Assembly (NCBI GenBank): GCA_022729355.1
Contig: JALDAN010000007.1
Coordinates: 1-36,272 of the forward strand
Direction of reading: 5' to 3'
DNA length: 36,272 nt
From: Candidatus Nanohalarchaeota archaeon
Lineage (GTDB): Archaea > Nanohalarchaeota > Nanosalinia > Nanosalinales > Nanosalinaceae
Part shown: in pieces, positions 1 through 36,272 of the stretch
Layout: each line of letters begins with the position of its first letter
How positions within the stretch are numbered: the first letter of the stretch is position 1
Notes under the pieces: generated by a model
Seen by the model: only the letters and a program-made list of their open reading frames with translations
Database searches by the model: none
What the model was told of the DNA's origin: nothing
Translations under genes and position numbers: made by a program

Positions 1-13
1 AAACCGTTAATCA

Positions 14-1240
14 GTGAAAACTCCTGAGGATAAAAAAAGCTACAGGCCTAAAATCAAGCTTATGAACCCAAATAAAATCAAGCAGGACTTCCCGGTATTC
101 AGTGAGAAACCTGAACTTGTATATCTTGACAACGCTGCTACCTCTCAAAAGCCTGAAGCAGTGATTAAAGCTGTGGAAGACTTCTACAGAGAGAAAAACT
201 CAAACATCGGGAGAGGCCTTTACGAACTGGCGACGGAGGCTACAAAAGCCTACGAGGAATCACGTGAAACAGCGGCAGACTTCATCGGCGCAGAAAAAGA
301 CGAAATCGTGTTTGTCAGGAACACTACGGAAGCGGAGAATCTGCTGGCACATTCAACTGATTTCGAAGGCGATATCGTTCTAAGCGAAATGGCTCATCAC
401 TCCGAACAGCTCCCATGGAGGAGAAAAGCAGAACAGGAAGAAAAAGAAATAAACTATCTGGAGACAGAGGACGGCGAAATTTCAGTGGAATCAGCGAAAC
501 AGATGATAGATGAAGATACAGGCCTTGTGGCTTTCTCACATATCTCAAACGTATTCGGAGAAAGAAATGAAGTCGAGAAAATAACTGAGATAGCTCACGA
601 GAATGATGCACTCGTGGTGCTGGATGCAGCTCAATCAGCTCCACACAGGCCTCTGGATGTAGATGATCTGAACGTGGATTTTATGTGTTTCTCCGGACAC
701 AAGATGCTAGGGCCTTCAGGAACAGGAGTCCTCTACGGGAAGAAGCATAGACTGGAGGAACTGAGGCCTTATCAGGTCGGTGGCGGAATGATAAAATCCG
801 TGAAGAAAGACGACGTGAAGTACAGTGAAGTACCTCAGAGATTCGAGGCCGGGACACCGAACATCGCAGGAGTAGTAGGCCTCGCAGAGGCAATCTACTA
901 TCTTGAAGAAATAGGTATGGAGAACGTTCATGAACACGGTAAGAGGCTTTCAAACAGGATAATAGAAGACCTCAGACAGATAGAAGGTGTAAAGGTTCTT
1001 TCCAGTCAAGGCGCCAATCTGGTCTCCTTCACATGCAGAGATGTTCATCCGCACGATGTCGCAGAGCTGCTTAATCAGAAAGGAGTAGCTGTGAGAGCAG
1101 GTAATCACTGTGCTCAGCCACAGATGGATTCGCTCGGTATATCAGGGACTACAAGAGCATCACCGTATATCTACAATACAGAAGAAGAGGTTGAGAGATT
1201 GGTGGAAGGTGTTAAGGAGGCCTTAGAGGTGTTCCAGTAA
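14..1240 (+). CDS. sufS: SufS-type cysteine desulfurase
   Basis: A PLP-dependent enzyme that takes sulfur from cysteine for Fe-S cluster assembly in the cytoplasm. Counting from the GTG at 14, the PLP lysine is K230 in SGHKMLGPSGTG. The persulfide cysteine is C366 in RAGNHCAQP, the form seen in SufS/CsdA rather than IscS. The cofactor-stacking histidine pair is near 128-129 (MAHHS), and the DNAATSQKP motif lies near residue 39. An in-frame stop precedes the GTG directly. The ATG at 62 (MNPNKIKQDFPVF) is the more family-like start and gives 392 residues, close to the usual 400. The stop overlaps the sufU start by one base, so the two genes are almost certainly co-transcribed. Confidence 0.93.
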   Translation: MKTPEDKKSYRPKIKLMNPNKIKQDFPVFSEKPELVYLDNAATSQKPEAVIKAVEDFYREKNSNIGRGLYELATEATKAYEESRETAADFIGAEKDEIVFVRNTTEAENLLAHSTDFEGDIVLSEMAHHSEQLPWRRKAEQEEKEINYLETEDGEISVESAKQMIDEDTGLVAFSHISNVFGERNEVEKITEIAHENDALVVLDAAQSAPHRPLDVDDLNVDFMCFSGHKMLGPSGTGVLYGKKHRLEELRPYQVGGGMIKSVKKDDVKYSEVPQRFEAGTPNIAGVVGLAEAIYYLEEIGMENVHEHGKRLSNRIIEDLRQIEGVKVLSSQGANLVSFTCRDVHPHDVAELLNQKGVAVRAGNHCAQPQMDSLGISGTTRASPYIYNTEEEVERLVEGVKEALEVFQ

Positions 1241-1605
1241 TGTATAGAGATGAGATACTTGATCACTACAAGAGGCCTCGGAACGAAGGACGGATAGAAG
1301 ATGGATTAAGTGGAGAGGGAGAGAACGAGAGCTGTGGAGATCATACAGAAGTATTTCTGAAAGTTCTGGAGGGAGAAGTCGATGAGATGAGGCATGAGAC
1401 CGATGGATGTGCGATCTGTACAGCAGCTATATCCATACTTTCAGAGGAGATACAGGAGAGGCCTGTTGATGAAGTAATGAGTCTTGACAGTGACTGGATG
1501 ATCGAAAAACTTGATATCGATATCTCGCCGATGCGTATGAAATGCGCATTACTGGGGCTTGAAACCGTTCAAGAAGCACTGAAACAGGAGAGCGATGAAC
1601 TATGA
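1240..1605 (+). CDS. sufU: SufU/IscU-like Fe-S scaffold or sulfur acceptor
   Basis: A small NifU-N/IscU-fold protein expected to accept sulfur from SufS or to carry a nascent cluster. The N-terminus ILDHYKRPRNEG is typical of the family. Conserved cysteines are visible at C32 (SCGD), C57 and C60 (GCAIC) and C102 (RMKCALLGLETV). The first, the GC and the RMKC cysteines match the three SufU/IscU ligand positions; C60 is extra. At 121 residues it is shorter than Bacillus SufU (about 145). It overlaps sufS by one base and the following NUDIX gene by four (ATGA). Whether it acts as a scaffold or a zinc-dependent sulfurtransferase cannot be decided from sequence. Confidence 0.87.
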   Translation: MYRDEILDHYKRPRNEGRIEDGLSGEGENESCGDHTEVFLKVLEGEVDEMRHETDGCAICTAAISILSEEIQERPVDEVMSLDSDWMIEKLDIDISPMRMKCALLGLETVQEALKQESDEL

Positions 1606-2051
1606 CAGGATTCCACATAGTAGCAGCTAATCTGATCGAGAAAGACGGAGAATATCTTCTTGTTAAGGAGGGTAAGGAGGAAGTCAGAGGCCTCTGGAAC
1701 CTGCCAGCAGGAGGAGTAAAAGAATGTGAAAAAATCAGTTCTACAGCCCGTAGAGAGGCAAAAGAGGAAGCAGGCCTCGAAGTGGAAATAGAAGGGCTTG
1801 TAGGCGTCTTCATGGATGAAAGCGATAGAAGCGAACGAACAGTGATAATCTTTGTATTCCATTCGAGGCCTCAGAGCTACGATGTAGAAGCTCCCGACAA
1901 CGATGAGATACTTGAAGCAGATTTCTTCTCGAAAGAAGAGTTTCAGGATATGAAGATACGGATTCCGTTTCTGGAGGAAGCTGTGAAAAGATACGAGAAC
2001 GGAGAACTGGTTGAAACAGATATAATCCAGGATTTCAGAGGAGAGATATGA
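1602..2051 (+). CDS. NUDIX hydrolase
   Basis: A NUDIX pyrophosphohydrolase of 149 residues, expected to hydrolyse a nucleoside diphosphate linked to another group. The Nudix box (G x5 E x7 R E U x E E x G U) spans about residues 37-59: G37, E43, R51, E52, E55, E56 and G58 are all present, so it should be catalytically competent. One position usually held by a large aliphatic residue is Ala (A53). The substrate cannot be read from the sequence. It is coupled by ATGA overlaps to sufU upstream and to the HD-domain gene downstream. It resembles a second NUDIX protein at 4779-5255 in length and in the placement of its box. Confidence 0.88.
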   Translation: MTGFHIVAANLIEKDGEYLLVKEGKEEVRGLWNLPAGGVKECEKISSTARREAKEEAGLEVEIEGLVGVFMDESDRSERTVIIFVFHSRPQSYDVEAPDNDEILEADFFSKEEFQDMKIRIPFLEEAVKRYENGELVETDIIQDFRGEI

Positions 2052-2689
2052 TGGCGGAAGGAAAGATGAGGGAGATTGAGGAAAGAGCCCGAAGCTTCTT
2101 TGGAGACGTTAATCCAGCGCACGACTGGCATCACGTCCAAAGAGTAACTGAATTAGCTGAGAAACTAGCAGAGGAAGAAGATGCCGATAGAAAAATAGTC
2201 CAGGCCTCTGCCTTACTGCACGATATCGGACGTGGAAAGGAAGATGAAGGCCTCATAGATAATCATGCGGAATGGGGCGCGGAGAAATCAGGAGAGGTAC
2301 TTGAGGAACTGGGCTTCGAGGATAGCTTTATTGAAGCTGTTGAGCACTGTATCCGTTCTCACAGGTATTCAAAGAGGCCTGATCCACGTACTTTAGAGGC
2401 CGAGGTTCTTTCAGATGCTGATAATTTGGATGCTCTCGGGGCTTGCGGTATCGCTCGTACGTTCACTTATGGAGGTGAAAGAGGGAAGATTATCGCTGAT
2501 CCTGATCTTCCAGCGGATGAAGATGAATCTGTTGCTGGAAAGACTTCGCTTAATCATCTGGAAAAGAAGATTCTGAATTTGAAGGATCAAATGTATACTG
2601 ATTCAGGCCTTGAAGTAGCGGAGAAGCGGCATAGATACGTTAATGATTTTGTTGAAAGGATGAAGAAGGAAATGGAAGGCATCAAATAA
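2048..2689 (+). CDS. HD-domain phosphohydrolase
   Basis: A 213-residue metal-dependent phosphohydrolase of the HD superfamily, close in pattern to the YedJ/YpgQ group. Metal-binding signatures in order are H25 and H28-H29 (HDWHH), H58-D59 (ALLHDIGR), H73, H105 and D123/D125 (LSDADNLDALG). The family hydrolyses nucleotides or other phosphate esters; the substrate here is unknown. The first ATG (2048) overlaps the NUDIX stop; a second ATG follows at once. It is the last gene of the sufS-sufU-NUDIX-HD cluster. Pairing NUDIX with HD suggests nucleotide-pool cleaning, which is inference only. Confidence 0.85.
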   Translation: MMAEGKMREIEERARSFFGDVNPAHDWHHVQRVTELAEKLAEEEDADRKIVQASALLHDIGRGKEDEGLIDNHAEWGAEKSGEVLEELGFEDSFIEAVEHCIRSHRYSKRPDPRTLEAEVLSDADNLDALGACGIARTFTYGGERGKIIADPDLPADEDESVAGKTSLNHLEKKILNLKDQMYTDSGLEVAEKRHRYVNDFVERMKKEMEGIK

Positions 2690-2786
2690 AGTAGATTGGA
2701 GGCTGTATCGATAGCATATTAAAGAGTTTTTAGGCCTACCTAATAATTATGAGCCGAAATTCAAAGAATTTCTATAATACCTTGTC

Positions 2787-2794
2787 AGGTGATC
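2787..2794 (+). promoter_or_regulatory. Shine-Dalgarno site of sufC
   Basis: AGGTGATC lies four bases before the sufC ATG. It matches eight bases of the complement of the archaeal 16S rRNA 3' end (GGAGGTGATCC). This fixes the sufC start and is notable because many other genes in the window lack a clear site. Confidence 0.75.
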
Positions 2795-2798
2795 AGAT

Positions 2799-3545
2799 AT
2801 GAGTCTGGAAGTTGAAGATCTAAGGGTTTCCGTTGAAGATGAGGAAATCGTGAAAGGTGTCTCTCTGGAAGTTGAACCAGGAGAGATTCACGCTATTATG
2901 GGGCCTAACGGTTCCGGAAAATCCACTCTCTGCAAGAGCTTGATGGGTAATCCTGTATACAGCATCGACTCCGGAAAAATAATCGTAGATGGAGAAGACG
3001 TTACAGATGAGGAAACTGATGAAAGAGCACGTGAGGGCCTCTTCCTTGGATTCCAGTACCCAAGTGAGATATCAGGAATCACTGTTTCAGAGTTCTTGAA
3101 GGAAGCTATCGACGCACGTAGAGAGGAGGCAGGAGAAGATCCTATGCCTCAAAGCGAGTTCAATGAGCTTCTTAGGGAGAAACTTGAACTCCTTGACATG
3201 GATGAGGAATACGCACGCAGATACCTGAACGACGGATTCTCGGGAGGAGAGAAAAAGAGGAACGAGATCCTTCAGATGGCTGTCCTCAACCCGAAGTACG
3301 CTATTCTGGATGAAATCGATTCAGGCCTTGACATTGATGCACTGGAAGTTGTAGCCAAGGGAATCAACGCACTGGCCAACGACGACAGAGGCATCCTCAT
3401 GATCACACACTACCAGAGAATACTGGATCACGTCAGGCCTGATCACGTACATGTCATGGTCGACGGAGAGATAGTAGAGAGCGGAGGCCCAGAACTCGCA
3501 GAGAAACTGGAAGACGAAGGATACACCTGGCTCAAGAATGAATAG
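2799..3545 (+). CDS. sufC: SufC, Fe-S assembly ATPase
   Basis: ABC-type ATPase of the SUF system that normally binds SufB and SufD and drives cluster assembly. All motifs are intact in 248 residues: Walker A GPNGSGKST at 35-43, signature FSGGEKKRNE at 147-156 (the SufC form), Walker B YAILDE at 167-172 and the switch histidine H204 in MITHYQRI. The start is set by a strong Shine-Dalgarno site. It lies 109 bp after the HD gene and probably has its own promoter, since A/T-rich TATA-like stretches occur near 2716-2725 and 2771-2779. No sufB or sufD follows: the next gene is on the opposite strand and overlaps the sufC end by 14 bp. Confidence 0.95.
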   Translation: MSLEVEDLRVSVEDEEIVKGVSLEVEPGEIHAIMGPNGSGKSTLCKSLMGNPVYSIDSGKIIVDGEDVTDEETDERAREGLFLGFQYPSEISGITVSEFLKEAIDARREEAGEDPMPQSEFNELLREKLELLDMDEEYARRYLNDGFSGGEKKRNEILQMAVLNPKYAILDEIDSGLDIDALEVVAKGINALANDDRGILMITHYQRILDHVRPDHVHVMVDGEIVESGGPELAEKLEDEGYTWLKNE

Positions 3546-4077
3546 TTAAATCGTCATCAGTCTGCCAGTAACTCATTAAATCTTCCTCAGATGGAATAAT
3601 ATCGCTGTAGTAATCATTTTTATTCAGCTGGCGCTGTAACTGTGAAGCCATTGCTTCAGTGGGGTCTTCCGGAGAACGAACGGATGCAAGATCAGCATTA
3701 TCGATGTACAAGGTAATTCCATCGTAAGTACCGAAATTCTCAGGCTTAAAATCTACTGCAAGACCTCTGGAAATCATTCTATCCACTATAGGCGAAGTCT
3801 CCATCATGAAGGCCTGAAGCTCTTCCTCTGTTTCAGGTCTGTAGACTTGATCAGCTCTGTCCTGCTTGATAACTGTTATATCATCGAATACTCCGTAGGA
3901 AGTTACAGGGGAGATTTCAGCAGTCAAGTGAAGTGATTCATCAACTGTATCTGGCTCTGCACAGCTTTTCTTGATGACAAAGTCCTCGAACACGTAGACT
4001 TCTGAGAAGGAGCCCTCTAAATGACTTTCTTCAACCAATAAATCTTCCACCTCCAGATTCTCTAGATCCTGCTTCAT
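3532..4077 (-). CDS. small protein-kinase-fold protein
   Basis: A 181-residue protein that looks like a minimal kinase fold. A strand with lysines (VYVFEDFVIKKS, K36-K37) is in the position of the ATP-binding lysine. DFKPEN at 109-114 resembles the catalytic loop (D-x-K-P-x-N), although the usual preceding His is replaced (AVDF). YIDNADLAS at 124-132 could supply the metal-binding Asp. No glycine-rich loop is clear beyond EGSFSEVY at 21-28. RIO kinases and aminoglycoside phosphotransferases are the nearest styles, but I cannot name a family. It overlaps the end of the fibrillarin gene by four bases, so it is likely translated with it. It converges on sufC. Confidence 0.6.
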   Translation of the reverse strand: MKQDLENLEVEDLLVEESHLEGSFSEVYVFEDFVIKKSCAEPDTVDESLHLTAEISPVTSYGVFDDITVIKQDRADQVYRPETEEELQAFMMETSPIVDRMISRGLAVDFKPENFGTYDGITLYIDNADLASVRSPEDPTEAMASQLQRQLNKNDYYSDIIPSEEDLMSYWQTDDDLTIHS

Positions 4078-4775
4078 GACAGCTTCATCTTCAGGAACAG
4101 ATGATCTTTTTCGTACGGCTCCAGCAAGGCCTCTTCCTCTATCTCAAAAGTATCCGTAAGCTTCTCTTTGACTTCTCCGAATACTTCTTCTGCAGGCCTC
4201 GCAGTGGATATTGACTGGGCCTTGACTGTTAGAAGTGCTGTCCCATCTTTCTTCAGATACTTTTCTGCGTTTTTGATGAATATCTCTGCCTGATCACTCT
4301 GGGATATATCCTGGAAAACTATATCGCACTCGGTAACAAGATCGCTGTATTCCTCTGGATTTCTGGCGTTGCCTAGTATCGGAGCGATATTTTCACGTTG
4401 CTCCGCCAAGTCTACAAGGCTTCTTATGACAGTGTCAGAGTACTCTACTGCGAAGATGAAGCCTTGTTCAAGTATATCTGAGAAATGTGATACAGTTGTA
4501 CCTGAGGCCGCTCCAAGATACAGTACTGTGTCTTCCTGCTGTATCTCCAGATCTACACCGTTTTCTATGGCTGCTCCGGCCTTTGAACGGTTAGGATTCC
4601 ATTCTCTATACGTCTCTCCATCTTCCTGCACATGTTTTTCTCCGTAAACTTTCTGGCTGGAAGCGGCTTTTGTGTACATTTTTGCTCCTTTACGGTAGAC
4701 GCCGGGCTGTATCTCCTTCATCACAGAACCGTGTTTGAAGCCGAGATTTTTTAGTTGTAAGTCCAGAAACTCCAA
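4074..4775 (-). CDS. flpA: fibrillarin-like rRNA/tRNA 2'-O-methyltransferase
   Basis: Catalytic subunit of archaeal C/D-box sRNPs, which 2'-O-methylate rRNA and tRNA guided by small RNAs and Nop5. Family hallmarks are VYGEK at 43-47, YREWNPNRSKAGAAI at 56-70, SAM motif I LYLGAASGTTVSH at 85-97, the acidic AVEYS at 109-113, QDISQSDQAEI at 155-165, VKAQSI at 184-189 and LLEPYEKDH near 217. Position 4775 is a TTG. The ATG at 4721 (MKEIQPGVYRKG) fits the family better and leaves 57 bp to the divergent NUDIX gene. Its partner Nop5 is encoded just beyond that gene on the same strand. It overlaps the downstream kinase-like gene. Confidence 0.93.
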   Translation of the reverse strand: MEFLDLQLKNLGFKHGSVMKEIQPGVYRKGAKMYTKAASSQKVYGEKHVQEDGETYREWNPNRSKAGAAIENGVDLEIQQEDTVLYLGAASGTTVSHFSDILEQGFIFAVEYSDTVIRSLVDLAEQRENIAPILGNARNPEEYSDLVTECDIVFQDISQSDQAEIFIKNAEKYLKKDGTALLTVKAQSISTARPAEEVFGEVKEKLTDTFEIEEEALLEPYEKDHLFLKMKLS

Positions 4776-4778
4776 TCC

Positions 4779-5255
4779 ATGGCAAGCTTTTACACATGCG
4801 CAGACGCACTGATCGAGAGAGATGGAGAATACCTGATGATCCAGGAAGGAAAAGAAAGATGCAGAAAAACTTGGAACATACCCGGCGGAGGAGTAGAACA
4901 GGGGGAAAGCCCTGTAGAAGCGATAAAAAGAGAAGTGAAAGAGGAAGCAGGCCTCAACGTAGAGAACGTCGAAGGCCTTCTCGGAGCTGCGAACGGGCGT
5001 TCAACTCAGGACGGCCATCCTGTCGTAGTCTTCATCTTCAAATGCAGTGTGGAGGAGGGAACTCCGGATCCAGAGCTAAAAGACGAGATAATGGATGCAA
5101 CATTCATGAGTAAAGAAGAAATAATGGAGAAAGAGCAAGACGAAGAACTTAGAAACGATATCGTGATCAAGGCATTCGAAATGAGTGAGAGAGGCCTTCT
5201 TCCTGCGGAGAATTTCTCAGGATACAGTCACCCGTATCTTGATGAGGAGCCGTGA
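4779..5255 (+). CDS. NUDIX hydrolase
   Basis: A 158-residue NUDIX hydrolase with a full Nudix box at about 37-59: G37, E43, R51, E52, E55, E56 and G58, preceded by TWNIPGGG. It is a paralogue-like partner of the NUDIX protein at 1602-2051: similar opening (LIERDGEYLM against LIEKDGEYLL), same box position, and both end with an acidic tail. The substrate is unknown. It is transcribed between flpA and nop5 on the opposite strand, converging on nop5 with a 2-bp gap. Its ATG lies only a few bases from the upstream TTG of flpA, so the two genes share one divergent promoter region. Confidence 0.88.
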   Translation: MASFYTCADALIERDGEYLMIQEGKERCRKTWNIPGGGVEQGESPVEAIKREVKEEAGLNVENVEGLLGAANGRSTQDGHPVVVFIFKCSVEEGTPDPELKDEIMDATFMSKEEIMEKEQDEELRNDIVIKAFEMSERGLLPAENFSGYSHPYLDEEP

Positions 5256-5257
5256 AT

Positions 5258-6010
5258 TTATTCCTTTAATTCATGGAATTTTTCCTCTATCTCCTCTCTC
5301 AGGCCTTCTGACTTATCTTCATCCCCGTAATTGTCGATTCTGGCCGCCATCACTGTTTTATTGGCGAGGAATCTTGCCATCTTTCCCCTCTTACTTTCTG
5401 GCAGAGATTTAACGAATCTGTGCTGGAACAGGATACCATGCTTCGGCGAACTGCCTTCCCCGTGAAGATGTCTGAAAAGGGCTTTCTCAGCTCCCAGCAT
5501 CTGGACAGTAGATGCCGGATTCTTCGCCAGTTCATCAAGGCCTCCTGCAAGAGCAACAAGACGTGTAGCCAGTAAAGGCCCTAGAAGGCCTGAAAGATTC
5601 TGGAACTCTTCAGAGGCCTCTTCATGGATGTATTCCTCCAAGTGTTCGGATGTGTCTTTTGTGTTACTTATCTGTTCAAGCATCTGCTGCATGACTTCTC
5701 GTTCATCTTCAGTTATATCTGATCCTGTAGAGTCTTCTACAAGGCTTTGGAAAGGTTCAAGGCCTTCTTTTTCGATCCCGTAGCGTTCAAGCATCTCCAC
5801 CAGTCTTTCATCATCAAGTTCGCTGACTAATTCAGGGAAATGCTGTGAGTAGATGTCTCTGAAGTTCTCCATGCTTTTCTCGAACTGTCTAGTTAACTGG
5901 TCAAGCTGCTCCACAGTCTTGATCAAGAACACGTCTTTTTCAACAGGTTCACGAAGCTTCTCGCGTGTTCTGGAGATTGCTTCTTCACGTAGCTTTTCTT
6001 TATCCATCAA
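5258..6010 (-). CDS. nop5: Nop5 (NOP56/58-like), short form
   Basis: Core scaffold protein of archaeal C/D-box sRNPs. The coiled-coil and Nop domains are intact: YSQHFPELVSEL at 54-65, GPLLATRLVALAGGLDELA at about 144-162, STVQMLGAEKALFRHL at 167-182, SSPKHGILFQH at 187-197 and ARIDNYGDE near 223. The protein is 250 residues, against about 400 in Pyrococcus. Only about 53 residues precede YSQHFPEL, so most of the N-terminal domain that binds fibrillarin is missing. No in-frame continuation of that domain is visible in the HTH gene 15 bp upstream, with which it probably forms an operon. Confidence 0.9.
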   Translation of the reverse strand: MMDKEKLREEAISRTREKLREPVEKDVFLIKTVEQLDQLTRQFEKSMENFRDIYSQHFPELVSELDDERLVEMLERYGIEKEGLEPFQSLVEDSTGSDITEDEREVMQQMLEQISNTKDTSEHLEEYIHEEASEEFQNLSGLLGPLLATRLVALAGGLDELAKNPASTVQMLGAEKALFRHLHGEGSSPKHGILFQHRFVKSLPESKRGKMARFLANKTVMAARIDNYGDEDKSEGLREEIEEKFHELKE

Positions 6011-6025
6011 AAAAAGGCCTCCTTC

Positions 6026-6445
6026 TCACATCTGCTCCGGTTTCAATCCCATAAGTTTCAGTTTCAGGCGGACTTCCTCAACTGTGCGATCAAGACGTTC
6101 CGCCATCTCCTCAGGGCCTGACATCTGGTAGTTCTGTATCATGTATTTTTCATCTGTCCGGGAGAAGCTGTTCCATCCTTCAAGTGCTGAAGAGGCCTCG
6201 TGTTCCCCGGCGATGAACTTCTCAAGTTCCTCGTTGTCCATGTCGGTCTTGTTTCTTACGAGATATTCTACCTGTTCAGGTGTCATTGAGGCGCCTGTCT
6301 TTGAGAAGGCCTGTCGCTCGATCTTTTCCTCTGCTGCGTTGGCTTTATGATTCATCTCTGGTGTTTCAGTTTCCATCAGGTCTGTTTCAATCGCTTCCTG
6401 AGTCCTCTTTCTGAGATCCTCCCTGACTTCATCTTTCAAATCCAT
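6026..6445 (-). CDS. HTH-tailed hypothetical protein
   Basis: A 139-residue acidic protein I do not recognise. The first 90 residues are charged, mostly helical and Met/Glu/Lys-rich. The last 45 or so (YMIQNYQMSGPEEMAERLDR onward, ending KLKLMGLKPEQM) have the spacing of a short Myb/SANT-like or sigma-like helix-turn-helix: a first helix, then MAERLDRTVEEVRLKLKLMGL as the second and recognition helices. It lies 15 bp upstream of nop5 on the same strand, so the two are probably co-transcribed. A 9-bp inverted repeat ends exactly at its start codon. A role in DNA or RNA binding is inferred only from the HTH-like tail. Confidence 0.6.
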   Translation of the reverse strand: MDLKDEVREDLRKRTQEAIETDLMETETPEMNHKANAAEEKIERQAFSKTGASMTPEQVEYLVRNKTDMDNEELEKFIAGEHEASSALEGWNSFSRTDEKYMIQNYQMSGPEEMAERLDRTVEEVRLKLKLMGLKPEQM

Positions 6446-6493
6446 AATCTACACTGATGCGTTAATCTTGAAAACATCTCCCCCTGTAGATTA
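6445..6493 (-). promoter_or_regulatory. inverted repeat ending at start codon
   Basis: TAATCTACA at 6445-6453 and TGTAGATTA at 6485-6493 are perfect 9-bp inverted repeats separated by 31 bases. In the mRNA of the 6445 gene the second arm ends with the A of the start ATG, and a G-rich SD-like GGGGGAG lies in the loop. It could be a leader hairpin affecting translation, or a protein-binding site. It may also be chance. Confidence 0.35.
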
Positions 6494-6528
6494 AATTAGT
6501 CTTGGATAGTAGGCCTCCATAGGTTTTT

Positions 6529-6546
6529 GTTCGAGTTTGGTCGAAC
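6529..6546. promoter_or_regulatory. GTTCGA-N6-TCGAAC operator, copy 1
   Basis: GTTCGA, GTTTGG, TCGAAC: a perfect 6-bp inverted repeat with a 6-bp spacer. It ends 11 bp before the TATA-like box of the envelope gene that starts at 6591. A further GAAC-N4-GTTC repeat overlaps its right arm (6543-6554). The same layout occurs at 10831 and 12052. Confidence 0.6.
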
Positions 6547-6556
6547 GATTGTTCAA

Positions 6557-6566
6557 TATTTAAAAA
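6557..6566 (+). promoter_or_regulatory. TATA box for the 6591 gene
   Basis: TATTTAAAAA lies about 25-34 bp before the ATG at 6591. This is the spacing expected for an archaeal promoter making a leaderless or nearly leaderless mRNA. It supports 6591 as the true start of a gene whose reading frame is now interrupted. Confidence 0.6.
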
Positions 6567-6590
6567 ATGGGGGAAGGTAACTAATAGATT

Positions 6591-7029
6591 ATGCGAGTGA
6601 AGCTGGCGCTCCCTCATTGCAGGCCTTGTGCTACTCTTATTTTTCCTTGCTACACCTTTCCTTGCAGGTATCGGAGCTAACTTCATCTATCCAATGGATG
6701 TGGATACAGGAGGAGCGGGTTCAGGTGCTTTATCAGGTACAGGAGATGTGGCGGTCGAACAAGTTGAGCAGGATGCTCAGGACAGGAGACAGGAGATAAG
6801 AGATCAACGAGAGAACTTTGTGAATCAGGTATCACGTTTCTCCGCTTCAACCAGTTTCCAGAACTTTGCTTCAACTATGCTTGGAACAGAATACGACGGC
6901 GAAAGCGGACTCCGGCCGACAGTATGGGAAGATCTACAGGCCTCGCTCGGATATCTAATATTTCTGTTAAGTGAAACAATGCTGGTCTTTACAGCAGCCT
7001 ACGCCACTTTCATGCGACAGGATCTCTGA
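6591..7029 (+). CDS. two-TM envelope protein, apparent frameshift
   Basis: The open frame runs to 7029 but begins only at a GTG at 6628, inside a hydrophobic stretch, with an in-frame stop at 6598. The ATG at 6591 reads MRVKLAL and then shifts frame. Removing one C from the CCC at 6611-6613 joins them into MRVKLALLIAGLVLLLFFLA, an ideal signal-anchor helix. So there is either a real 1-base insertion or an assembly error. The rest has a Gly-rich stretch, a charged coiled-coil-like segment (EQVEQDAQDRRQEIRDQREN), and a C-terminal membrane helix (LGYLIFLLSETMLVFTAAYA). Family and function unknown. The promoter carries the GTTCGA operator. Confidence 0.6.
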
Positions 7030-7040
7030 AACATCAGGGA

Positions 7041-7058
7041 GTTATTTAAGAAAATAAC
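7041..7058. promoter_or_regulatory. A/T-rich inverted repeat before tRNA-Gly
   Basis: GTTATTT and AAATAAC form a 7-bp inverted repeat around AAGA. It lies 12 bp after the preceding gene and 34 bp before the tRNA. The TTATTTAAG core could serve as the TATA box of the tRNA, giving a leader of about 20 bases. No U-tract follows, so a terminator is less likely. Confidence 0.35.
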
Positions 7059-7091
7059 GTGCCAAGAACAAAGTTACAGGAGATTTATTTT

Positions 7092-7163
7092 GCGGTGTTG
7101 GTCCAGTGGCTAAGACCCCGGCCTTCCAAGCCGGTGACCCGGGTTCAAATCCCGGACGCCGCA
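7092..7163 (+). tRNA. tRNA-Gly (anticodon TCC)
   Basis: A full cloverleaf can be folded. The acceptor arm is GCGGTGT paired with ACGCCGC, with one G-U pair. The anticodon stem is CCGGC/GCCGG at 7118-7122 and 7130-7134, around loop CTTCCAA, with anticodon TCC at 7125-7127. The T-arm is CCGGG, TTCAAAT, CCCGG. The discriminator is A7163. The 3' CCA is not encoded and no intron is present. It reads GGA codons, which are frequent in these genes. Confidence 0.95.
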
Positions 7164-7260
7164 CTTAATTACTTCTCGAAGCAAGCCTCTGAATTTGGGT
7201 CTTTATTGGGTATGAAACTGTAGAGGCCTCTTAAAAATGGTCGGTTGTAAATTGTGTTGT

Positions 7261-7809
7261 ATGGTATTAGATGATTTATCAGATAAGGAACGTTACGGTG
7301 TAGCCGGTGCTTTTGTAGCGGCTATTGCGGTTTCGCTCGTAGTCGGTTTCGGCGCAGCTTCACTGGGCGATGATGATTTTTCAGCCCAGGAGCTTTCGGA
7401 GGAAGATGCTGAGACTCTAGCACAAGAACTGATGGATCAGGATGTAGCACAGCAGGAGGCACAGCTTTCACAGATTGCTCAGGAAGATGAAAATATTTCT
7501 GAAAACGATATTTCTGTGAGTGCTGATGTTGTAGAAGTTTCTGATAGTGATATTGGATCACTTTTCAGGGCAGAGATAAATGTTGAAGGAAATGTGCCTG
7601 ATCAGCAGGGAGAGATAGAGGAGTTTACTGAAGAACAGGAACTCTATCTTTCAAAGGATGGAAGATTTATTTTCCAGCCACCGATCGATCTAGAAGCACA
7701 GCAACAGGCAGCAGAGCCTCAGCCACAACCTGAAGCCCAGCCGGATCCAGAACAGGATCTTGAAGAGGAACTGGGAGATGACGTCGAAGGAGACGTGACC
7801 ATCGAATAA
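7261..7809 (+). CDS. membrane-anchored acidic Gln-rich protein
   Basis: Starting at the ATG at 7261 (MVLDDLSDKERYG), the protein has one N-terminal membrane helix (GVAGAFVAAIAVSLVVGFGA) and a long acidic, Gln-rich outside part ending in a Pro/Gln/Glu tail. An ATG at 7237 is also possible, but the TTAAAAA stretch at 7230-7236 would then be too close to be its TATA box. A middle section (SLFRAEINVEG, then ELYLSKDGRFIFQPPIDL) resembles the strand pattern that precedes the thioredoxin domain in archaeal exported DsbA-like proteins. No thioredoxin domain or CxxC follows. Function unknown. It contains no AGGCCT motif and ends just before a strong terminator. Confidence 0.6.
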   Translation: MVLDDLSDKERYGVAGAFVAAIAVSLVVGFGAASLGDDDFSAQELSEEDAETLAQELMDQDVAQQEAQLSQIAQEDENISENDISVSADVVEVSDSDIGSLFRAEINVEGNVPDQQGEIEEFTEEQELYLSKDGRFIFQPPIDLEAQQQAAEPQPQPEAQPDPEQDLEEELGDDVEGDVTIE

Positions 7810-7820
7810 AAACAATTTTC

Positions 7821-7857
7821 AGGCCTCCAACGTAGGAGGCCTTTCTTTTTTTATTTT
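7821..7857 (+). terminator. hairpin terminator from two AGGCCT copies
   Basis: AGGCCTCC at 7821-7828 and GGAGGCCT at 7835-7842 pair perfectly over 8 bp around a 6-base loop. A T-rich tract (TTCTTTTTTTATTTT) follows. Each arm contains an AGGCCT, so the iterated motif itself forms the stem. Confidence 0.75.
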
Positions 7858-7899
7858 AGTGGAAAGCTATTTGAAGATTTGAGGGTCTTTCCATAGATT

Positions 7900-8697
7900 A
7901 TGATTGAGGCCTTTCTTCCGGATACGCAGATGTATATCCAGTTGCTGAGATTTTTCGTTATACTTGTAGCAGGAATACTGTTCACTAGGCTTGTATTAAT
8001 GCCTGCAGCGCATAGAGCAGCTGCCAGAAGAAGTGAGGACAAACTATCGACACATTCCCTTGAGAATGTTGTGGGTCTTGCAGGCCTCTTCATGTCATTC
8101 ATTTTCGCATTACAGGGAGCACAGCTTGGAAATCTTGTAACAGTGCTGGGTGCTATAACTGCTGCGCTTACTGTTGCAGTAGGATTTGGTATGAGAGATC
8201 AGATAAGTAATGTTGTTGCTGGTTTCTTCATAATGACAGACAATCCTTTCGTCAAAGGCGACTACATCAGCGCAGGCGATTACGAAGGAGTAGTGAAGAA
8301 CATAGCTCTCCGCCACACAGTTATCAACGGATCTTCAAATGAAAAGGTGGTTTTGCCGAACGCTATGCTTACAACAAGCCCTATGCGTAACTTGACAAAG
8401 GGACGTAAAACAAAAGTGAAGTCAGAGTTCAAGATCCCTGTCAAGAAATCCGAAAAATTCGAGGAACTTGCTAAAAACAAGGCCTCGGAAGACGATAGAG
8501 TACTGAAAAAGCCGGAGCCAGCAACTTCCGTGAAAGCTTTGGAAGATGAAAAATCAGTTATAGGCCTTACTTACTGGATTCGTGAGTCGGATGATCTCAA
8601 AGGAGTAAGGAGTGATGTGACTCGGGAGATAATCGATGAAAGTATCAAGAAGAAGATTATAGCGGAAGAGAAGAAAGAGGAGAATAAAGATAACTAA
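7900..8697 (+). CDS. MscS-family mechanosensitive channel
   Basis: A 265-residue small-conductance mechanosensitive channel homologue that would release solutes on osmotic downshock, which fits a salt-adapted cell. Three membrane segments lie at about 12-35, 55-75 and 80-112. The pore helix is recognisable by its Ala/Gly pattern (GAITAALTVAVGFGMRDQIS). It is followed by VVAGFFIM and the beta-domain sequence NPFVKGDYISAGDYEGVV, then VVLPNAMLTTSPMRN. The C-terminal domain is short and ends in a Lys/Glu tail. It is close to E. coli MscS in size (286). It begins 43 bp after the terminator of the preceding gene, so it should have its own promoter. Confidence 0.9.
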   Translation: MIEAFLPDTQMYIQLLRFFVILVAGILFTRLVLMPAAHRAAARRSEDKLSTHSLENVVGLAGLFMSFIFALQGAQLGNLVTVLGAITAALTVAVGFGMRDQISNVVAGFFIMTDNPFVKGDYISAGDYEGVVKNIALRHTVINGSSNEKVVLPNAMLTTSPMRNLTKGRKTKVKSEFKIPVKKSEKFEELAKNKASEDDRVLKKPEPATSVKALEDEKSVIGLTYWIRESDDLKGVRSDVTREIIDESIKKKIIAEEKKEENKDN

Positions 8698-8713
8698 ATT
8701 CTTGCCAGATTTT

Positions 8714-9763
8714 CTAGAAAAGGAAGATAAGTAGTAGTGGCACGACTAAAAGCATTATTACGAAGATTATCAGGTATCTGTCCTCCATCATCAGTTTATC
8801 GAAGAATTTCTGAAGTAAGCTGTAGATTTTATCGTAGAAGATCAGTGCTATAATTGTTGTAACTGTTACTGTTACCGTGAGCACGAGTACAGCTTTCATG
8901 CCTTCTGGAGATCCAATTATTATAGCTGCCATTATTGAACTTATCATAGTAGTAAGATTGGCTCCCATCAAGTAGGGAATAATTTCACGTCTTTTGAAGT
9001 AGCCTCTATTGTACAGAGGAACTATAATACCTACTGAAAGAGCTACGCTAGTAGTCAACAAAGTTATAAGAGCTCCAAGAGCGAATGAGACCCATTTATT
9101 ACCGAATTTAAATCTTAGATACTTTGAACGAAACTTTTCACCGCTTATATCTTGAAAGGCCTTATCAAATAGCTGTAGACTTAAAACAATTATTACAATA
9201 GAGGAGAGGAAAAGCATTGCAGGAGAAAGCAGTGAAGCGAAAAGATCTACTAAAGGCCTAAAAATAACATCTAGACCATAAGTCAGCCATTGAGGTCCTT
9301 GTACTTCTAGAAACCTCATTTCAAAGTTGCTTATGAGCAGATAACCAAGTATTATTGCCGGGACGTATACTATGTATGTAGTGAGGAACTGTAGTATTCC
9401 TATTGAGCAGGAGTCCTTCAAGTCGTCGCTCTGACCCCTCATGTATTCCAGGAGACCTATAAATACTACAATGAATGCTGCTCCAAGTCTTGATCCCGAT
9501 ACCATCATGAAAGTGTTGACTGCATCTATGAGGCCTGCCTCAAGAAATGCTATTCCTATGGCTGCGGATGTTGCGCCGTTGAGGACTATGTATGCGAGCA
9601 TCCATCCCGTTCCAAGTGCTGATAGTTCTCCTGTGACCAGTGTCTCAACGAGGCCTTCAAGTAATTGTGCCAGTGCGTCTGTAGATTCTCCAAGAAGCTG
9701 CAGGCCAAATATAAAAGCGAAAATTGATAATGAAGCAATTAAGAGTCTTCGAGTTTTGGCCAT
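8714..9763 (-). CDS. Na/Pi-cotransporter-like membrane protein
   Basis: A 349-residue polytopic membrane protein with the two-repeat layout of the Na/Pi cotransporter family. Repeat 1 is GWMLAYIVLNGATSAAIGIAF followed by SRLGAAFIVV. Repeat 2 is GALITLLTTSVALSVGIIVP, then REIIPYLMGANLTTMISS. The family's usual QSSS-type signature is replaced by GATSAA and LTTSVA, and GTT by LTT, so the ion or substrate may differ. About eight to ten helices are visible, the last at the extreme C-terminus. It converges on the MscS-like gene (16 bp gap) and is divergent from the PH-like gene. It could be a transporter of unknown substrate rather than phosphate. Confidence 0.7.
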   Translation of the reverse strand: MAKTRRLLIASLSIFAFIFGLQLLGESTDALAQLLEGLVETLVTGELSALGTGWMLAYIVLNGATSAAIGIAFLEAGLIDAVNTFMMVSGSRLGAAFIVVFIGLLEYMRGQSDDLKDSCSIGILQFLTTYIVYVPAIILGYLLISNFEMRFLEVQGPQWLTYGLDVIFRPLVDLFASLLSPAMLFLSSIVIIVLSLQLFDKAFQDISGEKFRSKYLRFKFGNKWVSFALGALITLLTTSVALSVGIIVPLYNRGYFKRREIIPYLMGANLTTMISSIMAAIIIGSPEGMKAVLVLTVTVTVTTIIALIFYDKIYSLLQKFFDKLMMEDRYLIIFVIMLLVVPLLLIFLF

Positions 9764-9845
9764 GGAAAAGAATTATACAGGTAAGATGATAAATCAAATG
9801 TAATAGATAAACCAATAGAACGAACTTGAGGCCTAATATAATATC

Positions 9846-10367
9846 ATGACCGACTTCGAGAAAGAACCGACTGAAGAAGAAAAGAAAGACTTCGAAAAAT
9901 TAGAAAGAATTGGAGAAGCAGAGGTTGATGAATACTCCGGCCTTCAGGAGCGTCTGGGCCCGAAAGAGAAAGTTTTGATGCTTTCCACTGCAGAAATGGA
10001 GGAAGACAACAAATCAATTATCTGCCTGACAAATCAACGGATAATCATATTTAACTCAGATAAGTCACGTCTACTGGGCAAGAGAAACCGTTTCGAAGAT
10101 GTCAGACTTGAGAATATCATGGACATAGAAGTGGAGGAAAGAAAAGGATTTGACGTTGTCCGTATAGAGACAGAGGAAAAAGAAAGAAAGCTTATGGCGC
10201 CTGAAGGGAAGGGAGTAAAGATATCAGGCCTTATCAGAGAACAGCAGGAAGCACAGAGACACGATCCTGCTGAGCAACTGGAAAAAATAGGGAAAGAACG
10301 TGAAAGAGGGAATATTACAGAAGAAGAGTATCAGGATAAGAAAGACGAACTAATGGACAGGATATAG
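9846..10367 (+). CDS. PH-like domain protein with SHOCT tail
   Basis: A 173-residue soluble acidic protein. Residues of about 45-130 (KVLMLSTAEM, then IICLTNQRIIIFN, then VRLENIMDIEVEERKG) follow the strand pattern of bacterial PH-like domains of the YokE/bPH type, in which a treated ligand strand is followed by a T/N-x-R-I-I-I strand. The C-terminus (DPAEQLEKIGKERERGNITE and on to LMDRI) is a typical SHOCT motif, a short helical pair found at the ends of many proteins and thought to mediate oligomerisation. No enzymatic residues are seen. It lies 82 bp from a divergent membrane-protein gene and converges on the next gene. Confidence 0.75.
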   Translation: MTDFEKEPTEEEKKDFEKLERIGEAEVDEYSGLQERLGPKEKVLMLSTAEMEEDNKSIICLTNQRIIIFNSDKSRLLGKRNRFEDVRLENIMDIEVEERKGFDVVRIETEEKERKLMAPEGKGVKISGLIREQQEAQRHDPAEQLEKIGKERERGNITEEEYQDKKDELMDRI

Positions 10368-10371
10368 GCCT

Positions 10372-10806
10372 TCAGCCTTCAGGATTCTTTTCAACCATTT
10401 TCTCAAGCTCCTCTCGGGCAGCTTTTTTACTGGAGTAACCGTACTTCGGCAGATCAAGATCATGATTCAGGCCCTCCACTTTAACAGTCCAGAAGCCGGC
10501 ATCACTTTTTACTAGTTCTGCAGAGGCCTCTGTGTCGCTGTGCACGAATTTATCCTCCTGTTTTTCTTTCCATTCTCCTATTTTCCGGATATCTTTTGCG
10601 TAGCTGGCGTACTCTCTGTCACCGGGCTTTGAGATGAGAAAATGCTTGGCATCTTCCTCATCGAATAACTGATACCTCCCTCCATTAGGGCCTCTGATTA
10701 TAACTGCCTCCTCCTTGACTTCCTCGACTATTAGAGGCTTTGATCTGCCGTCGAAAAGTACTTTGTCTCCCCTTTCAAGGTTGGCGATATCTTCTATTTT
10801 TTCCAT
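10372..10806 (-). CDS. SH3-like barrel hypothetical protein
   Basis: A 144-residue acidic cytoplasmic protein. The N-terminal 50 residues (LERGDKVLFDGRSKPLIVEE, then AVIIRGPNGGRYQLFDE) have the look of a small SH3-like barrel seen in many haloarchaeal hypothetical proteins. The remainder contains a charged middle and an alpha/beta C-terminus (AGFWTVKVEGLNHDLDLPKYG followed by a Lys/Glu helix). No catalytic motif is seen and no function is proposed. It starts 25 bp from the operator of the divergent secreted-protein gene. It converges on the PH-like gene with a 4-bp gap. Confidence 0.6.
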   Translation of the reverse strand: MEKIEDIANLERGDKVLFDGRSKPLIVEEVKEEAVIIRGPNGGRYQLFDEEDAKHFLISKPGDREYASYAKDIRKIGEWKEKQEDKFVHSDTEASAELVKSDAGFWTVKVEGLNHDLDLPKYGYSSKKAAREELEKMVEKNPEG

Positions 10807-10830
10807 CTTTGATCAGATTACGTATTTTTT

Positions 10831-10848
10831 GTTCGATGGTTACCGAAC
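10831..10848. promoter_or_regulatory. GTTCGA-N6-CCGAAC operator, copy 2
   Basis: GTTCGA, TGGTTA, CCGAAC: the same repeat as at 6529 with one mismatch in the right arm. It ends 11 bp before the TATA box at 10860, the same distance as at copy 1. Confidence 0.55.
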
Positions 10849-10859
10849 ACTTTCAATGG

Positions 10860-10868
10860 TTTATATAT
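10860..10868 (+). promoter_or_regulatory. TATA box for the 10895 gene
   Basis: TTTATATAT lies 26 bp before the ATG at 10895. This spacing points to a leaderless mRNA and selects 10895 over the in-frame GTG at 10877. Confidence 0.65.
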
Positions 10869-10894
10869 GAGATGACGTGCCATATATTTTTAGT

Positions 10895-11443
10895 ATGAGA
10901 CGTTTTTTGCTACTGATGGTTTCAATGCTGCTTGTGGCTGGCTCAGCTATAGCTGTAGTTAATGGTCCAGAGGCTCCGGATAACGGGGCTGCTATTACTG
11001 CAGCTCCCGATACGTCCGACGTAGTGACTGAGAACGGGACTGACTGGAGTGCTTCACTTGAGAACCAGAACAGCTCCTGCATGGACTCAAATGCAACTAC
11101 AGGAGTAGAGCTGGGAGAATTCAGTGAGGAAAACGAATCCTACACTGTAGAATACAGTGGAGCTCTACAGACAAGTAATCCATGCGTAACTTTCGAAATA
11201 GACGTTTCGCAGCCTGAAGAAGACGTATACCGTATCACGCTTGAACATGTACAAGGAGATGAACCATGCGTTGAATGCGTTGGAATCAGGAACATCGAAG
11301 GAGAATTTACAGCTGAAGGAGAATATCGTCTAGAAATAGTCAGAGATAATGAGACACTCGCAGAAGCACAGACACCAGAGTACGAAGAAACAGAGCCAAC
11401 TCGAAGCCTGTGGCAGAGATTTCTGGCAATCTTCGGCCTGTAA
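10895..11443 (+). CDS. secreted Cys-containing acidic protein
   Basis: From the ATG at 10895 (MRRFLLLMVSMLLVAGSAIA) the protein has a clear Sec signal peptide, then about 160 acidic residues. Cysteines appear as SSCMDS, SNPCVTF and EPCVECVG, so one or two disulfides are likely outside the cell. A DsbB homologue is encoded 1 kb downstream. The sequence ends with a short amphipathic stretch (SLWQRFLAIFGL) that may sit on the membrane. I do not recognise the family. It contains no AGGCCT. The promoter has the GTTCGA operator, which links it to the regulator gene that it converges on. Confidence 0.7.
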   Translation: MRRFLLLMVSMLLVAGSAIAVVNGPEAPDNGAAITAAPDTSDVVTENGTDWSASLENQNSSCMDSNATTGVELGEFSEENESYTVEYSGALQTSNPCVTFEIDVSQPEEDVYRITLEHVQGDEPCVECVGIRNIEGEFTAEGEYRLEIVRDNETLAEAQTPEYEETEPTRSLWQRFLAIFGL

Positions 11444-11469
11444 AGAAACACAACTTCTTCAAAAACAAA

Positions 11470-11483
11470 TTTATTTCTTTTTT
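11470..11483 (+). terminator. T-tract terminator
   Basis: A T-rich run (TTTATTTCTTTTTT) begins 26 bp after the stop of the 10895 gene, between two convergent genes. T-tracts of this kind are enough for termination in many archaea; no strong hairpin is seen. Confidence 0.4.
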
Positions 11484-12042
11484 ATCCTAATTTACGGAGC
11501 ACATAGCTGTATAGCAGCATAAGTACAGCCATGAATAGAAGTCCGAAACCTATGACAAATACAGTTATATCAAGTGCCGAGAACTGCGAGGCCTCGACTG
11601 CTGTAGGAGCAGCTTCTTCTGCTTCCAGCATCATATCACTGCCTGCATCATCAAGCTGTGATAATTGATCCGCAGGGAACAGTGAGTTGCCGATTATAAA
11701 TGCTCCTAGCAGAGATGAGAAAGCAGTTGATACCACTGAGAACTTGACTTTTCTTTCCCGGCCTTCTACGATTGCGCGGGCCTTGTCTGTAGGCCTGTAG
11801 ACTACTCTGCGGCGGCCTTCCACATCATCCTTTTCGAGTAGGCCTGATTCCGTGAGTACTTGTAGATGGCTTGAAACAGTGGATTTGCTTTTATCCAGTT
11901 CCTTGGAAAGGCCTGTAGTAGTTGCCTCTTCCTCAAGTACTTGGTTAAGTATCTCGAGTCTTGTCGCCGATGCCAGGGCCTTCACGGATTTGAAGTCAAG
12001 ATCCATTATACTATCAAGATGTTCAGTTGATTTTTTTATCAT
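11482..12042 (-). CDS. membrane-anchored ArsR-like HTH regulator
   Basis: A 186-residue protein with a winged helix-turn-helix at about 17-92: LASATRLEILNQV, recognition helix KSKSTVSSHLQVL at 51-63, then the wing EGRRRVVYRP. This is followed by two membrane helices (about 101-122 and 157-181) joined by an acidic loop that would lie outside the cell. The layout is that of a one-component regulator tied to the membrane, able to sense an envelope signal and bind DNA. It lacks the metal-binding cysteines of classical ArsR. A perfect GTTCGA-N6-TCGAAC repeat lies 10 bp upstream of its start, so self-regulation is likely. Its targets are inferred from the same repeat at two nearby envelope genes. 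Confidence 0.8.
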   Translation of the reverse strand: MIKKSTEHLDSIMDLDFKSVKALASATRLEILNQVLEEEATTTGLSKELDKSKSTVSSHLQVLTESGLLEKDDVEGRRRVVYRPTDKARAIVEGRERKVKFSVVSTAFSSLLGAFIIGNSLFPADQLSQLDDAGSDMMLEAEEAAPTAVEASQFSALDITVFVIGFGLLFMAVLMLLYSYVLRKLG

Positions 12043-12051
12043 ATTCTTTCT

Positions 12052-12069
12052 GTTCGATTAAAGTCGAAC
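12052..12069. promoter_or_regulatory. GTTCGA-N6-TCGAAC operator, copy 3
   Basis: GTTCGA, TTAAAG, TCGAAC: a perfect repeat in the divergent region between the HTH regulator and the GIY-YIG gene. A TATA-like CTTTAAT on the minus strand lies inside the repeat, so a bound protein would block the regulator's own promoter. Confidence 0.65.
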
Positions 12070-12114
12070 AAATGGATGTAAAAAATCGAGGCCTCCAGAG
12101 AATAACAGAACGAT

Positions 12115-12480
12115 ATGAAAGGTGTCTACGCCGTATTCCTATATCTGGAAGAATCAAAGAGTATAGAGATAGGAGCAAAAGGAGAGATAGATTTCAAGGC
12201 AGGAGTATACGTCTACATCGGCTCAGCGATGAACGGTGTGGAGAATCGATTGAAAAGGCATTACTCCAGTGAGAAAAACAATTACTGGCATATCGACTAC
12301 TTTACGGATGAGGCCTCTCCGTTTTACTGGCTGGCCTTCCCTCTCTCGTCCAGATACGAGTGTGTACTGGCGGAGGCCTGTGAAGATGAAGGAGTCGAGA
12401 TAGAAGGTTTTGGTGCTTCAGACTGTGACTGCAGTGCGCATCTGTTCTATTTGCCGTCGGCGTGCAAACAAGTTATTTAA
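12115..12480 (+). CDS. GIY-YIG domain protein (DUF123 type)
   Basis: A 121-residue protein of the archaeal DUF123 branch of the GIY-YIG nuclease fold. GVYAVFL at 3-9 and YIGSAM at 34-39 are the two signature strands. R46 (VENRLKRHY), H59 (YWHIDY), the Glu/Cys of YECVLAEA and the terminal GFGASDCDCSAHLFYL complete the family pattern. Homologues are common in archaea and some bacteria, and their biochemical role is not established. It is divergent from the HTH regulator and only 2 bp upstream of dsbB, so the two are probably one transcript. Confidence 0.88.
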   Translation: MKGVYAVFLYLEESKSIEIGAKGEIDFKAGVYVYIGSAMNGVENRLKRHYSSEKNNYWHIDYFTDEASPFYWLAFPLSSRYECVLAEACEDEGVEIEGFGASDCDCSAHLFYLPSACKQVI

Positions 12481-12482
12481 TT

Positions 12483-13037
12483 ATGAAAGATTACTTTCTT
12501 GTTATGAGATTTTTTGTTGAGATTTTGGCGCATCTCGTACTTTTCCTGAACATCACTGTTATGACTTATGCAGGTATCAAACTTGTTCAGAAGTTCTTCT
12601 CCACCCCTGTAGATGATTACGTGGAGGCCTTCGAGTCGTTTATTGATTCGCGTTACAGGGAGCTTGCGCTTCTGACGGCGCTGGTTTCTACTTCGGGAAG
12701 CCTCTTCCTTTCACAGGTCATGGGTTGGACTCCTTGTGATCTCTGCTGGTATCAGAGAATCTTCATGTATCCGCTAGTCGTAATATTTGCCAGCTCACTG
12801 TTCTTCAACAACAAGAACGTGTCGGATTATGCGATTCCGATGACAGTAATCGGAGCTGGTATATCAATCTACCATTACTTTGTACAGGTGATGAGCGAGA
12901 TACAGTCAGGATGCGCTCCCGGAGGAGTTGATTGTAGTACAACACACACATTTTATTTTGACTACATGAGCATCCCGATCATGGCGCTTACAGGCTTCGT
13001 GATAATATTCATCCTCAGCTACAGGAACTGGGACTGA
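12483..13037 (+). CDS. dsbB: DsbB-like disulfide oxidoreductase
   Basis: A membrane enzyme that would re-oxidise a DsbA-like thiol oxidase, using quinone. From the ATG at 12483 the reactive pair is C85-C88 (TPCDLCWYQRI) and the second pair is C144 and C151 (SGCAPGGVDCS). Both lie in outside loops, as in DsbB/BdbC. Four core helices are visible, plus an extra N-terminal helix (VEILAHLVLFLNITVMTYAG) and a soluble linker. The frame could extend to a GTG at 12462, but the ATG just after the upstream stop is the better start. The extracytoplasmic Cys-containing proteins at 10895 and 35557 are possible substrates of the pathway. No DsbA is seen in the window. Confidence 0.88.
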   Translation: MKDYFLVMRFFVEILAHLVLFLNITVMTYAGIKLVQKFFSTPVDDYVEAFESFIDSRYRELALLTALVSTSGSLFLSQVMGWTPCDLCWYQRIFMYPLVVIFASSLFFNNKNVSDYAIPMTVIGAGISIYHYFVQVMSEIQSGCAPGGVDCSTTHTFYFDYMSIPIMALTGFVIIFILSYRNWD

Positions 13038-13041
13038 AAAA

Positions 13042-13515
13042 TCAATCCACAGGCCTCGCAGGAACACCAGCAACAAAAGAACCTTCAGATACATCATCTG
13101 TAACTACAGAACCTGCACCAACTTTCGCACCATCACCTATCTTTACACCAGGCAATACAGTGGAGTTGGCTCCGATCAAAACATTCTCTCCTAACTTCAC
13201 AGAGCCTTTACGGAACTCATCAGTAGTCGTTTCGTGTGCCAGAATCGTAGCACCATACCCAATAACCGAGCCTTCGCCGATCGAAATATCTTCCGGGAAG
13301 AATATATCGAACTGTGCTCCGAGGCCTATTGCAACATCTCTATCGATTTCAAGGCCTGTCAGATTCAGTAAATGATTCTTCAGCTTCAACGGAAGGAACT
13401 TGGAGGCCTGTATAATTACGATGTTGAATGTTGTCTTGATGATGCTGCAGTGATCTGTCCAGTGAAGAAGCGGATTGCCATCATGGTTCCAGGCCTCTAC
13501 TCTTCTATTAGACAT
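13042..13515 (-). CDS. hexapeptide-repeat acetyltransferase
   Basis: A 157-residue left-handed beta-helix acyltransferase of the maltose/galactoside O-acetyltransferase group, expected to move an acetyl group from acetyl-CoA to a sugar or similar acceptor. Hexapeptide repeats run from about residue 62 (IGLGAQFDI, ISIGEGSVIGYGATI, VLIGANSTVLPGVKIGDGAKVGAGSVV). The likely catalytic His is in LAHETTT near 93. The C-terminus VAGVPARPV is the family's usual end. The acceptor is unknown; a role in envelope glycan modification would fit the neighbourhood but is inference. It converges on dsbB with a 4-bp gap. Confidence 0.85.
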   Translation of the reverse strand: MSNRRVEAWNHDGNPLLHWTDHCSIIKTTFNIVIIQASKFLPLKLKNHLLNLTGLEIDRDVAIGLGAQFDIFFPEDISIGEGSVIGYGATILAHETTTDEFRKGSVKLGENVLIGANSTVLPGVKIGDGAKVGAGSVVTDDVSEGSFVAGVPARPVD

Positions 13516-13603
13516 AAATCATTGTTTAATCTCTGAACTGATTTATTCTTTCCTCTCATCTGAGAAATAGGGTTTTTGAATATGACCTGCGATATTGAGT
13601 GTT

Positions 13604-14347
13604 ATGGCTGATGGAGAGAGCATTAAAGCCGATCTACATATCCACTCAGATGCATCTCACGACTGCAATGAGCCGATAGAGCTGATTCTTGAGCACGCTG
13701 CAGACATAGATATAGATGCCATAGCTATAACAGATCATGACTCTATAGAAAACTCTCTCAAAGCCACAGAAAAGGCCTCAGAATACGGCTTAATCGGGAT
13801 TCCTGGCGTAGAAGTCTCAACGGCCGACGGCCATTTACTTGCTCTTGGAGTCCAGGAATGCCCGGAGAAGGGAAGGCCTTTCCACGAGACAGTTGAAAAG
13901 ATAAGAGAACTAGGAGGCCTCGCAGTAGTGCCTCACCCTTTTCAGAGGACGCGTCACGGCGTGAAAAAATCAGATATCAAGGACTGCGACGCAGTAGAAG
14001 TATACAATTCTTGGTCCTTTACAGGATGGAAAAACAAGAAGGCCCGTAAATTCGCAAAGAAGAATAATTATCCTGAAATAGCAGCAAGCGACGCACACTC
14101 TATAGGAATGATAGGACAGGCTTACACAGAAATAAATACGGCGTTCGCAGAAGAAGAATTTGAAGCCGAGGACGTACTTGCTGCAATAGAAACAGGATCG
14201 AATTATATGTACGGAAAGCGAAAGCCTGTTGCACTGAGTCTATGGGACTACGGAAAAGCACTTACAAAGAAAACAGTCTGGCTACTTAAAGAGACAGTAC
14301 TGCTCCCATTAGGCATCAAAAAATACTTCAATCGCTGGCTTGATTAG
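13604..14347 (+). CDS. PHP-domain phosphoesterase
   Basis: A PHP metal-dependent phosphoesterase related to the YciV/TrpH group, which acts on phosphate esters such as 3',5'-bisphosphonucleotides or RNA ends. Metal-binding motifs from the ATG at 13604 are DLHIHSDASHD (H12, H14), ITDHDS (D44, H45, D46), GVEVST (E70), VVPHPF (H111) and ASDAHS (D163, H165). A TTG at 13595 would add three residues. The C-terminal 45 residues contain a hydrophobic, basic stretch (TVWLLKETVLLPLGIKKYF) that may touch the membrane. The 3' end overlaps the convergent sufT-like gene by 4 bp. Confidence 0.88.
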   Translation: MADGESIKADLHIHSDASHDCNEPIELILEHAADIDIDAIAITDHDSIENSLKATEKASEYGLIGIPGVEVSTADGHLLALGVQECPEKGRPFHETVEKIRELGGLAVVPHPFQRTRHGVKKSDIKDCDAVEVYNSWSFTGWKNKKARKFAKKNNYPEIAASDAHSIGMIGQAYTEINTAFAEEEFEAEDVLAAIETGSNYMYGKRKPVALSLWDYGKALTKKTVWLLKETVLLPLGIKKYFNRWLD

Positions 14348-14673
14348 AATCCCTGCATACCCGGAAGATGCCCTAACTTTCCCCTACCTTCTTCAGACAC
14401 CATGTCAGGATTCCAGCGTGGCTCGAAAGTCAGTTCTACTTCTATATCAGCCTCTGAAAGGCCTTCAATCTTTCCTACTTCCCTCCGCACCATTTCATCA
14501 AAGATACCGTGAAGAGGACATCCAGGAGTAGTCAAAGTCATCAAGATATAGACTTCATCCTCCGATACATCCACTTCATATATCAGGCCTAAATCAACGA
14601 TATTGATATCCAGCTCAGGATCCATAACGTCCTTGAGCTTATCACGCACCTTCTCCTCAGTTACACCTTCCAT
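14344..14673 (-). CDS. SufT/MIP18-like Fe-S protein (DUF59)
   Basis: A 109-residue DUF59/MIP18 family protein, associated with maturation of Fe-S proteins. The family pattern is clear: DVMDPELDINIVDLGLIYEV at 15-34, then the MTLTTPGCPL strand with the conserved cysteine C52, then VELTFEPRW. The RWNPDMVSEEGRGKL end matches archaeal and PaaD-like members. The sufS-sufU and sufC genes lie 11-14 kb away, so the Fe-S genes here are scattered. It is divergent from the secreted protein at 14825 across a 151-bp intergenic region. Confidence 0.88.
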   Translation of the reverse strand: MEGVTEEKVRDKLKDVMDPELDINIVDLGLIYEVDVSEDEVYILMTLTTPGCPLHGIFDEMVRREVGKIEGLSEADIEVELTFEPRWNPDMVSEEGRGKLGHLPGMQGF

Positions 14674-14727
14674 ACTTACTCTACTTGATACATAATAATT
14701 TAATCATGATGACACCGAAATAGAGAA

Positions 14728-14772
14728 CTGTTTAAACGATCGTTCAGGCCTTTTATACCTGTTTAAAGATCG
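14728..14772. promoter_or_regulatory. paired CTGTTTAAA-GATCG repeats
   Basis: CTGTTTAAACGATCG at 14728-14742 and CTGTTTAAAGATCG at 14759-14772 are near-identical direct repeats 31 bp apart, about three helical turns. The first includes the palindrome AACGATCGTT (14735-14744). They lie just upstream of the TATA box of the 14825 gene and look like a double binding site. Confidence 0.5.
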
Positions 14773-14790
14773 ATTGAGTCTATGCCAGAA

Positions 14791-14798
14791 TTTATAAA
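14791..14798 (+). promoter_or_regulatory. TATA box for the 14825 gene
   Basis: TTTATAAA lies 27 bp before the ATG at 14825, the expected spacing for a leaderless archaeal mRNA. It is one of the closest matches to the archaeal TATA consensus in the window, which suggests strong expression. Confidence 0.7.
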
Positions 14799-14824
14799 CC
14801 GGGGAATGTAATCCATATATACAG

Positions 14825-15526
14825 ATGAAGTTAGACAAGAGCATCGCAGTACTTGCGATGGTTGCTTCACTAATCCTAGCCACAACAGCAGTTGCGGCTC
14901 AGGACAATCAGCCTACACAGTCATCAGTCAGCGACGTAGACACACTTGATCAGTACTTCGCTGAATCTGACGATGAAGTAGAGGTATACGGTGGAAATGT
15001 TACTCAGGCCAATCTTGACTCTGAGCAGTCCACCGATAACTGGGCTGGTATCTATGGTAACGCATCCGGTAACCTGGTTTTAGGAGCCGGTGAAGAAGGA
15101 GACGTCCTTTTCGACTGGGATGCCTCCGCAGATTATGTCTTCGCGTCAAGTGACGACGTTGTATGGTCAAACATCACAAACGGAACAGCAGAAACAGTGA
15201 ACAACTTCTACGGTCTAGAAGTTGAAGATAGCGACAGCGCTGAAGATACCTTCAACGCTGAAGATAACGCAACTGTAGATGTTGCACGCGAAGAATACGA
15301 AGGTGACACAGCACTAACCAACGGAGACGAAGACGAGGAATGGTCAACAGTTGTCCTTGAAGACAACTCAAGTGACATAGACACAACACATGTTCCTGTA
15401 TTCTCAGGAATCGTTGGTGAAGGTGACTCAGCATTCAACGGAGACGAAGCTGATTATCAGATGATTCTTCCGGCTGAAGACGACACAGAACCAAGATCCT
15501 TCGACATGTACCTAGAGCTAAGCTAA
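14825..15526 (+). CDS. secreted acidic surface protein, NWAG family
   Basis: A 233-residue secreted protein with a signal peptide (VLAMVASLILATTAVAAQ) and a very acidic mature part. TDNWAGIYGNASGNLVLG near 70 and the C-terminal DYQMILPAEDD pattern recur in the next gene (SSNWAGVSGEV and NYQFMLPQIDD), so the two are distant paralogues. I associate the NWAG-x-YGN pattern with surface proteins of other archaea, but cannot verify this here. The strong TATA box, the double upstream repeat, even codon use and absence of AGGCCT suggest a highly expressed gene, possibly a major envelope component. No enzymatic residues are seen and there are no cysteines. Confidence 0.75.
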   Translation: MKLDKSIAVLAMVASLILATTAVAAQDNQPTQSSVSDVDTLDQYFAESDDEVEVYGGNVTQANLDSEQSTDNWAGIYGNASGNLVLGAGEEGDVLFDWDASADYVFASSDDVVWSNITNGTAETVNNFYGLEVEDSDSAEDTFNAEDNATVDVAREEYEGDTALTNGDEDEEWSTVVLEDNSSDIDTTHVPVFSGIVGEGDSAFNGDEADYQMILPAEDDTEPRSFDMYLELS

Positions 15527-15556
15527 AGCAACCATCAGTAACAATCTTTACTTATT

Positions 15557-15574
15557 CCCTCTTTTTTTCTTTCT
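15557..15574 (+). terminator. T-tract terminator
   Basis: CCCTCTTTTTTTCTTTCT lies about 30 bp after the stop of the 14825 gene. It should separate this gene from the large surface genes that follow. Confidence 0.45.
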
Positions 15575-15662
15575 ATCAGAAAGTGGAAGGCCTCCATCGT
15601 GTTACTCTAACAGTCTTTAAAATCACGTTTAACGCAATATAATAACAAAGAGAGGCCTAGGT

Positions 15663-17270
15663 ATGCGCGACTTGGATATCAATTTTGAACGTTTGGAGCT
15701 GGATGCTGAGAAAGCTGTTCTTGTAACAGGATTAGCGACTGTTCTACTAGGCCTTGTTATTGCTGGCAGTATAGGCTTGGAAGCAGGCACAGTTGTGCAG
15801 GCAGTTCTTTCCACAACTTCGGTATCAAGTAACTGGGCTGGTGTTTCAGGAGAAGTTACTGAAGTTCAGGAGCAGACAGCGATGCCTGTAGATTTTTTCT
15901 TTGTAGATGATTCTAGGACAGGATCAGTTCATACAGTTGATTTAGATGGAAAGGTGGATGGATCGCATTTCTTTGCCGCCCTGCCTTTCCATACAGATAA
16001 CTTTGAACGAGAAAAACTTGAGTCTATCTCTCTCAGTGATTTGGAGGCTGGAGGCCTTTTCAGTCAAGAAGATTTCCCTATTTTCTATCCTAACGCTTCA
16101 AGCTACGACAGTGTGAACGACAATCCTGAGAATACTTTTGAGGAGACTGAGACTATCAGAGTGTTGAACAGGGAGTTAGAGGCTGCGAAGACAGAGTTCA
16201 ATGGAGGGCTGGAGTACTATTTATTAGCCTATGACACAGGTGATGGAACTCAGCCGCTATTCATTAACCATATAGATGAGTACGGCGAGTGCTACGATGG
16301 AAATGAATGCAATTACCAGTTCATGCTCCCGCAGATAGATGACGATTACAGCTTCTATCAGTTATCCGAAAATAATCCTGTGGACGTGACAGTGTTGATT
16401 GATGGAGAGGAGACCACAAGCTTCCCTTTCACCGGGAGGCCTTACAACCTTACAGTTCAGACTGTGGCGATCTTCCAGGACTTTGAACCAGCGGAGACCG
16501 AGATACGGGTGACGGAGACAGAGGGTAATAATATCTTTACACCTGCGATAAGCGGAGACTACAGCTCGGACGCTCAGACAATAACTGAGACAGATGAAGG
16601 AGAGGCCTCTCTGATGTACAGTCCTACAGAATACAATTCTCCGGAGAACTATAATTTGAGTGTTGATGTGTATAATGATGGAGAGGCCTTTCAGAGTGTT
16701 CCTTTGAGTGTTGAGAATGATAATATCGAGTTCACTGATGCTGGGCCTGTTGAGAAAGGATTTGATGAGTTTGAGAATGAGTACAGGCGTGGCGTAGATC
16801 GTTTGAGGCCTATAGCTAACTGTATGTTTTCACAGGTTAATTCCGAGGAGGCTTACAGGCTTGAAGCTACTGTTAATGAGAGTTATGAAGTGGTTCGTGG
16901 TGTGCCTTATGTTGTTGATGTTGATGAGGCCTCTTTCTTCAGTTTGGAGGAGAGAGGTAGTCACTTGGTGATGAGTCCTGGGCGTATTGAGGATTCTATT
17001 CATCTTGAGTCAGGTGGAAGTCCGTATTCTGCCTCTGATAGTGTTGTTTTCACTCCGACTCTCTCAAGTAATGAGGATGATGATCTGTCGGTGAGTCTTC
17101 TGGATTCCCAAGGTGATTTATTAGGCGAAACGAATCTTTCAGTAAGGGATGCAACATGCGGAGAAGTAACGGACGGCGATCTTGTTGAACCGCCAGAACT
17201 TACAGATTTCAAGAGAAGGGTGAACAACATCAGGCCTGTCCTGAACAGCCTGTTCGTGGCAGGAAGCTAA
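15663..17270 (+). CDS. large anchored surface protein, NWAG family
   Basis: A 535-residue protein with one N-terminal membrane helix (about 19-40, AVLVTGLATVLLGLVIAGSI) and an acidic outside part. SSNWAGVSGEV near 55 and NYQFMLPQIDDDYSFYQL near 220 match the smaller protein at 14825. Residues from about 260 on look like beta-sandwich repeats (VTVLIDGEETTSFPFTGRPY, then a section on EASLMYSPTEYNSPENYNLS), typical of Ig-like surface modules. Paired Cys (GECYDGNEC) may form a disulfide. A TATA-like ATATAATAA about 20-28 bp before the ATG points to its own promoter. It is followed within 30 bp by another surface gene. Confidence 0.7.
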   Translation: MRDLDINFERLELDAEKAVLVTGLATVLLGLVIAGSIGLEAGTVVQAVLSTTSVSSNWAGVSGEVTEVQEQTAMPVDFFFVDDSRTGSVHTVDLDGKVDGSHFFAALPFHTDNFEREKLESISLSDLEAGGLFSQEDFPIFYPNASSYDSVNDNPENTFEETETIRVLNRELEAAKTEFNGGLEYYLLAYDTGDGTQPLFINHIDEYGECYDGNECNYQFMLPQIDDDYSFYQLSENNPVDVTVLIDGEETTSFPFTGRPYNLTVQTVAIFQDFEPAETEIRVTETEGNNIFTPAISGDYSSDAQTITETDEGEASLMYSPTEYNSPENYNLSVDVYNDGEAFQSVPLSVENDNIEFTDAGPVEKGFDEFENEYRRGVDRLRPIANCMFSQVNSEEAYRLEATVNESYEVVRGVPYVVDVDEASFFSLEERGSHLVMSPGRIEDSIHLESGGSPYSASDSVVFTPTLSSNEDDDLSVSLLDSQGDLLGETNLSVRDATCGEVTDGDLVEPPELTDFKRRVNNIRPVLNSLFVAGS

Positions 17271-17300
17271 AACAAAAAAAAGTGAGAGGATGAAAAATAG

Positions 17301-19016
17301 ATGAATCGAAAACACGTTGCACTGGCTTTAGCATCTTCCCTGATCTTTACGCCTTTAGCGGCAGCGGAGCTAGAGGCCTATATTGTGGAGTCAGGACCTG
17401 AAGAAGTAGAGGAAATGATTTACACATGGGGAGATCCGGACACTACTCCTTACTACCAGGACGCACAGTCCTATCCTGATGTAGGCCTCATGATTTGCAG
17501 GAGCGATGGCGACGTACAACAGGACTACTACGTCGGAGTAGAGTATAGTCTGGGAGGTGAGTCACAGCTCGTCAGTTACGGAACAGACAATACACTGGAA
17601 CCTGCAGACGATCCCGTAACTTTTGAAGGAGGTCTTTGCCGTATGACTTCGATTGGAGGCCTGACGATTTCACCTTCGGAGATTTCCGGGACTCCTGAGA
17701 CAAAGATTGCTGCTTTCCCTGGAGAGGCCTCTGCATTAGTTGCTGAACAGGTTGACGGATCAGATGCTGAACGAGTTGAGACAGGAAGCGTTATGTCAGG
17801 AGGGTACTCTGGCAGCATGAGCTATGATCACGAGTCAAACAGTATCAGTCTTGATGTAAGCAGTATATCGGTTGATTCAAATATCGGTACGGAGACGTTC
17901 AGTCCGGGAACTGACGGCAGAGGTGTAAGTGAGTCTAGGCCTCTTATCGTCGGTGTGTGCGGAGATTCTTCCGGTGATTCCTGTAACGGATTGGTTGAGA
18001 AGAAGACTGACTCTTCTTTCCCTGAATCCTTCGGATTTGATGTAGATGAGGACGAAGTGAATGATCAGAATGTTTACACTCGTTATGGTTTGGCGAACAG
18101 CAAAAATATTGACAGCATCGATATCGGTGCAGATGCCAGTGTTCAAGGCCTTTCAGTAGACAGTAGCACTGTTTTCTATTCTCAGACGCAAGGAGTCAGT
18201 TTCTCAATCAGTAACAGCGGGAATGTACCTATAACGAGTGAGTTCGAGGTGGAGGCCTCTATCACAGGTAACGGCGAAGTCGTGGATAGCAGAAGCTTTA
18301 CTGTCAGTGATGGATTAGAGCCGGGGGAGAGTGAGAGCTTTAGTTATGACTGGGAGGCCTTTGATGAGTCAGGTAGTTATACTGTGGAGGTTACTGCGGA
18401 TACTGATAATGATCTCGCCGAGTTGAATGAGTTAAGTAGTTCTACTCGTTCATTCAGCCTTGAGACTGTTGCTTTTCCGGAAGTGATTGTTGATGGTGTT
18501 GAGAAATCAGTTGAGGATACAGAGTTTGCTTCTGCTGGTTCTCCTTACAACTTTACACTGGTGATGCAGGACTCCGATAACAATACACTGGATAACTCGG
18601 AGATTACTATAACTGAGGAGGATGGAATGGATACGCTGGTGCCTCATCAACGGCTTGAGGAGGACTCCTTTACGGATATGATGAAGACTTCGACATTCAC
18701 GACTGACGAAAACGGGACTGCAAGCATAACATTCACACCGACCGGCAACGTTTTGCTTGCGGATCGATACAATGAAACAGATATACAGGATAATATAGAC
18801 TACTCACTGCAGTTCACAGGAACCCACAGTGGCGATGACCTGACATTTATCGTGGATGAAGAGCCTACCAGCACTTACCCGCTTGAAGTAGAAAACCCTG
18901 GCAGTCTGGATGAAAAAGAGGCCTCCTCAGATCTTCCTAACCTTGATGGATACGTCAAGGCAGTGATGAACGGAGTATACACCGTATTCACAGAGTTCTG
19001 GGGCGCGGTAACATGA
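17301..19016 (+). CDS. secreted surface protein with CARDB-like domain
   Basis: A 571-residue secreted protein with a signal peptide (HVALALASSLIFTPLAAAE). The N-terminal third is unrecognised and has paired cysteines (MICRSDGD, GGLCRM, VGVCGDSSGDSCNG). Residues of about 280-385 fit a CARDB adhesion-like beta-sandwich (VSFSISNSGNVPITSEFEVE, then GLEPGESESFSYDWEAF, then YTVEVTADTDNDLAELNE). A second Ig-like part follows at about 395-520, with the ENGTASITFTPTG strand. The C-terminal amphipathic YVKAVMNGVYTVFTEFWGAV resembles the end of the preceding protein (FKRRVNNIRPVLNSLFV) and may be a shared anchoring tail. Its stop overlaps the next start (ATGA), so the genes form one operon. Confidence 0.75.
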   Translation: MNRKHVALALASSLIFTPLAAAELEAYIVESGPEEVEEMIYTWGDPDTTPYYQDAQSYPDVGLMICRSDGDVQQDYYVGVEYSLGGESQLVSYGTDNTLEPADDPVTFEGGLCRMTSIGGLTISPSEISGTPETKIAAFPGEASALVAEQVDGSDAERVETGSVMSGGYSGSMSYDHESNSISLDVSSISVDSNIGTETFSPGTDGRGVSESRPLIVGVCGDSSGDSCNGLVEKKTDSSFPESFGFDVDEDEVNDQNVYTRYGLANSKNIDSIDIGADASVQGLSVDSSTVFYSQTQGVSFSISNSGNVPITSEFEVEASITGNGEVVDSRSFTVSDGLEPGESESFSYDWEAFDESGSYTVEVTADTDNDLAELNELSSSTRSFSLETVAFPEVIVDGVEKSVEDTEFASAGSPYNFTLVMQDSDNNTLDNSEITITEEDGMDTLVPHQRLEEDSFTDMMKTSTFTTDENGTASITFTPTGNVLLADRYNETDIQDNIDYSLQFTGTHSGDDLTFIVDEEPTSTYPLEVENPGSLDEKEASSDLPNLDGYVKAVMNGVYTVFTEFWGAVT

Positions 19017-21364
19017 AAAAAACAGGCCTCATCCTCGCCATAACGATAATACTTACAGGGGCTGCAGCAGGCCTCGAAGTATCTTTCGTGGATGAAGAAG
19101 AAAATCTTCAGGGATCTGAGTTCGATGCTATCGATCCCGGAGACTTCTACAGTGATTTTCCTGAAGAGTTCGATAGGCCTGATGAGATAGGAAGTTACTC
19201 ATTCACTGACAGCTCTCTAGTCACTCCAAATCTTTTATTACAGTACGAGGCTGAAGAGGATCTTTCAGGTGAAGAAATGGAGATTTACTACAGTTCCCTG
19301 AGTGGAGATCTGAGGAGGCCTGTCTCTACTTTTCCTGCTGTGCTTGAAGGAAGTAGTGGTGTAGCTGAAATAGAGATATCCAGCTTTGAAGCCCTTTATC
19401 CCGGCAAAATCTTCGCTGAAACAGAAGGAGAGTTCGTGGAAGTTGAAGAGGGTCTTTTTCCCGGTAACTACAGTTTGAGGCCTGATGTCTCTTTTTCTGA
19501 AGGTAAAAGTTTCGTAGAGGTTGAGGCTGCTTTCGATTCTTCGGGAGGTGAGATTCATGCTGGCCGTGATCTGAGTCAGGATTTGCTTCTTTCTGTTGAG
19601 CGTGGTGAAGATGTGGTGGCTGAAGATGATGCACGTCTTGGAGGTGTTGCAGAGCTCGACACGGTACTGGAGCAGGGAGATACTATCTACGTGAACAGTA
19701 TCCCGGTAATGGATGTACGTGAAGCTGCAGCATGCCAGATCATCAATGAATCCGATTCTTACTTCCTGATGAATGAGAGCTTTTTTAATATAGATCCTGA
19801 AGGGCCTGGAGGTGGAGAAGATTCCTGTATAAAAATTGAAGATGTGGAAAATACAGTAATAGACTTCGGAGATAACACTCTGAACGGGCATGGAAACTTC
19901 TCCAATACAGAGGCTTGTGGACTGAGAATCGAAGACTCAAATAATATAGAAGTCTCAAGCCCAAGAATACAGGAGTTCAGCAGAGGCCTATGTGTAGAAA
20001 ACTCGTCCGAGGTTATGGTTGAAGGAGACTCTCTGCAAGAGAACAGGATTGGGGCTTACAGCAACGATTCGGAGGCCTCTCTCACAGACTTGGTAATGAA
20101 TAACGAGTTCAGAGAGTTTGTGGGAGAGCAGTCATCGTCTTCAGTCCTTACAGATATCTCCTTTACTTCGGCAGAGGCCTCGGTTGAAGGAGTTGATCTT
20201 GAGGTTGATAGTGTTGAGAGTCCTCCTTCAGATCCTGAGGATACAGAGAGCACTGGTCAGTATCTTGAAGTTGAGGGTGAAGCCGGTTCACTGCTTGAGA
20301 ATCTGAGCTTCAATTATGAAGAAGAGCCTGACGACATATATCTTTTCAACGGAGGAAGTACTCAGTTAGAGGCCTCTTCCGATAGTGAGTCGATTTTTAC
20401 AGAAAATGAGTTAACTGATTTTGGAGTCTTTGGAACGTTTATTCGTTCAGAGGAGGAAGATGACGAAGATGATGAGGAAGACGATGATACAGGTAATGGA
20501 GGAGGTGCTGGTGGTGCGCCGCCTGAAGATCCGCCTCCTGAACCTGGTCCTCCTGATCCTCCGCCAGGACCCCCAACCGGAGTTCCTGGACTTGATGATG
20601 AAGATATCCCGGAAGTAGAATTAGTGTTGCATGATGAGAGAGTAGAGGTTGATCAGGGTAGAGCTTTTGAGGCAGGTTTTGATGTAGAAGTCAATGGCAA
20701 CGTATCAGCCCCTAATGTAGATGTAGAGGCCTTTCCGGAAAGAGATGGATGGGATACTTCAGGAGATACTTTATCTGAAATACTGCCTGGTGAGACAGGT
20801 AGTGGCTCTGTATTAGTTGATATTTTTCAGGGCGAGATGATTGGAGAGTACGATGTTCGTTTGGAGGCCTCTACTGTGATTAATGATACCGAGGTTTCTC
20901 TGGATAATGAGAGTTTGGCTGTGGATGTAGTTGCGAGAGATGAGGTACGTGATTTATATGTGCTGGAGGCTCCTCATGAAATCAATATTACTGAGGATAC
21001 TGCGAGGAGATTAAGTTTTGACTTGGCTAATGCTGGGGAGTTCCGGCTTGAAAATGTAACTGTTGAAGGACGTGATCTTGATAGATGTCTTCCTGAGATC
21101 AGGGGCAGCTGGAGTTTCGATAAAGACGTGAGGGAGACTTTTAATTATACAGCAATTAGTGGAGAGTCTGGAGAAGTTTGTGAAGGAGCTTTTGTCTTCA
21201 GTTCAGAGGAGGAAGATTTCTTGACTCTTGTGCCTGCCGAAGTACAGGTTGTGGAGAAAAGTATAGCTGCAAAACTTACCAACAATATACTGCCGATAAT
21301 AGTGATGATTTGGACAGTAATCACTGCACACAGAATCAAGAGGCGATACTACGATGACGAATGA
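19013..21364 (+). CDS. large anchored surface protein, beta-helix and stalk
   Basis: A 783-residue surface protein: signal peptide (MKKTGLILAITIILTGAAAG), unknown N-terminal region, and a section at about 275-370 with parallel beta-helix rungs (TVIDFGDNTLNGHG, CGLRIEDSNNIEVSSPRI, GLCVENSSEVMVEGDSL). An Asp/Glu run then leads into a Gly/Pro-rich stalk near 480-535. A NEW3/CARDB-like beta-sandwich follows, and then a C-terminal membrane helix (ILPIIVMIWTVITAHRI) with a basic tail. The layout suggests a protein held on the cell surface with its head projecting. It overlaps both neighbouring genes, so it belongs to the 17301-21626 operon. Surface binding is an inference from domain type. Confidence 0.75.
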   Translation: MKKTGLILAITIILTGAAAGLEVSFVDEEENLQGSEFDAIDPGDFYSDFPEEFDRPDEIGSYSFTDSSLVTPNLLLQYEAEEDLSGEEMEIYYSSLSGDLRRPVSTFPAVLEGSSGVAEIEISSFEALYPGKIFAETEGEFVEVEEGLFPGNYSLRPDVSFSEGKSFVEVEAAFDSSGGEIHAGRDLSQDLLLSVERGEDVVAEDDARLGGVAELDTVLEQGDTIYVNSIPVMDVREAAACQIINESDSYFLMNESFFNIDPEGPGGGEDSCIKIEDVENTVIDFGDNTLNGHGNFSNTEACGLRIEDSNNIEVSSPRIQEFSRGLCVENSSEVMVEGDSLQENRIGAYSNDSEASLTDLVMNNEFREFVGEQSSSSVLTDISFTSAEASVEGVDLEVDSVESPPSDPEDTESTGQYLEVEGEAGSLLENLSFNYEEEPDDIYLFNGGSTQLEASSDSESIFTENELTDFGVFGTFIRSEEEDDEDDEEDDDTGNGGGAGGAPPEDPPPEPGPPDPPPGPPTGVPGLDDEDIPEVELVLHDERVEVDQGRAFEAGFDVEVNGNVSAPNVDVEAFPERDGWDTSGDTLSEILPGETGSGSVLVDIFQGEMIGEYDVRLEASTVINDTEVSLDNESLAVDVVARDEVRDLYVLEAPHEINITEDTARRLSFDLANAGEFRLENVTVEGRDLDRCLPEIRGSWSFDKDVRETFNYTAISGESGEVCEGAFVFSSEEEDFLTLVPAEVQVVEKSIAAKLTNNILPIIVMIWTVITAHRIKRRYYDDE

Positions 21365-21626
21365 AAACAAAACAACTCTGCATGAAAAAGTAATACAGGA
21401 TGTGGAAGAGGTAGCTCAAAAGATAGAGTCACGGTTCCAGCATGGAGGCCAGACAGAGAAAAATATACAGGAATTTCAGCAGAACATAGAAGAAAGAGAG
21501 GCCTCAAAAGAAGGAAGCAACTGGATGGAGGAACTTGATCCGGTTACCCTTGGCATCTTGGTAGTTGAGATAGCTCTTGTAACTTATCTTATTCTAGCTC
21601 TAGCAGGATATTTACCGATGTTCTAA
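21354..21626 (+). CDS. small single-TM protein of the surface operon
   Basis: A 90-residue protein with a charged, helical N-terminal part (about 60 residues, coiled-coil-like) and a single C-terminal membrane helix (VTLGILVVEIALVTYLILALAGYLPMF). It would sit with its soluble part on the cytoplasmic side as a tail-anchored protein, or be a small subunit for its neighbour. It overlaps the large surface gene by 11 bases, so translation is coupled. No family recognised. Confidence 0.7.
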   Translation: MTNENKTTLHEKVIQDVEEVAQKIESRFQHGGQTEKNIQEFQQNIEEREASKEGSNWMEELDPVTLGILVVEIALVTYLILALAGYLPMF

Positions 21627-21695
21627 TGGTAGAAATAGAATAAGAGAAAAATATGTGGAGGCCTTCTTCTCCCATACGGCTTTTTTGAAGATTAG

Positions 21696-23381
21696 TTATT
21701 TCAGGCCTCTGTACTTCTGCTTATCTCTTCTCCTTTTCAGGTAATAGAGTAAAAGCAGGAGTAGTAGCAGGATAATCAGTATTGGCCCATACTGTACTAT
21801 TATCACTAGGACTCCTCCCTCACGGACTTCCATATCTGTCTGCTCAAATAAGTAAAGATCCTGTGCTGTATCAACAGTGTCTCCTGCAGTAACTGCTAGT
21901 GAAAGAGGATTATTTTCCTCAAGATCCTCTTCAGACATATAAGCTGCTACCGTAAGGGTTTCAGAATCGCCTGGTTCGATTTCTGCTACTTCATCAGTTA
22001 CAGGTTGGACCGTCCGATCAAGCAAGTTAAGATCAAGCATGTGGGCGCCAGTGTAAACATTTTCATCGCCTTCATTTGCAACTTCTACATGGATTTCCTC
22101 TGCGTTTTCATGATAATAGAAGCTTTCAAGCTCTATCTCAGAGGCCTCCCAACTATCAACTGTCTCTACTTGATAACTGCGAGAGCTTATACCTGAGGCT
22201 CCTTCATATCCGAACGATACCTCTGCAGTTTGAGGATCAAAGTCCATACTTGAATTGAAATGTAAAGTTGTTTTTCTGTCAGGCCTTGTTACTATTTCCT
22301 GATCCTCTGATATAATTTCTTCTCCTCCATTTCCACTAAGAGAGATTGCAGAAAATGTTATTGGTGTTTCAATGGTTCCTTCATTCTCAAAAACTATCTC
22401 AACAGTCTCAGTATCCTCTGCATACTTAACTGAATCAACTGATATATCTCTTATTATTGGCTCTCCCGGGATTTGCTTAACAGGGAAAGTTGAATCAAGA
22501 CCTTCTGCTCCTGTAAATCTTCTTCCGAACTTAGCTATTACTGTAGTGTTTTCACTTATTCTGTCTTGTAGAGTATCCCCAAAATCAACATTTTCTCCTC
22601 CTATAACCTCGACTGCTTCAAAGTCTAAATCATTAATAAGATTAGCAGTAGCATCAACATCTCTGGCTAAAATCACAGGATCACCTTTTTTCATAAAACC
22701 TCTCTCAAGATAACTATCTCCTGCAACTATCACAGACTCTCTATCATGATTCTCTGTTACTTCTCTCACCAATCCTCTGTTATTTTGCTCTCTTGAATCT
22801 TCTGACAACACTCTGTGATCATGATTGTCTGGGAGTGTTCTCCAAGGCTGTTCTAAAAATTCTCCGTAGAAAATTACTTCTTCATCATCTAAATCTGATT
22901 CAAGGAATTCTTGAGTGTCTTCTCCATCATAATAAATAGGCCAGTAATCTGCGTTCACAACTTGAGGAAAAACCGAAATAATATCCATTGTGAAATCTGG
23001 CTGTATGACTACAATACCTTCAACATCATCTTGATGTTCTTCATAGAATTCATACTGTGACTCCTGCCAGTCTAGAGGGGAAGAATCTACATCCTGTAGC
23101 CCTTCATTCTGAAGAAAATTATCAAAGTTTTCCCATACTGCCGTATCCGGGTCTTCCGGTTCGTAAACTGTATGACTTCTATTATCAAGCAACATTTCCG
23201 AAATTATTTGTCCCTCTCCCAAACTAGTGACAGCGTGAACCTCTTCATCAGCGAAATGGCTTTTAGCTATAACAATAGAATTATCCTTCCATTCCTCAGA
23301 GTTAGTTACCAGATCAGCTGATGCAAAACCTGATACTCCTATTACAAATATACCAAGAATTACTAGACCCCTAATCCTCAT
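21696..23381 (-). CDS. anchored surface protein, CWB2-like head
   Basis: A 561-residue protein with a signal peptide (LVILGIFVIGVSGFASA), a large outside part and a C-terminal membrane helix (ILIILLLLLLLLYYLKRRR) with a basic tail. The part at about 215-295 (RESVIVAGDSYLERGF, DPVILARDVDATANLIN, AVEVIGGENVDF, TTVIAKFGRRFTG) follows the order of the cell-wall-binding CWB2 repeat, in which IVGG and R-x-x-G-x-x-R motifs recur. The middle contains CARDB-like beta-sandwiches (IVFENEGTIETPITF, HVEVANEGDENV). No AGGCCT occurs in the N-terminal two thirds. It converges on the surface operon and is followed upstream by a DUF2070 gene. Confidence 0.65.
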   Translation of the reverse strand: MRIRGLVILGIFVIGVSGFASADLVTNSEEWKDNSIVIAKSHFADEEVHAVTSLGEGQIISEMLLDNRSHTVYEPEDPDTAVWENFDNFLQNEGLQDVDSSPLDWQESQYEFYEEHQDDVEGIVVIQPDFTMDIISVFPQVVNADYWPIYYDGEDTQEFLESDLDDEEVIFYGEFLEQPWRTLPDNHDHRVLSEDSREQNNRGLVREVTENHDRESVIVAGDSYLERGFMKKGDPVILARDVDATANLINDLDFEAVEVIGGENVDFGDTLQDRISENTTVIAKFGRRFTGAEGLDSTFPVKQIPGEPIIRDISVDSVKYAEDTETVEIVFENEGTIETPITFSAISLSGNGGEEIISEDQEIVTRPDRKTTLHFNSSMDFDPQTAEVSFGYEGASGISSRSYQVETVDSWEASEIELESFYYHENAEEIHVEVANEGDENVYTGAHMLDLNLLDRTVQPVTDEVAEIEPGDSETLTVAAYMSEEDLEENNPLSLAVTAGDTVDTAQDLYLFEQTDMEVREGGVLVIIVQYGPILIILLLLLLLLYYLKRRRDKQKYRGLK

Positions 23382-23548
23382 GTAAACCTATAGACCTCTA
23401 CAGATTTATAATGTATAGCATCATTTTTACAATTAATTCCTATCTAACCAGAACCCTACTACCTCAACAACAATTCTTTCACTATAAACCAACATCTTCG
23501 ACAAATAATCAGTATCAACAACTAACTTTTCAGTCAGTAGACCCTACC
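23382..23548. other. 167-bp A/T-rich intergenic gap
   Basis: I see no gene, tRNA or repeat here. It separates two minus-strand genes and is A/T- and C-rich with no AGGCCT. It must hold the promoter of the 21696-23381 gene, but no box stands out. Confidence 0.4.
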
Positions 23549-25195
23549 TTAAAGCAGCCAGAAGACAAGAAGCAGATATAGAAACAGTAGTGCGATCGGG
23601 AGTAGACGGACAAGTATATTTATGGAATGTATTATGCCGAAATAATCATCGCAGAGAAACTGCATCTCCTGTGCTTTAGCGACGGAAAAACCCGTAGAGG
23701 CCTCAGATACATCCTTCTCTGCATTTTCTATCACTTGTCTCATTTCTTTTTCATCTACGTGCTTTTTACTCGCTAAGTCGTGTACGCTGGCATGTGTGTC
23801 AGTTGTAAAAAGTAAAGCATGATCGAAATGATTTCCAAGATCTTCTCTAAGATTTAAAATATCTTGAGAGGTATCATTTCCTTCAAAACCAAAGATTACT
23901 GTTCTCTGGCCTCCTGTCTCCTCTACCATAGCCATAGAAGGATTTTCGTCTGCTGATATATCGATTCCTGCTCTATAATTGTAGAGTTCCTGATCGTCCA
24001 GTTCATCTATGAAATCTAGGAGGCTTTCACGGGCCTTTTCTGCCTTTATTGTCCCGTAACGCATTTCCTTACCGTTGCTTGATTTTGTCTGATTGTGCAG
24101 ATCGATAAGAAGCACATCCTCTTTATCTATAACTTCCTGAAATATTGCAGCATCATAGTCATCAAAGCCCTCGAACTCCATATATACAATCTTCTGTTCG
24201 CCGAGTCTGCGGCCATAGAAACAGCAGAAGCCATAATCCTTCTTGATTAAATGTGAGGCCTTTGAGGATTTATCGACTTCTTCAGAGGCCTCAAGTATTT
24301 TACTTGAGTCTCCAGGATCTGAAGGATCCATCTGATGGCATGAGGGAACATGGAGGAAGAATCCTTCTCCATCCTCGTTCAGTTCTTCTATGATATCTGT
24401 CGTGATTTTTCCTCCTCCAAATCCCTGTATAGGACCTGGATGCACCCACGGCGCGAGGAATGTTTTCAGGCCTGATCTGTTCTCTACCTTCAGTGTCTGA
24501 ACGTCAGGCCTGACTTTTCGTCCGAGATCAAGCTTCTCCTGTCTGTTCTGTAGAAGTGCCGTTGCTAGACCGAAGATTGAAATTTCAGGTGTGTTAGAGC
24601 CTATCAGGAACTCTGTCAAGTAAAATGCAGTAAGTAATGCAAGGCCTGTCGCCAATACCACAAGCAAGTTGAATAGATAAGCTGTAAGCGTTATCTGGAA
24701 GTAGCTTCCAAGTATCAGATGAAAACCAGCAAGTATCAAAGCCGGTTGAAGTATACTCAGTAAGGAAATCCTCTTTATATACTGAGGTCCGTTTGAAAGC
24801 ACCAGTATAAAGAAGTTGGAAGCATAAAGAGTAGATACGCCTAACCAGATTATATTCCAGGCCACTTCAAAGCTGCCTGCCAACGATATGAGGACTGTAA
24901 ACAGAAAGATTATCAACTGATTCACCACTGAAAGAAAGTACCCCCATTTACGTGGATACTCGGGCAAAGAAAAGCTGTAGGCCTCCGACGCCAGTACAGA
25001 CGGCAAAATAAAGAGGAAAAGACCTATCAGAGGTGCCAGAAGCGGCTCGTAAGCTATATCTATTCTATCTGTGAAAAGCAGGAATATTATCAATCCATAG
25101 AGGAGGCCTGTAGCTACGACTAGCTTGAAGGTATCTCTAAGCCTTGGAAGGCGGAATATTACTTTCCGGAAAATATCAAGATTGTCCGCAGCCAT
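23549..25195 (-). CDS. DUF2070 family membrane protein
   Basis: A 548-residue membrane protein of the archaeal DUF2070 family, whose function is not known. Six or so helices fill the first 215 residues, one or two more lie at the C-terminus (about 520-548), and a large soluble domain lies between. The soluble domain has the family's conserved stretches FLAPWVHPGPIQGFGGGKIT and HVPSCHQMDPSDP, rich in His, Asp and Gly and suggestive of metal binding, plus DLHNQTKSS, GRRLGEQ and FTTDTHASVHD. It lies between a glycosyltransferase and a CWB2-like surface protein, all on the minus strand, which hints at a part in building the envelope. That is inference. Confidence 0.82.
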   Translation of the reverse strand: MAADNLDIFRKVIFRLPRLRDTFKLVVATGLLYGLIIFLLFTDRIDIAYEPLLAPLIGLFLFILPSVLASEAYSFSLPEYPRKWGYFLSVVNQLIIFLFTVLISLAGSFEVAWNIIWLGVSTLYASNFFILVLSNGPQYIKRISLLSILQPALILAGFHLILGSYFQITLTAYLFNLLVVLATGLALLTAFYLTEFLIGSNTPEISIFGLATALLQNRQEKLDLGRKVRPDVQTLKVENRSGLKTFLAPWVHPGPIQGFGGGKITTDIIEELNEDGEGFFLHVPSCHQMDPSDPGDSSKILEASEEVDKSSKASHLIKKDYGFCCFYGRRLGEQKIVYMEFEGFDDYDAAIFQEVIDKEDVLLIDLHNQTKSSNGKEMRYGTIKAEKARESLLDFIDELDDQELYNYRAGIDISADENPSMAMVEETGGQRTVIFGFEGNDTSQDILNLREDLGNHFDHALLFTTDTHASVHDLASKKHVDEKEMRQVIENAEKDVSEASTGFSVAKAQEMQFLCDDYFGIIHSINILVRLLPIALLFLYLLLVFWLL

Positions 25196-25246
25196 TTACA
25201 TCTCTACAAAATCTCTTTAATCCAGGAATTTTTCAAGTCTTCGAAA

Positions 25247-26251
25247 TTATAACTCTCTGTCAGAGGCCTTCCATTCAACTCCCTTCCCAGTAATAGATCT
25301 AAAGATATTAACTATACCGCAGAAAGTGATGAACCATGCAAAAATGAAGAGATGAACTCCACGTGATAGAGGCGTGCTTATCCTTCTCTCAAGGACAGCT
25401 TTGAAAGCTGAGTGGACGAATGCGAAAGGACTGAATAAAGCCGAGAAGAAAGGACCGGCCATAGCTGAAAACCACGAGACCTTAACTTTCAAAGACAGAT
25501 TACTGGAAATAAACGGTTTTGTGAAGTGTCTGAGGCCTTCAATCGCCCCATTCATCCATCTCAGTTTCTGGTTATACAGATCCGGGAAGTTTGTGACTGC
25601 CTGCTCTCCAACATACGACTCAGTGTTAAGCGCAGGCCTCTTCCCATCCAGATACGCCCTCTGAGTCAAGTCAGTATCTTCACACATCCTTGATTCATCA
25701 AAGCCTTTCTCCATCAAATACTGGCCGTCTAGAACAGCTATCAGCCCGTTGAAATGATTGAATCCCTCTGTTCTATCCAGCAGCTTCTGCATATCCATCA
25801 GGAAATCGTACTCTGCATCAACCAGTCGCGTTACAAAATTCCTGTCCGGATTCAAAATCTTGCGGGGACATGTCGACATGAATACCTCTTCAGATGAATC
25901 CAGCTGAACTTTACAGGCCTTCAAGAAGTTCTTCCCGGGCCTGGAATCTATATCAAATATGGCCACGTATTCAGGATCTTCAAGCTGTTCAAGGCCTTCA
26001 TTCAGGGCTCCTGCTCTTCTTCCCCTGGTTGTAGTTCGGACTACAACATTGACTTCATCAGAGGCCTCTTCATTGAGGAACTCTACTCTTTCATCATCTT
26101 CTGGATGCTTATCAGTGTCTATTATATAATGAAGTTGCTTCTGTAGGCCTTCAGGCATCTCCAGCTGTTTCAATGACTTTACAGATTCTCTTATTATCCG
26201 CTCTGGCTCGTATGGGGATACAGGGATAAGTATCTCTATTTTCTCGGTCAC
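25247..26251 (-). CDS. family 2 glycosyltransferase
   Basis: A 334-residue processive-type GT2 enzyme that moves a sugar from a nucleotide-sugar donor. The DxD motif is D100-D102 (VAIFDIDSRP), the catalytic EDTD is at 191-194 and QKLRW is at 228-232, the set found in cellulose and hyaluronan synthase-like enzymes. After residue 250 come two to three membrane helices (VSWFSAMAGPFFSALFSPFAF and GVHLFIFAWFITFCGIVNIF). It would act at the inner face of the membrane. Donor and acceptor cannot be told. It lies 51 bp upstream of the DUF2070 gene and may be co-transcribed with it, consistent with glycan synthesis at the cell surface. Confidence 0.85.
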   Translation of the reverse strand: MTEKIEILIPVSPYEPERIIRESVKSLKQLEMPEGLQKQLHYIIDTDKHPEDDERVEFLNEEASDEVNVVVRTTTRGRRAGALNEGLEQLEDPEYVAIFDIDSRPGKNFLKACKVQLDSSEEVFMSTCPRKILNPDRNFVTRLVDAEYDFLMDMQKLLDRTEGFNHFNGLIAVLDGQYLMEKGFDESRMCEDTDLTQRAYLDGKRPALNTESYVGEQAVTNFPDLYNQKLRWMNGAIEGLRHFTKPFISSNLSLKVKVSWFSAMAGPFFSALFSPFAFVHSAFKAVLERRISTPLSRGVHLFIFAWFITFCGIVNIFRSITGKGVEWKASDREL

Positions 26252-26361
26252 CTAGTTCACCTGTTGAGTCAGTAGATAAGAGTTTTCAAACTAGATTTTT
26301 AAGATAGGGATTGAATCGACATGAAAGTGTTTTTTAGAGTGCTTCTGCACAGCTTTCTACA

Positions 26362-26670
26362 GTGAAGATGTCTATCGCCGAGGAAAGAATTGAAAGGCTG
26401 TTTGAAATAGCTGAAGAAAAGGCCTCTGATAATCGCCAGGATCTGGCTGATAGATACGTGGAACTGGCGAGAAAAATAGGAATGAAAGCGCAGCAGCCAA
26501 TCCCTGCAGAGTGGAAACGTAGATACTGCGGCGATTGCGGAGCATTTCTGACGCCAGGAAAAAACTGTCGCGTAAGAATAAACTCAAAAAGAGAACAGAA
26601 AATATATACATGCGAAAACTGCGGAAACATCCAGCGATACGGCCTTAAACAAGGAGAGGAGGAAAAATGA
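26362..26670 (+). CDS. rnp4: RNase P protein Rpp21
   Basis: Protein subunit of archaeal RNase P, which cuts the 5' leader of pre-tRNA. The two N-terminal helices (AEERIERLFEIAEEKA, DLADRYVELARKIG) and the zinc ribbon are clear: C56-x2-C59 (YCGDCGAFLTPG) and C84-x2-C87 (YTCENCGNIQRYG). An extra Cys (C69) sits in GKNCRVRI, as in Rpp21 of other archaea. It is 103 residues from the GTG; the ATG at 26368 is probably the true start. Its stop overlaps the start of the tRNA methyltransferase gene, so two steps in tRNA maturation are co-expressed. Confidence 0.88.
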   Translation: MKMSIAEERIERLFEIAEEKASDNRQDLADRYVELARKIGMKAQQPIPAEWKRRYCGDCGAFLTPGKNCRVRINSKREQKIYTCENCGNIQRYGLKQGEEEK

Positions 26671-27578
26671 CGTACATCTACAGACTGGCAGGAGACGACC
26701 TCGAGCTGGCGGAAGCAGATCTCAACGGCTTCCTTGAAAGCCAGAAAATAAATGAAGAGGCCTCCAGAAACGGCCGTTTAGCAGAGACGGAGTCTCATCC
26801 TCGCCAGCTGAAACGTCTGGCTCTTGTACATGAGGTCTCGGAGAAAATCTCGGAGGCCTCCACTGTAGAAGAACTGGAAGTGGAGGAAGTTGAGGGAAGC
26901 TTTGCTGTGAGGAAAGAAGCGGTTGCTGATAGAGAGATAGAGGATATTGAAGGCCTGATCGGGGACGAAATAAAATCAGAGGAGAACGAAGTGGATCTTG
27001 AGAATCCTGACACTGTTTTCAAGGCGTATGTGCTGGATGATAGAGTTGTGCTGGGGCGTCAGGTCCTTGATATTGATAGAGGGCTTTTCAGGAAGAGAAG
27101 TAATGAGAAAAGGCCTTTCTCGTCGCCTGTATCTATGGATCCTGTTCTGGCGCGTGTACTAGTGAATCTTTCAGGTGTAAAGCCGGGAGAACACGTCCTG
27201 GATCCTTTCTGTGGTACAGGAGGCATTCTTATCGAAGCAGGCCTCTGTGGAGTAGGAGTACACGGCAGAGATATGAATAATGAAATGGTTGAAGGCGCAG
27301 AAGAGAATCTGGAGGCATACGGCATAATAAATCACGATATACAGGAGAAAGAAATAAGTAGAGTAGAGACAGACGGGTACGATGCTTTAATTACTGATCT
27401 GCCTTACGGCAAGTCCTCTGAGATGACTGAGGACGCAGTCAACAACTTCGTCGACTTAATTGAAGAATTTGATGGCAGAGTAGTATTCATGTATAATGAA
27501 GCGAGTGTAGGAGGCCTTGAAGCTGATTTCGAGGTTTACGTACACAAGAATCTGACCAGATACATCTTCATTCATTGA
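26667..27578 (+). CDS. tRNA m2G10 methyltransferase (TrmG10-like)
   Basis: A THUMP-type tRNA methyltransferase of the archaeal TrmG10/Trm11 group, which methylates N2 of guanosine 10. The N-terminal 150 residues carry the THUMP-linked part, ending in the typical KRPFSSPVSMDPVLARVLVN. SAM motif I is DPFCGTGGILIEA at 179-191. Motif IV is DLPYG at 244-248, where the family usually has DPPYG; Leu replaces the first Pro. 303 residues is slightly short (about 330-350 in most archaea). It overlaps the Rpp21 gene by 4 bp. Confidence 0.85.
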   Translation: MTYIYRLAGDDLELAEADLNGFLESQKINEEASRNGRLAETESHPRQLKRLALVHEVSEKISEASTVEELEVEEVEGSFAVRKEAVADREIEDIEGLIGDEIKSEENEVDLENPDTVFKAYVLDDRVVLGRQVLDIDRGLFRKRSNEKRPFSSPVSMDPVLARVLVNLSGVKPGEHVLDPFCGTGGILIEAGLCGVGVHGRDMNNEMVEGAEENLEAYGIINHDIQEKEISRVETDGYDALITDLPYGKSSEMTEDAVNNFVDLIEEFDGRVVFMYNEASVGGLEADFEVYVHKNLTRYIFIH

Positions 27579-27583
27579 ATCAT

Positions 27584-27943
27584 TCAGAAGCTTTCATCGT
27601 AAGGATCTCTTTCATCCAGATCGAGACTCCAGGAACTTCCCGGATCATTCCTTTCAGCGAGAAGATTTGAGAACTCTTCTCTCCAGGCCTCAGTGTCTCG
27701 ACTTAGATGGAATACTGGCTCTCTTGAGGCCTTTTCAAATGCGTACTCTGCTGCGGCTGCAGCTGTTTCAGGAGATATTTCTTCCGGATAGACTCCATAT
27801 CCTGTCTCTATATCCACATACACAGGTGCCTCGCCCGGAACAGGATTTTCTCTTAACATGATCTTTGGAAGAGACTCGGTAAGTACGTAGGCCTCTGTAT
27901 CATCTTCTGAAAAATATGCTCTGAACTCCTGATCTCCAGACAT
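27584..27943 (-). CDS. acidic hypothetical protein
   Basis: A 119-residue acidic protein (many Asp and Glu) that I do not recognise. The sequence begins MSGDQEFRAYFSEDDTEAYV, has a proline-rich middle (RENPVPGEAPVYVDIETGYG), then an alanine-rich helix (ISPETAAAAAEYAFEKASRE) and a charged end. There are no membrane segments, cysteines or known motifs. It converges on the TrmG10-like gene with a 5-bp gap and is divergent from RNase Z. It is a likely lineage-specific protein. Confidence 0.55.
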   Translation of the reverse strand: MSGDQEFRAYFSEDDTEAYVLTESLPKIMLRENPVPGEAPVYVDIETGYGVYPEEISPETAAAAAEYAFEKASREPVFHLSRDTEAWREEFSNLLAERNDPGSSWSLDLDERDPYDESF

Positions 27944-28017
27944 AATTTGTTACTTGACTTGAACAACTAAATGTTTTTCGGTTAGGGATAAAAAGGAAAG
28001 GAGGACTTTCTTACAGT

Positions 28018-28926
28018 ATGCGAGTGTGGACTGTTGGAAGCTCAAGTGCCGTACCTACAGCTGATAGAGGCCTTGCGGCTAACTTGATAGAGTATGATGG
28101 TGAGAGAATTCTCTTTGACTGCGGCGAAGGCACTCAAAGGACTTTGATGAAGGAGAAGCTTGGATTGATGAAGATTTCTCGCATATTTATTTCTCACTGG
28201 CACGCAGATCATTTCTCAGGCCTCCTTGGACTTATACAGACTATGGAGCTGGAGGGACGTGAGGAGCCTCTCTACATCTACGGGCCTCCAAGAACGGAGG
28301 AGTTCACTGAAAAAATACTTGATACAGGCTATTTCCGGCGTTCATACGATATATTCGTACAGGACATAGTTGAAGGAGAGGAGATAGTAGGTGAAGGATA
28401 CACAGTGAAGCCTTTTGAAGTCGAACACGGCGTTAACGCTTTTGGATACAGCTTCGAAGAGGCCTCCACCAAAAAAGCGAATAAAGAAAAGATGAAGGAG
28501 TTAGGCCTCGGATCATCACCAAAAGTTGGGAAACTGAAGGAAGGAGAAAGCATCGAATGGAACGGAGAGACAGTAACTCCCGACCAGGTCGTGGAGGAGA
28601 TGCCTGGAAGAAAAGTTGTGTACTCTGGCGACACAGAGAAGTGCGAAAATATGATCGAAAATGCGGAAGACGCTGATCTACTGATCCATGAAGCTACCTG
28701 CCTGCACGAAATGATAGATGACAGAAAAGGACATACCTCAGCTCTACAGGCCGGAGAGATAGCCTCAGAGGCTTCAGTTGATAAACTTGTATTGACTCAT
28801 TTCTCCAGACGCTACAGGAACAACGAGGAAGAGCTTAGAGAAGAGGCCTTGAAGGAGTTCGATGATGTGGAGCTGGCTCAGGATGGTAAAAAGTTTGAAG
28901 TGAAGCCTCACAGGCCTGAAGAATAA
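28018..28926 (+). CDS. rnz: RNase Z
   Basis: A metallo-beta-lactamase-fold endonuclease that cuts the 3' trailer of pre-tRNA, as needed here because the tRNA CCA is not encoded. Motifs: SHWHADH at 59-65 with H60, H62, D64 and H65; EVEHGVNAFGYSFEE near 135-150; YSGDTEKC; LIHEATC; and the terminal LTHFSRRY. At 302 residues it matches the short form (ZiPD/archaeal). An A/T stretch (GATAAAAAGG) and a purine-rich AGGAAAGGAGG just before the ATG suggest both a promoter and a ribosome-binding site. Confidence 0.93.
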   Translation: MRVWTVGSSSAVPTADRGLAANLIEYDGERILFDCGEGTQRTLMKEKLGLMKISRIFISHWHADHFSGLLGLIQTMELEGREEPLYIYGPPRTEEFTEKILDTGYFRRSYDIFVQDIVEGEEIVGEGYTVKPFEVEHGVNAFGYSFEEASTKKANKEKMKELGLGSSPKVGKLKEGESIEWNGETVTPDQVVEEMPGRKVVYSGDTEKCENMIENAEDADLLIHEATCLHEMIDDRKGHTSALQAGEIASEASVDKLVLTHFSRRYRNNEEELREEALKEFDDVELAQDGKKFEVKPHRPEE

Positions 28927-28932
28927 TATTTT

Positions 28933-30042
28933 TTAGATTTCGTCTAAAGCAGCATATATTTCGCTCCATCGCTTCTTGGCAGCGCTTTTCATACCTATGG
29001 AAGAATCTCTTTCTATATCTGTATCGATATTGGAGTAGTCAGAGGCTTCTCTAATTAGGCCTCCTACATGTCTCGGATTATATCCGAGATTATCTGCTTC
29101 ATGTTTGACTGTACGATCTACTCCTCTTTCATAAGCTCTGTTGAGCAATCTGAGATCTTCTACAAGTTTTTCATTCGGATGTCCTAGTATCTCTTCTTCG
29201 TGCTCTAGTAATCTTGAAACATCTATTCTGTAAGTTCCTTCATCTATCAAAGGATCATCATCAGGCCTGACAGTAATCAATTCTGTATTTGGTCCTATTT
29301 CTGTCTGTAGATCATTTTCTAGGACTCTATCAAAGTAATCCGGTAGATGCCGGAAGATAACGTTTGCAGTTAATGTTTCGCGTAGAGCATCGTATTCTTC
29401 ATCAGCTGTTCGGGCATTCATTTGAACTAGGCCGCTCTTGTGATCTCCTTTGTAGAAGACTTCATCAGCAAAATGTGCATCCTCCATATCTATCTCAACA
29501 CATTCATGCCCGGGCCCAAACATCAGGTTCTTATCTTTGGGAAGGCCTCTTAGAGGGCCTGAGGGATAGATCTGGAACATGTCTCCGTGAGCGATTCCAA
29601 GCCAGTTATTTAATCCCATTACTTCGCCCGCAGATTCAAGATATTTTTCAGCATCGTCAATAGTATTCAGACTTCTGTCAGTGAATGGTCCGTAGTCTTC
29701 AAGGAACTCCTGACCATAGAAAACTTCATCTCCATCTCTACGTACGTAAAGTATATTTGGCGATATCTTGACGGAGGTAGAACCAGCCTCATCAACAAGT
29801 GAAGCAAATGCGGGCTCTCTTATCTTGTCTTCAAGAGTATCATTAACTTTTTTCTCCAGAACTAGTGAGTCATGTTCGTGAGGTTCCAGAACCCTTACTA
29901 CTCCCTGTTCAAGATAGGGACGTAACGTGCTGTCTTCAGCACCGCCTTTTGCGATAAAAACCTCGTTAGCACTGAGCTCGCTGAAACTGAACTCTTCCGG
30001 AAACCAGCTCCTCAAACTGAATACATCAAGAGAATCATCCAT
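28933..30042 (-). CDS. kinase-fold-like protein of unknown function
   Basis: A 369-residue acidic protein with no clear family. The stretch at about 148-190 (LGIAHGDMFQIYPSG, KNLMFGPGHECVEIDMEDA) matches the HGD loop, catalytic Asn and metal-binding Asp of aminoglycoside-phosphotransferase-like kinases. Earlier regions contain ILYVRRDGDEVFYGQEFL, which could be the nucleotide-binding strand. No glycine-rich loop is evident. The C-terminal 180 residues are charged and helical. If the match holds, this is the second kinase-like gene in the window, after 3532-4077. It converges on rnz and lies upstream of no obvious partner. Confidence 0.5.
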   Translation of the reverse strand: MDDSLDVFSLRSWFPEEFSFSELSANEVFIAKGGAEDSTLRPYLEQGVVRVLEPHEHDSLVLEKKVNDTLEDKIREPAFASLVDEAGSTSVKISPNILYVRRDGDEVFYGQEFLEDYGPFTDRSLNTIDDAEKYLESAGEVMGLNNWLGIAHGDMFQIYPSGPLRGLPKDKNLMFGPGHECVEIDMEDAHFADEVFYKGDHKSGLVQMNARTADEEYDALRETLTANVIFRHLPDYFDRVLENDLQTEIGPNTELITVRPDDDPLIDEGTYRIDVSRLLEHEEEILGHPNEKLVEDLRLLNRAYERGVDRTVKHEADNLGYNPRHVGGLIREASDYSNIDTDIERDSSIGMKSAAKKRWSEIYAALDEI

Positions 30043-30097
30043 ACATCAATCATTTTTATCTTAAAAGTTATATTTGTTACTGTAAGAAAGTAAAAAA

Positions 30098-30616
30098 TTA
30101 TTTTTGTTTTTTCCGGGTTAATTTACGATCCTGAGATGGCTCGACCTCTATATCAGCGTCTTCAAAATCTTCTTTGAGGCCTTTCACTCTGTCCAGGAAT
30201 ACTGCCAGTGCAGCTATCTCACTGTGCGGCTGGTTCCCCACAGAAATATTATAATCTACGTTCTTGTATACCCATCTGGGGACTTTCTCGGCGCCGACAA
30301 CTACGAGAAGATTTCTATCCTCGATTTCTTCCTCCAGTTGATCTATCTTGTCATCTATTTTTTCCCCGTACATCGTGAGATGGACTTTAAGGCCTTCGAA
30401 ATCTCTTATCTCCTCCTTCCATTCTTCTGTGTATCTTACTTCTGTTTTTCCTCCCCATCTATGGATTATGTCTCTCTGGCTTTCCAGCATGTTCACATCT
30501 CTTTCCCCGGCGAAGACTATTTCATCCGCTCCCCACTGACGTGCCGTAAGGCCTACATGAGTGGATATCCTGTCATCCCTTCCTGCTCTGTGCCCGAGTC
30601 GGAGGACCTTGGTCAT
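30098..30616 (-). CDS. aTrm56, tRNA C56 2'-O-methyltransferase
   Basis: An archaea-specific SPOUT-fold methyltransferase that 2'-O-methylates cytidine 56 in the tRNA T-loop. The family sequence is plain: VLRLGHRAGRDDRISTHVGL at 4-23, TARQWGADEIVFAGERD, HRWGG near 52, VHLTMYGEKI near 78, VVVGAEKVPRWVY and SVGNQPHSEIAALAVFLDRV. The knotted C-terminal SAM site is complete. 172 residues is the usual length. The C-terminus adds a lysine-rich tail. Confidence 0.92.
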   Translation of the reverse strand: MTKVLRLGHRAGRDDRISTHVGLTARQWGADEIVFAGERDVNMLESQRDIIHRWGGKTEVRYTEEWKEEIRDFEGLKVHLTMYGEKIDDKIDQLEEEIEDRNLLVVVGAEKVPRWVYKNVDYNISVGNQPHSEIAALAVFLDRVKGLKEDFEDADIEVEPSQDRKLTRKKQK

Positions 30617-30696
30617 ACTTCAGAGTTGCGTGGATAAATTATTAAGAACAGGCCTTGAGGCAAAAAAGATAAATCTTCAGATAGTTAGAAGTTATT

Positions 30697-31836
30697 ATGG
30701 AGCAGGAATCGGCGAAATTAGACATACTTGACGAATTCGATGGATATATGATTAGAGATACTTCTGCGAACAGTTCTTTCCTGTATCTTACAGATTTCGA
30801 GATCGATGATCCTGTAGTTTATCTGAAAACCAGTGAAAAAGAACTTCTACTTGTACCTCCTCTGGAATTATCTAGGGCGCGTAAAGAGGCCTCTGTAGAT
30901 GAAGTTGTGAACATGGCAAGGTACACAGAAGGACATCCTGGGAGAAGTGATGAGGCCCAGATAAAGATAATTAAAGGCTTTCTGAAGGAAAATAAAATCG
31001 ATAAACTGGCTGTGCCCGGAGATTTTCCGTTTAGATATGCCCATGAAATTGGAGAGGCCTTTGAAATAAAGCCTGTAGAGGACTTCGTAAAACAGAAACG
31101 CAGGATAAAAACTAAAGAAGAGATACGCAAGATTAAGGAGTCACAGAAAAATACAGAGGAAGCTATGAAACACGTTGAAGACATATTAAATGGATCAGAG
31201 GTTAGAGACAGCATACTATTTTACAGAGATGAAGTGCTTACTTCAGAACGATTAAGAAACATAATCCAGGAGTTCTTGATCGATAAGAACTGCAAAGTGC
31301 CTATAGAAAGCATCGCTGCATCAGGAAAAGAAAGCTCAGATCCACACAGCAACGGGAAAGGCCCTATAAAAGCTAATCAGCCGATAATTGTCGATATATT
31401 TCCGCGTAAAAATCGCTACTTCGGTGATATGACAAGAACTTTCGTTAAGGGAGAAGCCTCTGAAAAATTAAAAGAGATGCACGAAGCTGTTGAAGAAGCA
31501 TTGATTCAGGCCTTGGATGAAGTTGGAGACGGCACGACTACCGACGAAGTTCATGGAAAGGCCTGTGATGTACTTGAGGAAAGAGGATTTGATACATTAC
31601 GTAAAGACAAAGACATTGAGGAAGGCTTTCTTCATTCGACAGGACACGGAGTAGGCCTTGATCTCCATGAGTCTCCAAGAATAGCTGAAAACGGCGAACA
31701 GATACAGAAGGGAATGGTGATGACTATCGAGCCAGGACTCTATATCAAAGATGTAGGCGGAGTTAGATTAGAGGATATGATAGTCGTGGAAGAGTCAGGA
31801 TACAGAAATCTGAACTCGATGAGCTATGAGATGTGA
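30697..31836 (+). CDS. pepQ: Xaa-Pro dipeptidase, M24 family
   Basis: A 379-residue metallopeptidase of the M24B family that cuts dipeptides with C-terminal proline. The creatinase-like N-terminal domain fills about 1-130 and the pita-bread domain the rest. Metal ligands are visible as IIVDIFPRKN, RYFGDMTRTF, STGHGVGLDLHE, TIEPGLY and RLEDMI, so both metal sites are intact. It stands alone with its own promoter region (80 bp upstream). It would recycle peptides in the cytoplasm. Confidence 0.9.
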   Translation: MEQESAKLDILDEFDGYMIRDTSANSSFLYLTDFEIDDPVVYLKTSEKELLLVPPLELSRARKEASVDEVVNMARYTEGHPGRSDEAQIKIIKGFLKENKIDKLAVPGDFPFRYAHEIGEAFEIKPVEDFVKQKRRIKTKEEIRKIKESQKNTEEAMKHVEDILNGSEVRDSILFYRDEVLTSERLRNIIQEFLIDKNCKVPIESIAASGKESSDPHSNGKGPIKANQPIIVDIFPRKNRYFGDMTRTFVKGEASEKLKEMHEAVEEALIQALDEVGDGTTTDEVHGKACDVLEERGFDTLRKDKDIEEGFLHSTGHGVGLDLHESPRIAENGEQIQKGMVMTIEPGLYIKDVGGVRLEDMIVVEESGYRNLNSMSYEM

Positions 31837-31985
31837 AAACATTCTTAACTTCTCATGCCTCTATACTTTTTACAATGAAACGTGGTCATCCCACTATCCG
31901 TTAAACGTTTGTTCGACAGGCCTAGATTTAACTCTGGGCTTTCAAAAACTTCTCATAAACTCTTTCAACTCAGAGACAGATCAAA

Positions 31986-33905
31986 ATGATTGAAGTAGAA
32001 CTACCTGATGGCTCAATTTTAGAAGTAGAAGAAAACTCTACAGTAGAAGATGTCGCCTACGAGATAGGAACAGGCCTTGGAGACGATACCAAAGCCGGAA
32101 AGATAAACGGCGAACTCGTAGCCAAAGAAGAAACAGTATCAGACGGCGACGAAATAGAAATTGTGACACCTCAAAGCGATGAATACACAGACGTACTGAG
32201 ACATAGCGCCGCCCACGTATTCGCACAGGCATTGCAGAGACTGCATCCTGAAGCAAAACTGACAATCGGGCCTTGGACAGATGAAGGATTCTACTACGAT
32301 ATCGATGGCGTGGAACTTGAACAGTCAGACTTCGAGGAAATCGAAGAGGAAATGCAGGAGATCGTAGAGGAAGACCTTGATATTGAGAGGATGATTCTTC
32401 CTCGTGAAGAGGCAGAGGACTTCTACGCAGATAACGAATACAAACAGGAGATTCTGGAGGAAGAGGCCTCTGGAGGAGATCAGATCAGCTTCTACAGGCA
32501 GGGAGAATTCAAGGACTTATGTAAAGGACCTCACGTAGACTCTACAGGAGAAGTTGAGGCCTTCAAGCTTCTGGAGATCGCCGGTGCCTACTGGAGAGGC
32601 GATGAAGAGAACGAGATGTTGACAAGAGTTTACGGAACAGCCTTCTCCTCAGAAAAAGAATTAGAGGAATTCATTGAGAAGAGGAAAGAGGCTGAGAAAA
32701 GAGACCACAGAAGGATAGGCCAGGAAATGGACCTGTTCTCTGTACCAGAGCACGCACCGGGAGCACCGCATTATCATAGAGCCGGTATGATTGTCAGGAG
32801 AGAACTGGAGGAATACATCAGAGAGAAGAATGCTGAGCTTGGCTATGAGGAAGTCTGGACTCCTGAACTTAACAAGGCAGAGCTCTGGAAAAAGACAGGG
32901 CACTACGAGGCTTTCAAAAAAGAGGGCGAAATGTTTTCCTGGGAGCAAGATGATATAGAGTACGGCCTGAAGCCTATGAACTGTGCTAATCACAGCCACA
33001 TCTTCGACTCAGGAACAAGAAGCTACAAAGACCTGCCAATCAAGCTTTCAGAGTTCGGAACAGTCAACAGAAACGAACAATCAGGAGAGCTTTCAGGCCT
33101 TCTAAGAGTCCGAGTAATGACTCAGGATGACGGCCATGCATACATCAGAAAGGACCAGATCGAAGAAGAGATCAAGGCCCACTTAGAGAAAATTATCGAG
33201 ATGTACGATGAGTTCGGATTCAACGTCAACTTCATCATGGAGACGAAGCCTCCGAAAGCTCAAGGCCCAGACGCATTATGGGATGAAGCAGAGGCCTCCC
33301 TGAAGACTGCGATGGACGAAGTCGTTGGCGACTACGAGGTGAAGCCCGAGGAAGGTGCATTCTATGGGCCTAAAATCGGTGTAGAGGTGGAAGATGCAAT
33401 CGGTAGAGAGTGGCAGTTGGGAACAGTGCAGCTTGACTTCGTGATCCCTCGGAACTACGGACTCAAGTATCAGGGAGAAGACAACGAAGAACACTACCCA
33501 GTCATGATCCACAGGGCAATCCTTGGATCTATTGAGAGATTCATGGGAGTAATGATCGAACACTTCGCAGGGGAATTCCCAACATGGCTGGCACCAGAAC
33601 AGGTCAGAATCCTGCCGGTCAGCGACGACAACCTGGCCTATGCAGAAGAACTGAAAGAGGAACTCTCAGATTTCAGAGTCGAGATTGAGGAGAGAAGCTG
33701 GACTGTAGGAAAGAAGATTCAGGCCGCTCACGACGACAGAGTGCCTTACATGATAATAGTCGGAGATGACGAAGAAGAGGTCTCTGAAATCTCTGTCAGA
33801 GACAGATTCGAGAACGAGGACAGAGGATTCACGGTCAAAGAATTCAGGAAGCATCTAGAAACTGAAGTCGGAGAGAAAAGGCTCAAACCAGACTTCTTCG
33901 ACTAA
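31986..33905 (+). CDS. thrS: threonyl-tRNA synthetase, bacterial type
   Basis: A class II aminoacyl-tRNA synthetase that attaches threonine to tRNA-Thr. Domains in order: TGS at 1-60, editing domain at about 65-225 with HSAAH (H73, H77) and CKGPHVD, catalytic core with MNCANH (zinc Cys), GLLRVR (motif 2), and GSIERFMGVMIEH (motif 3), then the anticodon-binding domain from about 540. This is the bacterial and haloarchaeal form with the N2 editing domain. Most other archaea carry a DTD-like editing domain instead. The length of 639 is normal. A T-tract follows the stop. Confidence 0.95.
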   Translation: MIEVELPDGSILEVEENSTVEDVAYEIGTGLGDDTKAGKINGELVAKEETVSDGDEIEIVTPQSDEYTDVLRHSAAHVFAQALQRLHPEAKLTIGPWTDEGFYYDIDGVELEQSDFEEIEEEMQEIVEEDLDIERMILPREEAEDFYADNEYKQEILEEEASGGDQISFYRQGEFKDLCKGPHVDSTGEVEAFKLLEIAGAYWRGDEENEMLTRVYGTAFSSEKELEEFIEKRKEAEKRDHRRIGQEMDLFSVPEHAPGAPHYHRAGMIVRRELEEYIREKNAELGYEEVWTPELNKAELWKKTGHYEAFKKEGEMFSWEQDDIEYGLKPMNCANHSHIFDSGTRSYKDLPIKLSEFGTVNRNEQSGELSGLLRVRVMTQDDGHAYIRKDQIEEEIKAHLEKIIEMYDEFGFNVNFIMETKPPKAQGPDALWDEAEASLKTAMDEVVGDYEVKPEEGAFYGPKIGVEVEDAIGREWQLGTVQLDFVIPRNYGLKYQGEDNEEHYPVMIHRAILGSIERFMGVMIEHFAGEFPTWLAPEQVRILPVSDDNLAYAEELKEELSDFRVEIEERSWTVGKKIQAAHDDRVPYMIIVGDDEEEVSEISVRDRFENEDRGFTVKEFRKHLETEVGEKRLKPDFFD

Positions 33906-33907
33906 AT

Positions 33908-33931
33908 TGTTCTTTTCCTTCTCTTTTTTCC
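33908..33931 (+). terminator. T-rich terminator after thrS
   Basis: TTGTTCTTTTCCTTCTCTTTTTTCC immediately after the thrS stop is a pyrimidine-rich tract of the kind that ends transcription in archaea; no hairpin is obvious. Confidence 0.45.
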
Positions 33932-33975
33932 TAAATCCCAGTATTCTTTTATGTCTTGGCAGTTTTAACTGCTTT

Positions 33976-34392
33976 ATGAGCGATGGACTGGATATGAGGC
34001 CTTTTGAGAATCTTTGGAACACTCTTGAAGGCCTAGAGGAAGAAAAGGGCAACGAAGAGGTTCCGGAGATAGATGCAGAATCCGCCCTGGAAGACAGCTT
34101 TGATCTTCTGGTGCACACAGAGAAATTCATGAGAGGTGCTATATATCATGACTCTGAGCGGAGTTATGAGCTGGGAGATGTTGCTTTCGATGATCTTTCA
34201 CAGAAAATATCTATTCTTAATATGCAGTATCCTCACAGAGCAGAATGTCTGCAGCAGGCCTATGAAGAGTTGAGAGAGTACAAGAAGGAGATAAGCGAGA
34301 GGTTTGAGGATCGAGTTGATAGTATTGTAGAGAGAAGTTACAGGGAAGTATCGATAAGTTTTGAAGAGTACGAATCGAGCAGGTTAAATTAA
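33976..34392 (+). CDS. acidic helical hypothetical protein
   Basis: From the ATG at 33976 (MSDGLDMRPFENLWNTLEG) this is a 138-residue, highly acidic, helical protein. I do not recognise it. The frame is open back to a TTG at 33907, but the added 23 residues are hydrophobic and fall in the thrS terminator. A TATA-like CTTTTATG lies about 25 bp before the ATG. Charged helices (LQQAYEELREYKKEISERFE) look like a coiled coil. No cysteines or catalytic motifs. Confidence 0.6.
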   Translation: MSDGLDMRPFENLWNTLEGLEEEKGNEEVPEIDAESALEDSFDLLVHTEKFMRGAIYHDSERSYELGDVAFDDLSQKISILNMQYPHRAECLQQAYEELREYKKEISERFEDRVDSIVERSYREVSISFEEYESSRLN

Positions 34393-34431
34393 TAGGTTGA
34401 GAATAAAAAACTCGACTCAAATTTACTTATC

Positions 34432-35538
34432 ATGGTAGAGGAAAGAATAGAGGAGTTCGCTGATGTAATTGTAGAAAAAGCAGCAGAAGTGGAGGAGGGA
34501 GATAATGTTTATCTGATGGCTAAATCGCTTCAGGCTCTTCCACTGTTCGAGGAAGTTCGGAGACAGATAATAAAGAAAGGAGCCTATCCTTTCGAGCATC
34601 TCCTGTATGACACCGTTTCTGGGGAAAGAATTGATCATGACTGGATGAAGCATGCGTCGGAAGATCAGCTTGAACATTTTTCAGAAGTAAAGATGAACGA
34701 GATGGAGAACATGGATGCTGTGATCAAGATTAACGGCTCCGATAATCATAAGGAACTTGCAACTATCGATCCTGACAGTATTTCAGACTGGAGATCCACT
34801 ACACGCGATATACTGAACAAAAGAGTGGAGAAGAAATGGGTGCTCGCTGCCTATCCTACCACAGGCCTTGCACAGCAGTCAGATATGCCTACACAGGAAT
34901 TTGAGGATTTCGCGATTGATGCAGTTGTGGAAACTGACTGGGAGGCCTTGGCTGAAAAGAATCAGGAGATTAAAGAAGTATTTGACGGCGGCGATAAAGT
35001 CAGGATAGTCGATGATACCACAGATGTCGAGATAAGTATCGAGGGTCGTGAAGGAGTTACAGCAGATGGAAATAGAAATCTTCCTGATGGAGAGGTTTTT
35101 TACGCTCCTGTAAAAGATGAAATTGAAGGACATATCGAGTTCTCCTATCCTGTGACAGCTGAAGGCAATGAGATAAGTGGCATCAGACTGGAGTTTGAGG
35201 AAGGTCGTATAGTCGATTTCTCAGCCGAGAAAAACGAGGAATTCCTGAAGAAGATGATAGAAACAGATGAAGGATCACATTACATCGGAGAGCTCGGAAT
35301 CGGCACTAACAGACAGATTGACCGCTACATCAAGTACACACTTTTCGATGAAAAAATCGGCGGAACAATCCACATGGCAATCGGAAAGGCCTACGAGGAC
35401 TGTATGCCTGAAGGAGAGGAGCCGAACGAATCCAGCATCCATTGGGACATAGTCAAGGATCTGCGTGAGAGAGCAGGTGGTGGAAAGATATTTGTTGACG
35501 GAGAACTAGTCCAGGAAAACGGAGAATGGGTGTATTAA
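34432..35538 (+). CDS. M29-family metallo-aminopeptidase
   Basis: A 368-residue aminopeptidase of the thermophilic M29 family (AmpS, aminopeptidase T), which removes N-terminal residues using two metal ions. Family motifs: NLPDGEVFYAPVKDEIEGHI near 215-235 with the first metal-site Glu residues, the GELGIGTN near 283, GGTIHMAIGKAYEDC near 305, and SSIHWDIVKDLR near 330 with the His/Asp ligands. It begins 39 bp after the preceding gene and could be read from the same transcript. Confidence 0.9.
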   Translation: MVEERIEEFADVIVEKAAEVEEGDNVYLMAKSLQALPLFEEVRRQIIKKGAYPFEHLLYDTVSGERIDHDWMKHASEDQLEHFSEVKMNEMENMDAVIKINGSDNHKELATIDPDSISDWRSTTRDILNKRVEKKWVLAAYPTTGLAQQSDMPTQEFEDFAIDAVVETDWEALAEKNQEIKEVFDGGDKVRIVDDTTDVEISIEGREGVTADGNRNLPDGEVFYAPVKDEIEGHIEFSYPVTAEGNEISGIRLEFEEGRIVDFSAEKNEEFLKKMIETDEGSHYIGELGIGTNRQIDRYIKYTLFDEKIGGTIHMAIGKAYEDCMPEGEEPNESSIHWDIVKDLRERAGGGKIFVDGELVQENGEWVY

Positions 35539-35556
35539 CAAACACCTACATCTCTA

Positions 35557-35952
35557 TTATTCAACTTCTATATCATATATTTCTGCCCATTCACTGCAAG
35601 TTCGATCCGCAACCTGCACATCCTCCATCGAATCTTCTTCTACATAATCGATGACTCCGCCTTCACATGAATGAACAATATGATCATACTCACTGCACTG
35701 ATCAGCAGAATCATAGAACGTATCATTCCTTTCAAATCCTACACAGCTATCTCCTAGAGGAAGTCCGTGACAGATATTTACTTCTTCCGAGCAAACTCCT
35801 GTGGCCTCAACAGTTCTGATCCCATACCCGAAGTATAGGCCTATTGTAAGTACGACTACGGCCGCGATAAGTATTATTAGCGGCTTTGACAGCTCCTGTA
35901 CAAGTTCGTGTTCTATTGTATCTTTTATCCGGGCGAGATCTGACTTATCCAC
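35557..35952 (-). CDS. single-TM protein with Cys-rich outside domain
   Basis: A 131-residue protein with one membrane helix (PLIILIAAVVVLTIGLYFGYG, about 24-44) and a C-terminal domain with six cysteines (GVCSEE, NICHG, DSCVG, QCSEY, HSCEG, RTCSEW), enough for three disulfides. The family is unknown. Being cysteine-rich outside the cell, it is a candidate client for the DsbB pathway at 12483. It converges on the M29 gene with an 18-bp gap. Confidence 0.65.
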   Translation of the reverse strand: MDKSDLARIKDTIEHELVQELSKPLIILIAAVVVLTIGLYFGYGIRTVEATGVCSEEVNICHGLPLGDSCVGFERNDTFYDSADQCSEYDHIVHSCEGGVIDYVEEDSMEDVQVADRTCSEWAEIYDIEVE

Positions 35953-36026
35953 TGTAAAATTATGTTGGATTTGGAGGCCTATTAATTCTTCCGCTCAAGG
36001 GTGAGGCCTGGTAACTGGTCAGGGTT

Positions 36027-36036
36027 GATTTAAAAG
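36027..36036 (+). promoter_or_regulatory. TATA box for the eS19 gene
   Basis: GATTTAAAAG lies 24-33 bp before the ATG at 36060, in agreement with a leaderless start of a highly expressed ribosomal protein gene. Confidence 0.6.
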
Positions 36037-36059
36037 TTTTTGAACATCGGTTTTGTTGT

Positions 36060-36272
36060 ATGACGACAGTTTATGATGTAAAAGCAGAACCTCTAATCAT
36101 GGAGGTTGCAGAGGAGCTTGAAGACGAATTCGAGGCCCCTGAATGGACAGGATACGTGAAGACAGGAGTGACTAAGGACAGTCCTCCACAGCAGGATAAC
36201 TGGTACCACATCAGAAGTGCCGCAATCCTGAGAAGAATCTACACCGATGGGCCTCTAGGAGTATCCAAGCTA
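36060..36272 (+). CDS. rps19e: ribosomal protein eS19, partial
   Basis: The last 213 bases encode the first 71 residues of the small-subunit protein eS19, which is found in archaea and eukaryotes but not bacteria. The translation starts [20 protein letters not shown] and continues with [35 protein letters not shown] and DGPLGVSKL, all family hallmarks. The gene runs off the window end; about half is missing. Confidence 0.93.

Follow-up and report, generated by a model that had tools for sequence, protein, structure and literature searches.

The hexamer AGGCCT is a highly iterated palindrome that, in some members of one nanohaloarchaeal family, pervades the whole genome at the DNA level and comes close to saturation. 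In the window, by which we mean the whole 36,272-bp stretch of DNA that was analysed, an exact count gives 163 copies, the first at 44–49 and the last at 36004–36009. Base composition predicts 6.6 copies, so the excess is 24.6-fold, and a second-order Markov model predicts 28 (z = 25). A maximal-order Markov model predicts 153 copies, which is an unfair null because the motif itself produces the sub-words AGGCC and GGCCT. The motif accounts for 163 of the 231 GGCC tetramers (70.6%), and its copies have a mean spacing of 222 bp (median 160) and a longest gap of 1,417 bp from start to start (22281–23698). These values closely match the original prediction, which had estimated about 163 copies in 36 kb, about one per 220 bp, where about 7 were expected (an excess of at least 20-fold), with about 70% of GGCC in the A...T context. 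The excess is neither limited to the window nor near the Markov expectation: the source genome (48 contigs, 886,350 bp; assembly 90% complete) contains 3,601 copies, one per 246 bp, compared to 459 copies of the reversed control hexamer.

The palindromes form a field (44–36009) with copies in plus- and minus-strand genes, in each codon phase and in intergenic DNA, and both the positions and the shuffling tests agree with the earlier claim that neither codon preference nor a protein motif explains them. Compared to synonymous shuffles, AGGCCT is enriched 7.1-, 7.6- and 7.2-fold in codon phases 0, 1 and 2. The enrichment is strongest between genes, where the density in noncoding DNA is 6.5 per kb compared to 0.12 expected. 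From the equal enrichment of the phases and the strongest excess in intergenic DNA, we conclude that AGGCCT acts on DNA and not on protein. In the window, 91 copies lie in 21.9 kb of plus-strand genes and 54 in 12.0 kb of minus-strand genes. Another 17 are intergenic, the first of them at 2732–2737 and the others starting at 6015, 6511, 6621, 7224, 7821, 7837, 9829, 12089, 14746, 15588, 15653, 21659, 30650, 31918, 35975 and 36004.

Among relatives, the motif is patchy. It is abundant in 7 of the 19 genomes of the family, which belong to 4 of its 11 genera; the relatives of the source genome include Nanohaloarchaea archaeon SG9, M3_22, B1-Br10_U2g29 and Nanosalina J07AB43, in agreement with the nanohaloarchaeal lineage named earlier. 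The motif-rich relatives contain 4,489 copies (SG9, over-represented with z = 132), 2,466 (G010), 2,095 in about 600 kb (G017), 1,803 (M3_22) and 1,481 in about 500 kb (G018, which is B1-Br10_U2g29), and G012 is weakly rich with 762. Two same-genus relatives, one of them J07AB43, are motif-poor with 325 and 292 copies, and the remaining motif-poor genera have 55–338 copies per genome. Motif-rich and motif-poor species thus occur within one genus, and another genus shows graded values. The original prediction had raised the question of whether the copies keep their positions in related genomes. Between motif-rich genomes with 65–68% nucleotide identity, 25–55% of the alignable AGGCCT are conserved, compared to about 10% for control hexamers. 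We anchored the regional comparison with motif-rich and motif-poor genomes at the threonyl-tRNA synthetase gene (31986–33905, plus strand). In aligned genes, J07AB43 has 2 of 30 window sites in common with the source genome, and motif-rich genomes have 30–47%. Where amino acids are identical, the co-fill odds ratio between genomes is 5–6, which reflects either shared ancestry or shared local constraint.

Where the protein sequence permits the motif, it is usually present. As permissive contexts we counted every amino-acid setting that allows AGGCCT, that is, Arg-Pro as well as X-Ala-Z and X-Gly-Leu with suitable codons. These contexts are filled to 73% in the source genome (162 kb examined), 75% in SG9 and 51% in M3_22, compared to 3% in the motif-poor G011 (973,463 bp), which we take to be Nanohalobium constans LC1Nh. 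For individual peptides in the source genome, the fill reaches 83% (RP), 95% (EAF) and 100% (KAS). SG9 contains 3,714 copies where 374 are expected from codon usage; its codon usage elsewhere predicts a fill of 7.5%, whereas the observed fill is 0.70–0.82 in every gene conservation class, including lineage-specific genes. The one-off and two-off synonyms of AGGCCT are almost all depleted, the exceptions being AGGCCC, which is not depleted, and AGGTCT, which is less depleted than the others. As this depletion affects transition and transversion synonyms alike, the bias favours the whole site and not the reversal of one lesion type.

Whether a site is filled does not depend on the sites around it. 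We detected no interference between sites at 100–400 bp, where the pair density in SG9 is 0.87–1.16 of random, and coding pair densities at 100–200 bp are 1.05 and 1.01. Helical periodicity, that is, 10-bp phasing of the sites, was not above noise. At shorter distances, coding pairs less than 50 bp apart are avoided; in SG9, the fill is 0.55 at 12–30 bp compared to 0.84 at 100–300 bp (stratified by peptide, p about 1e-38). Between 6 and 200 bp, noncoding DNA shows a pair deficit that stays flat, without a short-range dip, and this flat deficit is probably caused by long stretches with few sites, for example RNA genes. The closest pair in the window, with copies at 7821 and 7837 (16 bp apart; 7821–7842), is intergenic. 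Since the dip is found only in coding DNA, the short-range avoidance is a cost within genes and not a part of the driver; plausibly, two nearby palindrome copies would pair in the mRNA as a hairpin of 6 bp. For the same reason, we dropped a protein footprint as explanation for the interference below 50 bp.

The sequence around the core gives hints on recognition. In the source genome and SG9, GGCC occurs at 0.4 of expectation with neither the A nor the T flank, at about 1.3–1.5 with one and at about 20 with both; the corresponding ratios in M3_22 are 0.8, 2.75 and 9.2. The two halves of AGGCCT are independent in M3_22 (odds ratio 0.99) and cooperative in SG9 (4.65) and the source genome (3.86). 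A dimeric recognition protein with drifting specificity would produce such a pattern. Furthermore, modest outer preferences relative to the AGG background are kept between genes: A at position −1 in SG9, G at −1 in the source genome and T at −4 in all three genomes. The half-sites have no consistent strand skew in 20 bins along the genome, and the earlier argument from the palindrome against a polar signal of the Chi or KOPS type holds.

The original prediction compared the motif to HIP1, and the HIP-like behaviour stands whereas the methylase role finds no support. As in cyanobacterial HIP1 (GCGATCGC) and the alternate HIPs (Elhai 2015, PMC4390886), AGGCCT is a short, GC-centred palindrome. 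It resembles HIP1 in being far over expectation throughout the genome, independently of frame and in coding and noncoding DNA, and in being patchy among relatives. In M3_22, one-off variants mostly differ at the outer positions, a pattern also reported for HIP1. In contrast to HIP1, AGGCCT is a hexamer of an archaeal DPANN symbiont and occurs once per 246 bp, compared to a published HIP density of about 1 per kb (PMC4390886). It also differs in that we found neither a cognate methylase nor MutS in the genomes that carry it, nor any saturation by distance. AGGCCT thus has the behaviour of a HIP without passing the tests for a methylase and MutS; from the gene searches, the cognate methyltransferase and the MutS/MutL repair of methyltransferase-linked HIPs both appear to be missing.

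These searches gave no canonical DNA methyltransferase that is common to the motif-rich genomes, so the earlier suggestions of a solitary methylase target and of an AGGCCT methyltransferase encoded in the genome found no candidate. PF00145 and PF02086 had no match in any motif-rich genome. A full PF01555 domain was absent from the source genome, SG9, M3_22, G012, G017 and G018, and among the rich genomes only G010 has it. Eco57I-type enzymes are broken by a stop in SG9, short in G010 and intact in motif-poor genomes. In the closed M3_22 genome, a six-frame motif search combined with Pfam placed none of the seven class-I SAM methyltransferases in a DNA-methylase family; they are a protein-isoaspartate methylase, RNA-type enzymes and generic small ones. 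Regarding repair, NucS/EndoMS is present in all 19 family genomes, and MutS (PF00488) and Vsr were found in none of them, which excludes the MutS- or Vsr-based forms of the earlier proposed DNA-repair or recombination signal. Since NucS also occurs in all motif-poor relatives, it is not the determinant on its own. A gene-content contrast between two closed motif-rich genomes and G011 (60% covered; the motif-poor G000 is covered to 18%) left about 60 mostly ordinary candidates and no gene whose presence follows the motif. The best candidate, a 174-aa HhH-GPD/OGG-like protein, was rejected, as genomes rich and poor in the motif both have it and the rich ones do not group in its tree.

Our preferred explanation, to which we assign a probability of about 0.38, is site-specific correction, or gene conversion, with a bias towards AGGCCT. 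A putative sequence-specific protein would bind AGGCCT as a dimer, as suggested by the palindrome and by the slight preferences outside it, at −1 and −4. Whenever a site is gained or lost through mutation or in a heteroduplex, this protein would tip the outcome towards AGGCCT. Such a factor may direct mismatch processing toward the site-bearing strand, in the repair background of a lineage that has only NucS/EndoMS. AGGCCT would then build up at almost every tolerated position, and genes would be under selection against pairs of copies less than about 50 bp apart. VSP (Vsr) bias in E. coli is likewise a repair specificity that raises the count of one motif; however, it handles one lesion type and needs Vsr, which is absent from the AGGCCT genomes.

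The main rival of biased correction is weak selection at each site, where an abundant chromosomal protein (a nucleoid protein, a segregation protein or a global regulator) would bind AGGCCT and every copy would bring a small fitness gain. This reading fits a palindrome with mild flank preferences even in noncoding DNA, a uniform distribution over the genome and gene classes, and the independent accumulation of sites. However, the motif is absent from two same-genus relatives and from most genera, which would be odd for a core chromosomal function, and neighbouring sites show neither redundancy nor phasing. We consider it rather unlikely. Biased correction and per-site selection leave nearly the same pattern, and equilibrium sequence data do not separate them.

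We judge it improbable that AGGCCT is a methylation-linked HIP, methylated by an unrecognised methyltransferase or by one supplied by the haloarchaeal host, and enriched by methyl-directed repair. GGCC has the GC centre required by the published model, all cyanobacteria with high-frequency palindromes have a putative cognate methylase (PMC4390886), and a nanohaloarchaeon has been proposed to export a methylase into its host (PMC11001535), which makes trans-cellular methylation conceivable. Against this stand the methylase families missing from the six motif-rich genomes named above, the confinement of Eco57I-type enzymes to SG9 (broken), G010 and motif-poor genomes, the lack of a DNA methylase among the seven M3_22 enzymes and the absence of MutS. 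Furthermore, the published mismatch-repair ratchet model saturates within its repair range (PMC4390886) and thus predicts interference, and the lack of interference at 100–400 bp disfavours both such a ratchet and uptake sequences.

As an uptake or self-recognition sequence, AGGCCT would owe its spread to uptake bias and recombination. In favour of this role, free DNA is abundant in brines, and the motif is short, dense and lineage-specific, with conserved positions. The uptake sequences of Neisseria and Pasteurellaceae are likewise short, accumulated by drive and conserved in position between relatives; however, they occur about once per kb with a spacing set by fragment size and are redundant within a fragment, and in Neisseria the spacing of about 1.1–1.5 kb matches conversion fragments (PMC2397512). 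AGGCCT is 4–5 times denser and site-autonomous, its spacing is not at the scale of fragments, and the called genes contain no DprA signature. The DNA-uptake role listed in the original prediction is thus disfavoured, and we regard it as very unlikely.

In E. coli, VSP repair is known to alter how often motifs occur. As the driver of AGGCCT, however, a VSP-type repair acting on deaminated 5-methylcytosine is already contradicted and hardly credible, since the motif-rich genomes lack Vsr and an m5C methylase and AGGCCT does not behave as a Vsr motif, transversion-only synonyms being depleted as well. Finally, the equal phases and the higher intergenic density refute the reading that the motif comes from preferred codons or dipeptides or from repeats in proteins, although the dipeptides RP, GL and EA are moderately over-used in motif-rich genomes. 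The true AGGCCT protein repeats of the viral contigs L253, L258 and L283 are confined to one phase. Among the viral contigs with dense AGGCCT, several are such protein repeats and none looks nanohaloarchaeal; the eHP haloviruses have been assigned to nanohaloarchaea (PMC3316494).

In agreement with the original prediction, we found no description of such a motif for nanohaloarchaea in the literature searched. New here are the near-saturation, the patchiness, the absence of the expected HIP1 machinery and the independence of sites. For HIP1, itself without an explanation for decades, the leading model invokes methylases together with MutS/L repair; the AGGCCT genomes have an equally extreme palindrome, with neither found. 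The patchy distribution provides a natural experiment for locating the determinant, genomes of about 1 Mb keep the gene search small, and cultivated nanohaloarchaea make tests of modification and mutation bias feasible. In AGGCCT-rich archaea, one hexamer shapes codon use, dipeptide use and k-mer binning.

Hexamers of this kind are also found in several Halobacteria, which are the host clade and belong to another phylum. They are likewise palindromic and genome-wide, but differ in sequence. We tentatively propose, with the odds against the full combination, that a putative archaeal DNA protein may drive such motifs site by site, independently of methylases and MutS and in a background with only NucS/EndoMS, and that analogous hexamers may have become established independently in haloarchaeal hosts. 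The haloarchaeal hexamers were sampled around the threonyl-tRNA synthetase anchor gene. SHRA6 has 16,962 copies of CGATCG in about 3.4 Mb and Natronocalculus amylovorans has 11,565 in about 3.3 Mb, compared to 153 in Haloferax profundi; in the first two genomes, this corresponds to one per 200–285 bp, with enrichment in all phases and between genes. GTCGAC is probably a genome-wide hexamer of Halohasta, where it is over-represented in intergenic DNA and in two of the phases, whereas phase 0 mostly reflects codon usage.

The AGGCCT content changes in steps within a single genus, with 762 copies in about 800 kb (G012), 2,095 in about 600 kb (G017) and 1,481 in about 500 kb (B1-Br10_U2g29, G018). 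Perhaps one genome of this genus is in the process of gaining or losing the trait. On a smaller scale, we observed islands nearly without AGGCCT in M3_22 (G016; 388172-400623 and 781216-791057) and in SG9 (G003; 806193-808061, 890529-896064 and 934970-937159). In two genes of the SG9 islands, none of the amino-acid contexts permitting AGGCCT carry it (0/6 and 0/7). These islands are probably recently acquired DNA, and AGGCCT content could serve as a clock for horizontal transfer. The window itself includes a gene run (14825-23381) that has no orthologues in the compared SG9, M3_22 and partial G011 sequences and of which several products are predicted to be secreted or surface-like. Most of this run carries AGGCCT; one gene (14825-15526) has none.

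In contrast to the motif-rich genomes, several motif-poor relatives lie at the other end of the scale and avoid GGCC as a whole: 385 occurrences were observed versus 1,268 expected in G011 (L148-L176) and 9 versus 50 in MAG_AT22 (L223), and G009 (L034) shuns the tetramer as well. SG9 contains a Type IIG (Eco57I-like) restriction-modification gene that is broken by an in-frame stop (489427-493579), of which G011 has an intact relative of 1,363 aa (532479-536570). In G006, TGCA is almost missing (L004-L006, L029, L036), which fits the GDGCHC methylation system that has been reported in Nanohalococcus occultus SVXNc (PMC10266531).

Genome-wide palindromic hexamers with their own sequences exist in haloarchaea too, as read from four whole genomes (G047, G051, G055 and G057; L208, L212, L228 and L237). 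CGATCG occurs once per 200 bp in SHRA6 and once per 285 bp in Natronocalculus amylovorans. The hexamer of Halohasta is probably GTCGAC, whose phase 0 copies stem partly from codon usage. Three viral contigs (L253, L258, L283) provide a useful contrast to a true DNA-level motif: AGGCCT is dense but confined to a single codon phase, which stems from repetitive proteins.

Lastly, a 174-aa OGG-like HhH-GPD protein with a weak Pfam match (G000:C19:5595-6119; SG9 855679-856200) shares about 70% identity between genera and is found in motif-rich and motif-poor genomes alike.

Follow-up and report, generated by a model that had tools for sequence, protein, structure and literature searches.

In the stretch of nanohaloarchaeal DNA analysed here (36,272 nucleotides, hereafter the window), a run of six genes at 14825–23381 encodes five acidic proteins that are exported or anchored, termed P1 to P5 (calculated pI 4.05–4.07), together with a membrane protein of 90 amino acids (Table 1). 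An initial annotation had described five acidic secreted or anchored proteins lying together at this locus; both this grouping and every open reading frame that it named are borne out, and the gene for the small membrane protein, which is conserved, is to be added to its list. P2, P3, P4 and the small gene are closely spaced (a gap of 30 nt between P2 and P3, and overlaps of 4 nt between P3 and P4 and of 11 nt between P4 and the small gene), which suggests that they form one transcript. P1 has its own TATA-like box (TTTATAAACC, at about 14790). Such boxes lie about 30 nt 5' of the start codons of both P1 and P5, so that P1 is probably leaderless and P5 may be leaderless too. The CARDB-like and beta-helix parts already attributed to two of the proteins are confirmed by Pfam matches to CARDB in P3 (E 1.7e-10) and to a NosD-type beta-helix in P4 (E 3e-5); P3 has no transmembrane (TM) helix at its C-terminus.

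Table 1. Genes of the surface module and of its flanks, with positions in the window
Gene	Position	Strand	Features
MIP18/DUF59-like gene	14344..14673	-	Left flank, outside module
P1	14825..15526	+	Signal peptide; NWAG domain reaching C-terminus; homologues in other genomes
P2	15663..17270	+	N-terminal TM segment; NWAG (residues 40-232); then two beta-domain plus amphipathic-helix units
P3	17301..19016	+	Signal peptide; conserved N-terminal part; CARDB; one beta-domain plus amphipathic C-terminal helix
P4	19013..21364	+	NosD-type beta-helix; Pro-rich linker; NEW3-like domain; hydrophobic C-terminal segment
Small TM protein, 90 aa	21354..21626	+	C-terminal TM helix; end ..PMF; overlaps P4 end
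P5	21696..23381	-	Signal peptide; three CWB2-type alpha/beta repeats (about residues 22-285); two Ig-like domains; C-terminal TM helix; short basic tail
DUF2070	23549..25195	-	Right flank, outside module; E 4e-60
GT2 glycosyltransferase	25247..26251	-	Right flank, outside module

In the window, P1 to P5 sit exactly between the DUF2070 gene and a gene that, from a reading of its sequence, we take to be MIP18/DUF59-like. In another genome of the same genus (G001), 153 bp separate DUF2070 and the MIP18-like gene, and no module gene intervenes. Because both flanks adjoin there without it, the module is, as judged by gene order, a discrete block that has been gained or lost within the genus. DUF2070 and GT2 had been noted as following the surface genes; they are present as described, but membership of the module is rejected on the arrangement in G001 (GT2 of the window lies on the far side of DUF2070, and so outside the block that G001 lacks) and on the failure of the window's DUF2070 to find a counterpart in nine tested genomes outside the genus. 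The palindrome AGGCCT occurs 163 times in the window against 8 expected. Its density is likewise about 4 per kb in a second contig of the genome (G000:C6, L085) and in L019 of another genus (G017), and 0.1 per kb in L086 of G001; there is none in L017 and L020 of G022. It is perhaps an uptake-type or methylation-linked signal.

P1 and P2 share the NWAG domain. A profile built from five nanohaloarchaeal copies, with P2 excluded, finds residues 40–232 of P2 with an E value of 3.6e-12 and also matched many proteins elsewhere; because a P2-free profile recovers P2, the kinship of the two proteins is, on the profile evidence, not due to chance. Of the two motifs originally ascribed to them, NWAG stands as a common feature, whereas NYQ-x-MLP has to be rewritten as [ND]YQxx[LV]P, the sequences being DYQMILP in P1 and NYQFMLP in P2. 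The family is defined by [WxGxxG], DSxxNT, P(I/L/V)F and an [ND]YQ-type motif, followed by a C-terminal strand; P1, P2 and a protein of 3103 amino acids from the same genome conform to this. There is no meaningful match to NWAG in Pfam or NCBIfam, nor any match by sequence in the PDB. A known fold was also sought with an AlphaFold model (pLDDT 78, pTM 0.72) and rejected, there being no PDB match below E 0.5; among viral structures there was none below E 0.1. No description of the family was found in the literature searched, which was covered with limited terms and excluded subscription journals.

The domain ends three residues or fewer from the C-terminus in 62 of 71 complete copies. Beyond the signal peptide, no credible TM segment is seen in these 62 proteins, with two exceptions: one looks like a gene fusion or an overcalled start, and the other has a marginal score. 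The 3103-residue protein, encoded on another contig (G000:C15, L021:3702-13013), is Ig-like and contains DUF2341; its C-terminus is formed by NWAG and lacks a TM helix. Other surface proteins, of 850–1959 residues, have a C-terminal domain that is homologous to NWAG, though divergent (hhalign probability 99, E 1e-18), and the large NWAG proteins carry adhesin domains of the LamG, F5/8, Ig or beta-helix type. P2-type proteins are the exception, in that NWAG lies near the N-terminus with the other domains after it. A search for NWAG in other DPANN surface proteins, as the initial annotation had proposed, thus locates it in several DPANN lineages, very long surface proteins included.

When 85,000 species of bacteria and archaea were scanned with one conserved NWAG pattern, which, being single and short, overlooks distant copies, 19 named relatives were returned. 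These belong to the Aenigmatarchaeota, Woesearchaeota, Nanoarchaeota, Micrarchaeota and Nanohalarchaeota, along with one record titled Euryarchaeota SM23-78, the CWB2 gene of which groups with Woesearchaeota in the CWB2 tree. A 26-row NWAG profile gave matches in 16 of 297 sampled archaeal genomes. The distribution is patchy: NWAG is present in 24 of 146 genomes of the phylum of G187 (Micrarchaeota-like, as inferred from the CWB2 tree) and in 59 of 236 genomes of that of G161 (Woesearchaeota-like on the same grounds), where there are often 6–9 copies. Genes for a sigma-region-4-like and an ArsR-like helix–turn–helix protein directly precede NWAG genes in woesearchaeotal arrays (L058:5559-6128 and 7150-7833), with similar genes in L054, L056, L057 and L066; this suggests local regulation of variant copies.

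Within the nanohaloarchaea, a CWB2-type gene (the P5 family, described below) was found in about 7, and NWAG in 4, of the 28 genomes examined. Seven single-contig genomes, 95–99% complete (G003, G004, G006, G009, G010, G011 and G016), contain neither NWAG nor a full-length CWB2 gene, and cultured species bound to haloarchaea are probably among the module-free genomes. That most nanohaloarchaeal genomes lack the module speaks against its being generally needed for contact with haloarchaea. Of the two roles first suggested for the locus, a possible part in the cell's own coat is supported, while a specific role in haloarchaeal contact is not, the gene set also being spread beyond the Nanohaloarchaea. 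DPANN archaea are mostly ectosymbionts, and the NWAG-anchored large proteins, together with P2 to P4, might be adhesins aimed at an archaeal host, as the LamG and F5/8-type domains of the former would allow. We regard such a recognition system as improbable, given that the module is conserved across lineages of unrelated habitats and probably unrelated hosts, is absent from most nanohaloarchaeal genomes, near-complete ones included, and in the window includes no recognisable lectin domain in P1 to P5.

P1, P3, P4, the small TM gene and P5 are common to the window and three further loci (L055, L060 and L081), and a fourth (L068), the contig of which ends within P3, has P1, P5, P2 and P3. P2-like genes occur in L068 and L081, and L081 has P2, P3 and P4 in the order of the window with an identical 4-nt overlap of P3 and P4. 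Counterparts of the module genes occur in genomes of the Aenigmatarchaeota, the Woesearchaeota/Nanoarchaeota and the Micrarchaeota. The P3 orthologues align over their full length with 27–39% identity. Equivalents of the small TM gene, with ends ..PFF or ..PIF, follow P4 in L017, L055, L060 and L081; these four loci, but not the window, also have an extra TM-plus-coil protein of 144–153 amino acids. Full-length P3 was found in no other sampled nanohaloarchaeal genome, and the P2–P4 part may be a candidate for horizontal transfer into the lineage of the window.

It had been suggested that amphipathic C-terminal tails shared by P2 and P3 are an anchoring signal. The shared tail is real at the level of the family, since four of five P3-family tails are amphipathic relative to shuffled sequences at p < 0.01 and the other at p 0.03. 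Taken alone, the tail of P2 in the window is not significantly so (p 0.17), and the helix recurs inside P2 as part of a repeated unit; the first unit of P2 matches P3 with a probability of 98 (E 1e-13), and the match within P2 has a probability of 94 (E 1.7e-7). A simple terminal anchor is therefore rejected in part, and because of the repetition within P2, a structural or oligomerisation helix would fit the sequences better.

The assignment of the head of P5 to CWB2, proposed at the outset, holds through the family profile, which matches Cwp6 of Clostridioides difficile (PDB 5j72) with an E value of 1.2e-10; it rests on this profile because P5 of the window by itself has no match to Pfam CW_binding_2, a model matched by 4 of 15 family members (best E 4e-4). 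A structure model of P5 contains three alpha/beta repeats and two Ig-like domains and supports CWB2 loosely, the Foldseek matches being limited to the Ig part; this part pairs with a WxLIP structure (9i1y, E 1e-6), to which the Ig tandem bears a loose resemblance in fold. Each of the 27 complete CWB2-type proteins carries a TM helix at its C-terminus. Zinc-ribbon models match 3 of 15 CWB2-type proteins, and those of L054, L057 and L058 have a cysteine-rich, probably cytoplasmic, tail after the TM helix. Nanohaloarchaeal CWB2-type genes form two well supported groups in a tree, one with P4 (the window, G002 and G022) and the other mostly with small NWAG proteins. A single vertical line is thereby rejected, G022 carrying both. 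In three contigs from nanohaloarchaea (L017:4789-6344, L018:15514-16284 and L020:368-1132), genes for ParA/MinD-type ATPases are found close to the CWB2-type gene.

A CWB2-type gene is present in 16 of 16 sampled genomes with NWAG, as compared with 20 of 298 genomes that have strong matches to the family overall (hypergeometric p 4e-23, with no correction for relatedness). The two genes are 4.4 kb apart in the window. An NWAG gene is no more than 1 kb away from 21 of 29 CWB2-type genes, a count in which most loci had been reached by way of NWAG. Of the 17 named loci from outside the nanohaloarchaea for which NWAG was the sole seed, 11 include a CWB2-type gene in the available DNA. This universal pairing of NWAG with a membrane stalk, the tandem arrays of up to 6–9 small, secreted, beta-rich NWAG proteins, the TATA-like leaderless promoter and the S-layers observed on DPANN cells (PMC8975820; PMC11291902) are all consistent with NWAG proteins being lattice-forming S-layer subunits, with the CWB2-type protein, P3 and P4 as a stalk that holds the lattice above the membrane. 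Although this is the main rival reading, we consider it unlikely: the many divergent NWAG paralogues per genome and the fusions to very long proteins fit display better, and most nanohaloarchaeal genomes are without NWAG although Nha. antarcticus shows an S-layer.

We are confident that the locus is a conserved surface module common to DPANN archaea; its function we infer from sequence. The best reading, to which we give about an even chance, is a non-covalent coat or display system: NWAG would serve secreted proteins as a docking or assembly domain, and the CWB2-type protein would be its membrane-held partner, binding either NWAG or a glycan on which NWAG sits. CWB2 in C. difficile binds a cell-wall polymer, and by analogy the head of P5 may bind glycan instead of NWAG. 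Small NWAG proteins would form or stabilise a layer, and large ones would expose adhesin parts of the LamG, F5/8, Ig or beta-helix type; P2, P3, P4 and the small TM protein would be a co-transcribed accessory set of stalk and base. The layer would be mainly the cell's own coat, with contact to other cells made through the displayed domains. As the gene set recurs in distant DPANN lineages, a shared system for coat or adhesin display is favoured over a tool for one type of host. Against docking is the position of NWAG on the N-terminal side in P2-type proteins, a position not expected if NWAG acted purely as a C-terminal sorting domain.

The closest parallel is with the WxL clusters of Gram-positive bacteria (small WxL, large WxL and WxLIP, i.e. 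DUF916-DUF3324-TM), in which an Ig-Ig-TM partner is proposed to bind WxL (PMC10599100). Common to both are a small protein consisting of the domain only, large proteins that carry the domain C-terminally, after their adhesin parts (the long NWAG protein being encoded on another contig in the genome of the window), and, in the same cluster, a partner in which two Ig-like domains precede a C-terminal TM helix. In contrast to WxL, NWAG has no matched fold, its partner has the extra CWB2 head and the cells are archaeal and not known to have peptidoglycan. The Pfam WxL model matches neither P1 nor 26 NWAG members, and DUF916-DUF3324 is not among the 25 Pfam families listed for 15 P5-family members. 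As these membership tests failed, the module would work like a WxL system rather than be one by sequence homology. The P5 family likewise has CWB2-type repeats in a surface protein in common with SlpA and Cwp6 of C. difficile, but is TM-anchored, has two Ig-like domains after the head and lacks both an amidase and an S-layer region. Giant surface proteins of the same phylum, SPEARE among them, are also very long Ig/LamG proteins, described as TM-anchored with cytoplasmic nuclease or ATPase parts (PMC6642349, PMC10266531), whereas the 3103-residue protein ends in NWAG.

Some neighbouring genes invite a different interpretation, namely a surface enzymatic or assembly system, for example for handling envelope protein or polysaccharide, with the CWB2 and NosD parts acting on glycans. 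Glycan genes, so read from their sequences, adjoin the cluster in G002, and a MoxR-DUF58-VWA operon lies beside it in three DPANN genomes of different lineages (L017:7142-10271, L053:9887-13396 and L055:8831-11717; assigned by domain search for L055 and the VWA genes, and otherwise by position and sequence reading). The NosD-type beta-helix of P4 also counts in its favour. Such a function is nevertheless very improbable, as Pfam and NCBIfam searches recognised no catalytic domain in P1 to P5.

Few genes have been named for the surface of DPANN cells, through which they meet their hosts. The present analysis offers a defined, searchable protein family and gene set of several DPANN lineages, names a likely membrane partner, and sets a general coat or display system apart from host-specific adhesion; concrete predictions follow, on the binding of NWAG to the CWB2-Ig ectodomain and on the location of these proteins on the cell. 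A bolder version, which we hold only tentatively and think rather less probable, is that NWAG is a DPANN-wide, non-covalent display domain of undescribed fold, an independent archaeal counterpart of WxL that was lost in most haloarchaea-associated nanohaloarchaea. On this version, a CWB2-Ig-Ig receptor held in the membrane would be the means by which DPANN archaea attach a coat as well as very long adhesins.
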